Assembly (NCBI RefSeq): GCF_025147485.1
Contig: NZ_CP102263.1
Span: 2,431,501-2,495,500 of the forward strand
Source of the DNA: Bacteroides uniformis
GTDB taxonomy: Bacteria; Bacteroidota; Bacteroidia; Bacteroidales; Bacteroidaceae
Reading direction: 5' to 3'
DNA length: 64,000 bases
The position numbers were made by a program, and so were the translations under genes. The notes under the pieces are model-generated. The model made no database searches and was not told the origin of the DNA. It saw only the letters and a program-made list of their open reading frames with translations. Below, one piece after another: positions 1 through 64,000 of this stretch (position 1 is its first letter; the number at the start of each line of letters is the position of its first letter).

Positions 1-935
<935 letters not shown>

Positions 936-1019
936 CCACTTTTTGCCTTCCGTGTATGGAGGTATATACGTTCAGCAATGTATGGACACTTTACTTTTTT
1001 CTCATCATGTCTGCCTTAT

Positions 1020-1130
<111 letters not shown>

Positions 1131-1137
1131 TCAGAAG

Positions 1138-1179
1138 AAGCCTCCGTGTCTGATAAGGATACGGAGGCTTTGTTCGTTT
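1138..1179 (+). terminator. rRNA operon terminator
   Basis: AAGCCTCCGT (1138-1147) pairs with ACGGAGGCTT (1161-1170). The stem can be extended inward by three pairs and is followed by a T-rich run. It lies directly after 5S rRNA and is an intrinsic terminator for the rRNA operon. Confidence 0.85.
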
Positions 1180-1210
1180 TTGGCGGTCTCATAAACTTTT
1201 CTTATATTTG
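1179..1210 (+). promoter_or_regulatory. Bacteroides-type promoter for the cysteine-rich lipoprotein gene
   Basis: TTTG at 1179-1182, a 20-base spacer, and TATATTTG at 1203-1210 match the Bacteroides -33/-7 consensus (TTTG, TAnnTTTG). The upstream element overlaps the T-run of the rRNA terminator. Transcription would start near 1217, about 37 bases before the ATG at 1254. Confidence 0.7.
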
Positions 1211-1253
1211 CGCCGAACTAATTTTATATCAACGTTTAAAGCAAATTGAAAGT

Positions 1254-1490
1254 ATGAAGACTAAAGTTTTATTGGCTGCCGTTGCGGTAGCGTTTTCTTT
1301 CGCAGTGACATCTTGTGGCAACAAAAAGGCTGCAGATTCTAATGCAACTGAGGCAGATTCTTGCTGTGCTGCAAAAACAGAACAAGTATGTGACTCTGCA
1401 AAGGCATGTTGCCAGGCTGCTGATTCAGCAGCGTGTCCTAAGGCTGCATGTGATGGTGCCAAGTGTGACAAACCTTGTGAGAAGAAGTAA
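1254..1490 (+). CDS. Small cysteine-rich lipoprotein
   Basis: This 78-residue protein has a signal peptide with a lipobox (VTSC, lipidated Cys at residue 21). The mature part is short and rich in Ala, Lys and Asp, and carries nine further cysteines, several as CC or spaced pairs. The start at 1254 is chosen because the signal peptide begins there and a promoter lies upstream; a longer frame from 1146 would run through the rRNA terminator and promoter. It is predicted to be an envelope lipoprotein. The cysteines suggest metal binding or disulfides, but no named family is recognised. It is monocistronic and ends at a strong terminator. Confidence 0.8.
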   Translation: MKTKVLLAAVAVAFSFAVTSCGNKKAADSNATEADSCCAAKTEQVCDSAKACCQAADSAACPKAACDGAKCDKPCEKK

Positions 1491-1523
1491 TTCAGAACTT
1501 GTATTGAACTGAAGAATAAGGAA

Positions 1524-1552
1524 AGGCGTACCTTGAGGTACGCCTTTTTTTG
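1524..1552 (+). terminator. Intrinsic terminator after the lipoprotein gene
   Basis: AGGCGTACC (1524-1532), loop TTGA and GGTACGCCT (1537-1545) form a perfect 9-bp stem followed by a T-run. Confidence 0.9.
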
Positions 1553-1625
1553 TGATATATTTCAGCGATAAATGAATACAAACTTATAAAATGATATTTT
1601 TTATCGGAAAAAAGTAACGAATTTG

Positions 1626-1656
1626 TTTGTGTGGTACGAAATAATATCTACCTTTG
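1626..1656 (+). promoter_or_regulatory. Promoter of the leucine operon
   Basis: TTTG (1626-1629), a 19-base spacer and TACCTTTG (1649-1656) are a near-perfect Bacteroides promoter. The predicted start near 1663 lies about 16 bases before the leader-peptide ATG at 1679. Confidence 0.8.
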
Positions 1657-1678
1657 CAACGTCAAAACAAAAAAGAAG

Positions 1679-1762
1679 ATGATTCAGAACTTTACATATA
1701 TTCTACTGTGTGGTATTATTATTCTACTGGCAAAGTTTAGTGGAAGTGAGTGCTGTGCGTGA
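1679..1762 (+). CDS. Leader peptide of the leucine operon (27 residues)
   Basis: A 27-codon frame begins just downstream of the promoter. It encodes Ile-Leu-Leu at codons 8-10 and Ile-Ile-Ile-Leu-Leu at codons 13-17 (1715-1729), and ends with TGA at 1760-1762. Five of its codons are Ile and four are Leu, a composition typical of attenuation leader peptides of branched-chain amino acid operons. It is followed by mutually exclusive hairpins and then leuA. A peptide product with its own function is not expected; the act of translating it is the sensor. Confidence 0.8.
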   Translation: MIQNFTYILLCGIIILLAKFSGSECCA

Positions 1763-1828
1763 ATATATATGTAAGATGCAATGATATATGAAGCCTTTCT
1801 CACTTCCAAGTGTGAAAGGCTTTTTTTA
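1739..1828 (+). promoter_or_regulatory. Transcription attenuator (antiterminator and terminator) of the leucine operon
   Basis: The terminator stem is formed by GCCTTTCTCACTT (1793-1805) and AAGTGTGAAAGGC (1808-1820), one mismatch, followed by seven T. The competing antiterminator is TGGAAGTGAG (1741-1750), perfectly complementary over 10 bases to CTCACTTCCA (1799-1808), which is the 5' half of the terminator. A ribosome stalled at the Ile/Leu codons (1715-1729) would leave 1741-1750 free to pair and so allow read-through. A ribosome reaching the stop at 1760 would cover it and allow termination. The structures are seen in the sequence; the regulatory reading is inferred from the well-known trp/leu/ilv attenuation logic. 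Confidence 0.8.
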
Positions 1829-1856
1829 TGGAACATAAATTAAATACAATAAAGCA

Positions 1857-3353
1857 ATGAGTGACAAATTATTTATTTTCGACACAACGCTCCGCGATGG
1901 CGAGCAGGTTCCGGGATGCCAATTGAATACAGTGGAAAAGATTCAGGTAGCCAGACAACTGGAAGCCCTGGGGGTGGACGTGATTGAAGCCGGATTTCCG
2001 ATTTCAAGTCCGGGAGATTTCAATTCGGTCATTGAGATATCAAAAGCTGTGACATGGCCCACCATCTGTGCCTTGACACGTGCCGTACAGAAAGATATTG
2101 ATGTGGCGGCAGAGGCTTTGCAGTTTGCCAAGCATAAACGTATCCATACTGGTATCGGTACATCTGACTCGCACATTAAATATAAATTTAATTCCAATCG
2201 CGAGGAAATAATAGAGCGTGCAGTGGCTGCCGTAAAGTATGCACGTAAGTATGTGGATGATGTAGAGTTCTATGCCGAAGATGCAGGCCGAACGGATAAT
2301 GAATATTTGGCACGGGTGGTAGAAGCTGTTATCAAGGCAGGTGCGACTGTGGTGAATATTCCCGATACAACGGGGTATTGCTTGCCTGATGAGTATGGCG
2401 CGAAGATAAGATATCTGATGGAACATGTCAACGGTATTCATAATGCCATTATTTCTACTCATTGCCACAATGACTTGGGCATGGCTACTGCCAATACAAT
2501 GGCTGGCGTACTGAATGGTGCCCGCCAGGTGGAGGTAACCATCAATGGTATTGGTGAACGTGCCGGCAATACTTCTCTTGAGGAAGTGGCGATGATTATC
2601 AAATGTCACAAGGACATAGAAATCGAGACCAACATCAATACACAGAAGATTTATCCAACCAGCCGTATGGTGTCCAGTCTGATGAACATGCCGGTGCAGC
2701 CCAACAAGGCTATTGTAGGTCGCAATGCTTTTGCCCATTCGTCGGGTATCCACCAGGATGGTGTGTTGAAGAATGTACAGACTTACGAAATCATTGACCC
2801 GCATGATGTGGGTATTGATGATAATTCCATCGTATTGACAGCCCGTAGCGGACGTGCAGCCTTGAAGAATCGTTTGTCGATATTGGGAGTACAACTGGAT
2901 CAGGAGAAGTTGGACAAAGTGTATGAAGAGTTCTTGAAACTTGCCGATAAGAAGAAGGATATCAACGATGATGATATGCTGGTATTGGCAGGGGCAAACC
3001 GTACGCAGAACCACCGTATCAAACTGGAATATCTTCAGGTGACCAGTGGGGTGGGGGTTCGTTCGGTTGCCAGCTTGGGATTGAACATCTCTGGCGAGAA
3101 GTTTGAAGCCGCCGCCAGTGGAAACGGTCCGGTAGACGCTGCTATCAAGGCTTTGAAGAAGATTATTGACCGCCATATGACATTGAAGGAATTCACTATC
3201 CAGGCTATCAGCAAGGGTAGCGACGATATGGGTAAGGTACATATGCAGGTGGAATACGATAATCATATTTATTATGGGTTCGGTGCCAATACGGATATTA
3301 TCGCGGCATCAGTGGAAGCGTACATCGACTGTATCAATAAGTTCAAGATGTGA
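1857..3353 (+). CDS. leuA: 2-isopropylmalate synthase
   Basis: This 498-residue enzyme condenses acetyl-CoA with 2-oxoisovalerate, the first committed step of leucine synthesis. The N-terminal TIM-barrel starts with the HMGL signature ([12 protein letters not shown], residues about 9-20) and includes the metal-binding HCHND motif near residue 202. The C-terminal part (from about 390) is the LeuA allosteric regulatory domain that normally binds leucine. It is the first structural gene after the attenuator, and leuC follows after 42 bases. A second, more divergent family member lies at 5489-7030 in the same operon. Confidence 0.96.
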
Positions 3354-3359
3354 TTTTAA

Positions 3360-3374
3360 TCGTAAATTGTAAAT
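3360..3374 (+). repeat. Copy of a dispersed AT-rich intergenic repeat
   Basis: TCGTAAATTGTAAAT sits in the leuA-leuC gap. The same 15-mer occurs at 4872-4886, and a close relative occurs in the groES-groEL gap near 25267-25284. It has no visible coding role. Confidence 0.6.
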
Positions 3375-3395
3375 AGCTAAATTGTACATAAAGAG

Positions 3396-4790
3396 ATGAA
3401 TACATTATTTGATAAAATCTGGGATGCCCATGTGGTACAGAAAGTGGAAGACGGTCCCACACAGCTTTATATTGACCGGCTTTATTGTCATGAAGTAACC
3501 AGCCCGCAAGCCTTTTCAGGATTGCGCGAACGTGGAATCAAGTGTTTCCGTCCGGAAAAGATTTTCTGTATGCCCGACCATAACACGCCGACGCATGACC
3601 AGGACAAGCCGATTGAAGACCCGGTTTCAAAGACTCAGGTAGATACATTGGCCAAGAATGCGGAAGAGTTTGGATTGGCCCATTTCGGCATGATGGACAA
3701 GAAGAACGGAATTATCCATGTAGTAGGTCCGGAACGCGGGCTGACCCTGCCTGGCATGACCATTGTCTGCGGTGACTCGCATACTTCCACCCACGGGGCG
3801 ATGGGAGCAGTGGCTTTCGGTATCGGTACGAGTGAGGTGGAAATGGTAATGGCCTCGCAATGTATCCTTCAGACCCGTCCTAAGACAATGCGCATCACTG
3901 TCGACGGCAAACTTGGCAAGGGAGTGACGGCAAAAGATGTAGCATTGTATATGATGTCGAAGATGACGACCAGCGGCGCTACGGGATATTTCGTGGAATA
4001 TGCCGGAGAAGCTGTGCGCAGTCTGACTATGGAAGGGCGTCTGACCTTGTGCAATCTGAGTATAGAGATGGGTGCCCGCGGCGGTATGGTTGCTCCGGAT
4101 GAGACCACTTTCGAGTATATTAAAGGACGCGAATATGCTCCGAAGGGTGAGGCATGGGACAAGGCATTGGCCTATTGGAAAACATTGAAGAGTGATGAGG
4201 ATGCAGTGTTCGACAAGGAAGTTCGTTTTGCTGCCGAAGATATTGAACCGATGATTACATACGGTACCAATCCGGGCATGGGTATGGGTATCACACAACA
4301 TATTCCTACTACCGAAGGCATGGGAGAAGCTGCCCGGACCTCTTTCATGAAGTCTATGAGCTATATGGGTTTCCAACCGGGAGAACCTTTGCTGGGTAAG
4401 AAGGTTGACTATGTGTTTTTGGGTGCCTGCACCAATGGACGCATTGAGGATTTCCGTGCATTTGCCTCCATTGTGAAAGGCCGTCGGAAAGCCGAGAATG
4501 TAGTGGCATGGCTGGTTCCGGGCTCCTGGATGGTAGATGCACAGATTCGCGAAGAGGGACTGGACAAGATTTTGGAAGAGGCCGGTTTTGCCATTCGCCA
4601 ACCGGGTTGTTCTGCTTGCCTGGCAATGAACGACGATAAGGTGCCTGCCGGAAAGTATGCAGTGTCTACCAGTAACCGTAATTTTGAAGGACGCCAAGGA
4701 CCGGGTTCCCGAACACTGCTTGCCAGCCCGCTTGTAGCTGCAGCAGCGGCAGTGACTGGAGTAATTACTGACCCGAGAACGCTGATTTGA
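3396..4790 (+). CDS. leuC: 3-isopropylmalate dehydratase, large subunit
   Basis: This 464-residue aconitase-family subunit isomerises 2- to 3-isopropylmalate together with LeuD. Recognisable family segments are [13 protein letters not shown] (about residues 127-139), [11 protein letters not shown] (about 345-355) and [11 protein letters not shown] (about 404-414). The cysteines in the last two are expected ligands of the [4Fe-4S] cluster. Length is normal. It lies between leuA and leuD in one operon. Confidence 0.96.
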
Positions 4791-4800
4791 TGTACGATTG

Positions 4801-4895
4801 GACGATTTACGATTAAAATTACTTCGTAAATCAAACATCGTTCAACAAAGGTAAATCAAGAGTATTTTCAATCGTAAATTGTAAATCGTAAATAC
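4801..4895 (+). repeat. AT-rich intergenic repeat cluster between leuC and leuD
   Basis: The 109-base leuC-leuD gap contains GATTTACGATT (4804-4814, inverted orientation), CGTAAATC (4825-4832), and the direct copy TCGTAAATTGTAAATCGTAAAT in two overlapping parts from 4872 to 4893. GATTTACG and CGTAAATC can form a short stem. No coding potential is seen. Whether it affects mRNA processing or stability between the genes is unknown. Confidence 0.6.
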
Positions 4896-4899
4896 AAAG

Positions 4900-5499
4900 A
4901 TGAAGACAAAATTTGATATAATAACCAGTACTTGTGTGCCTCTTCCATTAGAGAATGTGGATACAGACCAGATAATCCCTGCACGTTTTCTGAAAGCTAC
5001 TACCCGTGAGGAAAAGTTCTTCGGAGATAATTTATTCCGCGATTGGCGCTATCATCCGGACGGTTCTCTGAACAAGGACTTTGTTTTGAACAATCCCACT
5101 TACGGTGGACAGATTCTGGTGGCGGGAAAGAACTTCGGTTCCGGTTCCAGCCGTGAGCATGCTGCATGGGCCATTGCCGGTTACGGTTTCCGCGTGGTGG
5201 TATCGAGTTTCTTTGCCGATATACACAAGAACAATGAACTGAACAACTTTGTGCTTCCGGTGGTGGTAAGTGAGCCGTTCCTGAAAGAGTTGTTCGACTC
5301 TATCTCTGCCAATCCGAAGATGGAAGTGGAAGTGAATCTGCCCGAACAGACCATCACCAACAAAGCTACGGGCAAGATCGAACATTTTGAAATCAATGCC
5401 TACAAGAAACATTGCCTGATGAATGGCTTGGATGACATCGATTTTCTGGTTGAGAATAAAGATAAGATAGAAGCTTGGGAGAATAAAAATGAAGCATAA
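4900..5499 (+). CDS. leuD: 3-isopropylmalate dehydratase, small subunit
   Basis: This 199-residue protein is the small 'swivel' subunit that pairs with LeuC. The family motifs are NVDTDQIIPARFL near residues 19-31 and FGSGSSREHAAWAI near 80-93. Its 3' end overlaps the start of the next synthase gene by 11 bases, which suggests translational coupling. Confidence 0.96.
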   Translation: MKTKFDIITSTCVPLPLENVDTDQIIPARFLKATTREEKFFGDNLFRDWRYHPDGSLNKDFVLNNPTYGGQILVAGKNFGSGSSREHAAWAIAGYGFRVVVSSFFADIHKNNELNNFVLPVVVSEPFLKELFDSISANPKMEVEVNLPEQTITNKATGKIEHFEINAYKKHCLMNGLDDIDFLVENKDKIEAWENKNEA

Positions 5500-7030
5500 T
5501 CATCCGAAGATAGAAATCATGGACACTACGCTCCGCGACGGTGAACAGACCAGCGGAGTCTCCTTTGTGCCCCATGAGAAGCTGATGATTGCCCGTTTGT
5601 TACTGGAGGAATTGAAGGTAGACCGGGTGGAGGTGGCTTCTGCGCGGGTATCCGAAGGAGAGTTTGATGCCGTAAAAATGATTTGTGACTGGGCGGCACG
5701 CCGTAATCTGTTGCCAAGAGTAGAAGTGCTTGGCTTTGTAGATGGCCACACGTCGGTGGACTGGATACATGCGACCGGTTGCCGTGTCATCAATCTGCTG
5801 TGCAAAGGCTCGCTGAAGCATTGCACCTACCAGTTGAAGAAGACTCCCGAAGAGCATATCGAGGATATTCTGTCCGTAGTGGATTACGCCAACGAGCAGG
5901 ATATGGTAGTGAATGTCTATCTGGAAGACTGGAGCAACGGCATGAAAGATTCTCCGGAATATGTGTTCCGTCTGATGGACGCCTTGGAGCAGACCAATAT
6001 CCGCCGCTATATGTTGCCTGACACGTTGGGCGTATTGAACCCGCTGCAGGTCATCGAGTTCATGCGCAAGATGGTGAAACGCTATCCGCATGCCCATTTT
6101 GACTTCCATGCCCACAATGACTATGACCTTGCCGTGAGCAATGTGCTTGCCGCCGTACTTAGCGGTTGCAAGGGACTGCATACTACCATTAACGGCCTGG
6201 GCGAACGCGCCGGCAATGCTCCGCTTGCCAGTGTGCAGGCTATCCTGAAAGACCACTTCAATGCCATTACCAACATTGACGAAAGCCGCCTGAACGACGT
6301 AAGCCGTGTGGTGGAGTCCTACTCGGGCATCGTCATTCCCGCCAATAAACCGATTGTTGGCGAGAATGTATTTACCCAAGTGGCAGGCGTCCATGCCGAC
6401 GGTGACAATAAAAGTAACCTCTACTGCAACGACCTCCTGCCCGAACGCTTTGGTCGCAAGCGAGAGTATGCCCTGGGCAAGAACAGCGGTAAAGCCAATA
6501 TCCGGAAGAATCTGGAGGACTTGGGGTTACAACTGGATGAAGATGCCATGCGCAAAGTGACCGAACGCATCATTGAGTTGGGCGACAAGAAAGAGCTGGT
6601 GACGCAAGAAGACCTGCCCTATATCGTTTCGGACGTACTGAAGCACGGAATGGCAGAAGAACGCGTCAGCCTTAAGAGCTATATTGTGAATCTGGCGTAT
6701 GGATTGAAGCCGATGGCTACGTTGAAGATAGAAATTAACGGAAAGGAATATGAGGAAAGTTCCAGTGGAGATGGCCAGTATGATGCTTTTGTGCGCGCCT
6801 TGCGCAAGATATATAAAGTGACACTGGGTCGTAAGTTCCCGATGCTGACGAACTATGCCGTGACTATTCCTCCCGGTGGGCGTACCGATGCCTTTGTGCA
6901 GACGGTTATTACCTGGAGTTTTGAAGATACGATATTCCGTACACGCGGATTGGACGCAGACCAGACGGAAGCAGCCATCAAGGCGACGGTGAAGATGCTG
7001 AATATCATAGAAGACGAATACGAATCATAA
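5489..7030 (+). CDS. 2-isopropylmalate/citramalate synthase-family protein
   Basis: This 513-residue HMGL-family acyltransferase has the catalytic signature [13 protein letters not shown] (residues 11-23), a FHAHNDYD metal-binding segment near 206-213, GLGERAGNAPL near 233-243 and a C-terminal LeuA-type regulatory domain. It differs clearly from LeuA upstream. Known members of this group include (R)-citramalate synthases (CimA) that make the isoleucine precursor 2-oxobutyrate from pyruvate. Citramalate can be processed by LeuCD and LeuB, so its place between leuD and leuB fits that role, but a second isopropylmalate synthase cannot be excluded. It begins inside the end of leuD. Confidence 0.85.
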   Translation: MKHNHPKIEIMDTTLRDGEQTSGVSFVPHEKLMIARLLLEELKVDRVEVASARVSEGEFDAVKMICDWAARRNLLPRVEVLGFVDGHTSVDWIHATGCRVINLLCKGSLKHCTYQLKKTPEEHIEDILSVVDYANEQDMVVNVYLEDWSNGMKDSPEYVFRLMDALEQTNIRRYMLPDTLGVLNPLQVIEFMRKMVKRYPHAHFDFHAHNDYDLAVSNVLAAVLSGCKGLHTTINGLGERAGNAPLASVQAILKDHFNAITNIDESRLNDVSRVVESYSGIVIPANKPIVGENVFTQVAGVHADGDNKSNLYCNDLLPERFGRKREYALGKNSGKANIRKNLEDLGLQLDEDAMRKVTERIIELGDKKELVTQEDLPYIVSDVLKHGMAEERVSLKSYIVNLAYGLKPMATLKIEINGKEYEESSSGDGQYDAFVRALRKIYKVTLGRKFPMLTNYAVTIPPGGRTDAFVQTVITWSFEDTIFRTRGLDADQTEAAIKATVKMLNIIEDEYES

Positions 7031-7033
7031 AAA

Positions 7034-7300
7034 ATGGATCTCATGGAGAAAAAGAAATCGTTTTTTGAGAGGCGTCCTTATGTATGCTATGCGTTGTATG
7101 CAGGCTTGCTTTTTGCTTTCAACCTCTTTCTGCGTTGGTGGAGCGGCGAGTTGGATGCGGACGAGTATCTTATGTCAGCCATCAATACCCTTATATTGAC
7201 AGCTGGTTTTGTGTGGGGTGACCGGTATCGCCGCAAGAATCTTGCAAACAAAAAGAAGATAGATGAACTTTTAAATAATAAAGAAAACAATGGATTTTAA
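7034..7300 (+). CDS. Small membrane protein in the leucine operon
   Basis: This 88-residue protein has two hydrophobic segments (about residues 17-36 and 46-61) and a basic, Lys/Asn-rich tail. It starts 3 bases after the synthase stop and overlaps leuB by 11 bases, so it is translated as part of the operon. An alternative start is the ATG at 7043. No named family is recognised. Its place among biosynthetic genes is the only hint of function. Confidence 0.75.
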
Positions 7301-8351
7301 AATTGCAGTGTTGGCCGGTGACGGTATCGGCCCCGAAATCTCTACCGTAGGCGTGGATGTGATGACTGCCGTGTGTGAGAAGTTCGGACATAAAGTGAAC
7401 TATGAATATGCCATCTGCGGTGCAGACGCGATAGACAAGGTGGGTGACCCGTTTCCTGAAGCCACTTATGAGGCTTGTAAAAATGCGGATGCTGTATTGT
7501 TCTCTGCCGTAGGTGACCCGAAATTCGACAATGACCCTACTGCCAAAGTGCGTCCCGAGCAGGGCTTGCTGGCTATGCGCAAGAAACTGGGACTGTTTGC
7601 CAACATCCGTCCCGTGCAGACCTTCAAATGTCTGCTCCATAAGTCTCCCCTTCGTGCGGAACTGGTGGATGGTGCCGATTTCCTTTGTATCCGCGAACTG
7701 ACCGGTGGCATGTACTTCGGTGAGAAATACCAGGACAATGACAAGGCGTATGATACGAACATGTATACCCGTCCTGAGATTGAGCGTATCCTGAAAGTCG
7801 GATTTGAATATGCCATGAAACGCAGCAAACATCTTACGGTGGTGGATAAAGCCAATGTGCTTGCCTCTTCCCGTCTTTGGAGACAGATTGCCCAGGAGAT
7901 GGCACCGCAGTACCCCGAGGTGACAACCGACTATATGTTTGTGGACAACGCCGCCATGAAGATGATTCAAGAGCCGAAATTCTTTGACGTAATGGTTACG
8001 GAAAATACGTTTGGTGATATTTTGACGGACGAGGGTTCCTGCATCAGTGGCTCTATGGGATTGCTGCCTTCTGCTTCTACGGGAGAGAGCACGCCGGTAT
8101 TCGAACCTATCCATGGTTCCTGGCCGCAGGCGAAAGGCTTGAATATAGCCAATCCGCTGGCGCAAATTTTGTCTGTAGCCATGCTTTTCGAATACTTCGA
8201 CCTGAAAGAGGAGGGGGGGGTGATTCGTAAGGCAGTTGATGCTTCACTCGATGCGAATGTACGTACACCGGAGATTCAAGTAGAAGGTGGCGACAAATAC
8301 GGTACCAAGGAAGTGGGCGCGTGGATTGTAGACTATCTTAAGAAGTCTTGA
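7290..8351 (+). CDS. leuB: 3-isopropylmalate dehydrogenase
   Basis: This 353-residue NAD-dependent enzyme oxidises 3-isopropylmalate, which then decarboxylates to 2-oxoisocaproate. It begins with [11 protein letters not shown] (residues 6-16). Other family motifs are [12 protein letters not shown] (about 135-146), the DNAAMKMI segment (about 218-225) and [11 protein letters not shown] (about 252-262). It is the last gene of the leucine operon; the start overlaps the preceding small gene. Confidence 0.96.
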
Positions 8352-8392
8352 TAACAGTGTCTCATTACCGTTCTGTTCATCAGTAACTTCTC

Positions 8393-8543
8393 ACTGCAAA
8401 GTTCTGCAAACCTTTTGCAGTGTCACTGCAAAGCTGTTACAGTTGCACTGCAAAGCAGTTGCAGTACCACTGCAAACCTATTTGCAGTAACGCTGCAGCT
8501 CGTTTGCAGTACTACTGCAAAAAGCATGCACCATCTTTGCAGT
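8393..8543. repeat. Palindromic ACTGCAAA / TTTGCAGT repeat array
   Basis: The stretch after leuB holds ACTGCAAA at 8393, 8425, 8447, 8469 and 8514 and its inverse TTTGCAGT at 8414, 8481, 8503 and 8536, plus several partial copies. Spacing is often exactly 22 bases (8425, 8447, 8469; 8481, 8503). Each unit can fold on itself or with its neighbours. It may act as leuB terminator structure or be a mobile palindromic repeat. No gene is seen between 8352 and 8760. Confidence 0.8.
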
Positions 8544-8695
8544 GGGAAGTCGCTGATTGTCAGATATGGTTCTTCCTCCTCATCCTGCCTTCTTCAATCG
8601 TTTCATATCCTTTCATCCTCTTTATTCGTGTTAAGCTTTGATAGATGGCAGTATAATCTTTCCTTTCCCGCACGGTTTATTTCTTGGAATTTCCA

Positions 8696-8703
8696 TATCT
8701 TTG
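8696..8703 (+). promoter_or_regulatory. -7 element of the cysK promoter
   Basis: TATCTTTG matches TAnnTTTG and lies 57 bases before the cysK ATG. No clear TTTG is found near -33. Confidence 0.5.
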
Positions 8704-8760
8704 TCAGCATATCCATGTTACATAAGTGTGTACGGGAAGAATGTATTAGACAGTGAGATT

Positions 8761-9711
8761 ATGGCGAAAATTGCAAAGAACCTGACGGAGTTGATTGGGC
8801 ATACTCCTTTGATGGAATTGGCTGAATACAGCCGTAAATACGGATTGAAAAGAAATATTGTGGCTAAGCTGGAATCTTTTAATCCGGTGGGAAGCGTGAA
8901 GGACCGTGTGGCATTTGCCATGATTGAGGATGCCGAGGCACGTGGGGCTTTGAAACCCGGAGCCACGATTATTGAACCTACCAGTGGCAATACCGGCGTG
9001 GGACTGGCGATGGTGGCAACCATCAAGGGATATCATTTGATATTGACCATGCCGGAGACCATGAGTGTGGAACGCCGTAATCTGTTGAAAGCCTTGGGTG
9101 CGGAGATTGTACTGACCGACGGACTGGCAGGTATGGCCGGCTCCATTGCCAAAGCGAAAGAATTGCGGGATGCGATACCTGGTGCGGTTATTCTGCAGCA
9201 GTTTGAGAATCCCTCCAATGCCAAGGCTCATGAACATACTACGGGGGAAGAAATCTGGACGGACACGGATGGTAAAGTGACTGTTTTTGTTGCCGGTGTG
9301 GGCACGGGCGGTACGGTCTGTGGAGTGGCGCGTGCCTTGAAGAAACATAATCCGGATGTCTATGTTGTGGCTGTAGAACCGGCCTCCTCTCCGGTTCTGG
9401 AAGGAGGGGAAGATGCACCGCACCGCATCCAGGGGATTGGGGCCAATTTTATTCCTTCCATTTATGATGCTTCTGTAGTAGACGAGATTATTCCGGTGCC
9501 CGATGACGAGGCCATTCGTGGAGGACGAGAGCTGGCTTCTACGGAAGGCTTGCTGGCTGGCATCTCATCCGGTGCGGCGGTATATGCGGCACGGTTGCTG
9601 GCCGAACGCCCTGAATTTGCGGATAAAATGATTGTTGCCCTACTGCCCGATACGGGGGAACGCTATTTGTCAACAGAACTGTTCGCTTTCGATACCTATC
9701 CTTTGGAATAA
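8761..9711 (+). CDS. cysK: Cysteine synthase A (O-acetylserine sulfhydrylase)
   Basis: This 316-residue PLP enzyme makes cysteine from O-acetylserine and sulfide. NPVGSVKDRVA (about residues 41-51) carries the PLP lysine, followed by PTSGNTGVGLA (about 73-83), the GVGTGGTVCG phosphate-binding loop (about 179-188) and GISSGAAV (about 268-275). The start at 8761 is chosen from the family N-terminus and the promoter upstream; the frame is open further upstream, through the promoter. The TPR gene follows after 15 bases, probably on the same transcript. Confidence 0.95.
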   Translation: MAKIAKNLTELIGHTPLMELAEYSRKYGLKRNIVAKLESFNPVGSVKDRVAFAMIEDAEARGALKPGATIIEPTSGNTGVGLAMVATIKGYHLILTMPETMSVERRNLLKALGAEIVLTDGLAGMAGSIAKAKELRDAIPGAVILQQFENPSNAKAHEHTTGEEIWTDTDGKVTVFVAGVGTGGTVCGVARALKKHNPDVYVVAVEPASSPVLEGGEDAPHRIQGIGANFIPSIYDASVVDEIIPVPDDEAIRGGRELASTEGLLAGISSGAAVYAARLLAERPEFADKMIVALLPDTGERYLSTELFAFDTYPLE

Positions 9712-9726
9712 ATACTGAACTATTAT

Positions 9727-10578
9727 ATGAAGAAACTTATTTTTTCTTTCTTCTTGTGTGGAGCCACGATGTTCCCTGCCTTTTCACAAACCTATCAGGA
9801 ACTGAGCGAACGTGCGGTTGCAGCCACGGAGCAAGACAGCTTGTCATTGGCCGAAAAATACATTGAACAAGCTTTGAAAATGGAGCCCGCCAATCCTCAT
9901 AACGCTTTGCTGTTCTCCAACTTGGGTACGATACAACGTCGGCAGCACCGGTATGAGCAGGCCCTTGACTCGTATACTCTGGCATTGAACATTGCTCCGC
10001 GTGCCATACCTGCCCTGATGAATCGTGCCGCTCTTTACCTTGAGTTGGGGAAGGATGATTTGGCCCGGATAGACTATTCTTTGGTGCTGGATATAGAAAG
10101 CGATAATCAGGAAGCCTTGCTGATGCGTGCCTATATCTATATGCGGCAGCGCAACTATAATTTTGCAAAGTCTGATTATGAACGTCTGCTGAAACTTGCC
10201 CCCCAGAGTTACAATGGCCGTCTGGGGTTGGCTACACTGGAGCAGAAGGAGGGCAAATATGAAGCGGCGCTTTCGATATTGAATGCCATGATTGCAGAAA
10301 AAGGAGGAGAAGCTACCCGGCTGACTACCCAGCAATATGCCGTACTTTACGTAGCACGTGCGGGTGTAGAGCAGGATATGAAACATGTGGACCTGGCCAT
10401 GATGGACTTGGAAGAAGCCATCAAGCTGGATGCTTCGCAGACAGAAGCCTACTTGATACGGGGGCAAATTTACCTTTCTCAAAAGAAAAAGGAGTTGGCA
10501 AAACGTGACTTCGAAAAGGCCATTTCACTTGGCGTGCCGCAAGGTGACCTCAGGGATTTACTGTTACAGTGTAAATAA
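9727..10578 (+). CDS. Secreted tetratricopeptide-repeat protein
   Basis: This 283-residue protein starts with a signal peptide (cleavage after about FSQ, residue 21). The rest is a run of about six TPR-like helical pairs with the typical pattern (for example ALDSYTLALNIAPRAIPALM). It is likely periplasmic and involved in protein-protein contacts. It follows cysK closely and converges with recQ, whose stop lies 3 bases away. Confidence 0.8.
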   Translation: MKKLIFSFFLCGATMFPAFSQTYQELSERAVAATEQDSLSLAEKYIEQALKMEPANPHNALLFSNLGTIQRRQHRYEQALDSYTLALNIAPRAIPALMNRAALYLELGKDDLARIDYSLVLDIESDNQEALLMRAYIYMRQRNYNFAKSDYERLLKLAPQSYNGRLGLATLEQKEGKYEAALSILNAMIAEKGGEATRLTTQQYAVLYVARAGVEQDMKHVDLAMMDLEEAIKLDASQTEAYLIRGQIYLSQKKKELAKRDFEKAISLGVPQGDLRDLLLQCK

Positions 10579-10581
10579 TAT

Positions 10582-12393
10582 TCAACTGTATTTCCGTATC
10601 AGTTCCACAAACTCTTTTCCGTATTTCTTCTTTTTATATTCACCGATACCGCTGATATTACCAAATTCTTCTATGGTAGTGGGGCGGGAGGCGCTGAGTA
10701 GGTGGAGCACTTTGTCGGACAGTACGATATAGGCAGGAAGTGCTTCCTGGTCGGCAAGGCGTTTGCGGAGAGTGCGGAGAGCCTCGAAAAGTTCCCCACT
10801 TTCTGTATTGGGCAATCCCAATGGCAATTCTTTGGTTGGAACTGTAGCCTTGCGTTTACGGCCTCTTGTAGCTTGTACAGCTTCCTCGCGGCGGATGGTG
10901 ACAAGCAGGGCGCGTGCTCTGCCAAACAAGACATCTGTTCCGCTTTGAGTGATTTTCAGGTGGTTGTTTTCATTGTAGGCTATTTCGAAATAACCGAGCT
11001 GTAACATTTGCAGCAGGTAGTCATGCCAATCTCTGGGGGGGACTTCGCGCCCGGCTCCAAAGGTCTTGAGTCGATGGTATCCTCTTTCTGTAACTTCAGA
11101 ACTCATGTTTCCTCGGAGGATGTCCACTAAAATACCGGTTCCTATCTGTTGCTCGGAACGCGCGATTGCACTAAGTGCCTTTTGTACGATTATTGTACCA
11201 TCGAAACGTTCGGGGGGATTTTTGCATACATCACAGTTTCCACAGTCGCAGGTCGTATTTTCACCGAAATAACTTAACAGAATGCGACGGCGGCAGATAT
11301 CTGCTTCCGCATATTGCTGCATACGTTGCAGCTTTTCCAGGTTGATGCTTTGTTGCCCGCTGTCTGTTGCGAATTTAGTGAGCAGAATGAGGTCGGCCAG
11401 TGAATAGAACAAAAGGGTGTCACTGGGCATTCCGTCTCGTCCGGCACGTCCTATTTCCTGATAGAAACTTTCAATGCTTTTGGGCAAATTGTAATGAATT
11501 ACCCAGCGCACATTGCTTTTGTCAATTCCCATTCCAAAGGCAATGGTGGCGCATACCACTTGCACGCGGTCATTGATGAAGTCGTCTTGTGCTTCATCTC
11601 TTCGTGCCGGCGACAGTCCTGCATGATAGACCGCCGACTTTATCCCTTGTTTTTGAAGCATTTGTGCCACTGTTTCAGCCTTGCTGCGGCTCATGCAATA
11701 AATGATGCCGCTCTCTCCCGGATGGCGGGCGATGAAGTCGAGGATGGCTTTGCTTTTTTCCTTCTGCTGGTAACCTCTTTTTACGGTGAGACTCAGGTTG
11801 GGACGGTCGAAAGATGAAATGAAAATTCTCGGTTGGTTGAGGTGTAGCTGTTTAATAATATCTTCACGGGTTATTTTATCGGCTGTGGCAGTAAGTGCAA
11901 TGATGGGAACCTGGGGAAACAGTTGGTGAAGGATGCCCATCTGTGTATATTCCGGACGGAAATCGTGTCCCCATTGTGAGATGCAGTGAGCTTCATCAAT
12001 GGCGAAAAGGGAAATATGCATATCCCTTAACAGATAGTTGGCTTCCACCAATAATTTTTCAGGAGAAATATATAGCAGTTTCAGCTTGCCTTCCATGCAT
12101 GCACGTCGTAGGGAAGCATTCTCTGTTTCATCATTATTGCTGTTCAGTGCACCGGCCGCGATACCGTTTGCACAGAGCGTTTCCACTTGGTCCTTCATCA
12201 AGGAAATGAGCGGAGAAACCACTACCGCCGTGCCTTCACTCAATAGGGCGGGAAGTTGGTAGCAGATGGACTTTCCACCTCCCGTAGGCATCAGTACCAA
12301 TGCGTCTTTACGGTCCATCAGATGGCGTATGATGTCTTCTTGTAAGGGGCGGAAACTGTCGTAACCGAAATATGTCTTGAGCGTTTGTAGCAT
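10582..12393 (-). CDS. recQ: ATP-dependent DNA helicase RecQ
   Basis: This 603-residue 3'-5' helicase has the Walker A motif (MPTGGGKSICYQLP, about residues 35-48), the DEAH box followed by CISQWGHDFRPEY (about 134-150), the conserved helicase C-terminal QEIGRAGRDG motif, and a zinc-binding CxxxxxxxxxxxxxxxxCxCxxC-like segment (CDCGNCDVC). An RQC domain and a C-terminal HRDC domain (about residues 520-600) follow. It acts in replication-fork repair and recombination. It has its own promoter upstream at 12420-12452 and converges with the TPR gene. Confidence 0.95.
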   Translation of the reverse strand: MLQTLKTYFGYDSFRPLQEDIIRHLMDRKDALVLMPTGGGKSICYQLPALLSEGTAVVVSPLISLMKDQVETLCANGIAAGALNSNNDETENASLRRACMEGKLKLLYISPEKLLVEANYLLRDMHISLFAIDEAHCISQWGHDFRPEYTQMGILHQLFPQVPIIALTATADKITREDIIKQLHLNQPRIFISSFDRPNLSLTVKRGYQQKEKSKAILDFIARHPGESGIIYCMSRSKAETVAQMLQKQGIKSAVYHAGLSPARRDEAQDDFINDRVQVVCATIAFGMGIDKSNVRWVIHYNLPKSIESFYQEIGRAGRDGMPSDTLLFYSLADLILLTKFATDSGQQSINLEKLQRMQQYAEADICRRRILLSYFGENTTCDCGNCDVCKNPPERFDGTIIVQKALSAIARSEQQIGTGILVDILRGNMSSEVTERGYHRLKTFGAGREVPPRDWHDYLLQMLQLGYFEIAYNENNHLKITQSGTDVLFGRARALLVTIRREEAVQATRGRKRKATVPTKELPLGLPNTESGELFEALRTLRKRLADQEALPAYIVLSDKVLHLLSASRPTTIEEFGNISGIGEYKKKKYGKEFVELIRKYS

Positions 12394-12419
12394 AATCTGG
12401 CAGTATGGATTTCTTCCGG

Positions 12420-12452
12420 CAAAGGTACACTAATTATTGCATATACTACAAA
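12420..12452 (-). promoter_or_regulatory. recQ promoter
   Basis: On the minus strand TTTG (12452-12449), a 21-base spacer and TACCTTTG (12427-12420) match the Bacteroides consensus, 27 bases before the recQ ATG. The rest of the 281-base gap (12453-12674) is AT-rich. It holds two small hairpins, ACTTT/AAAGT (12605-12617) and AAGGG/CCCTT (12620-12634), ahead of the AraC-type gene. Confidence 0.65.
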
Positions 12453-12674
12453 TGGAAAGTCATCAAGATTTTGTATCATATGAGTTTCTGCAAAAGGTTA
12501 AAGTTTCTTATTAATGGCTGAATTGACCTACTTTTCAACCTTTTTCGTTGTTTATTTATCAAAAATATATACGGGAAAAGTTGTGTATTAAAAAAAAATG
12601 TCTGACTTTTGTAAAGTCTAAGGGGCTAACCCTTTGGCTTTTCCGATTTTAAACAACCCTAACCAGTTAATTCA

Positions 12675-13148
12675 ATGAGTGATTTAGAAAACAATGCCCA
12701 GGAAAAAGGAACGAAGAAACGTCCTTACAACCTGCGCGAAAAGAAAGAAAAGGATGCTGCCTACCGTTCTTTGATAAGGCCGGAATTGGCAGATGAGTTG
12801 TATGACAAGATATTGAATATCGTTGTTGTACAAAAGAAGTACAGAGATGCTGATTATTCCGCTAAGGATTTGGCGAAAGAATTGCAGACCAATACTCGCT
12901 ATTTGTCTGCAGTGGTGAATTCACGCTTCGGCATGAACTATTCTTGCCTGCTGAATGAATATAGAGTAAAAGAAGCGCAGCATTTGTTGACAGACAAAAG
13001 ATATGCTGACAAGAATGTAGAGGAGATCAGTACGATGGTCGGCTTTGCAAACCGTCAGTCTTTTTATGCTGCTTTCTATAAAAATGTAGGTGAGACTCCT
13101 AATGGATATCGTAAAAGACACGCAGAAAAAGAAGCTAAGAAGAAATAA
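12675..13148 (+). CDS. AraC-type helix-turn-helix regulator (single domain)
   Basis: The 157-residue protein consists of a charged N-terminal tail (about residues 1-45) and an AraC/XylS-type double helix-turn-helix (about 50-150). The second helix region has the family pattern VEEISTMVGFANRQSFYAAFYKNVGETPNGYRK in overall form. There is no ligand-binding domain. It is a DNA-binding protein of unknown target. It stands alone, with a leader that can form two small hairpins, and ends at a strong terminator. Confidence 0.8.
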   Translation: MSDLENNAQEKGTKKRPYNLREKKEKDAAYRSLIRPELADELYDKILNIVVVQKKYRDADYSAKDLAKELQTNTRYLSAVVNSRFGMNYSCLLNEYRVKEAQHLLTDKRYADKNVEEISTMVGFANRQSFYAAFYKNVGETPNGYRKRHAEKEAKKK

Positions 13149-13170
13149 TTCTGTATGACTGAATGAATAA

Positions 13171-13223
13171 AAAGGAAATATTCCGGAACAGTTGTTTCGG
13201 GATACTTCCTTTTCTTCTTTTTT
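13171..13223 (+). terminator. Terminator after the AraC-type gene
   Basis: AAAGGAA (13171-13177) pairs with TTCCTTT (13206-13212). The stem continues inward with few mismatches to a four-base loop near 13190, and a T-rich run follows. Confidence 0.8.
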
Positions 13224-13249
13224 AATACCAATCTATATACTCCCGACAC

Positions 13250-15298
13250 ATGAAGAAACAACTAATTTCTATGGTGACTGCCCTTTCTCTATTGACGGCT
13301 TGTGGCGGAAATCCGAAAACAACTGCTGAGGCAGAAAAAATTGACTATACAGTGGAACAATTTGCAGATTTACAGATTTTACGTTACCGCGTACCAGGTT
13401 TTGAGGATTTGTCCCTCAAACAAAAAGAATTGGTTTATTATTTGACGGAAGCGGCTTTGCAGGGCAGAGACATTCTTTTCGACCAGAATGGCAAGTATAA
13501 CCTGACGATTCGCCGGATGCTGGAAGCTGTCTATACCGGCTATAAGGGAGATAAGAATACTCCTGATTTCAAGGCTATGGAAGTGTACCTCAAGCGGGTA
13601 TGGTTCTCTAACGGCATTCATCATCACTATGGCAGCGAAAAGTTCGTTCCGGGATTTACTCCCGAATTCTTCAGGCAGGCTGTACAGAGTGTGGATGCAG
13701 CTACGTTGCCGCTTGCCGAAGGACAGACTGTGGAACAACTGTGCGAGGAAGTGTTCCCCGTTATTTTCGACCCCACGGTGATGCCCAAACGGGTGAACCA
13801 AGCTGCCGGTGAAGATTTGGTTTTGACTTCCGCATGCAATTATTACGATGGCGTGACGCAGCAGGAGGCTGAAGATTTCTATAATGCCTTGAAGAATCCG
13901 CAGGATGAAACTCCCGTTTCCTATGGTTTGAATAGCCGTTTGGTGAAAGAGGATGGCAAGATTCAGGAGAAAGTATGGAAAGTGGGGGGCTTGTATGGAC
14001 AGGCACTTGAAAAGATTGTCTACTGGCTGAAGAAGGCAGAAGGAGTTGCCGAGACTCCCGAGCAGAAGGCGGTGATAGCCAAACTGATGGAATTCTATGA
14101 AACCGGCGATTTGAAGACATTCGATGAATATGCCATTTTGTGGGTGAAGGATTTGAACTCACGCATTGACTTTGTGAACGGTTTTACCGAAAGTTATGGT
14201 GACCCGCTCGGCATGAAGGCAAGCTGGGAATCTCTGGTGAATTTTAAAGATTTGGAAGCTACCCAGCGTACAGAGTTGATAAGCGGCAATGCACAGTGGT
14301 TTGAGGACCATTCGCCGGTAGACGGACAATTCAAGAAGGAGAAAGTGAAAGGGGTGTCTGCCAAGGTAATCACGGCGGCTATTCTGGCCGGTGACTTGTA
14401 TCCTGCAACTGCTATCGGCATCAACCTGCCCAATGCCAACTGGATACGTAGCCATCATGGTTCGAAATCCGTTACAATCGGTAACATTACAGATGCTTAT
14501 AATAAGGCAGCTCATGGCAACGGGTTCAATGAGGAGTTTGTGTACAGTGATGCAGAGCTTCAACTGATTGATAAGTACGCAGATGTGACAGATGAACTGC
14601 ATACTGACCTGCATGAATGTTTGGGACATGGTTCCGGTAAATTGCTCCCGGGTGTGGACCCGGATGCGTTGAAGGCATATGGTTCTACTATCGAAGAAGC
14701 GCGCGCCGACTTGTTCGGACTCTACTACGTGGCCGACCCGAAGCTGGTGGAACTGGGGCTTACTCCAAGTGCGGATGCTTATAAGGCTCAATACTACACC
14801 TATCTGATGAATGGTTTGATGACACAGCTTGTACGTATCGAGCCGGGTAACAATGTAGAAGAAGCCCATATGCGCAACCGTCAGCTCATAGCCCGCTGGG
14901 TGTACGAGAAAGGTGCGGCGGAGAAGGTTGTGGAATTGGTAAAGAAGGATGGGAAGACGTACGTCGTGATAAACGATTATGAGAAAGTGCGTGACTTGTT
15001 TGGCCGGTTGCTTGCCGAGATACAGCGTATCAAGTCCACCGGTGACTATGCCGGCGCCCATGATTTGGTGGAAGCCTATGCCGTGAAAGTCGATCCCGCT
15101 TTGCATGCCGAAGTGCTGGAACGCTACAAGAAGCTGAATCTTGCGCCGTATAAGGGGTTCGTCAATCCCAAGTATGAAGTGGTGACGGATGCCGACGGTA
15201 CTATAACAGATGTGACAGTGACTTATGATGAAGGTTATGCGGAACAGATGTTGCGTTATAGCAAAGACTATTCTACATTGCCTTCTGTCAATAAATGA
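13250..15298 (+). CDS. Dipeptidyl peptidase III-type lipoprotein (family M49)
   Basis: This 682-residue zinc peptidase begins with a lipoprotein signal (LLTAC, Cys at residue 18). It contains the M49 HExxxH motif HECLGH (residues 455-460) and the downstream EEARAD segment (482-487) that supplies the third zinc ligand. M49 enzymes release dipeptides from the N-terminus of oligopeptides. Membrane anchoring suggests periplasmic or envelope peptide processing. An AlkD-like gene follows after 6 bases, so the two are probably co-transcribed. Confidence 0.92.
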   Translation: MKKQLISMVTALSLLTACGGNPKTTAEAEKIDYTVEQFADLQILRYRVPGFEDLSLKQKELVYYLTEAALQGRDILFDQNGKYNLTIRRMLEAVYTGYKGDKNTPDFKAMEVYLKRVWFSNGIHHHYGSEKFVPGFTPEFFRQAVQSVDAATLPLAEGQTVEQLCEEVFPVIFDPTVMPKRVNQAAGEDLVLTSACNYYDGVTQQEAEDFYNALKNPQDETPVSYGLNSRLVKEDGKIQEKVWKVGGLYGQALEKIVYWLKKAEGVAETPEQKAVIAKLMEFYETGDLKTFDEYAILWVKDLNSRIDFVNGFTESYGDPLGMKASWESLVNFKDLEATQRTELISGNAQWFEDHSPVDGQFKKEKVKGVSAKVITAAILAGDLYPATAIGINLPNANWIRSHHGSKSVTIGNITDAYNKAAHGNGFNEEFVYSDAELQLIDKYADVTDELHTDLHECLGHGSGKLLPGVDPDALKAYGSTIEEARADLFGLYYVADPKLVELGLTPSADAYKAQYYTYLMNGLMTQLVRIEPGNNVEEAHMRNRQLIARWVYEKGAAEKVVELVKKDGKTYVVINDYEKVRDLFGRLLAEIQRIKSTGDYAGAHDLVEAYAVKVDPALHAEVLERYKKLNLAPYKGFVNPKYEVVTDADGTITDVTVTYDEGYAEQMLRYSKDYSTLPSVNK

Positions 15299-15304
15299 TG
15301 AACT

Positions 15305-15979
15305 ATGATAGATACTAAAGAGCAGCTGCATCAGCGGCTGAAAGATATAAAGACACAGCTCCGTCTCTCAATGAACGGGGCTGTGTCCCAAAGTATGCGT
15401 GAGAAAGGGCTGGTATATAAGCTGAACTTTGGCGTGGAGTTGCCCCGTATCAAGGGTATTGCTGCCGGTTACGAGAAGGACCACTCTCTGGCTCAGTCTT
15501 TGTGGAAAGAAGATATCAGAGAGTGCAAAATATTGGCGGGACTTTTACAGCCGGTAGAGAGTTTCCTGCCCGAGATAGCCGATATCTGGGTGGAAGATAT
15601 CCGTAATATCGAGATTGCAGAACTTACCTGCATGAATTTATTCCAACATCTTCCTTATGCGCCTGCCAAGTCCTTCCATTGGATTGCAAGCGAGGACGAA
15701 TACACGCAGGTTTGCGGCTTCCTCACCATAGCCCGTCTATTGATGAAGAAAGGGGATATGAACGAACGGGTTGAAAATGAGTTCCTCGACCAGGCAATAA
15801 CGGCTTTTTTGTCGGGCTCCTATCATGTACGCAATGCAGCCATGACTGCTATCCGCCGCTTTATGCAGCAAAATGAGGAAAATTCTTTTCAAGTTTGCCG
15901 CAGAGTGGAGGGTATGGACAATTCTTCTTCTGATGTAGAACAATTACTATACAATCTTGTAAAAGAGGAGGTTTGTTAG
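15305..15979 (+). CDS. AlkD-like HEAT-repeat protein, putative DNA alkylation repair
   Basis: This 224-residue, mostly helical protein has a pattern similar to the DNA alkylation repair (AlkD/AlkC) HEAT-like family in Bacteroides, for example RGIKG-like PRIKGIAAGYEKDHSLAQSLW (shortened here) near residues 41-61 and repeating helices after it. The assignment rests on general resemblance. Catalytic residues of true AlkD glycosylases could not be confirmed, so a structural or other role is possible. It is the second gene of a pair with the M49 peptidase. Confidence 0.55.
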   Translation: MIDTKEQLHQRLKDIKTQLRLSMNGAVSQSMREKGLVYKLNFGVELPRIKGIAAGYEKDHSLAQSLWKEDIRECKILAGLLQPVESFLPEIADIWVEDIRNIEIAELTCMNLFQHLPYAPAKSFHWIASEDEYTQVCGFLTIARLLMKKGDMNERVENEFLDQAITAFLSGSYHVRNAAMTAIRRFMQQNEENSFQVCRRVEGMDNSSSDVEQLLYNLVKEEVC

Positions 15980-16004
15980 ATTAGTTCTATGGTTATAGAG
16001 ACTG

Positions 16005-16040
16005 ATGCGGTAAGGGAATATTTCCCTTATCGCAATTTTT
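16005..16040 (+). terminator. Terminator after the M49/AlkD-like operon
   Basis: TGCG-G-TAAGGGAA (16005-16017) pairs with TTCCCTTA-T-CGCA (16021-16033), one mismatch, and is followed by ATTTTTAT. Confidence 0.8.
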
Positions 16041-16052
16041 ATCTCTTTCTCG

Positions 16053-16082
16053 TTTGCTTTCCACAAAAAAGGATTAACTTTG
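16053..16082 (+). promoter_or_regulatory. Promoter of the Fur-family gene and purA
   Basis: TTTG (16053-16056), an 18-base spacer and TAACTTTG (16075-16082) match the Bacteroides consensus. The promoter overlaps an upstream possible start at 16080, which shows that translation must begin later, at 16107. Confidence 0.7.
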
Positions 16083-16106
16083 TTGGCTGTAAAACTGCGC
16101 CGTCAA

Positions 16107-16595
16107 ATGGAAAGTCAGAATGTGAAAGATACAGTTAGGCAGATATTCACTGAATATCTGAATGCGAACGGGCATCGGAAGACTCCCGAACGTTATGCTA
16201 TACTTGACACCATTTACTCCATAGACGGTCATTTTGATATCGACACGCTCTATTCACTGATGGCCGACCAGGAGAACTTCCGCGTCAGCCGTGCAACGCT
16301 TTACAATACCATCATTTTGCTTATAAATGCTCGTCTGGTCATCAAGCATCAGTTCGGCAACTCTTCCCAATACGAAAAATGTTATAATCGCGATACGCAC
16401 CATCACCAGATATGCACCCAGTGCGGAAAGGTGACCGAGTTTCAGAACGAGGAGTTGCAACATGCCATTGAGAATACCAAACTGAGCCGTTTTAATCTTA
16501 CGCACTATTCCTTATATATGTATGGGTTGTGCAGCAAGTGTGACCGGGCCAATAAACGGAAGAAAAAGAATAATAACCATAAAAAAGAAAAATGA
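16107..16595 (+). CDS. Fur-family transcriptional regulator
   Basis: This 162-residue protein has the winged-helix DNA-binding domain (about residues 20-85, with FRVSRATLYNTIILL) and the metal-binding dimer domain beginning HHHQICTQCGK near residue 93. A second CxxC (CSKC) near the C-terminus would complete a structural zinc site. The family senses iron, zinc, manganese or peroxide; which one cannot be told here. The tail is Lys/Asn-rich. It overlaps purA by 4 bases (ATGA), so the two are translated together. Confidence 0.88.
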   Translation: MESQNVKDTVRQIFTEYLNANGHRKTPERYAILDTIYSIDGHFDIDTLYSLMADQENFRVSRATLYNTIILLINARLVIKHQFGNSSQYEKCYNRDTHHHQICTQCGKVTEFQNEELQHAIENTKLSRFNLTHYSLYMYGLCSKCDRANKRKKKNNNHKKEK

Positions 16596-17863
16596 AAGTA
16601 GACGTATTATTAGGATTACAATGGGGCGACGAAGGCAAAGGCAAAGTCGTTGATGTGTTAACTCCGAGATACGATGTCGTAGCTCGTTTCCAGGGCGGAC
16701 CGAATGCCGGACATACACTCGAGTTTGAAGGGCAGAAGTATGTGCTCCGTTCCATTCCGTCTGGAATATTCCAGGGAGACAAGGTGAATATCATCGGTAA
16801 CGGAGTGGTGCTTGACCCGGCTCTCTTCAAAGCGGAAGCCGAATCATTGGAAGCGTCCGGCCATAACTTGAAGGAACGCTTGCACATTTCCAAGAAAGCA
16901 CACCTCATTCTGCCGACTCACCGCATACTGGATGCTGCATACGAAGCAGCCAAAGGCGATGCAAAGGTAGGAACGACCGGAAAAGGCATCGGACCGACTT
17001 ACACGGATAAAATCAGCCGTAACGGTGTGCGTGTAGGCGACATTCTGCATGACTTTGACAAGAAGTATGCAGCGGCCAAGGCCCGTCATGAGCAAATCTT
17101 GAAAGGCTTGAACTATGAGTATGACATTACCGAAATGGAGAAGGCATGGTTCGAAGGTATCGAATACTTGAAACAATTCCAGTTGGTGGATAGCGAACAC
17201 GAGATGAACAATCTGCTGGCTGCCGGCAAGTCTGTATTGTGCGAAGGTGCGCAGGGGACAATGCTGGACATTGATTTCGGTTCTTATCCGTTTGTCACTT
17301 CTTCTAATACGGTCTGTGCAGGTGCTTGTACCGGTCTGGGTATTGCTCCCAACAAGATTGGTGAGGTATATGGTATTTTCAAGGCCTATTGTACGCGTGT
17401 AGGTGCCGGTCCGTTCCCGACGGAATTATTCGACAAGACCGGTGACCAGATTTGCACGCTGGGTCATGAGTTCGGTTCTGTGACAGGACGTAAGCGCCGT
17501 TGTGGCTGGATTGACCTGGTGGCATTGAAATATGCCATTATGGTAGACGGGGTTACCAAACTGATTATGATGAAGAGCGATGTGCTCGATTCTTTTGAAA
17601 CCATTAAGGCTTGTGTAGCTTACAAGATGGATGAGGAAGAGATTGATTACTTCCCGTTCGATATCAATGAGACTGTTGAACCGGTTTATGTAGAGCTACC
17701 CGGTTGGCAGACGGATATGACCAAGATGCAGAGTGAAGATGAGTTCCCGGAAGAATTCAATGCATATTTGTCATTCCTGGAAGAACAGCTTGGTGTGCCC
17801 ATCAAGATTGTTTCTCTGGGACCGGACCGTGAGCAGACCATCGAACGGTATACAGAGGAATAA
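16592..17863 (+). CDS. purA: Adenylosuccinate synthetase
   Basis: This 423-residue GTP-dependent enzyme joins IMP and aspartate, the first step from IMP to AMP. The N-terminal GDEGKGK P-loop (residues 12-18), the GPNAGHT segment (about 38-44), GTTGKGIGPTY (about 129-139) and the GRKRRCGW segment (about 295-302) are intact. It is coupled to the Fur-family gene by a 4-base overlap. Confidence 0.96.
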   Translation: MKVDVLLGLQWGDEGKGKVVDVLTPRYDVVARFQGGPNAGHTLEFEGQKYVLRSIPSGIFQGDKVNIIGNGVVLDPALFKAEAESLEASGHNLKERLHISKKAHLILPTHRILDAAYEAAKGDAKVGTTGKGIGPTYTDKISRNGVRVGDILHDFDKKYAAAKARHEQILKGLNYEYDITEMEKAWFEGIEYLKQFQLVDSEHEMNNLLAAGKSVLCEGAQGTMLDIDFGSYPFVTSSNTVCAGACTGLGIAPNKIGEVYGIFKAYCTRVGAGPFPTELFDKTGDQICTLGHEFGSVTGRKRRCGWIDLVALKYAIMVDGVTKLIMMKSDVLDSFETIKACVAYKMDEEEIDYFPFDINETVEPVYVELPGWQTDMTKMQSEDEFPEEFNAYLSFLEEQLGVPIKIVSLGPDREQTIERYTEE

Positions 17864-17884
17864 TAAAACAAACAGATAACCTTA

Positions 17885-17955
17885 GACACGGATTACACGG
17901 ATTTCGCGGCTTCATCTGAAGAACCGTGGGTGTCCGGATAATCCGTGCCTTTTTT
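17885..17955 (+). terminator. Long inverted repeat, probable purA terminator
   Basis: CACGGATTA (17887-17895) pairs with TAATCCGTG (17939-17947) across a partly self-complementary centre, and is followed by CCTTTTTT. The arms flank an interior with further short matches. It lies between purA and the fucosidase gene. Confidence 0.65.
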
Positions 17956-17965
17956 ATTTATTGCC

Positions 17966-19270
17966 ATGAAAACACGTCTTTTGTCTTTTTTACTGTTGTT
18001 TCTTCTTGTGTGCTCCGCACAGTCGCAGACTTACCAGCCGACGGAGGAGAACCTGAAATCCCGTCAGGAGTTTCGGGACAATCGCTTCGGTATCTTCCTG
18101 CATTGGGGGATATACAGTATGCTGGCTACCGGAGAATGGACCATGACGAACAAGAACCTTAATTATAAGGAGTATGCCAAACTGGCGGGAGGTTTCTATC
18201 CTGCCAAATTCGATGCTGCCAGATGGGTGTCAGCCATTAAGGCGTCCGGGGCAAAGTATATCTGCTTTACATCCCGGCATCACGATGGCTTTTCTATGTT
18301 CCACACACGCTTTTCCGATTACAATATTGTGGATGCTACCCCTTTTAAGCGGGATATTCTGAAAGAATTGGCAGACGAGTGCCACAAGCAAGGTATTCGT
18401 CTGCATCTCTACTATTCGCACATCGACTGGTATCGCGAAGATGCTCCGTGGGGACGCACCGGACGTGGAACGGGACGACCGAATCCGAAGGGCGACTGGA
18501 ACAGCTACTATAAATTCATGAACAACCAGCTGACCGAGTTGCTCACCAATTATGGAAAAATAGGTGCCATTTGGTTTGATGGCTGGTGGGACCAGGACCA
18601 GAATCCGGATTTTGACTGGCAACTGCCCGGGCAATATGCCATGATACACCGCCTGCAACCGGCTTGCTTGGTTGGGAACAACCATCATCAAGCACCGTTT
18701 GCCGGCGAGGACATCCAGATATTCGAGCGCGACCTGCCGGGAGAGAACCGTGCCGGCCTTTCCGGGCAGGATATCAGCGCCTTGCCCCTTGAAACCTGTG
18801 AGACGATGAATGGAATGTGGGGATATAAGATTACGGACCAGGATTATAAATCTACCAAAACGCTGATACATTACCTGGTGAAGGCTGCGGGTAAAGATGC
18901 CAATCTGCTGATGAATATCGGTCCTCAGCCGGACGGTGAGCTGCCTGCTGTTGCATTGGAGCGTCTGGCAGAAGTAGGGGAATGGATGAAGGTATACGGT
19001 GAAACCATCTACGGAACCCGTGGCGGCTGCATTGCTCCGCATCCTTGGGGAGTCACTACACAAAGAGAAAATAAATTATACGTGCATATTCTCGAATTGC
19101 AGGATAAGGCTCTCTTCCTGCCGTTGGAAGGCAAGAAAGTGAGGAAGGCAGTGGGGTATGCCGACCGTCTTCCAGTGAAGTTCCGTAAGTGTGAAGGAGG
19201 GGTGATGCTCTACTTGCCGGAGGTTCCGACGGATATTGATAAAGTGATAGAGGTGGAGATTGAAAAATAA
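17966..19270 (+). CDS. Alpha-L-fucosidase, family GH29
   Basis: This 434-residue secreted glycosidase starts with a signal peptide (cleavage after about SAQSQ). The GH29 barrel shows the family features FGIFLHWGIYSM near residues 39-50, CFTSRHHDGFSMF near 90-102, and IWFDGWWD with the nucleophile Asp at residue 205. GH29 enzymes remove alpha-linked fucose from glycans. The start is placed at 17966, where the signal peptide begins. No transport or regulatory genes lie next to it, so it is not in an obvious utilisation locus. Confidence 0.9.
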   Translation: MKTRLLSFLLLFLLVCSAQSQTYQPTEENLKSRQEFRDNRFGIFLHWGIYSMLATGEWTMTNKNLNYKEYAKLAGGFYPAKFDAARWVSAIKASGAKYICFTSRHHDGFSMFHTRFSDYNIVDATPFKRDILKELADECHKQGIRLHLYYSHIDWYREDAPWGRTGRGTGRPNPKGDWNSYYKFMNNQLTELLTNYGKIGAIWFDGWWDQDQNPDFDWQLPGQYAMIHRLQPACLVGNNHHQAPFAGEDIQIFERDLPGENRAGLSGQDISALPLETCETMNGMWGYKITDQDYKSTKTLIHYLVKAAGKDANLLMNIGPQPDGELPAVALERLAEVGEWMKVYGETIYGTRGGCIAPHPWGVTTQRENKLYVHILELQDKALFLPLEGKKVRKAVGYADRLPVKFRKCEGGVMLYLPEVPTDIDKVIEVEIEK

Positions 19271-19307
19271 ATTATAAATCAGAAATCTTTAATTCTTCCT
19301 AAAAGAT

Positions 19308-19348
19308 AAAGGAAACGCTGGCATTGCTCACCGTTTCCTTTTATTTTT
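19308..19348 (+). terminator. Terminator after the fucosidase gene
   Basis: AAAGGAAACG (19308-19317) pairs with CGTTTCCTTT (19332-19341), followed by a T-rich run. The same T-run contains TATTTTTG (19342-19349), which could be the -7 element for the next gene. Confidence 0.8.
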
Positions 19349-19411
19349 GGCAGACTATTTGTTATACAATAAGAAACGACTGATTTATTCACAATTTAAA
19401 GAAAGAAAATT

Positions 19412-20107
19412 ATGGGAACAGGAATGATAGGAATGCAATGGATTATTTTTATCGGTATTGCCGTCGTCAGTTGGCTGGTACAGATGAATCTTCAGAACAA
19501 GTTCAAGAAGTACTCTAAAATCCCTACCGGCAACGGAATGACGGGAGCGGACGTTGCTTTGAAGATGCTGCACGACAATGGCATCTACGATGTGACCGTG
19601 ACGCATACTCCCGGACATCTGACCGACCATTATAATCCTGCCAATAAGACAGTAAACCTGAGTGAGAGTGTTTATAGCAGTAACAGCATCATGGCTGCTG
19701 CCGTTGCAGCCCACGAATGTGGTCACGCCGTGCAGCATGCACGCGCATACGCTCCGTTGACAATGCGCAGCAAACTGGTGCCGGTAGTCTCTTTTGCCTC
19801 ACAGTGGATGACGTGGTTGCTGCTGGCAGGTATCTTGATGCTGAACTCCTTTCCGCAACTGTTGCTGGCGGGCATTATACTGTTTGCATTGACAACTTTA
19901 TTCAGCTTCATCACCTTGCCGGTGGAAATCAATGCAAGTAAGCGTGCGCTGGTATGGCTTAGCAATTCCGGCATTACGAATTCATATAATCATGCGCAAG
20001 CGGAAGATGCACTCCGCTCGGCTGCCTATACGTATGTAGTGGCTGCTCTCGGTTCGCTTGCTACCCTGATTTATTATATCATGATATTCATGGGACGCAG
20101 AGATTAA
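19412..20107 (+). CDS. Membrane zinc metallopeptidase, YugP family
   Basis: The 231-residue protein has an N-terminal membrane segment (about residues 8-24), the zinc-binding HECGH motif (101-105) followed by AVQHARAYAPL, and two or three further hydrophobic segments in the C-terminal half. This arrangement is typical of the YugP-like (Zn_peptidase_2) family of integral membrane peptidases, whose substrates are not known. It stands alone between two terminators. Confidence 0.88.
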   Translation: MGTGMIGMQWIIFIGIAVVSWLVQMNLQNKFKKYSKIPTGNGMTGADVALKMLHDNGIYDVTVTHTPGHLTDHYNPANKTVNLSESVYSSNSIMAAAVAAHECGHAVQHARAYAPLTMRSKLVPVVSFASQWMTWLLLAGILMLNSFPQLLLAGIILFALTTLFSFITLPVEINASKRALVWLSNSGITNSYNHAQAEDALRSAAYTYVVAALGSLATLIYYIMIFMGRRD

Positions 20108-20128
20108 ACACATGATGCAGACATAAAA

Positions 20129-20165
20129 AACAGACCATCTGTTCACCCGAAACAGATGGTCTGTT
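20129..20165. terminator. Bidirectional terminator
   Basis: CAGACCATCTGTT (20131-20143) and AACAGATGGTCTG (20151-20163) form a perfect 13-bp stem with a 7-base loop, flanked by A-run on the left and T on the right. It serves the converging peptidase and transglutaminase-like genes. Confidence 0.88.
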
Positions 20166-20212
20166 TACATTAAATAGATGATGTGTCTCTGCCGGATGCA
20201 TCATCTGTTTTT

Positions 20213-21376
20213 TTATTCTTGATAGGGCGACTGCCAGAACCAGGCATCGTCATTGACCACGTACTTGGCTTGGAAGAAGTTTTCTGCATTAGGGTCTGAG
20301 GGGCAAAGCAGTACATCGTCTGCTTTTATGCTATAGAGATTCTTGGCCATATAGCTGTCTAAATAATATTCTTTGGTAATCTTCTGCTGGTTATTCCAGT
20401 TGGCTTCTTCATTTAGGATTACCGGACGACCGTCTCGCAGACGTTCGCGCACTTCTTGCACGCTTAGCATGATGCCGTTTTCATCCATCACCCAGGCATT
20501 GTTGGTGGGGTCTACCCATATCCATTTATCCAAGGTATTGGAATAAACTACGTTAATGGAATGGCATTCACCAATGTATTTTTTGGGTAATCCGCTGATG
20601 TGGCGTGCCTTAAATCCCATGGACAGATAACAATCCTTCAGTACATGGGCAAGACCTCCGCAATGCAGACCTCGCGCACCGCCTTTGCAAGCTTCTGCCC
20701 ATTTTATGATGTTGCTGCCTGCCGGACTTTCATGGTTTCCGTCATGTTTTATGGTATTGTGTATATAAGTAAGTATGTTCTTTATTTTCGATAATTCGTC
20801 GCCTGCGCCTGCCACACTGTCTAACTTGAAGTATTGGCGTACCTCTACTAAATACTTGTTGTTGGGATTGATGTGTTCGAAGCGGGGGAGTGTATCAGGG
20901 CGCTCATTGTGGGTGTATCCCGGTGTTTTTTGAAGTATGTCGAGGTAGTCACCCACTTTCTTCACTTTGGCAAGCACTGCCTTGAACCGTTTATCGCTGC
21001 GCAGGTTGTCTAAGTCGGTATCATTCATCATGTGGTTGTAATCTTGAAATCCATTGTCGTAGGCCAGTTCTAAATTTTTGATGGCTTCACCTTTTTTCTT
21101 TAACAAGGATTGGAAGCAGGCTAAATTGTAGTAATAGGACTGTATGAGCCAGCTGTACTTTTTCTGAGTGTTCTCGTCTTGTTCTTTGAACAGAGTTATC
21201 AAAGCCTTACCGTTCTTTTCGGCTTCTTTATAGTTTTTCTCATTGACGGCTTGTTGCAGCTTTTGTACGATGGCTTCTTCTTTTTGGTCGAAGTCTTTGG
21301 CGTTGCCGGATTGTGCCCGGCTAACACCGATGCCGCATAGCAACAACATGCAGAATAAAATCAGTCTCTCTTTCAT
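20213..21376 (-). CDS. Secreted transglutaminase-like protein
   Basis: This 387-residue protein has a signal peptide (cleavage near VSRAQS). An N-terminal helical part with TPR-like repeats (about residues 25-140) is followed by a transglutaminase-like papain fold. The triad candidates are Cys in GLHCGGLAHVL, His in GECHSINVVY and Asp in WVDPTNN. It may cleave or crosslink peptides in the periplasm; the substrate is unknown. The start at 21376 is chosen because a promoter lies upstream within the longer open frame (which could begin at 21442). Confidence 0.82.
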   Translation of the reverse strand: MKERLILFCMLLLCGIGVSRAQSGNAKDFDQKEEAIVQKLQQAVNEKNYKEAEKNGKALITLFKEQDENTQKKYSWLIQSYYYNLACFQSLLKKKGEAIKNLELAYDNGFQDYNHMMNDTDLDNLRSDKRFKAVLAKVKKVGDYLDILQKTPGYTHNERPDTLPRFEHINPNNKYLVEVRQYFKLDSVAGAGDELSKIKNILTYIHNTIKHDGNHESPAGSNIIKWAEACKGGARGLHCGGLAHVLKDCYLSMGFKARHISGLPKKYIGECHSINVVYSNTLDKWIWVDPTNNAWVMDENGIMLSVQEVRERLRDGRPVILNEEANWNNQQKITKEYYLDSYMAKNLYSIKADDVLLCPSDPNAENFFQAKYVVNDDAWFWQSPYQE

Positions 21377-21429
21377 AAATGTGTAAGTTTGAAGTTTGTT
21401 TTGGTCGTTTTTATGCGACGGTAATGATA

Positions 21430-21477
21430 CAAAGGTAAACATTCTCTTTTCTTAATCAATAAAATACTGTAACTTTG
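21430..21477. promoter_or_regulatory. Divergent -7 elements for the transglutaminase-like gene and hisS
   Basis: TACCTTTG on the minus strand (21437-21430) faces the transglutaminase-like gene, and TAACTTTG on the plus strand (21470-21477) faces hisS. Both match TAnnTTTG. The -33 elements are not clear. Confidence 0.6.
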
Positions 21478-21508
21478 TCGTCCGATTTTTAAAATAATTG
21501 AACTGATT

Positions 21509-22870
21509 ATGGCAGCAAAACCAAGTATTCCGAAAGGAACCCGTGACTTCTCGCCCGTAGAAATGGCGAAGCGTAACTATATATTCAATACGATTCGTGA
21601 GGTGTATCATCTCTATGGTTTTCAGCAGATAGAAACGCCCTCGATGGAAATGCTTTCTACCTTGATGGGGAAGTATGGTGAGGAAGGCGACAAGCTTTTG
21701 TTCAAGATACAGAACTCCGGTGATTACTTTTCCGGACTGACAGATGAAGAACTGTTGAGCCGTAATGCTCCGAGACTTGCCTGCAAGTTTTGCGAGAAAG
21801 GTTTGCGCTATGACCTCACAGTACCTTTTGCCCGCTACGTGGTGATGCACCGCGATGAAATAACTTTTCCTTTCAAACGTTATCAGATACAGCCCGTGTG
21901 GCGCGCCGACCGTCCGCAAAAAGGACGCTATCGTGAGTTCTATCAGTGCGATGCCGATGTGGTAGGCAGTGATTCCTTGCTGAATGAGGTGGAGCTGATG
22001 CAAATTGTCGATACGGTATTTACCCGCTTCGGCATCCGTGTTTGTATCAAGATTAACAACCGTAAGGTATTGAGTGGCATTGCCGAAATCATCGGTGAGT
22101 CTGACAAGATTGTTGATATTACTGTGGCCATTGACAAGTTGGATAAGATAGGTCTGGACAATGTCAATGCCGAGTTGAAAGAGAAAGGCATCAGTGACGA
22201 GGCTATCGCCAAACTGCAACCTATCATTTTGTTGAGCGGAAGTAATGAAGAGAAACTTGCGACTCTGAAGGAAGTTCTTGCTGTCAGCGAGACCGGACTG
22301 AAGGGCGTGGAGGAAAGTGAATTTATCCTTTCCACCTTAAAGAACCTTGGCTTGAAGAACGAAATCGAGCTGGATTTGACATTGGCCCGTGGCTTGAATT
22401 ACTATACCGGTGCCATCTTCGAAGTAAAGGCGCTGGATGTGCAAATCGGCAGTATTACTGGTGGAGGACGCTATGACAACTTGACGGGTGTATTCGGTAT
22501 GTCCGGTGTCAGTGGTGTCGGTATCTCGTTCGGTGCAGACCGTATCTTTGATGTGCTGAACCAGCTTGACCTTTATCCGAAAGAAGCGGTGAACGGTACT
22601 CAGTTACTGTTTATCAACTTTGGTGAGAAAGAGGCCGCATTCTCAATGAATGTATTGACTGAAGTGCGTGCGGCAGGCATCCGTGCCGAGATTTTCCCCG
22701 ATGCAAGCAAGATGAAGAAACAGATGGGGTATGCGAACTCCAAAGCCATCCCGTTTGTGGCCCTGGTGGGTGAGAATGAAATGAATGAAGGTAAGGTGAC
22801 ATTGAAAAACATGGAGACCGGAGAGCAGAAAATGGTCACTCCCCAAGAGCTGGTTAGCGAACTGAAATAA
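21509..22870 (+). CDS. hisS: Histidine-tRNA ligase
   Basis: This 453-residue class II synthetase charges tRNA-His. The N-terminal segment [14 protein letters not shown] is typical; motif 2 ([19 protein letters not shown], about residues 132-150), the histidine-specific [15 protein letters not shown] segment (about 292-306) and motif 3 ([14 protein letters not shown]) are present, followed by the anticodon-binding domain. It has its own promoter and terminator. Confidence 0.96.
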
Positions 22871-22890
22871 TAAAAACTGAAATACATTTA

Positions 22891-22919
22891 AAAAGGAGCA
22901 CAAAATTGCTCCTTTTTTT
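22891..22919 (+). terminator. hisS terminator
   Basis: AAAAGGAGCA (22891-22900) pairs with TGCTCCTTTT (22907-22916) and continues into a T-run. Confidence 0.9.
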
Positions 22920-23016
22920 GTATATTTATGGCACAAATATAGGTATTTGTAATAGTGGCGTAGGAAAAATGAAACATCCTGCATTTATCTTTGTACTGAC
23001 AAAAAAGGAGGTTCTT

Positions 23017-23175
23017 ATGGTTTCTGTTGAGCTTAAGCAAGAAAAACACAATGCCCTCGTCAGTTTCCTGATGATTGTCATAGCGGCATTGTTCCTGCTC
23101 TATATGGGCAGTTCATTGGTACATTCTACAAAAGCGTTCTGGGAAAATTATTCCATAGAAGAGCTGCTGGAATAG
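23017..23175 (+). CDS. Small single-pass membrane protein
   Basis: This 52-residue protein has one hydrophobic segment (about residues 14-32) and an acidic C-terminal tail. The start at 23017 is supported by an AAAAAAGGAGG Shine-Dalgarno-like sequence just upstream and by a TATCTTTG -7 element at 22986-22993; an in-frame upstream ATG at 22969 lies before that promoter. No family is recognised. It is short and may be regulatory or structural; confidence in a real gene comes from the strong start signals. Confidence 0.55.
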   Translation: MVSVELKQEKHNALVSFLMIVIAALFLLYMGSSLVHSTKAFWENYSIEELLE

Positions 23176-23223
23176 AAGGAATTCAAGTCAAATCACTACC
23201 TTTGTCGGCAAAACATATTGCCG

Positions 23224-23985
23224 ATGATACTTTATTTTACCGCAACCGGAAACTCACGCTGGATTGCAGAATTGCTTGCAGAGGCTATGCATGATACTGC
23301 CGTCAGCATTGTTGATTGCCTTAAGCAAGGCTCGATACCCGCAGGGCTGTCGACAGCTGACAGACTGGGTATTGTTTTTCCGGTACACTCATGGTATGCA
23401 CCCCGTGTCTTGATTGATTTTTTGTCGCAGCTCCGGTTGCCGGACTGCTGTTACCGTTATGCCGTGTGTACATGCGGGGACGATATGGGAAAGGGAATGA
23501 ACCGCCTGGCGGAACATTTTCCGTTGGATGCTGCCTGGTCTGTTGCAATGCCCAATACCTACGTACCGATGTTCAATTTGGACGATGGGGCGCTTTGCCG
23601 TAAGAAGATAGAGAACGCACGGCATGCTGTCGCTTCGATTGCCGAAGATGTCATTGCACGGAAGAGGGTCTGGAATGTGCATGAGGGCAGTGCTGCCTGG
23701 CTGAAAACGTATGTCGTGAATCCTTTGTTTGTCCGTTTTGTCATTGGTACAAGGAGTTTCCATGTAGATGAAGGCTGTATCTCTTGCGGAATATGCGGCA
23801 AATCTTGTCCGGTAGGTAATATCCGGTTGGTGGATGGGCATCCGGTGTGGGGAAAGCAGTGCATTCATTGTATGGCTTGTTTGCATTTTTGCCCCCGGAA
23901 AGTGATACAGTATGGAAAAGCGACACAGAAGAAGGGGAGATACCGGTTGGAAGATTATCTTTGCCGCTTCACCACTCCCACATAA
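23224..23985 (+). CDS. EFR1-type flavodoxin-like ferredoxin
   Basis: The 253-residue protein combines an N-terminal flavodoxin-like fold (ILYFTATGNSRWIAE, about residues 2-16) with a C-terminal pair of [4Fe-4S] motifs (CISCGICGKSCPV and CIHCMACLHFCPR, about residues 181-225). This is the architecture of the EFR1 family of flavin/iron-sulfur electron carriers. The start is placed at the ATG at 23224; the frame also has TTG 6 bases upstream. TACCTTTG (23197-23204) is a -7 element. Its 3' end overlaps the converging transporter gene by 31 bases. Confidence 0.85.
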   Translation: MILYFTATGNSRWIAELLAEAMHDTAVSIVDCLKQGSIPAGLSTADRLGIVFPVHSWYAPRVLIDFLSQLRLPDCCYRYAVCTCGDDMGKGMNRLAEHFPLDAAWSVAMPNTYVPMFNLDDGALCRKKIENARHAVASIAEDVIARKRVWNVHEGSAAWLKTYVVNPLFVRFVIGTRSFHVDEGCISCGICGKSCPVGNIRLVDGHPVWGKQCIHCMACLHFCPRKVIQYGKATQKKGRYRLEDYLCRFTTPT

Positions 23986-24809
23986 ATCAGCAGAATAACA
24001 TTCATTACCAGTGCGTAGATAATGGCAGGTATTGCAATAATGTCATTGTTGAATACAAACGGACTACTGGCAACAGCAATTGCTTGTGCGGCATTCTGCA
24101 TACCGATTTCTATAATGAGTGTACGTTGTTCTTTCCGGTTGAGGCGCATGGACTTCGATAGCACTACGCCGCCTCCCATAGCCAGCAGGATAAGAATGGA
24201 GATGCAGAGGCCCAGTTTGCCGAATTGGCCGGTGATGGTAGCATGGTGCTGTATGAAGAAGATGGTTGCCAGCAGGATAAGTGCGGGAAAGGCTGTCTTG
24301 GACAATATCTTATGAATCCTTTCTGCCATTTGCGGACGGTAGCGCTTCGTGAATATGCCGGCTACAATGGGAAGAAACATCAGAACCAGGTTCTGCATGA
24401 TAAGGCTGCCTACGGGGAGATGGATATCTATGTCCAGATTGCTGTCTACAAAGTGTGTGGCGAATTCCATAATCACGGGGATAGTGAACAGCGTAATAAT
24501 GCTGCTACATGCCGTCAGTGACACGGACAATGCTACGTCTCCTTTGGCTATCATGGAGAAGATGTTGGATGAGCTGCCGCCTGGCGAGCAGGCTATGAGT
24601 ATGATGCCGATAAAGAACAGAGGTTCGAGCTGGAAGACATGTCCTAAAGCAAATGCCAGCATCGGCAGTAGGATGATTTGGCCTGCCAGCCCGGCAATAA
24701 TGGGGCGGGGGCGTTTGCGGAACAGTTTAAAGTCTTCGGTTTGTAATGTCAGTCCCAGTTCAAACATCAATAAGGTAAGAATGGGGAGGACTATCCATAT
24801 TGCGTTCAT
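23955..24809 (-). CDS. Bile acid:sodium symporter family transporter (BASS)
   Basis: This 284-residue membrane protein has about nine or ten hydrophobic segments. The sodium-site motif CSPGGSSSN (about residues 73-81) and EIGMQNAAQAIAVA (about 227-240) are characteristic of the BASS family. Members carry bile acids or other organic anions such as pantoate or keto acids with sodium; the substrate cannot be inferred here. A TATCTTTG -7 element lies at 24840-24833 on the minus strand. The 3' end overlaps the EFR1 gene. Confidence 0.88.
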   Translation of the reverse strand: MNAIWIVLPILTLLMFELGLTLQTEDFKLFRKRPRPIIAGLAGQIILLPMLAFALGHVFQLEPLFFIGIILIACSPGGSSSNIFSMIAKGDVALSVSLTACSSIITLFTIPVIMEFATHFVDSNLDIDIHLPVGSLIMQNLVLMFLPIVAGIFTKRYRPQMAERIHKILSKTAFPALILLATIFFIQHHATITGQFGKLGLCISILILLAMGGGVVLSKSMRLNRKEQRTLIIEIGMQNAAQAIAVASSPFVFNNDIIAIPAIIYALVMNVILLIYVGVVKRQR

Positions 24810-24882
24810 AAGTCAAATCATTTTTGAGGCTGCAAAGATAGCAAATATTGTTGTATACTTTGCCATTTTGTCAGCCTTTGTC

Positions 24883-24911
24883 TGCCAAACAATCAGCTTG
24901 TTCGTTTGGCA
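24883..24911. promoter_or_regulatory. Inverted repeat upstream of groES
   Basis: TGCCAAAC (24883-24890) and GTTTGGCA (24904-24911) form a perfect 8-bp dyad with a 13-base centre, 82 bases before groES. It is not the CIRCE operator by sequence or spacing. It could be an operator or a 5' UTR hairpin. Confidence 0.4.
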
Positions 24912-24992
24912 CGGTTTTCGTAAGTTGTTTATCGCTTGTTTAAAGCAAAATTACCATTATAACAAATGTATAACATATAAAACAAAAAGATT

Positions 24993-25265
24993 ATGAACAT
25001 TAAACCATTAGCAGACAGAGTGCTGATACTCCCTGCACCTGCAGAAGAAAAGACAATTGGCGGTATCATTATTCCTGATACAGCGAAAGAGAAACCTTTG
25101 AAAGGTGAAGTTATTGCAGTAGGCAACGGAACAAAAGACGAAGAAATGGTGTTGAAGGTTGGTGACACAGTGCTGTATGGCAAGTATGCCGGTACTGAAC
25201 TGGAAGTTGAAGGAACCAAGTACCTCATCATGCGTCAAAGCGATGTGCTCGCTGTTTTAGGTTAA
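24993..25265 (+). CDS. groES: Co-chaperonin GroES
   Basis: This 90-residue protein is the heptameric lid of the GroEL chaperonin. It has the N-terminal [18 protein letters not shown] segment, the mobile loop [14 protein letters not shown] (about residues 21-35) and the [14 protein letters not shown] segment. groEL follows after 37 bases containing the dispersed AT-rich repeat. Confidence 0.96.
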
Positions 25266-25287
25266 TTTGTAAATTGTAAATCGTTAA

Positions 25288-26940
<1,653 letters not shown>

Positions 26941-26974
26941 GATCGTTTTCCCTGATTGCTTAATCAAATAGGAG

Positions 26975-27013
26975 AACCGCAGTGTCTTTTTGATAGATAC
27001 TGCGGTTTTTTTG
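26975..27013 (+). terminator. groESL terminator
   Basis: AACCGCAGT (26975-26983) pairs with ACTGCGGTT (26999-27007), followed by TTTTT. Confidence 0.9.
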
Positions 27014-27128
27014 TTCTATTTACCTTCTTGATTATTAATAAAAAGCGTGTAATATTACAAAAGTGTTACAAAAATGATTAGTTTTCATATCTTTTGTTCG
27101 TTTTTGTTGTTAGCAAAATAAAAAATCA

Positions 27129-27151
27129 TATCTTTACCCTTCGTAAAGATA
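27129..27151. promoter_or_regulatory. Perfect dyad upstream of the winged-helix gene
   Basis: TATCTTTAC (27129-27137), CCTTC, GTAAAGATA (27143-27151) is a 9-5-9 inverted repeat. It overlaps a possible -7 element (TATCTTTA) and lies 43 bases before the gene, a position suited to an operator. Confidence 0.45.
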
Positions 27152-27194
27152 ACCTAATCAACAAGAACTATTAACCTTTTTAATTGAAGAGAAA

Positions 27195-27413
27195 ATGAAC
27201 AAAAGCGAAATTGGACTAAATGCTGGGAAAGTTTGGCAGTTGCTTAGCGATTATACCAGATGGAGCTACGGTTCTTTAAAGAGGAAGTCCGGACTGAAGG
27301 ACAAGGAGTTGGGAGCCGCATTGGGGTGGCTTGCCCGTGAGGACAAGATTGAAATTCATCAGGAAGAAGATGAACTTTATGTTTCACTAGGGGTAAATGT
27401 TTATATCGGATAA
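27195..27413 (+). CDS. Small winged-helix protein
   Basis: This 72-residue protein matches the small winged helix-turn-helix family once named DUF2582 (pattern GKVWQLLSDYTRWSYGSLKR at the start; LGWLAREDKI near residues 45-54). It is a probable DNA- or RNA-binding protein of unknown target. The dyad upstream could be its own operator. An imperfectly terminator-like 14-bp inverted repeat follows it. Confidence 0.75.
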   Translation: MNKSEIGLNAGKVWQLLSDYTRWSYGSLKRKSGLKDKELGAALGWLAREDKIEIHQEEDELYVSLGVNVYIG

Positions 27414-27440
27414 AGGAAACCGATTGAATGGATTGATTGA

Positions 27441-27498
27441 GGAGCACAGATTTCTCAGTGCGGAAGCATTTTCCACCGGGGGATGAAATCTGTGCTCC
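27441..27498 (+). terminator. Inverted repeat after the winged-helix gene
   Basis: GGAGCACAGATTTC (27441-27454) and GAAATCTGTGCTCC (27485-27498) are perfect 14-bp arms with a 30-base loop. The following T content is modest, so termination is likely but not certain. Confidence 0.55.
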
Positions 27499-27568
27499 TT
27501 GGTTTCTTCATGTTGCAGAATATTCTTTTCTTTGCACATTCTTTTCAATGAACAAAAACAGAAAGACT

Positions 27569-28588
27569 ATGAGAAGTTTTGCTTCAGACAATAATTCAGG
27601 CGTACATCCGTTGGTAATGGAGGCGCTGAACCGGGCCAACCGTGACCATGCTATTGGTTATGGGGATGATCCTTGGACAGAGGAGGCTGTCCGTAAAATA
27701 AGGGAAGCGTTTACGCCGGATTGCGAACCGTTGTTCGTATTCAACGGTACGGGCAGTAATGCGGTGGTTTTGCAGCTGTGTACCCGCCCTTATAATTCCA
27801 TTATTTGTGCAGAGACTGCACATATCTATGTCGATGAGTGCGGTGCGCCTGCCCGTATGACAGGTTGTCAGATTCGTCCTATAGCTACCCCTGACGGCAA
27901 GCTGACGCCCGATTTAGTCCGTCCTTATTTGTGCCATTTCGGCGAACAGCATCATTCGCAGCCCGGAGCCATCTATATTTCGCAATGTTCGGAGCTGGGC
28001 ACTGTCTATAAGCCGGACGAGTTGCGGGCTTTGACGGATTTGGCCCATCGGCATGGCATGTATGTCCATATGGACGGAGCCCGTCTGGCAAATGCTTGTG
28101 CAGCCTTGAATCTTGGCTTTAGGGAACTGACAGTGGATTGCGGGATAGATATCCTCAGCTTCGGTGGTACGAAAAATGGACTGATGTTGGGAGAAAGCGT
28201 GGTTGTCTTTAACCCAGCTTTGAAGAAGGAAGCTTATTTTGTGCGCAAGCAGTCGGCACAGCTCGCATCCAAGCTCCGCTATCTGTCCTGCCAGTTCACT
28301 GCCTACCTGACGGACAGCCTTTGGTTGAAAAATGCCGCGCATGCCAATCGTATGGCAAAGATTCTTTACGACGGATTGAAGGAATTGCCAGGTGTGCATT
28401 TTACGCAGAAGGTGGAAAGTAACCAACTTTTCCTTACGATGCCCCGTCCGGTGATTGACGAGCTGTTGAAGGACTATTTCTTCTACTTCTGGGATGAGGC
28501 CATCCACGAAATCCGTTTTGTAACCTCTTTTGATACTACGGAAGAAGATATCGAGCAATTGCTGCAATCGGTAAAAAGGCTTCTCTGA
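27569..28588 (+). CDS. Low-specificity L-threonine aldolase-family enzyme
   Basis: This 339-residue PLP enzyme belongs to the beta-eliminating lyase/threonine aldolase family and would cleave threonine or allo-threonine to glycine and acetaldehyde. The N-terminus FASDNNSGVHP is conserved in the family, YVHMDGARLANA holds the cofactor Asp (about residue 170), and LSFGGTKNG carries the PLP lysine (about 206). The start at 27569 is preferred for the conserved N-terminus; 27548 is the alternative. Confidence 0.88.
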   Translation: MRSFASDNNSGVHPLVMEALNRANRDHAIGYGDDPWTEEAVRKIREAFTPDCEPLFVFNGTGSNAVVLQLCTRPYNSIICAETAHIYVDECGAPARMTGCQIRPIATPDGKLTPDLVRPYLCHFGEQHHSQPGAIYISQCSELGTVYKPDELRALTDLAHRHGMYVHMDGARLANACAALNLGFRELTVDCGIDILSFGGTKNGLMLGESVVVFNPALKKEAYFVRKQSAQLASKLRYLSCQFTAYLTDSLWLKNAAHANRMAKILYDGLKELPGVHFTQKVESNQLFLTMPRPVIDELLKDYFFYFWDEAIHEIRFVTSFDTTEEDIEQLLQSVKRLL

Positions 28589-28597
28589 AATATATAA

Positions 28598-28666
28598 AAG
28601 CTCCTAACCTTCACAGGCTGGGAGCTTACTTCGAAACTTTCCCCTCTTGGGGGTAGGGGAAGGTTT
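28598..28666 (+). terminator. Two consecutive hairpins after the threonine aldolase gene
   Basis: AAGCTCC (28598-28604) pairs with GGAGCTT (28621-28627). A second stem, TTCCCCT (28639-28645) with AGGGGAA (28655-28661), follows. Neither has a long T-run. They lie between converging genes, so they may serve either strand. A promoter-like TACCTTTG follows at 28701-28708 with no plus-strand gene after it. Confidence 0.5.
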
Positions 28667-28759
28667 ACTGAAAACAAACCGATTGAATATTTACCTTAAA
28701 TACCTTTGCACGATAACCTTTTTAACTAACCTTTTCAATAAATCTTTGTTAGAGTATGC

Positions 28760-31270
28760 TTATATACCGACAGCCTCGCGGACCGGTACAAAAGTGTAGC
28801 CTTTTCGTTTCAGTGTCTTAATCATCTTGTCCAGATAGCCATTATAGAACTTGTCTGTGCGGCGGTCGTCCGTTCCGAAGTGCATCAGCATTAGGTGTCC
28901 GTTCAGACCTTCTTTCTTTTCCACCTCCATAATCTTGTCGTAGATGAATTTGCTGCTCCGGTACTTCTGTCCCATGTCCGGAGTGGTGTAGTCGGCATTG
29001 CTCATGGTACCAGGGGTATAGTTGATGACTTGAATACCCATATTCTTTGCCCAGGCGGATATTTCCTTGTTATAGTATTCGTAAGGGGGAATATAGACGG
29101 GAGCGTCTTTGTATTCGATACTTGCCTTGTGGAGGGTCTCGTAGCTTTTCATCATATCGTTCTCAAACTCTTCGCGGGTGACCAGCAGAGAATCACGGTC
29201 TTCCCAAGGCATGTACAACAGATGTCCGTAACTGTGGCTGCCTACAAAATGCCCTTCGTCGAGCAGGCGTTTCACTACATCGGGATAGAGTTCATAGAAC
29301 TCTCCGGTAAAGAAGAAGCCACCTTTGATGCCATGCTTCTTCAAGGTGCTGATGATGGCATCGGCACCGTCTGCTTTGTCGGCGGCAGTGAATACGAGGG
29401 TGATTTGCTTTTTTGAGGGATCGGTGCGGATAATGCCTCCGTCCACATATACATTCTTGTCATTTGGGATACCGGCTTGCTTCATTCCATCCTTCTGCAT
29501 GGCAGAGAGGTAGTACGTGAGGCAGGCGGTTCCGTCCATGGTAGGCTCATTGGTGGAATAGTCGTGGATGGCGTCGTGATATACCATCAGGTCTGGCTGG
29601 AAGCGTTCGTAGTCTTGTCCGGGAGTTCCGGGAATTCCCGTCATATTGACACCGCGCAGGCTTTCGAAGATGGTACGATAGACAGGACCGTCCACCAGTC
29701 CGCCGGTAGTATTGCCCACGCCTGCATTCAGCAGTGAGGAGTGGGGTTGCGAGGGATAGTCTCCGTAAAGGGGAAGTTCCACAATCATGCTGGTTCCCCA
29801 AGGGTTACAGCCGAACAGCCAGTCGCGCAGGGAGGCTTCCATTTCGGCGTATGTGTCATCGCCGGTGGTTTCACGGTACAGCCGGCATTGGGTCAGCATG
29901 GCGGTAGTCAGATTGTTGGAACACCAGATGTAGGGTATACCGTGCAGGAAGGGGCTTTCTACCGCTTTCTCGTACGTGCGTTCAATGCCCGTACGCATGT
30001 TGCGGATGAATTCCTTGCTGATGCGGCTGTTGTCCACTTTGGCAAGATGGTAGTGCCCCATGTTCATGAACGGATACCATTGGTAGTGGCGTGCACTGTC
30101 GGCGCCCATCCAAGGAGTCACCGGTTCGCGACGTCCGTATTCAAGGGCTTGGGCCAGGTATTTGTTGTCGCCGGTGGCTTTGTACAGTTCCATGGCTCCC
30201 AGTTCCATATCGTCCACCCAGTTGTCCTCTTCGTAAATGTAGGGAGACAAGACAGAGGCTGTCTGGCATGCTCCCGGTTTCTTTACGCCTTCCTGATAGG
30301 CGGCATCGGCCTTGGCTTCGATTTCTGCTGCAAATTCAGGATAGTAGTCTTTCAGTATCTTGGCGCCTAAAGCGAAGCAGGAGGCAAACTTGCCGGCAGT
30401 GCTTGCCACTCCGGTCGTTGCATTCTTGAACTCTCCACGTACTTGCGGTTCGCCACTGCAAAAGTAAACGGGGCGTCCTTTACCCGGTCCGTAGCCGTAA
30501 TCCACCAGGTCTTTGTTAGGTAGGCGCATTCCGGCATGGTCACGGTCGTCGGCTATCTGGTTGTACAGCTCGCCTGGAGCAGGATTCATCCGGTTCAGCC
30601 AGTCCAGTCCCCACTTGATTTCGTCCACGATGTCGGGAATGCCGTTGGCTCCCGGATGTCCGGCTGCATCATAGGCGTCACCGAATGATTCCGGATTTTC
30701 CTGATAGGCAAACATCATCTGGTAGATGGCATTGGCGGAGGTGGTGGTGTATTGCAGATAGTCCGTAGCATCGTGCCAGCCTCCGCGGACGTCTATATGT
30801 TGTCCGGTTTTGGTGGGATGATAGACGATGTAGCCGTCGTGCACGTGGCAGCTGTCTTTCAGGAACGGATTATAGCCGCAGCGTTGCTGCCGCATGTAGT
30901 GCAGCAGGTAGTCTGCGGTACCGTTGTAGACTTGTGCATTGATGGGGAAACGGGGGGAGACCGCTTTGCCTGCTTTCAGATAATACGTGCCCGGTTCTGT
31001 GAAATCACTGAAGTTCAACCGGTAGGTACTCTTTATGCCTCCCATCTTGCCGGTGGCCTTGGTTGTGTTGAAGGTACGCACCACCTTTCCGGTGAAAGCG
31101 TCAATCAATGAATAATTTTCTACGTTTGTTCCTTCCTCGCTCATGAATACAGCGACTTTGACGGATTGCGGCAAATAGCCGAGTTGGTTGATTCTGATCC
31201 ATTCGCCTGCTTTGCCCGGCAGGGCTACGAGAGCGAATATTACCGTTAGGAGCCAATAATTACTTTTCAT
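28760..31270 (-). CDS. GH9 endoglucanase-like protein fused to a polysaccharide deacetylase-like domain
   Basis: The 836-residue secreted protein has a signal peptide, an Ig-like CelD N-terminal domain (about residues 22-110), a GH9 catalytic domain (about 120-590) and a C-terminal NodB/CE4-like domain (about 610-836). The GH9 part keeps GGWHDATDYLQY with the catalytic Asp pair and STNEPTMDG with the Glu at residue 575. The CE4-like part keeps HSYGH and LMLMH, but the usual TFDDG motif is replaced by FTAADKADG, so activity there is uncertain. The protein may act on beta-glucan-type or partly acetylated polymers. No SusC/D pair is next to it. Confidence 0.85.
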   Translation of the reverse strand: MKSNYWLLTVIFALVALPGKAGEWIRINQLGYLPQSVKVAVFMSEEGTNVENYSLIDAFTGKVVRTFNTTKATGKMGGIKSTYRLNFSDFTEPGTYYLKAGKAVSPRFPINAQVYNGTADYLLHYMRQQRCGYNPFLKDSCHVHDGYIVYHPTKTGQHIDVRGGWHDATDYLQYTTTSANAIYQMMFAYQENPESFGDAYDAAGHPGANGIPDIVDEIKWGLDWLNRMNPAPGELYNQIADDRDHAGMRLPNKDLVDYGYGPGKGRPVYFCSGEPQVRGEFKNATTGVASTAGKFASCFALGAKILKDYYPEFAAEIEAKADAAYQEGVKKPGACQTASVLSPYIYEEDNWVDDMELGAMELYKATGDNKYLAQALEYGRREPVTPWMGADSARHYQWYPFMNMGHYHLAKVDNSRISKEFIRNMRTGIERTYEKAVESPFLHGIPYIWCSNNLTTAMLTQCRLYRETTGDDTYAEMEASLRDWLFGCNPWGTSMIVELPLYGDYPSQPHSSLLNAGVGNTTGGLVDGPVYRTIFESLRGVNMTGIPGTPGQDYERFQPDLMVYHDAIHDYSTNEPTMDGTACLTYYLSAMQKDGMKQAGIPNDKNVYVDGGIIRTDPSKKQITLVFTAADKADGADAIISTLKKHGIKGGFFFTGEFYELYPDVVKRLLDEGHFVGSHSYGHLLYMPWEDRDSLLVTREEFENDMMKSYETLHKASIEYKDAPVYIPPYEYYNKEISAWAKNMGIQVINYTPGTMSNADYTTPDMGQKYRSSKFIYDKIMEVEKKEGLNGHLMLMHFGTDDRRTDKFYNGYLDKMIKTLKRKGYTFVPVREAVGI

Positions 31271-31578
31271 AATGGGGGTTTTTAATCTAAGGTTGGGGAT
31301 TATATATAAAACAAATTTTCCTTATTACAAATAAAGCATTTTCTGTCAATTTTAGGAAGATTTAGGATGAATAATTAGACGATATTAGGTGTCGTTTACA
31401 CTATTTTGGTATTTTATAGACGTGAAATAAGTGTTTGGTTGAAACTAAATGTTTGTTTATCACGTAATTATTATGCTTGATGATGCTTTTTAATTTTCGT
31501 TTACCTATTTTAATAATGCGTAAAACAAATTGGCGTGTTATTTGTTTTATGGTATTTAGACAATAAAACTAATAGACT
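31271..31578. other. Intergenic region between the divergent GH9 and cbpA genes
   Basis: These 308 AT-rich bases should hold the promoters of both divergent genes. No clear TAnnTTTG element, terminator, RNA gene or open frame of interest was found. Confidence 0.4.
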
Positions 31579-32547
31579 ATGGCTTATATTGATTACTATC
31601 AGGTCCTTGGAGTGGACAAAAAGGCATCTCAGGATGACATCAAGAGAGCGTTCCGCAAGCTGGCGCGCAAGTACCATCCTGACTTGAATCCGAACGATGC
31701 TACGGCCAAGGATAAGTTTCAGGCTATCAACGAGGCGAATGAGGTGCTGAGTGATCCTGAAAAAAGAAAGAAATATGATGAATATGGTGAACACTGGAAA
31801 CATGCCGACGAGTTTGAAGCGCAGAAGCGGGCACAGCAGCAAGCCGGGGGCTTCGGAGGATTTGGCGGTGCCGGTTTTGGAGGTTCCGGTGCGGGATTTG
31901 GTACGGACGGAGGCGGTACGTATTGGTATTCTTCCGACGGCCAGGAATTTTCGGGCAGTAATGCCGGTGGTTTCTCAGACTTCTTCGAACAGATGTTCGG
32001 TCATCGTACGCGCGGAGGAGGCGGTGCCAATGCCGGTTTCCGCGGGCAGGATTATCATGCGGATTTGAACCTCTCGCTTCGTGAGGCTGCGAAGACCCAT
32101 AAACAGATATTGACGGTGAATGGCAAGCAAGTGCGTATTACCATTCCGGCCGGTGTGGCCAACGGACAGGTCATCAAACTGAAAGGCTATGGTGGCGAGG
32201 GCATCAACGGAGGTCCTGCAGGTGACTTATACATCACGTTTGTGATTCCGGACGACTCGGTATTCAAGCGTTTGGGAGATGATTTGTATGTGGATGTGAC
32301 CGTCGACCTTTATACAGCCCTGCTGGGTGGCGACCAGTTGGTGGATACTTTGGATGGTCAGGTGAAGCTGAAGGTGAAACCCGAAACTCAGAACGGGACT
32401 AAGGTACGTCTGAAGGGTAAGGGCTTCCCCGTATATAAGAAGGAGGGACAGTTTGGCGATCTCATCGTGACTTATTCCGTGAAGTTGCCGACAAACCTGA
32501 CGGAACAGCAGAAAGAGATGTTCCGTAAAATTCAGAGTATGAACTAA
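31579..32547 (+). CDS. cbpA: DnaJ-class co-chaperone, CbpA type
   Basis: The 322-residue protein has an N-terminal J domain with the HPD motif (residues 34-36), a Gly/Phe/Ser-rich linker (about 85-150), and DnaJ C-terminal substrate-binding domains without the zinc-finger cysteines. This is the CbpA/DnaJ-B layout. It would stimulate DnaK and, in relatives, binds curved DNA. The cbpM gene follows with a 1-base overlap, which supports the CbpA call. Confidence 0.88.
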
Positions 32548-32858
32548 TGAAAGGAGAACGGATTATGCAGAACGAATGGATTGTCATCAGCGAATATTGT
32601 GACAAGTGTCATATAGAGCCCACTTTTATTGATATGCTGTGCGAAAGTGGACTGATAGATGTGGAGCAGGAAGGTGGAGAGCGTTATCTGCCTTTCTCCG
32701 AGTTGCCGGATGTGGAACGGTACAGCCGTATGTACTACGACCTTTCCATCAATATGGAAGGGATTGATGCCATCCACCATCTGCTGGCAAGGATGGAAGA
32801 GATGCAGCGGGAGATACACTCGCTGCGCGGCAGGCTGAGGCTGCACGGAGAGTATTAA
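32547..32858 (+). CDS. cbpM: CbpM-like modulator of CbpA
   Basis: The 103-residue protein has a MerR-like helical N-terminus and a heptad-rich C-terminus, as in CbpM proteins that inhibit the co-chaperone CbpA. It starts in the stop codon of cbpA (TAATG); an in-frame ATG at 32565 is a second possible start. No clear terminator follows before the insertion element at 32943. Confidence 0.8.
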   Translation: MKGERIMQNEWIVISEYCDKCHIEPTFIDMLCESGLIDVEQEGGERYLPFSELPDVERYSRMYYDLSINMEGIDAIHHLLARMEEMQREIHSLRGRLRLHGEY

Positions 32859-32934
32859 TTTTCCTTTCGTCTCTTTGAGAACTTTTGTCCTTTTAAGAAG
32901 GGGCAAGCAGGAGGAAGTATTTCAGAAAAAACAA

Positions 32935-32942
32935 GCGGGCAC
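32935..32942. repeat. Left target-site duplication of the IS256-family element
   Basis: GCGGGCAC at 32935-32942 flanks the left end of the element and is repeated exactly at 34327-34334 on the right. The bases just outside differ (A and C), so the duplication is 8 bp. Confidence 0.9.
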
Positions 32943-33047
32943 GGTTGTGTAAATTAAACTGTGTCATGCTCTATTCTCATTCAATCTCATCGGTCGGGGA
33001 ACGGCCAGCGCCAAGGGGCGGGACCACCCGTCCCGACGAGTGTAAAA

Positions 33048-34262
33048 TTACAACAATTTAAACCTGTCTCCAAATTTTATCGCCAGTTGTTGTGCAATGG
33101 CTCCCCAGTTAGCCAGTGGCATGGTCCATTTCTTGCGTATATTGCGGTAAGCGAGGTAAACCAGTTTCTCAAGGGCGGTGTCGTTAGGGAACACGCCCTT
33201 GTTTTTTGTCACTTTCCGTATCTGGCGATGATAGCCCTCAACTGTATTTGTGGTATAAATCATACGGCGTATATCCGATGTGAACTGGAAGTATTCAGTA
33301 AGTTTTTCCCAGTTGTCCTGCCATGACTTGATGACAATAGGATATTTTTCTCCCCATTTCTCATTCAGATTAAAAAGTTCCGTTTCAGCTGCTTCTTTAC
33401 TTACCGCACCATAAACCCGTTTCAAGTCTTTGAGGAATTCCTTCTGATGCTTGCTACCGACATATTTAATGGAGTTACGTATCTGGTGGACGATGCAAAG
33501 TTGTACTGTTGTGTTCGGGAAAACACTTTGGATGGCATCCGGAAAGCCTTTCAGACCATCAACGCAAGCAATAAGGATATCATGAACTCCACGGTTCTGC
33601 AAGTCCGTCAGTACGTTTAACCAGAAATTGGCTCCCTCGTTTTTAGAGATATACATGCCAAGCAAATCCTTGTGCCCTTCCTTGTCGACACCTAAGACGT
33701 TATAGATTGCGCGGGTAACGGCACACCCTCTCTCGTCAGTGACTTTGTAATGGATTGCGTCCATCCAGACTATCGGATAGACAGCATCAAGGGTACGGGA
33801 ACGCCAGGCCTTTATTTCCGGGAGAACACGGTCGGTTATGGAACTGATCGTTTCGGCAGAGACACGGTTGCCGAGATTTTCCTCCATCCAGTCACTGATC
33901 TCGCGTGTGCTGTTACCAAGGGCATAAAGTCCGATGATACGGTCCGCCACGCCCTCCGCCAGGATGGTCTCACGTTTCTTTATAAACTGAGGCTCAAAAC
34001 TTGAATTACGGTCACGAGGGGTAGACACTGTGACTTCACCCAATGGAGTCTGGACTTGCTTCTGCATTTTACCATTACGACGATTGCCCAACTGACGTTC
34101 TTCATCGGTAAGATGCGCATCCATTTCACCTTCCAAGGCTGCATTCAAGATACTTTCCAATAAGGGGGCAAAAGCACCATCCTTACCTAACAAAGGCTTA
34201 CCGGCTTTCAGCTGCTCTATTGCCTTGTTCTTGATACTTTCAAAATCAAATTCTTCTTTCAT
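33048..34262 (-). CDS. IS256-family transposase
   Basis: This 404-residue DDE transposase catalyses cut-out/copy movement of the element. The triad is Asp168 (VWMDAIHYK), Asp235 (ACVDGLKGF) and Glu342 (TTNTVEGYHRQIRK), the last in the mutator/IS256 signature context. The N-terminal DNA-binding part is intact and the length is normal for the family. It is the only gene in the element and points the same way as the upstream acyl-CoA dehydrogenase gene. Confidence 0.96.
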   Translation of the reverse strand: MKEEFDFESIKNKAIEQLKAGKPLLGKDGAFAPLLESILNAALEGEMDAHLTDEERQLGNRRNGKMQKQVQTPLGEVTVSTPRDRNSSFEPQFIKKRETILAEGVADRIIGLYALGNSTREISDWMEENLGNRVSAETISSITDRVLPEIKAWRSRTLDAVYPIVWMDAIHYKVTDERGCAVTRAIYNVLGVDKEGHKDLLGMYISKNEGANFWLNVLTDLQNRGVHDILIACVDGLKGFPDAIQSVFPNTTVQLCIVHQIRNSIKYVGSKHQKEFLKDLKRVYGAVSKEAAETELFNLNEKWGEKYPIVIKSWQDNWEKLTEYFQFTSDIRRMIYTTNTVEGYHRQIRKVTKNKGVFPNDTALEKLVYLAYRNIRKKWTMPLANWGAIAQQLAIKFGDRFKLL

Positions 34263-34312
34263 AAAAAAACTGTGTTAGCAAAATTAATATTTTATTCCTT
34301 GCTGACACAGTT
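34263..34312 (-). promoter_or_regulatory. Terminator-like hairpin with an internal promoter ahead of the transposase gene
   Basis: On the minus strand AACTGTGTCAGCAA (34312-34299) pairs with TTGCTAACACAGTT (34281-34268), one G-T pair, followed by a run of T ending at the ATG. A TAATTTTG -7 element (34286-34279) and TGTG about 19 bases upstream place the transposase promoter across the hairpin. Transcripts from outside would contain the whole stem and should stop. Transcripts from the internal promoter would start inside the second arm (near 34272) and escape it. Confidence 0.6.
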
Positions 34313-34326
34313 TAAATTACATCTTC

Positions 34327-34334
34327 GCGGGCAC
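34327..34334. repeat. Right target-site duplication of the IS256-family element
   Basis: GCGGGCAC, identical to 32935-32942. It is also the first 8 bases of a 14-bp terminator stem that continues to 34360. Confidence 0.9.
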
Positions 34335-34360
34335 CGGAGTAGCTAAACTCCGGTGCCCGC
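34327..34360 (-). terminator. Terminator hairpin of the etf/acyl-CoA dehydrogenase operon, separated from its T-run by the insertion
   Basis: GCGGGCACCGGAGT (34327-34340) pairs perfectly with ACTCCGGTGCCCGC (34347-34360), loop AGCTAA. Read on the minus strand it lies 28 bases after the acyl-CoA dehydrogenase stop. Removing the element would place it directly before TTGTTTTTT (complement of 32926-32934). The insertion therefore separates stem and T-run. Confidence 0.85.
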
Positions 34361-34387
34361 TATATTTGCCTTGTCCAAGCAATGCAT

Positions 34388-36094
34388 TTATTTGCGGTAG
34401 CTTTCCAGCTCTTCTGCCTTGAACTTACGGATGAAGTTAAAGTGTTTTTCCACTTCAGCTTCTGCGTAGTTCACATACACCAGAGCCGACTTGCCGAACA
34501 GTTCGGGAGCCTTTGTCGCGTCCTGAATGATGAGGTGCGACATGATACATACCGCAGCCATCTCATAGAGGCGACGTGCCACGAAGTCCAGCAATTCCTG
34601 ATTCTGTGCCTCTTTCACCGCATTGGTGCAGGCTTCGAACTTGTTGGTCATCTCTTTGATGCGGTCCATCAACGGTTGCATTTCTTCGCTGCACGGCACT
34701 TGCTCGTAGTCGCGCAAGGTGGCAGAGTATGAGCCGTTTGTTACATAGCGGATAGCAGCTACGGTCTGCAACTGAGTAGTACCTTCGTAGATAGAAGTGA
34801 TACGTGCATCACGATAGATACGTTGGCAAGCATACTCCAGCATGAAGCCCGAACCGCCGTGAATCTGGATGCTGTCGTAAGCATTCTGATTGGCATATTC
34901 AGAGTTCATACCTTTTGCCAGCGGAGTGAAGGCGTCGGCAAGTTTGGCATACTTCTTTTGTTCCTGGCGTTCTTCCGGAGTCAGTTTGCGTTCGCGAGCA
35001 ATGTCGTCCAGCGCTTTGTAGATGTCAACGTAGCGGGAAGTCTGGTACAGCAAGGAGCGTCCTGCATCCAACTTGGCTTTCATAATAGCCAGCATGTCAT
35101 ATACAGCCGGGAATTCGATGATAGCCTTGCCGAACTGCTTGCGGTCTTTGGCATAAGCCAGACCTTCGTTGTAGGCAGCTTGTGAAAGGCCTACCGACTG
35201 TGCGGCAATACCCAGACGGGCACCGTTCATCAAAGCCATAACGTATTTAATCAAACCAAGCTTGCGGTCGCCGCAAAGTTCTGCCTTTGCATTCTTGTAA
35301 ACCAGCTCGCAGGTGGGAGAGCCGTGGATACCCAGCTTGTTCTCGATGCGGCGCACGTCTACACCGCCTTCATTCTTATCGTAGATGAACATGGACAAGC
35401 CACGTCCGTCTTTGGTACCCTCTTCTGAACGTGCCAGTACGAGGTGGAGATTGGCGTCACCGTTAGTAATAAAACGCTTCACGCCGTTCAGGCGCCAGCA
35501 GTTGTTGGCCTCGTCATAGGTCGCTTTCAGCATTACGCTCTGCAAGTCGGAACCGGCATCCGGTTCTGTCAGGTCCATAGACATGGTCTCTCCGGCGCAG
35601 ACACGCGGTATAAAACGGCTGTGCTGGTCTTCGTTACCGAATTCGTAGAGCGTTTCGATACAGTCTTGCAGTGACCAGATGTTACCGAAACCGGCATCGG
35701 CGGCGGCAACGATTTCCGCACACATGGTGTACGGAGTAATCGGGAAGTTCAAGCCACCGAAACGGCGCGGCATGGTCATACCGTTCAATCCGGCTTTTAC
35801 CATGGCGTCGAGGTTCTGCTTGGTGCCGCTGGCATATTCCACACGGCCGTTGGCACAGTGGGGACCTTCTTCGTCCACGCCCTCGGCATTGGGAGCGATA
35901 ATCTCTCCGGTAATCTCTCCGGTGATTTCAAGTACCTTGTCAAAAGAGTCCATAGCATCCGCATAGTCCTGCGGGGCATAGTCATACTTGTCTTTGTCTT
36001 GGTAACCGCGTTCTTTCAGTTCGCAGATACGTTCCATCATCGAGTTGTTCAGATGATACTTCAATTCGGGAACTTCGGTATAAAAATTTGCCAT
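34388..36094 (-). CDS. Acyl-CoA dehydrogenase
   Basis: This 568-residue FAD enzyme oxidises an acyl-CoA and passes electrons to ETF. N-terminal, middle (MSMDLTEPDAGSDLQ, about residues 170-184) and C-terminal dehydrogenase domains are present, with the conserved IYEGTTQLQ near residue 456; a C-terminal extension follows. It is the last gene of the etfB-etfA operon, and its partners are the ETF subunits. The acyl substrate is not evident. Confidence 0.92.
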   Translation of the reverse strand: MANFYTEVPELKYHLNNSMMERICELKERGYQDKDKYDYAPQDYADAMDSFDKVLEITGEITGEIIAPNAEGVDEEGPHCANGRVEYASGTKQNLDAMVKAGLNGMTMPRRFGGLNFPITPYTMCAEIVAAADAGFGNIWSLQDCIETLYEFGNEDQHSRFIPRVCAGETMSMDLTEPDAGSDLQSVMLKATYDEANNCWRLNGVKRFITNGDANLHLVLARSEEGTKDGRGLSMFIYDKNEGGVDVRRIENKLGIHGSPTCELVYKNAKAELCGDRKLGLIKYVMALMNGARLGIAAQSVGLSQAAYNEGLAYAKDRKQFGKAIIEFPAVYDMLAIMKAKLDAGRSLLYQTSRYVDIYKALDDIARERKLTPEERQEQKKYAKLADAFTPLAKGMNSEYANQNAYDSIQIHGGSGFMLEYACQRIYRDARITSIYEGTTQLQTVAAIRYVTNGSYSATLRDYEQVPCSEEMQPLMDRIKEMTNKFEACTNAVKEAQNQELLDFVARRLYEMAAVCIMSHLIIQDATKAPELFGKSALVYVNYAEAEVEKHFNFIRKFKAEELESYRK

Positions 36095-36104
36095 AATTTC
36101 TTGG

Positions 36105-36926
36105 TTATTTAGGTATTCTGAAGTATAGGGGTATGGTGAATTTCACTCGCTTGGCCTCTCCGTCCTGATAGCCGGGCGACCAGCGGTAGACGTCGGCAAT
36201 GGCCTCGAAAGCGCGTATGGCTTCTTTGTCGATGTCATAGCGCACGGACTGGAGAATTTTGGGATGGGTCATCTTGCCTTCTTCGTCTACAACGAATCGC
36301 AGGATTACCCTTCCTTCCGCCTTTTGTTTCCAGGCGTCTTCCGGATATTTGGTAACATTGGCCACCAGTTTCATAAGGTTCTCTATTCCGCCGGGGAAGG
36401 ATGGAAACACGAAATACGGCTGATGTTCCATTTCAGTTCCGTACTCGTCGAACATCTTTCCACCGGTACACTGATTCTCTGAATAGTGTTCCTCTCTACG
36501 GAGTTTCCCGTCGGGATAGTACTGCAGGAGTGTTCCGTCAAGTTTACCATCGCTGTAGCTCCGGGCCAGATGTATGGCACCGTCGGGATAATACACCATG
36601 GTCTGCCCCTCCAGGCGGTTGTCTCTATATACTTCTGTCAGGCTGTCCTTGCCATTTGCATAGAATGATGTATGCAGGCCTTCCCTTATCCTTTTGCGGG
36701 GATTGCTTTTGTATTCGGAGAAATGCCAGACATCCTTCTTTTGTCCTTCCAAAGCATACTCTTCCACCTTGATGCATTTCTTGTTTATCTTGGAAACAAG
36801 AGCATACTTGACTGCCTGGATGGAGTCGTCCGTCCATTGGTAATTCTTGTCCAACCAGAGCTTTTCTTGAGCGATAGCGGAAGATATACCTGAAAGAAGA
36901 ACAAATATAAGAATCAGCCCTTTCAT
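36105..36926 (-). CDS. Secreted protein with MORN-like repeats and a TonB C-terminal domain
   Basis: The 273-residue protein has a signal peptide, a run of antitoxin/MORN-type repeats (for example GKLDGTLLQYYPDGKLRREEHY, shortened; about residues 85-160) and a C-terminal TonB-like domain (about 185-273, with GRVILRFVVDEEGKM). It lies between etfA and the acyl-CoA dehydrogenase gene with gaps of about 10-14 bases, so it is in the same operon. TonB-type domains contact outer-membrane receptors, and a link to flavin electron transfer is not known. Confidence 0.75.
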   Translation of the reverse strand: MKGLILIFVLLSGISSAIAQEKLWLDKNYQWTDDSIQAVKYALVSKINKKCIKVEEYALEGQKKDVWHFSEYKSNPRKRIREGLHTSFYANGKDSLTEVYRDNRLEGQTMVYYPDGAIHLARSYSDGKLDGTLLQYYPDGKLRREEHYSENQCTGGKMFDEYGTEMEHQPYFVFPSFPGGIENLMKLVANVTKYPEDAWKQKAEGRVILRFVVDEEGKMTHPKILQSVRYDIDKEAIRAFEAIADVYRWSPGYQDGEAKRVKFTIPLYFRIPK

Positions 36927-36940
36927 GATTACCTTTATTG

Positions 36941-37960
36941 TTATTTACTGTGTGATTTATAATATTTTATCATCTTCGGGATAACCTCTTCCACCGTACC
37001 GTTGATGACATAGTCGGCAATCGTATTGATGGGAGCGTTCTCGTCATTGTTGATGGAGATGATAATACCACTTTCCTGCATACCGGCAATGTGCTGGATT
37101 TGTCCGCTGATGCCGCAAGCAATATACAGTTTGGGGCGGACAGTGACACCGGTCTGGCCAATCTGGCGGTCATGGTCGGCATAACCGGCATCGACGGCAG
37201 CACGGCTGGCGCCTACCTCTGCATGGAGTTCTTTGGCAAGCTCGAACAACATGTCAAAACCTTCCTTGCTTCCCATGCCGTAGCCGCCGGCAATCACGAT
37301 GGGAGCGCCTTTCAGGTTGTGTTTTGCCTTTTCTACGTGGCGGTCGATGACTTTTACCACATAATCCGTCTCGGGCACGTACTTGGCAACGTCGTGGTTG
37401 ATGACTTCGCCCTTATAGTCAGCGTCCAGTATCTCTTTCTTCATCACGCCTTCGCGAACGGTTGCCATCTGCGGACGGTGCTCGGGATTCACAATCGTGG
37501 CAACGATGTTACCGCCGAATGCGGGACGGATTTGATACAGCAGGTTCTCGTAAACCTTGCCTTCCTTCTTGTCTTCGTGGTTGCCGATTTCCAGTGAGGT
37601 ACAGTCGGCAGTCAGTCCGCTGGTCAAAGCGGAAGAAACGCGCGGGCCGAGGTCGCGACCGATAACGGTGGCGCCCATCAGGCAGATTTGCGGCTTTTCT
37701 TCTTTGAACAAATTGATGAGGACAGAGGAGTGGGGAAGGGAAGTATAGGGGAACAAGCCCGGAGCGTCGAATACGTGGAGTTTGTCTACTCCGAAGGGCA
37801 ATACTTGTTTTTCAATGCCTGCCAGATTGTTGCCGGCAGCAACTGCCTCCAGTTGACAGCCCAACTGATTGGCTAATTTACGACCTTTGGTCAAGAGTTC
37901 GAGACTGACGTCGGCAACTGTTGTGCCTTCTATCTCTAAATATACAAATACATTATTCAT
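36941..37960 (-). CDS. etfA: Electron transfer flavoprotein, alpha subunit
   Basis: The 339-residue protein has the N-terminal ETF domain and the C-terminal FAD-binding domain with GMGSKEGFDMLF (about residues 225-236), the GQTGVTVRPKLYIACGISG segment (about 267-285) and the IISINNDENAPI segment near 297-308. It pairs with EtfB to carry electrons from dehydrogenases. Four bases separate it from etfB. Confidence 0.94.
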   Translation of the reverse strand: MNNVFVYLEIEGTTVADVSLELLTKGRKLANQLGCQLEAVAAGNNLAGIEKQVLPFGVDKLHVFDAPGLFPYTSLPHSSVLINLFKEEKPQICLMGATVIGRDLGPRVSSALTSGLTADCTSLEIGNHEDKKEGKVYENLLYQIRPAFGGNIVATIVNPEHRPQMATVREGVMKKEILDADYKGEVINHDVAKYVPETDYVVKVIDRHVEKAKHNLKGAPIVIAGGYGMGSKEGFDMLFELAKELHAEVGASRAAVDAGYADHDRQIGQTGVTVRPKLYIACGISGQIQHIAGMQESGIIISINNDENAPINTIADYVINGTVEEVIPKMIKYYKSHSK

Positions 37961-37964
37961 AATC

Positions 37965-38858
37965 TTATCCTATCGTATGGTTAGCTAACAGTTCAACAAT
38001 CAAATCTTCCACATCCTTGTCGCTGCCCGTCAGCGTTTTGCTTTCTTTGGCCTGGAATGAGATGTTCTGAATGGTCTTCACCTTGGTAGGCGAACCGCTC
38101 AGACCGCATTGTGCAAGGTCGCCGTTCACGTCGGCAACACTCCATTCCGTGATGTTCAGATAGGGATATTTCTCGTAGAGGCCGGCGTAGGCAAGCTCAG
38201 CGCCTTCCTTGGTGATGGCAGCTTTTTCCTGGGCACCGAGGGCGCGTTTGTACTTCTGCACCAGTTTGGCATTGCGCGGGCGGCAGGGAGCGGCACTTCC
38301 GTTTACGGTGATGACTATGGGCAGGGGAGCCTCAACGGTTTCCACACCACCGTCAATATGACGTTTCACGGTAATCTTCTTGGCGGCTTTATCCACGTTC
38401 AGAATCTCTTCTGCGTAGGTCACTTGCGTCAGCCCCAGCTTTTCGGCAACCTGCGGGCCTACTTGGGCGGTATCACCGTCGATGGCCTGGCGTCCGCCAA
38501 TGATGACGTCATAGTCGCCTATCTTCTTGATGGCTGTGGCAAGGGCATACGAAGTGGCAAGCGTATCGGCACCTGCAAAGGCGCGGTCGGTCAGCAGATA
38601 GCCGTTGTCGGCACCACGGTAAAGTCCTTCACGAATAACTTCGGCTGCACGTCCCGGTCCCATGGTCAGGATGGTAACGGTGGAGCCCGGATGTTCATCT
38701 TTCAGTCGGAGAGCCTGTTCAAGAGCGTTCAGGTCCTCGGGGTTGAAGATGGCAGGGAGTGCCGCGCGGTTGATGGTTCCGTCGGCTTTCATGGCATCTT
38801 TCCCAACGTTGCGCGTGTCGGGAACTTGTTTTGCCAATACAACAATTTTCAAACTCAT
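37965..38858 (-). CDS. etfB: Electron transfer flavoprotein, beta subunit
   Basis: This 297-residue subunit shows the family's N-terminal VLAKQVPDTRNV (about residues 6-17), the PEDLNALEQALRLKD segment and the GGRQAIDGDTAQVGPQVAE signature (about 120-138). It is the first gene of the etfB-etfA-TonB-like-acyl-CoA dehydrogenase operon. A minus-strand TAAATTTG -7 element lies at 38969-38962. Confidence 0.94.
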   Translation of the reverse strand: MSLKIVVLAKQVPDTRNVGKDAMKADGTINRAALPAIFNPEDLNALEQALRLKDEHPGSTVTILTMGPGRAAEVIREGLYRGADNGYLLTDRAFAGADTLATSYALATAIKKIGDYDVIIGGRQAIDGDTAQVGPQVAEKLGLTQVTYAEEILNVDKAAKKITVKRHIDGGVETVEAPLPIVITVNGSAAPCRPRNAKLVQKYKRALGAQEKAAITKEGAELAYAGLYEKYPYLNITEWSVADVNGDLAQCGLSGSPTKVKTIQNISFQAKESKTLTGSDKDVEDLIVELLANHTIG

Positions 38859-39194
38859 GCTATTAATTATTAGTATTAGTATTTCTTTGTATGTCAGTAC
38901 CGGGAATAGGAGTAGTAGAATCCTGCTACTGAAATTGGCCGGTTAACTCATTATTAGCCTGCAAATTTACGGAAAGAGTTGGGTTTGACAAGAAAATGGG
39001 GTGAAAAATGCACAAGTTGAGGGATTTTGCGCAAATATCAGTTGGCTCTATATCTGTAAAAAAGGTAATAAAACCGGTAATTTATCTACCTTTCCGTTCC
39101 CGTTTCCTCTGTACTTTTGCAGCGTCTGGATGAGGTCTGCATAACGGGCAGCATCGGATAAACAAGCATTGCTACTTAAATGTTATTATAGAAT
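38859..39194. promoter_or_regulatory. Divergent promoter region of etfB and the DXS paralogue
   Basis: TAAATTTG (38969-38962, minus strand) with CTTG 19 bases upstream faces etfB. TACTTTTG (39112-39119, plus strand) faces the DXS-like gene. The rest of the 336 bases shows no gene or RNA that could be recognised. Confidence 0.55.
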
Positions 39195-40955
39195 ATGTAT
39201 ATTGAAAAAGTAAATTCCCCTGCTGACGTGAAAAAGTTATCAGTCAGCGAAATGAACGGATTGGGTGGAGAAATCCGCCAGGTGTTGTTAAACAAGTTAA
39301 GCTCCCACGGAGGACACGTAGGTCCCAACCTGGGAATGGTAGAAGCCACCATAGCCCTGCATTACGTGTTCGATTCACCAACGGACAAGATAGTCTATGA
39401 CGTGTCTCACCAAAGTTATACCCATAAGATATTGACAGGCCGCCGGGCAGCGTTTATGAATGCGGACGAGTATGACGAAGTCTCCGGATATTCCGAACCG
39501 TCGGAAAGCGAGCACGACTTCTTCGTCATTGGGCATACCTCTACCTCCGTCAGTCTGGCAAGCGGACTTGCCAAGGCGCGTGACCTGAAGGGGGAGGCGG
39601 GTAATGTGATTGCCGTCATCGGCGATGGCTCGTTGAGTGGAGGTGAAGCCTTCGAAGGATTGAATGTAGGTGCCGAACTGGGCACGAACTTCATCGTCAT
39701 TGTCAACGATAACCAGATGTCCATTGCCGAGAATCATGGCGGGCTATACCGCAATCTGCAACAGTTACGCGAAACGGAGGGGCAGGCTCCCTGCAACTAT
39801 TTTAAGGCAATGGGATATGATTATCTCTATGTGAAGGATGGCAATGACGTGGAGCAATTGATAGAGGCTTTCCGTGAAGTGAAGGACAAGAAGCATCCGG
39901 TTGTGGTACATATCAATACCTTGAAAGGTAAGGGATACAAATTGGCAGAAGAGCAAAAAGAACGTTTCCATTACAGTGTTCCGTTCGACCTTGAAACCGG
40001 CAATCTGACCGGTGAGTCTGGAGAGGGTGAAGACTATGCCGACCTTACCGCCGGTTATTTGTTGCAGGAGATGAAGAAAGACCCGACTGTGGTGGGCATC
40101 ACCGCAGGTACACCTACGGTATTTGGCTTTACACCGGAGCGCCGCAAGGAGGCAGGGCGGCAGTTCATCGATATGGGCATTGCCGAAGAGCAGGCTGTTG
40201 CCATGGCTTCTGCCATTGCTGCCGGAGGTGGAAAACCGGTATTCGGGGTCTACAGCACCTTTATCCAGCGCGCCTACGACCAGTTGTCCCAGGATCTTTG
40301 CATCAACAATAATCCTGCACTGATTCTTGTCTTCTGGGGAAGCTTATCGAGTATGAATGATGTTACCCATCTTTGTCTTTTTGATATTCCGGTCATCGGT
40401 AATATTCCGAATATGGTTTATCTGGCACCTACTTGTCGTGAGGAGTATATGGCAATGCTGGAGTGGGGCATCCGTCAAACGGAACATCCGGTTGCCATTC
40501 GCGTGCCGGCCAATGGGGTTGTCCGCAGGAATGTAGAACCGGAGAAGGATTACGGCAAGACGCTGAACCGTTATGAGGTGTCCCATCGTGGAGAGAAGGT
40601 CGCCATATTGGGACTGGGCTCTTTCTATCAGTTGGGCGAAGCCGTGGCTGCCCGGTTGAAGGAAGAGAAAGGAGTGGATGCCACGCTTGTCAATCCTCGC
40701 TACATCACGGGTGTGGACGAGGCTTTGCTCGATGACCTGAAGCGCGACCATACACTGGTCATTACTCTTGAGGACGGAGTGCTGGACGGTGGCTTTGGCG
40801 AGAAGATTGCCCGTTATTACGGTCCGTCGGATATGAAGGTACTGAACTATGGTGTGAAGAAAGAGTTTATCGACCGTTACGATGTGGAGGAGCAGTTGAA
40901 GAAGAACCGGTTGACGGTTCCGCAGATTGTGGAAGATATCTGTAGGATTTGGTAA
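39195..40955 (+). CDS. 1-deoxyxylulose-5-phosphate synthase-like transketolase
   Basis: The 586-residue thiamine-diphosphate enzyme has the DXS/transketolase fold. The TPP-binding motif is GDGSLSGGEAFEGLN...NDN (about residues 143-177), preceded by SSHGGHVGPNLG and HQSYTHKILTGRR. A pyrimidine-binding and a C-terminal domain follow. It resembles DXS but is shorter and departs from the usual 'SHIGGHLASSLG' wording, so it may be a second, specialised DXS-type enzyme. Only DXS itself makes the isoprenoid/thiamine precursor with certainty. Confidence 0.75.
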   Translation: MYIEKVNSPADVKKLSVSEMNGLGGEIRQVLLNKLSSHGGHVGPNLGMVEATIALHYVFDSPTDKIVYDVSHQSYTHKILTGRRAAFMNADEYDEVSGYSEPSESEHDFFVIGHTSTSVSLASGLAKARDLKGEAGNVIAVIGDGSLSGGEAFEGLNVGAELGTNFIVIVNDNQMSIAENHGGLYRNLQQLRETEGQAPCNYFKAMGYDYLYVKDGNDVEQLIEAFREVKDKKHPVVVHINTLKGKGYKLAEEQKERFHYSVPFDLETGNLTGESGEGEDYADLTAGYLLQEMKKDPTVVGITAGTPTVFGFTPERRKEAGRQFIDMGIAEEQAVAMASAIAAGGGKPVFGVYSTFIQRAYDQLSQDLCINNNPALILVFWGSLSSMNDVTHLCLFDIPVIGNIPNMVYLAPTCREEYMAMLEWGIRQTEHPVAIRVPANGVVRRNVEPEKDYGKTLNRYEVSHRGEKVAILGLGSFYQLGEAVAARLKEEKGVDATLVNPRYITGVDEALLDDLKRDHTLVITLEDGVLDGGFGEKIARYYGPSDMKVLNYGVKKEFIDRYDVEEQLKKNRLTVPQIVEDICRIW

Positions 40956-40964
40956 GAATTGAAA

Positions 40965-40992
40965 AAGGAGATGCATCAAACTGCATCTCCTT
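40965..40992. terminator. Bidirectional terminator between the DXS-like and C1 peptidase genes
   Basis: AAGGAGATGCA (40965-40975) pairs with TGCATCTCCTT (40982-40992). A-run precedes and T-run follows, so it serves both converging genes. Confidence 0.85.
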
Positions 40993-40999
40993 CTTTTAT

Positions 41000-42202
41000 T
41001 TATTTAATACCCAGTTTCTTGGCAATATCCTTAGGCAGTGCATCCTTGTGCACAATGATGTTCATTGTTTTATAGCGCACGAAAGCTTTGGAAGCATACC
41101 ACAGTCCTTTGTACTTTCCGGCTTCACCCCAAGAGTTCTTTACCATATAGTATTCGTTGCCTTCCTGGTCTTTGGCTATACCGTAAATCAGCATACCGTG
41201 GTCGTCAGTAGTTTCCCAGTTGTCGTATGCCAGCTGGCGCTCTTCTTGTGTGCACCACTTCTGCGGTTGAGGCTTGCTGTTCAGTTTCTTTTCTTCGGGT
41301 TTCATTTTCAGCCAGTGTGCCATGTCCGAACCGCTCAGTTCTTGCACCTTTTCTGCATCGGGCATTACGGCTATACCGTCGCGTGTGAAGCCTTGTTCGC
41401 TTACGTCACTACCCCATGCAATGGTGTAACCCTTATTGATAGCGTTGTCAAACACTTCCATCAACTCGTCGATAGGCAAGTTGTAGGAAGAAGCCCAACG
41501 CCAGTTGTCTTGTATTTCCAGGACGAACGGCTGGTAGAAGGGATGGTGGGTATAGGAAGTCAGTGAGATATAGTCATCTGCATTCAGTCCGGTAGATTCA
41601 TAGAAAGACTTCGGAGTATATTCCTTGCCTTTGTAGGTGAACTTCTCGGGACGTTCGCCCAGATAGATGTCGTGGATGGCAGTGATGGCCTTCTTCCAAA
41701 GCGGGTTATTTTCCTTGTCTGCTTGCAGGCTACGGTGTCTTCCCTTGGCAATGGCTGCCACTACGGCATCAGATACGGCTGTCAATTCGGTGTGGTTGCT
41801 CAGCGTGTCGCCATACATAACGCCCGGACGCATTTCCTCTTCGGGCACCAGACCGAAAGTTTTCATACCATAAATTACATCGTAGAACGAACCGCCTTGT
41901 GAGAACGAAACGTCACCATGTGTACGCACTGCCTTGTCGGCACGGTCCAGATAGGTGTTGTGTACGATAAACATTTCAGAAAAGTCGTATTCGCCTTTGC
42001 CCATGCGGAGCAGTTCGGATTCGATGAATGCCAGTCCGGAATAGCACCAGCATGTACCGGCACGGTTTTGGTTCTTAACAGAAGTGATAGGATTTTCTTT
42101 TACGGTTGTAAAAATGAAACCTTCCTCTTTCGGAGTGTCTTGTGCTATTGTGTTTAAACTTAATAAACCCAATGCAGCCATCAGTATTGATTTCTTCATC
42201 AT
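41000..42202 (-). CDS. Secreted C1-family aminopeptidase (bleomycin hydrolase/PepC type)
   Basis: The 400-residue cysteine peptidase begins with a signal peptide (cleavage near TIAQ). The active-site segment QNRAGTCWCYSG has the catalytic Cys at residue 51, and DDHGMLIYG and VKNSWG hold the His and Asn regions. Cytosolic PepC/bleomycin hydrolases trim peptides; export here points to peptide processing in the periplasm. A minus-strand -7 element, TATATTTG (42243-42236), lies upstream. Confidence 0.86.
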   Translation of the reverse strand: MMKKSILMAALGLLSLNTIAQDTPKEEGFIFTTVKENPITSVKNQNRAGTCWCYSGLAFIESELLRMGKGEYDFSEMFIVHNTYLDRADKAVRTHGDVSFSQGGSFYDVIYGMKTFGLVPEEEMRPGVMYGDTLSNHTELTAVSDAVVAAIAKGRHRSLQADKENNPLWKKAITAIHDIYLGERPEKFTYKGKEYTPKSFYESTGLNADDYISLTSYTHHPFYQPFVLEIQDNWRWASSYNLPIDELMEVFDNAINKGYTIAWGSDVSEQGFTRDGIAVMPDAEKVQELSGSDMAHWLKMKPEEKKLNSKPQPQKWCTQEERQLAYDNWETTDDHGMLIYGIAKDQEGNEYYMVKNSWGEAGKYKGLWYASKAFVRYKTMNIIVHKDALPKDIAKKLGIK

Positions 42203-42235
42203 AATTAAAATGTTATAGATTTATAGTTGCAACTG

Positions 42236-42274
42236 CAAATATAGATAGAATATCGTAAACAAAAGCTATCTTTG
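42236..42274. promoter_or_regulatory. Divergent promoters of the C1 peptidase and patatin-like genes
   Basis: TATATTTG (minus, 42243-42236) and TATCTTTG (plus, 42267-42274) both match TAnnTTTG and face the two genes. Upstream -33 matches are partial. Confidence 0.6.
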
Positions 42275-42294
42275 GAGCGTTAATTCTGACACTT

Positions 42295-43146
42295 ATGGAG
42301 AAAATAATACGTATCGACGACCATAGCGGTCTTGTTTTGGAGGGCGGCGGTATGCGCGGCGTCTTCACTTGCGGTGTGCTCGACAGCTTTATGGATCGTG
42401 GCATTCGCTTTCCCTATACCATCGGCGTCAGTGCCGGAGCCTGCAACGGACTTTCTTATATGTCCGGTCAGCGCGGGCGTGCCAAGTACAGCAATATCGA
42501 CTTGCTGGAAAAATACAATTACATCGGATTGAAGTATCTGTTGAAGAAGCGGAATATCATGGATTTCGACTTGTTGTTCCAGGAGTTTCCGGAACACATA
42601 CTTCCCTACGACTACGAGGCATACTTTCATTGTCCCGAACGCTATGTGATGGTAACTACCAACTGCGAGACGGGCGAAGCGAACTATTTTGAGGAGAAGC
42701 GGAGTAAAGAGCGCGTCATTGATATTGTGCGTGCTTCGAGCAGTCTGCCGTTTGTCTGTCCCATTACCTACGTGGACAACATCCCGATGCTGGATGGAGG
42801 TATTGTGGACAGTATCCCTTTGATGCGTGCCCGTCAGGATGGATTTACCAATAATGTGGTGGTGTTGACGCGCAATCATGGGTACCGTAAGGAAATTCAG
42901 GGAACGAAGGTTCCACCTTTTATATATAAGAAATATCCGCTATTGCGTGAAGCCATCAACCGCCGCAGCATTGTCTATAATCAACAGTTGGAGCAGGTGG
43001 AACGGATGGAAGCCGCCGGGGAAATCGTTGTGATCCGTCCACAAAAGCCGGTAGTGGTAGACCGCATCGAGCGTGACATCAAGAAGCTGACGGAGCTTTA
43101 TGAAGAAGGATACCGGTGTGCGGAACAGTTTGCTTTTCGTTTTTGA
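42295..43146 (+). CDS. Patatin-like phospholipase
   Basis: This 283-residue serine hydrolase has the three patatin signatures: the oxyanion-hole GGGMRG (residues 17-22), the nucleophile GVSAG (Ser46) and the catalytic Asp in DGG (Asp167). Patatin-type enzymes hydrolyse acyl chains from phospholipids or other lipids. There is no signal peptide, so it is expected in the cytoplasm. Confidence 0.9.
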   Translation: MEKIIRIDDHSGLVLEGGGMRGVFTCGVLDSFMDRGIRFPYTIGVSAGACNGLSYMSGQRGRAKYSNIDLLEKYNYIGLKYLLKKRNIMDFDLLFQEFPEHILPYDYEAYFHCPERYVMVTTNCETGEANYFEEKRSKERVIDIVRASSSLPFVCPITYVDNIPMLDGGIVDSIPLMRARQDGFTNNVVVLTRNHGYRKEIQGTKVPPFIYKKYPLLREAINRRSIVYNQQLEQVERMEAAGEIVVIRPQKPVVVDRIERDIKKLTELYEEGYRCAEQFAFRF

Positions 43147-43305
43147 TTCTGAGAGAGTATACTATGAGAGCTGGTGCAATTAGCATCTGCTCCCATATTG
43201 TTTTCATTCTTTTCTATTAATTTGCTGCTAAAGCTAAAGTTTATTTAGCAAAAAACACGCGTAGAATACCTTTAGAAAGGGGATGTATCAAAAATACCAC
43301 CTTTC

Positions 43306-43349
43306 GTAACATTTGTTATAGGTGCAAATCCTGGTTTCGCTTAATTTTG
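43306..43349 (+). promoter_or_regulatory. SusC promoter region with candidate operator of the fructan regulator
   Basis: GTAACATTTGT (43306-43316) is followed 25 bases later by TAATTTTG (43342-43349), a match to TAnnTTTG. The same 11-mer is found 46 bases before the -7 element of the second transcription unit at 56256-56266. It sits inside a partial dyad (ACCT...AGGT, TAAC...GTTA). Its role as a binding site is inferred. The 219-base gap before this holds no other clear feature. Confidence 0.55.
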
Positions 43350-43404
43350 CTGACACAAAACTCAATTGCAGAATTGGTTTATTATTAACTTTAAATTAAT
43401 AGAT

Positions 43405-46400
43405 ATGTTGAAAAGCATTAGTCTCAGGCTTTGCACACTAATTGTGCTTCTTTTTGTGGGCATTCTTTCCTTTGCCCAGCAAGTTCAGGTAAAAGGTACT
43501 GTCGTTGAAAAATCGAGTGGTGAATCCATTATCGGTGCTTCTGTCATGGAAGTAGGTTCCAACAGCAATGGAACAATTACGGATATTGATGGAAATTTCA
43601 CGCTGTCTGTAACTTCCGGTGCCACATTGTCCGTATCCTATATAGGATATAAAACCGTTACAGTAAAGGCACAGCCCACTTTACGCATTGAGTTGACGGA
43701 AGATTCCCAGTTGATTGATGAAGTAGTGGTGACCGGCTATATGTCCGAGAAGAAGGCCAGTTTGACCGGTTCGGTGGCTGTGGTCAAGATGAAGGATGTA
43801 GCAGATATTCCTACGGGAAATGTGTTGTCGAGCTTGCAGGGACGTGTTGCCGGTATGAACATTACGACTGACGGCACACCGGGCGGTGGAAATACTTCTA
43901 CATTGGTCCGTGGTAAGTCATCTTTCCGAAATGATGCCAATTCCCCGCTTTATGTCATTGACGGTGTGATGACCCGTGAGAACATCTCGTCTATCCTTTC
44001 TTCCAATGATGTAGAATCCATTCAGGTATTGAAGGATGCCGCTTCCGCTTCTATTTATGGTGCACAGGCTGCCAATGGTGTGATTATCATTACTACCAAA
44101 CGTGCCAAGAAAGGGGAGACCCGTGTGGATTTTGATATGTCGTTGACTTTGCAGACCTATCAATGTGGCTTTGATATGTTGAATGCAGATGAGTGGGGCC
44201 AGGTTTATTGGTCGGCTTATAAGTATGCCAATAATGGAGCTACGCCAAGCAGCGAAATATATGGTAATGGTGCAACTCCCCAACTTCAAGACTATATCGG
44301 CCTGAATGGAGCTAAAGTACATGCCGTTGATACGGATTGGCGCGATGTGGTTTATCGCACTGCCTTGATGCAGAATTACAGTGCGACACTTTCAAAGGGC
44401 TCTGACAATGGTGCCTTCTCGTTAGCGTTGAACTATCTCGACCATGACGGTCTGGTAGAGAATACGAATTTCCAGCGTATCAATACCCGCATCAGTTCTA
44501 ACTATCATTATCTTGACAATCGCTTGCGCATCGGCGAGAACGTTGCTATCAATCGTTGGACACAGACCCTCAGTCCGGCCGGTGTAGATGAGAATGCCAT
44601 CAAACAGCATCCTGCCAAGACGGTTTATGATGAGAATGGCAATTATAACGATGCCATCAATGATGTTTTGGGTGATGCCCCCAATATGGCACGTTTGTTG
44701 GAGAATGAAAAACAGAACAAACATGATTACTGGCGTATCTTTGGTAATGCATTCCTTGAAATTGAACCGATTAAGAACCTGGTGCTGAAAACCAATTTCG
44801 GTATGAATTATTATGATGAAACCAACAAAACTTTTGAGCCGGCATGGGCACGCGATGAGGTCAATAAGCTGACTCAATCATCCAACAAAAGACTGGATTG
44901 GGTATGGACCAATACCGTGACTTATAGCAAAGCTTTTGGAAAGAACAATCTGACTGCACTTCTTGGTACAGAAGCCAAGAAGAACCATTCGGAATCCATG
45001 TTCGGTTATGGTACGGGACTGGCTGTAGAAGATGAAGATTATATTTATCTCGACGGTGTGACTGCCGGTAAGAATGTAGGTGCCGGTGCTTCCAATTATG
45101 GCATGGTGTCTTACTTTGGTAAAGTGAATTATGATTATGAAGGACGGTATCTGGCTTCTGTTACGGTACGCCGTGATGCTTCTTCCCGCTTGGCAAAGGG
45201 TAATAATGTGGATTACTTCCCTTCAGTGTCGGCAGGCTGGCGCATTTCAAGTGAGAAGTTTATGGAAGCGACCAAGAATTGGTTGGCAGATTTGAAACTA
45301 CGTGCTTCATGGGGTATCAATGGTAACGATATTATTGATAATGAGGCCCCCTATACTAAATACTTGATTAGTCTGAAGGATGCAAGCTACAACATGAACG
45401 GTGATGGAACGACTTTGGCTCCCGGTGGTTACAAAGTGAGGTCTACCAATCCCGATTTGAAGTGGGAGAGTACAAGACAACTCAATATTGGTGTGGACGC
45501 CGCTTTCCTGAATGGACGTCTGAGTGCTTCTCTCGATTATTTTGATAAGAAGACAAGTGATATGCTTGTAGAGAAACCGTATATTGCTGTCATTGGCGAG
45601 GGTGGTTACTGCTGGTATAATGGTGGTACGATGAACAATAAAGGTTTCGAGATGGCATTGACCTGGAATGATAAGGTGAAGGATTTCCAGTATAATGTAG
45701 CATTTAACCTTTCATATTACAAGAATGAAGTGACAGAGCTGTCGGAAGAAATTTACTATACTTATGGTGGCGGTAATGGTGTTGACAAGACCTTGGTTGG
45801 TCAACCGTTCGGTTCATGGATGGGCTTCAAGACAGATGGAGTGTTCCGTACCCAGCAGGAGGTGGATGAGTATAAATCCAAATATAATGTACAGTTTGGC
45901 GCTCCCGGAGTAGGACGTATTAAATACGTGGATGCTGATGGTAACGGTACGATTGATACGAACGACCGTGTATGGTTGGGGTCTGACAATCCGAAAGTGA
46001 TTGCAGGTCTGAATCTTGGGGCATCTTGGAAAGGCTTTGACCTCAGCATGTTCTTCAACGGTATGATTCGTGATGCCTATAACAACTCCAAATATTATAC
46101 GGATTTGTTCCAATGCTGGACCGGTAATCATTCTACCCGCCTGCTCGATGCCATGCATGCCTACGAGAACTTTGAAAAGACGGGTGTTTACAATAGCAGT
46201 GTACCTGCTTTAACCACCCTTAACAGCAACAATGAGCACGAAGTTTCTGAGTTCTATATTGAAAATGGTTCGTATATCAAGCTGAAAAGCCTGACATTGG
46301 GTTATACGCTTCCTAAAGCAGCTCTCGACAAGATGAAGATGCGTCATGCGCGCATTTATTTCCAGGCTCAGAATTTGTTTACGATTACCGGTTATACGGG

Positions 46401-46476
46401 TGCCGACCCTGAAGGTCTGGGCTATCCTTATCCGTTGCCCCGTACGTTCTCTTTGGGATTATCATTTGGTTTCTAA
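43405..46476 (+). CDS. SusC-like TonB-dependent outer-membrane transporter
   Basis: The 1023-residue protein has a signal peptide, an N-terminal carboxypeptidase-D-like domain (QVQVKGTVVEKSSGESIIG onward, about residues 25-110), a TonB-box region with the EVVVTGYM segment near residues 109-116, a plug domain and a long beta-barrel ending in a family-typical aromatic residue. It would import oligosaccharides with its SusD partner. The start at 43405 is chosen for the signal peptide; the frame also opens at 43366. It heads the fructan-type locus. Confidence 0.94.
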   Translation: MLKSISLRLCTLIVLLFVGILSFAQQVQVKGTVVEKSSGESIIGASVMEVGSNSNGTITDIDGNFTLSVTSGATLSVSYIGYKTVTVKAQPTLRIELTEDSQLIDEVVVTGYMSEKKASLTGSVAVVKMKDVADIPTGNVLSSLQGRVAGMNITTDGTPGGGNTSTLVRGKSSFRNDANSPLYVIDGVMTRENISSILSSNDVESIQVLKDAASASIYGAQAANGVIIITTKRAKKGETRVDFDMSLTLQTYQCGFDMLNADEWGQVYWSAYKYANNGATPSSEIYGNGATPQLQDYIGLNGAKVHAVDTDWRDVVYRTALMQNYSATLSKGSDNGAFSLALNYLDHDGLVENTNFQRINTRISSNYHYLDNRLRIGENVAINRWTQTLSPAGVDENAIKQHPAKTVYDENGNYNDAINDVLGDAPNMARLLENEKQNKHDYWRIFGNAFLEIEPIKNLVLKTNFGMNYYDETNKTFEPAWARDEVNKLTQSSNKRLDWVWTNTVTYSKAFGKNNLTALLGTEAKKNHSESMFGYGTGLAVEDEDYIYLDGVTAGKNVGAGASNYGMVSYFGKVNYDYEGRYLASVTVRRDASSRLAKGNNVDYFPSVSAGWRISSEKFMEATKNWLADLKLRASWGINGNDIIDNEAPYTKYLISLKDASYNMNGDGTTLAPGGYKVRSTNPDLKWESTRQLNIGVDAAFLNGRLSASLDYFDKKTSDMLVEKPYIAVIGEGGYCWYNGGTMNNKGFEMALTWNDKVKDFQYNVAFNLSYYKNEVTELSEEIYYTYGGGNGVDKTLVGQPFGSWMGFKTDGVFRTQQEVDEYKSKYNVQFGAPGVGRIKYVDADGNGTIDTNDRVWLGSDNPKVIAGLNLGASWKGFDLSMFFNGMIRDAYNNSKYYTDLFQCWTGNHSTRLLDAMHAYENFEKTGVYNSSVPALTTLNSNNEHEVSEFYIENGSYIKLKSLTLGYTLPKAALDKMKMRHARIYFQAQNLFTITGYTGADPEGLGYPYPLPRTFSLGLSFGF

Positions 46477-46495
46477 ACTTTAAAACTATACTATT

Positions 46496-48280
46496 ATGAA
46501 ATTGAAACATTTATATATGCTTGGCGCAGTAGCGCTGATGACTGCAAGCTGTAATGAAGACCGTTTCCTGGATTTGAAGCCCCAGGGTAGCTTGAACGAA
46601 GATATTATGACTTCTACAGAAGGTGCCGACCTTTTAGTGAATGCCGCGTATGCAGCTTTGGGTGGTCCCGAGGGACAGAGTTGGAGTGTATGGTGTCATC
46701 CTACTTCCAATTGGACTTATGGTGAGGTGCGTTCGGATAATGCCTATAAAGGCGGTGGTGGTGTCGGTGACCTTAATGAAGTGCACCGTATGGAGACATT
46801 TGATATGGATGTAACCAATGGATTCTTGGACAGCAAGTGGTATCATCTATATTGCAGTGTACAGCGTTGTAACTCTGCATTGCGCGTACTGAATGCTGCA
46901 ACAGATGAGCAGGTAAACGGACGTGTATCCCGCATTGCGGAGATGAAAGTGCTTCGTGCCCATTATTATTTTGAATTAAGCCGCCTTTTCAACAAGATAC
47001 CTTATTTTGATGAGAACGTTGAGATTTCCCAATATCCGGATATTCCGAACAATGAGTTTACCCGTGACGAGATTCTGAGTATGCTGGCCAAGGAGATGCT
47101 TGATGCCGCCGAACAGCTTCCTGCATCACAGCCGGAGGTAGGGCGTATTCATAAATACATAGCACTGGCCTATGCGGCTAAAATCAAGCTGTACCAGGCG
47201 TATCAGCAAGATGAGATTACGCATGCCGTAACTTCCATCAATAAAGAGCTGCTGAGGGAAGTCGTTTCGCTTTGCGACCAAGTGACTGCCAGCAACCGTT
47301 ACGGTTTGCTTGACGATTTCCAGGGATTGGATTTAGTAACTAATGAAAACGGTAAAGAATCTGTTTTTGCCATTCAATATTCCATGAATGACGGTACCGA
47401 AAGTGCCGGCCGCATCAACTGGAGCAATCTGTTGAATTCTCCGGGTGGAGGCAGCCCTTACGGAGGTGACGGTTTCTTCCTGCCCAGTCAAGATCTGATA
47501 AATGCTTACCAGACAGATGCAAACGGTCTGCCCGATTTTAATTATCAGTCAAAGTCTGATTATAGTTGGGCGGTATTGAACAATGGGGTTTATACTTTAC
47601 AAAACACGACTCCCAATGTAGACCCGCGTCTCGATTTTGTTGTGGGCCGTCCTACTATAACTTGGAAAACTTATCCGGACAAGCCGTGTGAGGGATGGGT
47701 GCGTGATAAGGATACTTATGGCTATAATTGCGCGAAGCGCTTCTGGGTTTCTCCGGAAAGTAGTGATATGTTTAATGGCTGGCCTTGGGGGGCTTCACAG
47801 TTGAACTGGCAGATTATACGTTACGCGGATATTCTTCTTTGGAAAGCTGAGGCTCTTATTGAACTCAATGAAGGCAATGGACTCGAAACTGCCCGTGATT
47901 TGATTAATCAGATACGCAATCGTGCCCGGAACAGCGCCTATGTAAAGGATTTCAACGACCATTCCAAATATGCGGCCAACTACCTTGTCAATCCTTATCC
48001 TGCTGATGTCTGGAATCAGGATTATGCCCGTCAGGCCCTCCGTTGGGAAACACGTCTGGAGAAGGCTTTGGAAGGTGAACGTTTCTTCGACCTAGTCCGT
48101 TGGGGCATAGTGGAAACAACCATGAACAAGTACATTACCGCGGAGTCGGACAATCGCATTTATTATGCCAATGCGCACTTTACGGGTGGAAAGGATGAGT
48201 ATTATCCGGTTCCGAACAATCAATACGGATTTTCTGGAGGCAAGTATGTACAGAATCCCGGTTATGCTCCGTTCAACTAA
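46496..48280 (+). CDS. SusD-like glycan-binding lipoprotein
   Basis: The 594-residue protein has a lipoprotein signal (LMTASC, Cys at residue 19), the FLDLKPQG N-terminal segment of SusD proteins and the alpha-helical SusD fold throughout. It is a surface partner that caps the SusC transporter. It begins 20 bases after SusC. No SusE-type lipoprotein follows. Confidence 0.94.
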   Translation: MKLKHLYMLGAVALMTASCNEDRFLDLKPQGSLNEDIMTSTEGADLLVNAAYAALGGPEGQSWSVWCHPTSNWTYGEVRSDNAYKGGGGVGDLNEVHRMETFDMDVTNGFLDSKWYHLYCSVQRCNSALRVLNAATDEQVNGRVSRIAEMKVLRAHYYFELSRLFNKIPYFDENVEISQYPDIPNNEFTRDEILSMLAKEMLDAAEQLPASQPEVGRIHKYIALAYAAKIKLYQAYQQDEITHAVTSINKELLREVVSLCDQVTASNRYGLLDDFQGLDLVTNENGKESVFAIQYSMNDGTESAGRINWSNLLNSPGGGSPYGGDGFFLPSQDLINAYQTDANGLPDFNYQSKSDYSWAVLNNGVYTLQNTTPNVDPRLDFVVGRPTITWKTYPDKPCEGWVRDKDTYGYNCAKRFWVSPESSDMFNGWPWGASQLNWQIIRYADILLWKAEALIELNEGNGLETARDLINQIRNRARNSAYVKDFNDHSKYAANYLVNPYPADVWNQDYARQALRWETRLEKALEGERFFDLVRWGIVETTMNKYITAESDNRIYYANAHFTGGKDEYYPVPNNQYGFSGGKYVQNPGYAPFN

Positions 48281-48353
48281 TTATATTTTGAAATAAAAAC
48301 GTAAGGGAGGGGAAACGTTTGTTTCCCTCTTTTCCTTTAAACAATCTTTTATT

Positions 48354-50489
48354 ATGAAAAACTTTGCCTATTCTATATTAGGCTGTCTATTGCTTTCTTT
48401 GAATGCAGCTTTTGCTCAAAAAACATGGTCGTTTGACGGGCAGGACCCCTTACTTTCCTGTGACGGTAAGTCATTGTTGAATTTGTACACTATAAAGGAA
48501 ATACCAGAATTTGTTACCGGAGTCGAAGGTAAAGCCCTTCGTACAGACGGGTATTCCACTTGGATGGATACAACCACGGAAGGAGATGTTTCGTCGTTGT
48601 CCGGATGGTTTGCTCTGGAATCTTATCCGACGGATACTGCTGCCTTTATGGGAATCAGAGACATGGCAGGAACATCTGTAGCGGTATGTGTAGACCGTTA
48701 TGGTGAGCTGCTGTTGGGAATGGGGCAGAATGGCTCATACTCTTACTGTTCATTAAAGACAAAAGTCGACCGTTTCAAGTGGCTGCATGTGGTCCTTGAT
48801 TTGAGTAATGAATCGGTTTGCTTGAATGGACAGAGGATGAGTGCAGAGGTATGGCCCCGGAACTTGCAGGATGGTGAAATGATGTTTCGGGTAGGTAAGG
48901 ATTTCAGGGAAAAGAAGGTTTGGATGTACGATGTTACGGCTATAAACGGGTTGATTGACGGGATAAGCCTCACTCCCTTTTCCGATGATTCGTCTGCATG
49001 GAGAGACGAGATTGCCTTAGGATTGAAGAAGACTCCGGTTTTGGCTATTCCGGAAACCCGTTTTGCGAAGGACTTCAACCGTCCTCGCTATCATCTGTTG
49101 CCGGCTGCCAACTGGACGAATGAGACGCATGGTTTACTTCTTTATAAAGGTAAATATCATATATTCAATCAGAAGAATGCTTCTGCAATCTTCCTGGGAC
49201 AGATAAATTGGGGACATTTCAGCAGTCCCGATATGCTTCATTGGACGGAGGAAAAGCCGGCTTTGACTCCTGATGCTGCTTATGACAAGAATGGAATATG
49301 GTCCGGGCATGCTGTTATCAATGATGACGGTATCCCCCAGCTGATATACACAGCCGGTGGAGACAAGATGGGAGTGGGTATTGCTTTTCCAAAAGATACT
49401 GCGTTGATAGAATGGGAGAAATATGCGGGTAATCCGGTTATTGCCGAGAAGCCTGCCGGATATACCCGTACGGACATGCGTGACCAGTATGTTTGGAAAG
49501 AGGGTGATGTCTGGTATATGATTATCGGTTTCGGCATTGAGCAGACCGATACACCCCACGGGGCTTTGCTGCTTTATAAATCGGCGGACTTGAAGAGATG
49601 GGATTTTGTACATTTGCTGTTTGAGGGCAATCCGGAAGTGGATGACTCCGGTATTTTCTGGGAAATGCCGGTCTTTAAGAAGATGGGCGGCAAATATGTT
49701 CTTTTGGTGAATAGGGTTCCTCATAAAGGCATACCTGCGCGTTGCCAGTATTGGATAGGAGATTTCAAGAATGAAAAGTTTATACCGGACAACCCAGTCC
49801 CTCAAAATCTGGAGGTCATCAATCGCTTGCTGTCCCCCTCTGTTGTTGAGACTCCGGAAGGGGATGTTGCTGCCATTGCCATTATACCCGATGAAATAGG
49901 AGGGGAGGCCACTTATGAACAAGGATGGGCACATCTCTACAGTATGCCCAGAAGATGGCAGCTGAAAGATGGGAAACTATGCCAAACACCCCATCCCGTG
50001 ATGAAACAATTGCGTGAACAACCGACGGTTTATTCCAGACAGGCATTGACTGCTGCGAAACCGTGCATTGTGAGCAGAAGGGAACATCAGCTTGAAGTCA
50101 AGGCGACTTTTTATCCCGGTGACGCAAAACGGTTTGGATTTACATTGTGTAAGAATCCGGATAATAGCGAATATAGCCTGATTTATTATGATGTGGAGAA
50201 GGAGGAACTTATTGTGGACCAGACGCATTCTTCCTTGCGTGCACACATTCCTTTGAAGATTCGTAAGGATCATTATCGGTTGGATACTGCTAAACCGGTG
50301 GAGATTCGTTTGTTTATTGACGGTTCTGTAGTGGAAGGATTTATTAATAACGAAGATGCGTTCACTACAAGAATCTTCCCTTTGAAAGAAAATAGTACGC
50401 TATTGGAGCTATTCTCTGATGGAAAAACAACGGAAGTTGCTGCCGAAGTTTGGAAACTGAAAGATGTAAAGGTAAAGATGAACTTTTAA
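48354..50489 (+). CDS. Divergent GH32-like protein with altered catalytic motif
   Basis: The 711-residue secreted protein has an N-terminal lectin-like beta-sandwich (about residues 22-240) and a GH32 five-bladed propeller and sandwich. GH32 motifs are changed: the nucleophile motif WMNDPNG becomes WTNETHG (Glu257 in place of Asp), RDP becomes RDQ (Asp377) and WECPD becomes WEMP (Glu437). The spacing of the three sites (120, 60) is close to the family's. It may be an inactive binding protein, or an enzyme of altered chemistry. It starts 73 bases after SusD. Confidence 0.8.
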   Translation: MKNFAYSILGCLLLSLNAAFAQKTWSFDGQDPLLSCDGKSLLNLYTIKEIPEFVTGVEGKALRTDGYSTWMDTTTEGDVSSLSGWFALESYPTDTAAFMGIRDMAGTSVAVCVDRYGELLLGMGQNGSYSYCSLKTKVDRFKWLHVVLDLSNESVCLNGQRMSAEVWPRNLQDGEMMFRVGKDFREKKVWMYDVTAINGLIDGISLTPFSDDSSAWRDEIALGLKKTPVLAIPETRFAKDFNRPRYHLLPAANWTNETHGLLLYKGKYHIFNQKNASAIFLGQINWGHFSSPDMLHWTEEKPALTPDAAYDKNGIWSGHAVINDDGIPQLIYTAGGDKMGVGIAFPKDTALIEWEKYAGNPVIAEKPAGYTRTDMRDQYVWKEGDVWYMIIGFGIEQTDTPHGALLLYKSADLKRWDFVHLLFEGNPEVDDSGIFWEMPVFKKMGGKYVLLVNRVPHKGIPARCQYWIGDFKNEKFIPDNPVPQNLEVINRLLSPSVVETPEGDVAAIAIIPDEIGGEATYEQGWAHLYSMPRRWQLKDGKLCQTPHPVMKQLREQPTVYSRQALTAAKPCIVSRREHQLEVKATFYPGDAKRFGFTLCKNPDNSEYSLIYYDVEKEELIVDQTHSSLRAHIPLKIRKDHYRLDTAKPVEIRLFIDGSVVEGFINNEDAFTTRIFPLKENSTLLELFSDGKTTEVAAEVWKLKDVKVKMNF

Positions 50490-51973
50490 TGAAAATACAG
50501 AAAATGAAGATACCAGCTATATTGGGTGCACTTTTATTGGCAGGAACATTGTCTGCCGGTGCACAAATGAATTCAGACAGTTTATACAAAGAGCCGTATC
50601 GTCCTCAGTATCATTTCAGTCCGGAGAAGGGATGGATTGGTGATCCCTCGGGATTCATGTACTATCAGGGTAAATATCATATGTACTGGTGGGGCAAAGT
50701 CGAATCTACAGATTTGGTACATTACCAACAGATAACCCCTTATGCCATGACCGGAACGGATGACAATATCAGTTACTTCACCGGTTCTGCGGTCATAGAC
50801 AAGAACAACACGGCCGGCTTCGGCAAGGGGGCTTATGTGGCGGCTTACACCGTTTTTGAGAAGGACTCCAAGAAACAGGCGCAGGGCATCTCTTTCAGTC
50901 ATGACGGAAAGACATTTCATTATTATGAAGGTAACCCGGTTCTGGACCTTTGGAGTACGGAATTCAGGGACCCTACCGTCTTCTGGCACGAGCCGACCCA
51001 AAAATGGGTGATGGTTGTAGCCAAGGCCCTGGAGAAGAAAATAAAGTTTTATACCTCTCCTGATTTGAAGAGCTGGACTTGGACCAGTGATTTTGGCCCT
51101 GCCGGTGACAGTGAAAAGTCTTGGGAGTGCCCGGATTTATTCCAGTTGCCGGTTGACGGGGATTCTGACAAGAAAAGGTGGGTGATGGTCGTATCTGTAA
51201 ACTGGGCGCAAGAACAATATTTTATAGGAGACTTCGACGGCACTTCTTTTAAGCTGATGGAGAACCATCCTGCAGAGCCTCTATATGTGGACAAAGGGCT
51301 GGACTTTTATGCATCCCGCACATTTCAGGATTTTGACGGAACGTTGGATTCCAAAATTTCGATGGGCTGGGTTGCAACCTGGGACTATGCACCGGTAGCT
51401 CCATCGAAGTATGGGAAGGGCTTCTGGTCCATTCCCCGTAATCTGGAACTGAAGACATACAAGGAAGGCGTGAGGCTGGTGCAGAAACCGGTGGAACAGT
51501 TGCAAACACTTCGCCATAAGCCTGCATCGGTGAAACGTGCTTTATCGGTGGGAACACAGAGGTTACCCGGCTTTGTTCCCGATGAGAATGTCTACGAACT
51601 CGATGCTTCGTTTTCTACTGACGTATCCAACACCTTTGGCTTGAATTTGTGTGTGGGTGAAGGGCGCAAAGTGGTGGTCAGCTATGATACGGATTCACAT
51701 AATCTGGTGATTGACCGCACCCATTGCTCCGATGTGCAGATTCCTAAATTCAGCCGTATGGCATATGCCAGGGTGGAACCGGTAGATAATAAGATACGTT
51801 TGCATATATTTGTAGACAAATCGAGTATTGAAATCTTTGCCAATGACGGGAAGGATGTATTCACATTATTAACCTATCCGGGCGAGGCTCAAACCGGTAT
51901 CGAACTTTTTGCGCAGAAGAAGGGGACGAAGATGGAGTTGGATGCCTGGATGCTTAAATCAATATGGAGATGA
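50489..51973 (+). CDS. GH32 fructanase-like enzyme (short)
   Basis: The 494-residue secreted GH32 protein has a signal peptide. The nucleophile motif is WIGDPSG (Asp52), the transition-state site FRDP (Asp161) and the acid/base WECPD (Glu213); the propeller is followed by a beta-sandwich. It should cleave beta-fructosidic bonds from chain ends or sucrose/FOS. The changed residues around the nucleophile (I, G, S for M, N, N) suggest a distinct substrate. The start overlaps the preceding stop by 1 base; 50501 is the alternative. Confidence 0.88.
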   Translation: MKIQKMKIPAILGALLLAGTLSAGAQMNSDSLYKEPYRPQYHFSPEKGWIGDPSGFMYYQGKYHMYWWGKVESTDLVHYQQITPYAMTGTDDNISYFTGSAVIDKNNTAGFGKGAYVAAYTVFEKDSKKQAQGISFSHDGKTFHYYEGNPVLDLWSTEFRDPTVFWHEPTQKWVMVVAKALEKKIKFYTSPDLKSWTWTSDFGPAGDSEKSWECPDLFQLPVDGDSDKKRWVMVVSVNWAQEQYFIGDFDGTSFKLMENHPAEPLYVDKGLDFYASRTFQDFDGTLDSKISMGWVATWDYAPVAPSKYGKGFWSIPRNLELKTYKEGVRLVQKPVEQLQTLRHKPASVKRALSVGTQRLPGFVPDENVYELDASFSTDVSNTFGLNLCVGEGRKVVVSYDTDSHNLVIDRTHCSDVQIPKFSRMAYARVEPVDNKIRLHIFVDKSSIEIFANDGKDVFTLLTYPGEAQTGIELFAQKKGTKMELDAWMLKSIWR

Positions 51974-54042
51974 GGAATTTATTGTTTGCATTGCTGCTTT
52001 TGCCTTTGATGGCCTCTTGTGTGAAGGATACGGCACAAGTGACTTTGGACTCTTTGCTGGATGAAATGATATCTGTAGAAGAATCCGCACGTTATCCGCT
52101 GGTGCCATATCGTTGCCTGCAAGTCAGCAGTTATGACCGCTCCTCCGTGTCTCCCGATTCGCCGGGATGGTTTGCCAACAATGATGGCTATGGCATTGTC
52201 TGTACGGATACGGTTGATGGGAGAGTGGAACGTGTGATGTTCGATGAAAAGGGCCCTGGAGCTATTACCCGTATCTGGATAACCACAGTTGACAAGCGTG
52301 GGACTTGGAGATTTTATTTTGATGGCGAAAGTACTCCCGGATGGATAGTTCCTGCCTATGATTTGATGCGTTTCGGAATACCCAGGTTGGGTAGGGGACT
52401 GCTTCAACCCCACACCAGCTATACTCCGGACGGGAAAGGCGGCAATACTCTTTTCCTGCCCATCCCTTTTGCCCGGAGTTGTAAAATTACATTTGAAGAC
52501 GAACCGGGCATTGCGCCTACTCCCAAATACTATCACATCAATTATCGCAAGTATCCCGAAGGAACTTCTGTGGAAACCTTCTCTGCGGCATCCGTAGCCC
52601 GCGTCGGTAAAAAGATTTCAGAGGTAGATGATGCCTTGCTGCATCCTGCATCCCGTTCCGGTTTGCAGGTGGACAAGAAGCGGCAGGTGCTCCAGCCGGG
52701 CGATTCTTTGTGGATTGACCTGCCGCAAGGGGAAAATGCGGTTTATGAAATCAGTTTCCAGCTCGCGAATGCAGATTCTACGGCTTATGCCCAACTGATG
52801 CGCAATCTTATATTTAAGGCTGATTTTGACGGCCGGTCTACGGTTTGGGTTCCTCTTTCGGATTATTCGGGAGGGGGTATGGGTGCTCCGGCTGTTGATA
52901 GCTGGTTCTTGTCTGCAGACGGACAAGGCAAGGTGGTGAGCCGCTGGCTGATGCCCTACAAGACAGAAGGCAGACTATTGTTACAAAATATCTCCGCACA
53001 CACTGCAGACGTGAGTATGGAAGTGGGAACGGCACCTTTGCCATGGGGAGGGCGTTCCCTCTATTTCCATGCTTCCTGGCGCCAGCAGACCGGACTTCCG
53101 GTTTATGAGCGTCCGGATGATGATGCAAATTGCCGGGAGTGGAACTTTGCCACATTGACCGGACGAGGCATATACAAAGGGGATGTCCTGACTCTGTATA
53201 ACCATTCGCGTGCCTGGTACGGAGAAGGGGATGAAAAGATATGGGTAGATGATGATGTTTTTCCATCGCATTTCGGTACCGGAACAGAAGATTACTACAA
53301 TAGTTCGTGGGCTCCGGTCGTAATATTCCAAACGCCTTTTGGTGGCGCACCCCGTGCCGACCAGGCGAGTTCTCACGGTTATAATACATTCTTCCGTACA
53401 AGGAATTTGGACGGTATACCGTTTTCTTCATTATTGCGTTTCGACATTGAATTGTTGAGTTGGGTAAGGGGAACTGTAGATTATGCAACTACCGTTTACT
53501 GGTATGGAGATATGGGAGCGAAAGCTGTTGATACTTCAGGACTTGAGGAAGCAGCCCAAGACTTGCTACCCGTTCCCGGCGATTTATCTAAATATCGAAG
53601 AGAAAATAGCATAGAATTTGAGGAAACAACTCCAATAGCCTCTTCTCCATCCATTCATTTTGACAAGCAGAGTATGCTTGGTTTCGTTGACGGGCAATGG
53701 AGTGGAGGAACCCAACTCTTGTGTATTGGTGGAAAACCGGGTGATTCTGTAGAGTTTGAGTTCAATCAATTGGAAGACTGTCCTTATCAACTGGTGGTGT
53801 ATGCCACGAAAGCTCCTGATTATGGCATAGTTTCTTTTTCCGTAAATGGACAAGATACACATATAAAGTGGGATGGATATGATACAAAAGTTACTCTTTC
53901 TGACCCTATTTCTTTAGGATGCTATAGTCCGGTGCGTGGAGCATTGACTTTGAAAATATCTTTGTCAGGAGCTAACCCAAAAGCTGTTGAGGAGAAGAAT
54001 TTGTTTGGATTAGATGCTATACAACTTATGAAAAAACAATGA
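51970..54042 (+). CDS. GH172-family protein (former DUF2961), putative alpha-fructosidase-type enzyme
   Basis: The 690-residue protein has a lipoprotein signal (LLPLMASC), a GH172 catalytic domain (about residues 40-500) and a C-terminal beta-sandwich (about 530-690). Two Glu, 419 (in YGEGDEK) and 440 (in GTGTEDYY), are 21 residues apart, the spacing I recall for the catalytic pair of the characterised difructose dianhydride I hydrolase/synthase. Known GH172 members act on alpha-D-fructofuranosyl or D-arabinofuranosyl bonds. In a GH32 locus the alpha-fructosyl role is more likely. The start at 51970 overlaps the preceding stop by 4 bases (ATGA). Confidence 0.85.
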   Translation: MRNLLFALLLLPLMASCVKDTAQVTLDSLLDEMISVEESARYPLVPYRCLQVSSYDRSSVSPDSPGWFANNDGYGIVCTDTVDGRVERVMFDEKGPGAITRIWITTVDKRGTWRFYFDGESTPGWIVPAYDLMRFGIPRLGRGLLQPHTSYTPDGKGGNTLFLPIPFARSCKITFEDEPGIAPTPKYYHINYRKYPEGTSVETFSAASVARVGKKISEVDDALLHPASRSGLQVDKKRQVLQPGDSLWIDLPQGENAVYEISFQLANADSTAYAQLMRNLIFKADFDGRSTVWVPLSDYSGGGMGAPAVDSWFLSADGQGKVVSRWLMPYKTEGRLLLQNISAHTADVSMEVGTAPLPWGGRSLYFHASWRQQTGLPVYERPDDDANCREWNFATLTGRGIYKGDVLTLYNHSRAWYGEGDEKIWVDDDVFPSHFGTGTEDYYNSSWAPVVIFQTPFGGAPRADQASSHGYNTFFRTRNLDGIPFSSLLRFDIELLSWVRGTVDYATTVYWYGDMGAKAVDTSGLEEAAQDLLPVPGDLSKYRRENSIEFEETTPIASSPSIHFDKQSMLGFVDGQWSGGTQLLCIGGKPGDSVEFEFNQLEDCPYQLVVYATKAPDYGIVSFSVNGQDTHIKWDGYDTKVTLSDPISLGCYSPVRGALTLKISLSGANPKAVEEKNLFGLDAIQLMKKQ

Positions 54043-54046
54043 TATT

Positions 54047-56227
54047 ATGAAAGAGAGGATACTGATACTTTTACTACTGGCTACTGTTTGTAGTATGCAG
54101 GCACAAAATATTCACATGGCACTACGTCCGGATGATTTACTGATAGATAATTTTGAAGGAGATACTTTTGGAAACTGGATATTGGAAGGAAATGCTTTTG
54201 GCAATTCACCAGTTTCTATGGAACGTTTGTCAATATGGGGGGATAATAGGTTTGAAGGAAATCGGATGGCTTCTAGCTTTGTCAATGGAGATGCCGGTAC
54301 CGGTGTATTGAAGTCACCTCTTTTCAGGATAGAACGCAGATATGTTAATTTTCTGATAGGTGGGGGTGTTGATTATCAGCGGGAGTATGTAGCCCTTTGG
54401 ATTGATGGAAAGGAGGTGAAAAGAAGTACGGGGTATAATAGACGTGTCATGGAATATGAGTCTTGGGATGTTGCTGAATATATGGGAAAAAATGCCCGGA
54501 TTGTTTTAGTGGACCAATCAAAAGAGGGCTGGGGATTTATCAATGCCGACTGTTTCTACCAGTCTGATACCAAATTGGAAAAAGAAATTTTTGCGAAAAG
54601 AATGTTGGTAACTCACCGTTATTTGAATATTCCGGTAAAGATGGGAGCGGTTATAGAACAGATGGATATATGGATTGGTGATAAAATGGTACGTAATATG
54701 GAAGTGGAGCTTGGCGGCGATGAACCTGATTATTGGGTTACATTGGAGGTCAAGGATTGGATTGGGCAAGAATTACGGATAGAGGCGAGTAAGAGTCCTA
54801 ATGTAGAGCAAGCTTTGAATCAATGCTTTTGTTCTGAAACTCCTAAGGAAGAGAACTTGTTTTATAAAGAACCGTTACGTCCTAAAGTACATTTTACTTC
54901 TCGCCGGGGATGGCTGAATGATCCGAATGGTCTGGTTTGGCATGAAGGGGAGTGGCATCTGTTTTATCAGCATAATCCCTATGGCTGTATTTGGGGTAAT
55001 ATGACATGGGGGCATGCTGTGAGCCGGGATTTGGCACATTGGACTGAGTTGGGGGATGTATTACATCCGGACTCGTTGGGACCTATTTTTTCCGGTTCGG
55101 TAGTTGTTGATAAAAAGAATACGCTGGGGTGTCAACAAAATGGAGATACAGTATTGGTTGCTGTTTATACTTCGGCAGGTGGATTCGGGTATCACACCCG
55201 GCATTTGCAACATTCACAAAGTATAGGATATAGTTTGGATAAGGGGCGTAATTGGGTTACTTTTTCCGGTAATCCGGTACTTCCCACGTTGGTCAGGTAC
55301 AATCGTGATCCTAAGGTGACGTGGCATACGCCGACTGGCAGATGGATTATGGTATTGTACTTGGATAAGCAGGAGTATGCTATCTTTTCATCTCCCAATT
55401 TGATGGATTGGACTGAAACGGACCGTTTTAAATTAGAGGGGGCGGATGAGTGTCCCGACTTTTTTGAAATGTCCGTAACCAATGAACCTACTGTCCGGAA
55501 ATGGGTCTTTACCGGGGCGAACAGTACCTATTTGGTTGGGAGTTTTGATGGATATCGTTTTCGGACTGAGACGAAACCTGTAAAAATGGATAGTGGTACA
55601 AACTATTATGCGGTTCAAACATATAGTAATGCACCAGATGACCGAAGAATACAAATAGCATGGATGAACGGAAGTAATTTCCCGGATATGCCTTTCAATC
55701 AACAAATGTCCTTTCCGCGTGAATTAACATTACATCGGGTTGATAAAGGATATGTCTTAAAAAGTATGCCGGTAAATGAACTCGCTTTATTATATGGGAG
55801 AAAGTACATCTGGAAGAGTCTGGTAGTTGAAGAAAAGAATTGTTTCACGACAAAGTTGAATACTCCTGCCTTCTATCTGAAAACGGGTTTTGCTGTAGAT
55901 AGTGTTGATGCGCAGATATTGGCTTTTGATATTAATGGTTTGAATTTGATTTACGATTCTGTCAAACAGATACTCACTGTTGAGAAAGAGAATGGGGAAA
56001 CCTTGAAGCAGATGGTGCTAAAGCCCAATGAAGGAAGAATTGAATTGGATATATTGTCGGATATTGCTTCTGTAGAAATCTTCGTCAATCAAGGAGCACT
56101 GTCTGCTGCTTTCTATCATCTGATTGAAAAAAACACTCCTTCTGTCACCATATCAGTTGAAGGCGGACAAACAAAGTTGAAACAGTTGACAATTCATGAA
56201 TTGAATTCTATGTATGTTCCCCAGTGA
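54047..56227 (+). CDS. GH32 fructanase-like enzyme with N-terminal domain
   Basis: The 726-residue secreted GH32 protein has an N-terminal beta-rich domain (about residues 25-275) before the propeller. The catalytic sites are intact: WLNDPNG (Asp292), NRDP (Asp421) and ECPD (Glu468). It should hydrolyse fructans or fructo-oligosaccharides. The gene appears distinctly AT-richer than its neighbours, which suggests a different origin. It follows the GH172 gene after 4 bases and ends the first transcription unit. Confidence 0.88.
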   Translation: MKERILILLLLATVCSMQAQNIHMALRPDDLLIDNFEGDTFGNWILEGNAFGNSPVSMERLSIWGDNRFEGNRMASSFVNGDAGTGVLKSPLFRIERRYVNFLIGGGVDYQREYVALWIDGKEVKRSTGYNRRVMEYESWDVAEYMGKNARIVLVDQSKEGWGFINADCFYQSDTKLEKEIFAKRMLVTHRYLNIPVKMGAVIEQMDIWIGDKMVRNMEVELGGDEPDYWVTLEVKDWIGQELRIEASKSPNVEQALNQCFCSETPKEENLFYKEPLRPKVHFTSRRGWLNDPNGLVWHEGEWHLFYQHNPYGCIWGNMTWGHAVSRDLAHWTELGDVLHPDSLGPIFSGSVVVDKKNTLGCQQNGDTVLVAVYTSAGGFGYHTRHLQHSQSIGYSLDKGRNWVTFSGNPVLPTLVRYNRDPKVTWHTPTGRWIMVLYLDKQEYAIFSSPNLMDWTETDRFKLEGADECPDFFEMSVTNEPTVRKWVFTGANSTYLVGSFDGYRFRTETKPVKMDSGTNYYAVQTYSNAPDDRRIQIAWMNGSNFPDMPFNQQMSFPRELTLHRVDKGYVLKSMPVNELALLYGRKYIWKSLVVEEKNCFTTKLNTPAFYLKTGFAVDSVDAQILAFDINGLNLIYDSVKQILTVEKENGETLKQMVLKPNEGRIELDILSDIASVEIFVNQGALSAAFYHLIEKNTPSVTISVEGGQTKLKQLTIHELNSMYVPQ

Positions 56228-56255
56228 CATACAGATACCTTTTTAAGGATGGAAT

Positions 56256-56320
56256 GTAACATTTGTAGTATGCTTTGAAACAAAAAAGATAGTCTCCTGC
56301 TGCTTGGTGGCGTATCTTTG
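56256..56320 (+). promoter_or_regulatory. Promoter region of the second fructan transcription unit
   Basis: TATCTTTG (56313-56320) is a clear -7 element 40 bases before the next gene. GTAACATTTGT (56256-56266) lies 46 bases before it and is identical to the copy in the SusC promoter region. The offset between the two positions is 21 bases, two helical turns. Confidence 0.6.
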
Positions 56321-56360
56321 CATGCTAGAAAAACATAATTAATTTAATACCAACAGAAAC

Positions 56361-58175
56361 ATGATTCATTTAAAAGACTTTTGGCGGACAATCAGAAGGA
56401 CGCTTACCGTATTTATATTAGGAACTACCGTGGCTGTCTTCACATGCCAGGCCATAAATCCTCCTTTCGTGATTAAACATCTGGGTGACGGACAGAGTAT
56501 CGTCCAAATTGACGAGCAGAAGAAGTTTTTGCTGCTGCCGGTGGAAGAGGCTTCTCCGGAGGCAAAATTGTATATGATAGCGGACAATGATGTTGTACGC
56601 AGTATGAACGTGCGATTGGCAGTCAATAAGGTTGACTATTTTGTTCCGGTCGATTTGACCGGCTTCGATAATAAACATCTCTCTTTCAACTTCCAGCTTA
56701 TTCCGGATTCGGCCTTATGCTGGGAAGAAATGAAACTGTCGGATGAATTCGATGTTTCGAACCGGGAGAAGTACCGTCCGGTGTATCATTTCAGCCCGGC
56801 TTACGGTTGGATGAATGATCCTAACGGAATGTTCTACAAAGACGGGGTCTACCATTTGTTCTACCAGCATAATCCCTACGGCTCCATGTGGGGGAACATG
56901 CATTGGGGACATGCCACCAGTACGGACCTCGTCACTTGGGAACATCACGGAGATGCTATTTCGCCCGATGCGCTGGGAACAATTTTCAGTGGCTCTTGTG
57001 TTGTCGACAAGGATAATACGGCCGGGTTCGGTGCCGGTGCCGTCATTGCTTTCTATACATCGGCAAGCGACCGCCAAGTGCAGAGCATGGCCTATAGCCT
57101 TGACAACGGAAAGACCTTCAAGAAGTATGCGCGAAATCCCATCCTGACTTCCACGCAGCGCGACTTCCGTGACCCTAAAGTCATCTGGCACGAAGATACC
57201 AAGAAATGGATCATGGTTCTTGCCGTAGGGCAGGAAATGGAGATATACTCTTCTGCCGACCTGAAGAGCTGGACGCTGGAGAGCAAATTCGGTGAAGGAC
57301 AAGGTGCTCACGGCGGAGTCTGGGAGTGTCCCGACCTGCTTGAACTGCCGGTTGAAGGTACGGAACTGAAGAAGTGGGTACTCGTCTGTAACCTCAATCC
57401 GGGTGGACCGTTCGGTGGCTCTGCCACACAATATTTCGTGGGGACATTTGACGGAAAGAGATTCGTGAACGAGTCTCCCGCAGTGACGAAATGGATGGAC
57501 TGGGGAAAAGACCATTATGCAACTGTCACTTGGAGCAATGCTCCTGCAGGACGTGCCATTGCATTGGCATGGATGAGCAACTGGCAATATGCCAACGATG
57601 TGCCCACCCGCCAATACCGTAGTGCCAACTCCGTGCCGCGCGACCTTTCGCTCTATACCTCGGAGGGTGAAACCTATGTAAAGGTAACCCCGTCTCCCGA
57701 ATTGCTGAAACTGAGGGATAAAGGCAGCAAGAAGCGTGCTTTCAAGGTAGACCGCACGTATAATCTGGACAAACTGCTGAATGACAATTCCGGAACGTAT
57801 GAAATCGAAATGACCATCAAGAACAAGGATGCGGATGTGATAGGATTCCAGCTCTTTAACTCGAAAGGCGAGGAGGTGGAGATGTACTATAACCTGGCGG
57901 AAAAGACGTTCACCATGGACCGTACCGAGAGTGGTGAGGTGTCGTTCAGCAAGGACTTCCCTGCAGTGACCGTGGCTCCTGTCGAGGGTGGCAATGAAAT
58001 GAAACTCCGCTTGTTCGTAGACAAGTCGAGCATTGAAGCGTTTGGCAACGACGGACGTTTTGCCATGACAAATCTTGTATTCCCGTCGGAACCTTACAAC
58101 CGCATCAGTTTCTATGCTAAAGGTGGAAGCTGCAATGTCACCTCGTTTACTGTGTACAAACTCGGATTAAAATAA
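56361..58175 (+). CDS. GH32 beta-fructosidase with N-terminal DUF4980-type domain
   Basis: The 604-residue exported protein has an N-terminal domain typical of the exo-fructanases of Bacteroides fructan loci (about residues 30-130), and the GH32 motifs WMNDPNG (Asp153), FRDP (Asp271) and WECPD (Glu322). A C-terminal beta-sandwich follows with RLFVDKSSIEAFGNDG. It would release fructose from sucrose, inulin or levan oligosaccharides in the periplasm. It begins the second transcription unit, ahead of the transporter. Confidence 0.92.
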   Translation: MIHLKDFWRTIRRTLTVFILGTTVAVFTCQAINPPFVIKHLGDGQSIVQIDEQKKFLLLPVEEASPEAKLYMIADNDVVRSMNVRLAVNKVDYFVPVDLTGFDNKHLSFNFQLIPDSALCWEEMKLSDEFDVSNREKYRPVYHFSPAYGWMNDPNGMFYKDGVYHLFYQHNPYGSMWGNMHWGHATSTDLVTWEHHGDAISPDALGTIFSGSCVVDKDNTAGFGAGAVIAFYTSASDRQVQSMAYSLDNGKTFKKYARNPILTSTQRDFRDPKVIWHEDTKKWIMVLAVGQEMEIYSSADLKSWTLESKFGEGQGAHGGVWECPDLLELPVEGTELKKWVLVCNLNPGGPFGGSATQYFVGTFDGKRFVNESPAVTKWMDWGKDHYATVTWSNAPAGRAIALAWMSNWQYANDVPTRQYRSANSVPRDLSLYTSEGETYVKVTPSPELLKLRDKGSKKRAFKVDRTYNLDKLLNDNSGTYEIEMTIKNKDADVIGFQLFNSKGEEVEMYYNLAEKTFTMDRTESGEVSFSKDFPAVTVAPVEGGNEMKLRLFVDKSSIEAFGNDGRFAMTNLVFPSEPYNRISFYAKGGSCNVTSFTVYKLGLK

Positions 58176-58193
58176 CAGATAATAATCTTCAGC

Positions 58194-59360
58194 ATGGAAA
58201 ATACTAAGAATTCTTCCTTGGCAAAGCTCTTTCCGGTCATGCTTTGCTTCTTCGCCATGGGCTTTGTGGATTTGGTGGGCATCGCCTCCAACTACGTGAA
58301 GGCCGACTTGAACCTGACCGACTCGCAAGCCAACATATTCCCGTCTCTGGTGTTCTTCTGGTTCCTCATCTTCTCCGTACCTACGGGTATGCTGATGAAC
58401 CGCATCGGACGCAAGAAGACGGTGCTTCTCAGCCTTGTCATCACGTTTGCCTCTTTGCTTCTCCCGGTTTTCGGAGACGGCTACGTGCTGATGCTGCTCT
58501 CGTTCTCATTGCTGGGCATCGGCAATGCGCTGATGCAAACGTCGCTCAACCCGCTGCTTTCCAATATCGTAAGCGGCGAGCGGCTGGCAAGTACGCTCAC
58601 CTTCGGACAGTTTGTAAAAGCCATTGCTTCGTTTCTGGCTCCATACATCGCCATGTGGGGAGCTACGCAGGCCATTCCGTCTCTGGGCATGGGCTGGAGG
58701 GTGCTGTTCCCGGTCTATATGGTTATTGCGGTGATTGCCATTCTCTGGCTGAGCGGTACTTCCATCCGCGAGGAAAAGGAAGAGGGACGCCCTTCCACCT
58801 TCGGGGAGTGCCTCGCCCTGCTGGGCAAGCCGTTTATCTTTCTCTGCTTCCTGGGCATCATGTGCCATGTGGGCATTGATGTAGGTACGAATACCACAGC
58901 GCCCAAAATCCTGATGGAGCGTCTGGGCATGACGCTGGCCGATGCCGGCTTTGCCACCAGCCTTTACTTCATTTTCCGCACGGCGGGTTGCTTTCTCGGC
59001 GCCTTCATTCTTCAGAAGATGGCTCCCCGAACCTTCTTCGGCATCAGCGTGTTATGTATGTTGGCTGCGATGGTAGGGTTGTTCGTTTTCCATGAAAAGA
59101 CAATGATATACATTTGCATTGCCCTTATCGGTTTCGGCAATTCGAACATCTTTCCGGTTATCTTCTCTCAGGCGTTGCTTGCTATGCCACAAAAGAAGAA
59201 CGAGGTTTCCGGTTTGATGATTATGGGGCTCTTCGGCGGTACGGTATTTCCGATAGCAATGGGCTTGGCAAGTGATGCTGTAGGACAAAGCGGTGCCGTG
59301 GCTGTGATGACGGTAGGGGTAGTGTACTTGTTCTTCTATATGCTGCGTATGAAGCGGTAA
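58194..59360 (+). CDS. MFS sugar transporter, probable fructose permease
   Basis: The 388-residue protein has about twelve membrane segments and the MFS loop motif MNRIGRKKT (about residues 66-74). Its place between a fructosidase and a fructokinase matches the inner-membrane fructose transporter of the known fructan locus. It starts 18 bases after the GH32 gene and is followed by a 21-bp tandem repeat. Confidence 0.85.
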   Translation: MENTKNSSLAKLFPVMLCFFAMGFVDLVGIASNYVKADLNLTDSQANIFPSLVFFWFLIFSVPTGMLMNRIGRKKTVLLSLVITFASLLLPVFGDGYVLMLLSFSLLGIGNALMQTSLNPLLSNIVSGERLASTLTFGQFVKAIASFLAPYIAMWGATQAIPSLGMGWRVLFPVYMVIAVIAILWLSGTSIREEKEEGRPSTFGECLALLGKPFIFLCFLGIMCHVGIDVGTNTTAPKILMERLGMTLADAGFATSLYFIFRTAGCFLGAFILQKMAPRTFFGISVLCMLAAMVGLFVFHEKTMIYICIALIGFGNSNIFPVIFSQALLAMPQKKNEVSGLMIMGLFGGTVFPIAMGLASDAVGQSGAVAVMTVGVVYLFFYMLRMKR

Positions 59361-59368
59361 TCTTTGTT

Positions 59369-59469
59369 CGCAGGCTGCGGACACATATCCCAAGGCTGCG
59401 GATATCTGTCCCAAGGCTGCGGATATCTGTCCCAAGGTTGCGGATGTCTATCCCAAGCCTTGGGATAGA
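59369..59469. repeat. 21-bp tandem repeat between transporter and fructokinase
   Basis: CCCAAGGCTGCGGATATCTGT is present at 59389-59409 and 59410-59430 without change, then with changes at 59431-59451. A partial copy precedes (CGCAGGCTGCGGAC, 59369-59382). The array ends in TATCCCAAG-C-CTTGGGATA (59449-59467), a perfect palindrome. It is outside the coding regions. It could form hairpins and act on transcription or mRNA stability between the genes. Confidence 0.85.
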
Positions 59470-59544
59470 GATAATCCTTAGTTCTTAGAGACTTTTTAAT
59501 AGATAATTGGCAACTTTTCATTCTATAGTTAGGAACTTTTTTAT

Positions 59545-59552
59545 TAGGTTTG
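59545..59552 (+). promoter_or_regulatory. -7 element of the fructokinase gene
   Basis: TAGGTTTG matches TAnnTTTG, 63 bases before the fructokinase ATG. No strong -33 element is seen. Read-through from the transporter gene is also possible. Confidence 0.4.
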
Positions 59553-59615
59553 CAGCGGGTAGGACATTGAGTTTGCCGTGAATAAAATATATCATTCATT
59601 AAACAATATAATATT

Positions 59616-60503
59616 ATGAATAAGATAATAGTAGGTATGGGCGAGGCTCTGTGGGACTGCCTCCCCGAAGGAAAGAAGATAGGCGGTGCTCCGGCAAACT
59701 TTGCTTACCATGCATCGCAGTTTGGTTTCGACAGCCGTGTGGTCAGTGCCGTAGGTGCCGATGCGGATGGGGACGAGATTCTGGATGTGTTCGCCCGGAA
59801 GGGGCTGCGCACGCAGATTGAGCGCGTGCCTTACCCCACGGGAACGGTGCAGGTGACGCTCGATGCCGTGGGCGTGCCGTGCTATGAGATAAAAGAAGGC
59901 GTGGCCTGGGACAACATTCCCTTTACCGACGAACTGAAGCGTCTGGCACTGAACACGCGTGCCGTATGTTTCGGCTCTTTGGCGCAACGCAGTGAAACAA
60001 GCCGCATCACCATCAACCGTTTTCTCGACACGATGCCCGATGCGGAGGGGCAACTGAAGATATTCGACATCAATCTCCGCCAAGGGTTCTATACCAAAGA
60101 GATACTCTGCGAATCCATGCGCCGCTGCAACATCCTCAAGATAAACGATGAGGAGCTGGTGACCATCAGCCGTATTTTCGGCTACCCGGGCATCGACTTG
60201 CAGGACAAATGCTGGATTCTGCTGGCTAAATATAACCTGAAAATGCTTATCTTGACTTGTGGAACGAACGGCAGCTATGTGTTCACTCCGGGAGTGGTTT
60301 CCTTCCAGGAGACGCCCAAGGTACCGGTGGCGGACACCGTTGGAGCCGGTGACTCGTTCACGGCAGCCTTCACCGCTGCCATTCTCAGCGGGAAGCAGGT
60401 GCCCGATGCCCATAAACTGGCGGTGGAAGTCTCTGCCTATGTATGTACCCAGAGCGGTGCCATGCCGGAATTGCCGGTGGCCTTGAAAGAAAGGCTGGCA
60501 TAG
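59616..60503 (+). CDS. Fructokinase (PfkB family)
   Basis: The 295-residue kinase phosphorylates fructose (or a related sugar) with ATP. The N-terminal GGAPANFAYHASQFG segment (about residues 24-38) and the C-terminal DTVGAGDSFTAAFTAAILSG signature (about 240-259, anion hole and catalytic Asp) are typical of the ribokinase/PfkB family. It traps fructose released by the GH32 enzymes and imported by the transporter. Confidence 0.92.
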   Translation: MNKIIVGMGEALWDCLPEGKKIGGAPANFAYHASQFGFDSRVVSAVGADADGDEILDVFARKGLRTQIERVPYPTGTVQVTLDAVGVPCYEIKEGVAWDNIPFTDELKRLALNTRAVCFGSLAQRSETSRITINRFLDTMPDAEGQLKIFDINLRQGFYTKEILCESMRRCNILKINDEELVTISRIFGYPGIDLQDKCWILLAKYNLKMLILTCGTNGSYVFTPGVVSFQETPKVPVADTVGAGDSFTAAFTAAILSGKQVPDAHKLAVEVSAYVCTQSGAMPELPVALKERLA

Positions 60504-60532
60504 ATTTTTCTTATTCTTTTCACATTTTTCGT

Positions 60533-60540
60533 TATCTTTG
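60533..60540 (+). promoter_or_regulatory. -7 element of the sensor/regulator gene
   Basis: TATCTTTG lies 34 bases before the ATG at 60575 and 30 bases after the fructokinase stop. It gives the regulator its own promoter. Confidence 0.6.
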
Positions 60541-60574
60541 CTCATCTGCAATCTTAAATCAGAGGAAAGTGAAG

Positions 60575-63334
60575 ATGAGACAGCATAACCTTCGGATTTT
60601 ATTCTTTTTGCTCGTGCTTTGGGGAGTGGCGGTTGCCTGCTCCCGGCGCGAGGCACGTTTCCGTATCGGCGTTTCCCAATGTAGCGAGGATGAATGGCGG
60701 CGCCAGATGAACAGTGAGATACTCCGTGAAGCCCATTTCTACGAGGATGTGGAGGTGGACATCCGTACTGCTGTCGACGATAATGACCGTCAGGCAAAAG
60801 ACATTCGTGAGCTGATAGCCGAAGGGGTGGATCTGCTGATTGTGGCCCCTAATGAAGCCACTCCGATAACTCCGGTTGTGGAGGAGGCATACAACCGGGG
60901 CATTCCGGTGATTGTAGTGGACCGTAAAATCCTTTCGGACAAATACACGGCCTACGTCGGTGCAGACAACTACGAGATAGGGAAAGCTGTGGGAGAGTAT
61001 GTGGCCAATGTGCTGCATGGGCAGGGAGATGTGGTGGAAATCTCAGGTTTGGTGGGCTCCACACCTGCCGTAGACCGTCATCAAGGATTTGTGAAGGCTA
61101 TATCCGCTTATCCCGGTATCCGGTTGCTGGCCGTTGAAGACGGTGCCTGGTTGCAACTCAAGGCCGGAGAGAAAATGGATACTCTGCTGAGCCGCTTTCC
61201 GCATATCGACCTGGTGTATGCGCAGAATGACCGTATGGCGGCCGGAGCCTATGCTGCCGCTGCCCGAGAGGGGCGGGAAAAGGATATGCGGTTCATCGGC
61301 ATAGACGCCCTGTCCGGCAAAGACTATGGAGTGGAGAAAGTGCTTGCCGGCGAACTGGATGCCACGTTTATATATCCTACCGGTGGCGACCGCGTGATGC
61401 AGATTGCCATGGATATCCTGAACAAGCGTGATTTCCCCCGTGAAACTATCCTGGGCACTTCCGTCGTCGACCGCGACAATGCTCTCATCATGAAGATGCA
61501 GACCGCCCACATCGGCACCCTGGATGGAAAGATAGAAACCCTGAACGGAAAGATAAACCAGTATTTAGCCAGTTATGCCACGCAGCAGGTTGTCTTGTAC
61601 GGCAGTCTGTCCGCCCTATTGTTGCTGGTCGGTTTGTTGGTGGCTGTCTACCTCTCCTTGCGTGCCAAGAACCGGTTGAACCGTGAACTGTCCATGCAGA
61701 AAAAGAAACTGGAGGAACAGAAAACCCAGTTGATACAGCAGAAGGAACTGTTGGAAGTACAGAAGTCGCAGTTAGAACAGCTTTCCCATGAACTGGAGGA
61801 GGCTACGCACGCCAAGCTGGTGTTCTTCACGAATATTTCACACGATTTCCGTACTCCGCTGACGCTGATAGCCGATCCCATAGAGCAGCTTCTTGCCAAC
61901 CGCACCCTCGACGGACAGCCGCGCCAGCTCCTCGAGCTGATGAAAAAGAATGTGCATATCCTGCTTCGCCTGGTCAACCAGATACTTGATTTCCGGAAGG
62001 TGGAGAACGGGCGCATGGAGCTCCATCTCGAACCTTTTGATTTGCTCGACAGCTTCCGGGGCTGGAACGACTCTTTCCGCATGGCGTTGCTGAAGAAACA
62101 TATTGCTTTCAGCTTTGAGGCATCTCCCGATACGGACTTCCGGATGATGGCGGATGCGGAGAAGATGGAGCGCATTTACTTCAATCTCTTCTCCAATGCC
62201 GTGAAGTATACGCCGGAGAACGGGAAAATCACCGTACGGTTGTTAAAGTCGGAACAGAACTACAGTCTGTCCGTCTTCAATTCCGGCAGCTACATTTCTT
62301 CGACCGATGTGGAAGCCATCTTCGAGCGCTTCTATCAAGTGGACGGGCATCAAGCCGGTACCGGTATCGGACTGGCGCTGGTACGTGCCTTTGTAGAGAT
62401 GCATGGCGGTAACATTACGGCACGCAGTGACGAGAAAGGCACTACTTTCATCGTTACTTTCCCGCAGCAGGATGTTTCGCAGTACCATCCCACCATAGTG
62501 ACGTTGCCTGCCGAAGAGAAGGACGTGTCGTCCACCCTGATAGATACGGAAGTGAAGGCATGCGAAGAGGTGGTTGAGGCTGATTGTCCTACTGTGCTGG
62601 TAATTGACGATAATGCGGATATTCGCAACTATGTGAAGTCACTTCTGTCGAACGAGTTCCGTGTATTGGATGCTGCGGACGGGACAGAGGGTATCCGGCT
62701 GGCCATGAAGTATGTGCCGGATGTGATTATCTCCGATGTAATGATGCCCGGTATGGATGGTGTGGAATGCTGCCGCCGCTTGAAGGGGGAGTTGCAGACA
62801 TGCCATATCCCGGTGATTCTGCTGACGGCCTGCTCGCTGGACGAACAGCGTATCCAGGGCTATGATGGCGGTGCCGATTCTTATATTTCCAAACCATTCA
62901 ATTCGCAGTTGCTCTTGTCTCGTGTCCGCAATCTTATTGCAAACCGCCGTCAGTTGAGGCAGTTCTTCGGAGATAACCAGACTATCGAGAAGGAAGCCAT
63001 CAGTGATTTGGATAAGGGTTTCGTCTCCCGCTTCAAATCGCTTGTCGAGGAGAGAATGAAAGATGCGGAACTCAATGTGGAGGATTTGGGACGGAATATG
63101 GGTATGAGCCGTGTGCAGCTTTACCGTAAGCTGAAATCGCTGACCAACTATTCGCCGAATGAGCTGCTGCGCCAGATGAGGTTGAAAAAGGCTGCCTCAC
63201 TGCTTGCCTCCTCTGACATGACGGTAGCGGAGATTGCCTATGAAGTGGGCTTTTCGTCACCTTCCTATTTCACGAAATGCTATAAGGAACAGTTTGGGGA
63301 GAGTCCTACCGAGTTTCTGAAAAGAAGGGGATAG
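60575..63334 (+). CDS. Hybrid two-component system sensor/regulator of the fructan locus
   Basis: The 919-residue protein has an N-terminal membrane segment, a periplasmic sugar-binding-protein-like domain (about residues 28-310), a transmembrane helix (about 339-362), a coiled coil, a histidine kinase (NISHDFRTPLTL, His423; GTGIGLALV near residues 594-602), a receiver domain (SDVMMPGMDG, Asp721) and an AraC-type helix-turn-helix (about 815-919). This is the layout of the fructose-sensing regulator of the B. thetaiotaomicron fructan locus. It would bind fructose or a released sugar in the periplasm and activate the locus. The start is placed at 60575, downstream of its promoter. Confidence 0.95.
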   Translation: MRQHNLRILFFLLVLWGVAVACSRREARFRIGVSQCSEDEWRRQMNSEILREAHFYEDVEVDIRTAVDDNDRQAKDIRELIAEGVDLLIVAPNEATPITPVVEEAYNRGIPVIVVDRKILSDKYTAYVGADNYEIGKAVGEYVANVLHGQGDVVEISGLVGSTPAVDRHQGFVKAISAYPGIRLLAVEDGAWLQLKAGEKMDTLLSRFPHIDLVYAQNDRMAAGAYAAAAREGREKDMRFIGIDALSGKDYGVEKVLAGELDATFIYPTGGDRVMQIAMDILNKRDFPRETILGTSVVDRDNALIMKMQTAHIGTLDGKIETLNGKINQYLASYATQQVVLYGSLSALLLLVGLLVAVYLSLRAKNRLNRELSMQKKKLEEQKTQLIQQKELLEVQKSQLEQLSHELEEATHAKLVFFTNISHDFRTPLTLIADPIEQLLANRTLDGQPRQLLELMKKNVHILLRLVNQILDFRKVENGRMELHLEPFDLLDSFRGWNDSFRMALLKKHIAFSFEASPDTDFRMMADAEKMERIYFNLFSNAVKYTPENGKITVRLLKSEQNYSLSVFNSGSYISSTDVEAIFERFYQVDGHQAGTGIGLALVRAFVEMHGGNITARSDEKGTTFIVTFPQQDVSQYHPTIVTLPAEEKDVSSTLIDTEVKACEEVVEADCPTVLVIDDNADIRNYVKSLLSNEFRVLDAADGTEGIRLAMKYVPDVIISDVMMPGMDGVECCRRLKGELQTCHIPVILLTACSLDEQRIQGYDGGADSYISKPFNSQLLLSRVRNLIANRRQLRQFFGDNQTIEKEAISDLDKGFVSRFKSLVEERMKDAELNVEDLGRNMGMSRVQLYRKLKSLTNYSPNELLRQMRLKKAASLLASSDMTVAEIAYEVGFSSPSYFTKCYKEQFGESPTEFLKRRG

Positions 63335-63354
63335 CTGTTGTCTATCCCCCTTGT
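63327..63354 (+). terminator. Terminator of the regulator gene
   Basis: GGGGATAG (63327-63334) pairs with CTATCCCC (63342-63349), and TTGTTCTT follows. The stop codon lies within the first arm. Confidence 0.8.
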
Positions 63355-63396
63355 TCTTAATACACGTCTGTTTACTTCTGTAAATGATACTGGAAC

Positions 63397-63585
63397 TTAT
63401 TTCAGTATTTGAGGCAGGTTTTCCCTTCCCCAGAAGTAGTAAACACAGATTCCAATCCAGCTTGTGAGCAGGATGATAATTGCAACTAATAGTTTCTTCA
63501 CGCCGTCTACCGGCCACTTCATGATTTCAAGTACGGCTTTGACACACAGAACCACACCGATAATCCAAATGATAAATCCAATCAT
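63397..63585 (-). CDS. Small membrane protein with PLDc_N-like segment
   Basis: This 62-residue protein has two hydrophobic segments (about residues 2-20 and 32-51). The second ends WIGICVYYFWGREN, similar to the phospholipase-D-N-terminal-like (PLDc_N) membrane segment that occurs alone in many small bacterial proteins. Function is unknown. It faces the end of the regulator gene and lies downstream of the PFOR gene's terminator on the minus strand. Confidence 0.65.
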   Translation of the reverse strand: MIGFIIWIIGVVLCVKAVLEIMKWPVDGVKKLLVAIIILLTSWIGICVYYFWGRENLPQILK

Positions 63586-63619
63586 AACCTGTGATATTTA
63601 GTATTGTTAATTAAAAACA

Positions 63620-63656
63620 AATAGAGACTACGCCTTATTCAGGAGCAGCCTCTATT
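63620..63656 (-). terminator. Terminator of the pyruvate:ferredoxin oxidoreductase gene
   Basis: Read on the minus strand AATAGAGGCTGCTCC (63656-63642) pairs with a matching arm ending in CTCTATT at 63620, with a few mismatches, and is followed by TGTTTTT. Confidence 0.7.
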
Positions 63657-63675
63657 CTTTATTTAGTAATCGGAA

Positions 63676-64000
63676 TTACTCTGTAACTTCAGCGCCCCAA
63701 TTTTCTTTGGAAAGACGCTTGTAGCTATTGTAACGCCATTTAGCGTTTTCTTCAGCAGCCTTGAACAGCTCGTCGGCCTCCTGCGGATATTGCTTCATTA
63801 CGGATGCGTAACGAACTTCACCCTTCAGGAAGTCTTGGAATCCGCTCCAATCCGGTTCCTTGCTATCCAGCGTGAACGGATTCTTGCCTTCAGCCTCCAG
63901 AGCCGGGTTGTAACGCCACAAGTGCCAGTAACCGCACTTAACGGCCTTTTCTTCCTCTGCCTGGCTCTTGCCCATACCTGCCTTCAGACCGTGGTTGATA
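63676..64000 (-). CDS. Pyruvate:ferredoxin (flavodoxin) oxidoreductase, C-terminal part
   Basis: The last 108 codons or so of a long minus-strand gene run off the window. The reading frame is open to the edge, beyond an internal Met at 63975, with the upstream residues INHGLKAGM continuing the same frame. The sequence (KCGYWHLWRYNP, then GKNPFTLDSKEPDWSGFQDFL in overall form) matches the C-terminal end of PFOR/NifJ, the enzyme that converts pyruvate and CoA to acetyl-CoA, CO2 and reduced ferredoxin. Only the 3' end is visible. Confidence 0.88.
   Translation of the reverse strand, partial: INHGLKAGMGKSQAEEEKAVKCGYWHLWRYNPALEAEGKNPFTLDSKEPDWSGFQDFLKGEVRYASVMKQYPQEADELFKAAEENAKWRYNSYKRLSKENWGAEVTE

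Follow-up and report, generated by a model that had tools for sequence, protein, structure and literature searches.

Ten genes on the (+) strand, following one another almost without gaps, occupy positions 43366-63334 of the window, i.e., the whole 64,000-nucleotide stretch of Bacteroides uniformis DNA analyzed here (cf. Table 1). Judged by its gene content, this run is a fructan utilization locus of the kind represented by BT1754-BT1765 of Bacteroides thetaiotaomicron. A sequence-only reading had claimed a SusC/D pair, three intact GH32 genes, a transporter, a fructokinase, a sensor, and a GH172 lipoprotein at this site, and Pfam and NCBIfam searches recovered every one of them. Pfam recognized four GH32 genes. 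In three of them (GH32b, GH32c, and GH32d), which correspond to the intact ones, the motifs for the nucleophile, RDP, and EC are canonical, whereas the fourth (GH32a) has WTNETHG, RDQ, and WEMP, the last in place of WECP. The GH172 gene is embedded in this GH32 run, overlapping GH32b by 10 bases and ending 4 bases ahead of GH32c. All four strong GH32 matches of the 4.63-Mb genome (192-323 bits) sit in the fructan locus, and two partial ones (28.8 and 24.4 bits at a cut-off of 22.1) were found elsewhere.

Among solved structures, the best relative of the SusC protein was the SusC of 5t3r (743 bits), which we take to be the levan SusC BT1763 of B. thetaiotaomicron, and the best relatives of the SusD protein were the SusD homologs of 6z8i and 5t3r (347 and 345 bits), presumably BT1762 of the same species. 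The fructokinase matched 2qhp ("Fructokinase") over its full length with 584 bits, and residues 72-384 of the sensor matched 2x7x with 433-434 bits (312 residues); we assume that these structures are B. thetaiotaomicron BT1757 and the sensor domain of BT1754, respectively. GH32d was closest to the exo-inulinase 8i12 (398 bits). The true start of the hybrid sensor lies probably at about position 60575.

Table 1. Genes of the fructan utilization locus, in window coordinates
Feature	Position	Strand	Supporting match or remark
SusC-type TonB-dependent outer membrane transporter	43366-46476	+	TIGR04056, 870 bits; first ATG of the frame at 43405
SusD-type glycan-binding lipoprotein	46496-48280	+	PF07980/PF14322
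GH32a, Glu replacing the nucleophile Asp (NWTNETHG)	48354-50489	+	PF00251, 188.7 bits
GH32b, canonical WIGDPSG / RDP / WECP	50450-51973	+	PF00251, 208.8 bits
GH172 (DUF2961) lipoprotein, 692 aa	51964-54042	+	PF11175, 188.7 bits (cut-off 27)
GH32c, canonical WLNDPNG / RDP / ECP, extra N-terminal region	54047-56227	+	PF00251, 232.7 bits
GH32d, exo-type with DUF4980, canonical WMNDPNG / RDP / WECP	56361-58175	+	PF00251, 320 bits; PF16352
MFS transporter, probable inner-membrane sugar carrier	58194-59360	+	PF07690, 109.6 bits
PfkB-family fructokinase	59616-60503	+	PF00294
Hybrid two-component sensor/regulator with BT1754-type periplasmic sugar-binding domain	60443-63334	+	PF13407 (Peripla_BP_4), HisKA, Response_reg, HTH_18

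The usual GH32 nucleophile motif is WMNDPNG. When GH32a of the window was aligned with the best 120 of its 381 homologues, NWTNETHG was present in 117 of the 121 rows (NWTNETHA in two, two being gapped), so that the Glu is fixed among close relatives of this protein. Homologues of GH172 and GH32a showed seven equal longest-contig sizes of at least 15 kb, which agrees with linkage of the two genes and was not counted as evidence.

Like the window locus, the BT1754-BT1765 PUL has SusC/D, a fructokinase, and a sensor, which are strong matches, as well as an MFS transporter and GH32 genes. Compared with this PUL and its Bt-8736 variant, the window locus adds the GH172 gene and the GH32a gene with its Glu nucleophile, and its run holds no further gene as a possible BT1761-type surface binding protein. 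PF16346, the mark of a BT1760-type surface endo-levanase, was detected in none of the four GH32 proteins and was present in another locus surveyed here (L092). The inulin variant Bt-8736, like the window locus, is without a BT1760-type GH32 (PMC5967196). Since its GH32 proteins are devoid of a BT1760-type endo-levanase domain, the window locus appears closer to this inulin-using variant of the BT1754-type PUL.

The locus had also been presented as a possibly undescribed extension of a known fructan locus, which is too strong. Predicted PUL 32 of B. uniformis CL11T00C07, with four GH32s, one GH172, CBM38, and SusCD, is mentioned in PMC9905522 and shares GH32s, GH172, and SusCD with the window locus, with which it may be identical. 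PUL 32 is cited there for matching an isolate that grew on FOS; it is listed and its GH172 is not studied (PMC9905522). In our literature search, for which subscription journals were mostly beyond reach, no GH172 belonging to a fructan locus of Bacteroidota turned up as the subject of a study.

Comparison of the GH172 protein with characterized enzymes

The GH172 protein has a lipoprotein-type leader (LLPLMASC), and a second, weak DUF2961 match covers its N-terminal part. The protein is therefore an extended form, which has this additional stretch and also its own C-terminal part. In this it can be likened, by description only, to DgGH172b of D. gadei, a "1.5 domain" form (PMC10115798). The window GH172 matched the solved proteins 4kq7, 8ah3, 8ic8, and 7v1v with 68 to 54 bits, and these scores rose to 101 to 92 bits when a profile built from 52 relatives was used. 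The founding member of the family, the DFA I synthase/hydrolase alphaFFase1 (BBDE_2040) of B. dentium, was matched with 54 bits by the sequence alone and with 96 bits by the profile, the identity being 28% in one aligned stretch (88 residues) and 38% in the other (90 residues). The operon of alphaFFase1 also holds a GH32 gene (PMC8605356), as the window locus does, whereas the window GH172 differs from this enzyme in being longer, in being a lipoprotein instead of an intracellular protein, and in its +1 residues.

The two Glu residues, 21 apart, that had been likened to the pair of the founding enzyme are indeed so placed, as Glu421 and Glu442 align to E270 and E291. In the alignment with 7v1v (numbering and roles of the -1 and +1 residues of the founding enzyme according to PMC8605356), all six residues of the -1 subsite are identical (W267, E270, E291, D292, W298, and Y187' correspond to W418, E421, E442, D443, W449, and Y189), and the complete set is kept in 34 of the 39 rows of the GH172 clade described below. 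However, five of the six are common to the D-arabinofuranosidase 8ah3 and to most of the 29 GH172 rows outside this clade, in which the position of Tyr189 is Tyr or Phe. Therefore, the Glu pair and the -1 residues alone do not favor fructose over D-arabinose, and this part of the case for an alpha-fructosyl role was not supported.

The likeness to 8ah3 speaks for an unlikely alternative, namely that the GH172 is an exo-alpha-D-arabinofuranosidase merely located in a fructan locus, which would take D-arabinofuranosyl ends from actinobacterial or pilin glycans. GH172s from D. gadei, Nocardia, M. amalyticus, and Microbacterium have been characterized as D-arabinofuranosidases (PMC10115798, PMC10509167), the founding enzyme has this activity as well (PMC8605356), and the D. 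gadei and actinobacterial exo-D-arabinofuranosidases belong to the same family and have most -1 residues in common with the window protein. Unlike the window gene, the GH172 genes of D. gadei and Microbacterium have GH183 for a neighbor (PMC10115798, PMC10509167).

At the +1 subsite, the sequence alignment indicates no conservation, K147 being replaced by T154 and E85 having no aligned residue. Mutants of the founding enzyme at E85 and K147 display 94-100% activity on pNP-alpha-D-Araf and <5% on inulobiose (PMC8605356). As the -1 residues are kept and E85 and K147 are not, the sugar pocket seems to be that of the family, while the acceptor side differs. Furthermore, the DFA I synthase/hydrolase set comprises proteins with >47% identity to alphaFFase1 (PMC8605356), and the window GH172, below that value in both aligned stretches and lacking E85 and K147, falls outside this subgroup. 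Because the +1 residues needed for DFA I are not conserved, an alpha-fructosidase specificity is likelier than one for DFA I in particular. These residues also bear on a highly doubtful reading in which the GH172 would work in reverse, turning GH32-made inulobiose into DFA I as a private cyclic store. It would suit the 9:1 equilibrium of the founding enzyme toward DFA I (PMC8605356) and the position of the gene among GH32 genes, but E85 and K147, required for inulobiose (PMC8605356), have no conserved counterpart, and inulobiose would be drained by the GH32 enzymes.

For the calcium ligands N31, D33, and N272, the first two are matched, by motif only, by N72 and D74, and N272 is replaced by D423. 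The residue following W298 was considered as a marker of fructose versus D-arabinose specificity: 34 of the 39 clade rows have Ala there, the founding enzyme has Gly, and both 4KQ7 and 8ah3 have Cys. In the 4KQ7 protein, a clash with O2 of fructose is expected from Cys304 (PMC8605356), and we infer that it is the Cys found at this position. The marker was rejected, since clade members linked to GH183 have Ala as well. Four loci (L022, L030, L034, and L041) contain two GH172 copies, one of which has Phe at the W298 position (SFCG for SWAP) with both catalytic Glu residues kept.

Genomic context of the GH172 clade

In a tree of 67 GH172 catalytic regions, the window type fell into a clade of 39 rows with a support of 100/100. 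The window protein is represented there by its identical copy L009, the founding enzyme, DgGH172b, and ExoMA1 are absent from the tree, and six of the 73 GH172 rows had been dropped beforehand, five as duplicate or cut (L018, L029, L039, L091, and L095) and one as off-type (L067_05). Most clade members carry SWAPV after the nucleophile motif. Outside the clade lie a row identical to 4KQ7 and the GH172s of a D-arabinan-type region of the same genome.

A GH32 gene was found near the GH172 gene in 18 of 35 clade loci and in none of 25 other GH172 loci (Fisher p 6e-6, kinship and unequal flanks being ignored in p-values), the window-type fructokinase likewise in 18/35 versus 0/25, and a BT1754-type sensor domain in 13/35 versus 0/25. 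At least one of the three was present in 25 clade loci compared with none of the others, whereas GH183 was no different (5/35 versus 3/25). At most about 10 kb on either side of a gene was taken as its context, and the counts span 60 of 70 mapped loci. Of the 25 comparison loci, six come from the genome of the window itself, and several have short flanks. GH32 and GH183 genes of the loci were detected by models built from the loci's own members; Pfam confirmed GH32 in L021, L040, L092, and L093 and GH183 in L033, L060, and three own-genome genes, and the GH183 calls of L031, L032, L037, and L048 rest on the locus-derived model. The GH32 of L016 is a C-terminal piece only, at the locus edge. 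L029 and L039, which resemble clade members and stand outside the counts, both have the sensor, and L039 also has GH32. A point against the alpha-fructosyl role is that both GH32 and GH183 were missing from the surveyed stretch of twelve of the 35 clade loci; in six of these, the stretch extended <3 kb on one side. Strong GH32 matches were found somewhere in all nine genomes of these twelve loci that were searched. That fructokinase and the fructose-type sensor follow the clade argues against the D-arabinofuranosidase alternative, and the linkage to GH32, fructokinase, and sensor strengthens the proposed alpha-fructosyl role.

Relatives of the window GH172 are few: one of 395 genomes of the phylum at an E value of 1e-110 (the window's own), 7 of 119 of the order at 1e-30, and 8 of 301 of the family at 1e-60, the window genome being included in the last two counts as well. 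Any GH172 was present in 10 of 60 genomes of the genus, again with the window genome.

Natural fusions of GH172 with GH32

An orthologous locus, L093, lies in a 3.5-Mb single-contig genome of the same family. It is ordered HTCS-SusC-SusD-GH32a-[GH172-GH32b]-GH32d-MFS-fructokinase, and its GH172 and GH32b form a single 974-residue protein (L093 10037-12958). A database search returned this type of GH172-GH32b fusion again as P0242 (40 member sequences), and three further fusions were present among the best 120 of 260 matches: P0246 and P0248, which join GH172 to the GH32d type, and P0247, which joins it to the GH32c type. P0248 comprises 31 members from 6 contigs. Catalytic motifs are kept in both halves of all four database proteins and of the L093 fusion. 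Hence, the clade GH172 is naturally joined to at least three GH32 types (b, c, and d).

These fusions are the strongest evidence here that the GH172 would act on the molecules of GH32, i.e., on substrates in which alpha- and beta-fructofuranosyl bonds occur together, as they do in difructose dianhydrides. They count for the alpha-fructosyl role and against a D-arabinofuranosidase that merely resides in the locus. One further candidate, P0102 (642 aa, a GH32a start and a GH172 end), was not counted as a fusion, because its pieces match the window locus (the GH172 part at 100%), and it was treated as an assembly join or a deletion. A shortened version of the window GH172 is recorded as P0013.

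GH183-linked clade loci and the D-arabinan-type region of the window genome

Five clade loci (L031, L032, L033, L037, and L048) combine the clade GH172 with two GH183-family genes, SusC (SusD in four of them), a sensor, and a PfkB kinase, and no GH32 was found in their surveyed stretches (up to about 10 kb per side). GH183 is a family of endo-D-arabinanases (PMC10115798, PMC10509167). As these loci carry GH183 and no GH32, the clade is not purely fructan-linked, which favors the D-arabinofuranosidase alternative. In all five, the sensor is of the BT1754 type. The PfkB kinase of L031 is 31% identical to the window fructokinase, and those of the other four loci are 47-50% identical to it. Across the corresponding genomes, GH32 searches returned several strong matches in G861, one of 140 bits in G865, partial ones of 21-23 bits in G862 and G864 (41.6 bits summed for one G862 frame), and none in G863. 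Fucose isomerase was above the cut-off in G862 and G865, below it in G861, and not found in G863 and G864. Four of the five genomes are metagenome bins, so that absence there is weak evidence.

The genome of the window has a region of D-arabinan type of its own (G000:C1:1240000-1300000, L060-L062), in which three GH183 genes, a GH116, and a fucose isomerase accompany five GH172 genes belonging to several types. Of these families, the ten genes of the fructan locus show GH172 only. The genome's matches to PF13810 and PF02952, by which the GH183 and D-arabinose isomerase of a D-arabinan PUL would be recognized, all lie outside the fructan locus. One GH172 of L062 is identical over 373 residues to 4kq7, which is BACUNI_00161 of B. 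uniformis ATCC 8492 (PMC8605356). This fits the assignment of the window to B. uniformis, although a single shared protein is no proof, as such genes can pass from one species to another. 8ah3 is close to L062_00 (661 bits), a row outside the clade. Thus, GH183, GH116, and fucose isomerase are all missing from the fructan locus and all present in another region of the genome, which tells against D-arabinofuranosyl ends as the target of the window GH172.

The GH183-linked loci also touch on the question of whether the alpha-fructofuranosyl groups would belong to microbial polysaccharides and not to dietary dianhydrides, a reading that we hold to be quite improbable. According to record titles, clade members come from Bacteroidota of the rumen and of the deer gut, whose hosts are unlikely to feed on caramel, and the GH183-linked loci retain fructokinase and the fructose-type sensor with no GH32 in the locus. 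Nevertheless, the window locus itself is inulin-like, and we know of no alpha-fructosyl polymer. A related and rather unlikely idea, at which the five GH183-linked loci hint, is that the clade is a dedicated alpha-fructofuranosidase clade and that the loci of some relatives serve the use of a fructofuranan with alpha linkages that has not been described so far. An alpha-2,6-fructofuranan would be a stereochemical analogue of alpha-1,5-D-arabinan, and for this reason GH183 (endo) and GH172 (exo) together could digest it to fructose.

Apparent recent transfer of the SusC-to-fructokinase block

Positions 43217-60516 of the window, a length of 17.3 kb, share 99.7% identity with B. ndongoniae DNA (L009 1254-18532; L095 127-17405; contig G266:C13). 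Within the 5 kb upstream of the block, the parts that match G266 do so at only 71-78% and on a different contig, and the best G266 match of the sensor, at 57%, is on a third contig. On the basis of this difference, the block from SusC to fructokinase, without the sensor, appears to have moved recently between species. In B. ndongoniae, a DDE transposase gene is located at its left end, and the contig stops about 126 bases past its right end.

Proposed function of the locus

Taken with moderate confidence, the GH172 of the locus is a probable alpha-D-fructofuranosidase that extends a BT1754-type fructan locus; searches of the literature and the PDB found no activity data for any member of its clade. 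SusC/D would bring in fructo-oligosaccharides as well as sugars, either cyclic or branched, in which alpha- and beta-fructofuranosyl bonds are both present, for example difructose dianhydrides. The alpha bond would then be broken in the periplasm by the lipoprotein GH172 through a retaining two-Glu mechanism, with E442 as the nucleophile and E421 as the acid/base, to give an inulobiose-like product, and the beta bonds would be cut by the GH32 enzymes. The MFS transporter may then import fructose for phosphorylation by the PfkB kinase, and periplasmic fructose bound by the sensor would switch the operon on.

If this holds, gut Bacteroides would use a fructan locus of the ordinary sort to digest the alpha-fructosyl bonds of caramel-type and microbial difructose dianhydrides. 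That two species share a nearly identical block suggests its recent spread. The GH172 clade would gain a predicted activity that could be checked by one protein assay, with the natural fusions as ready-made constructs.
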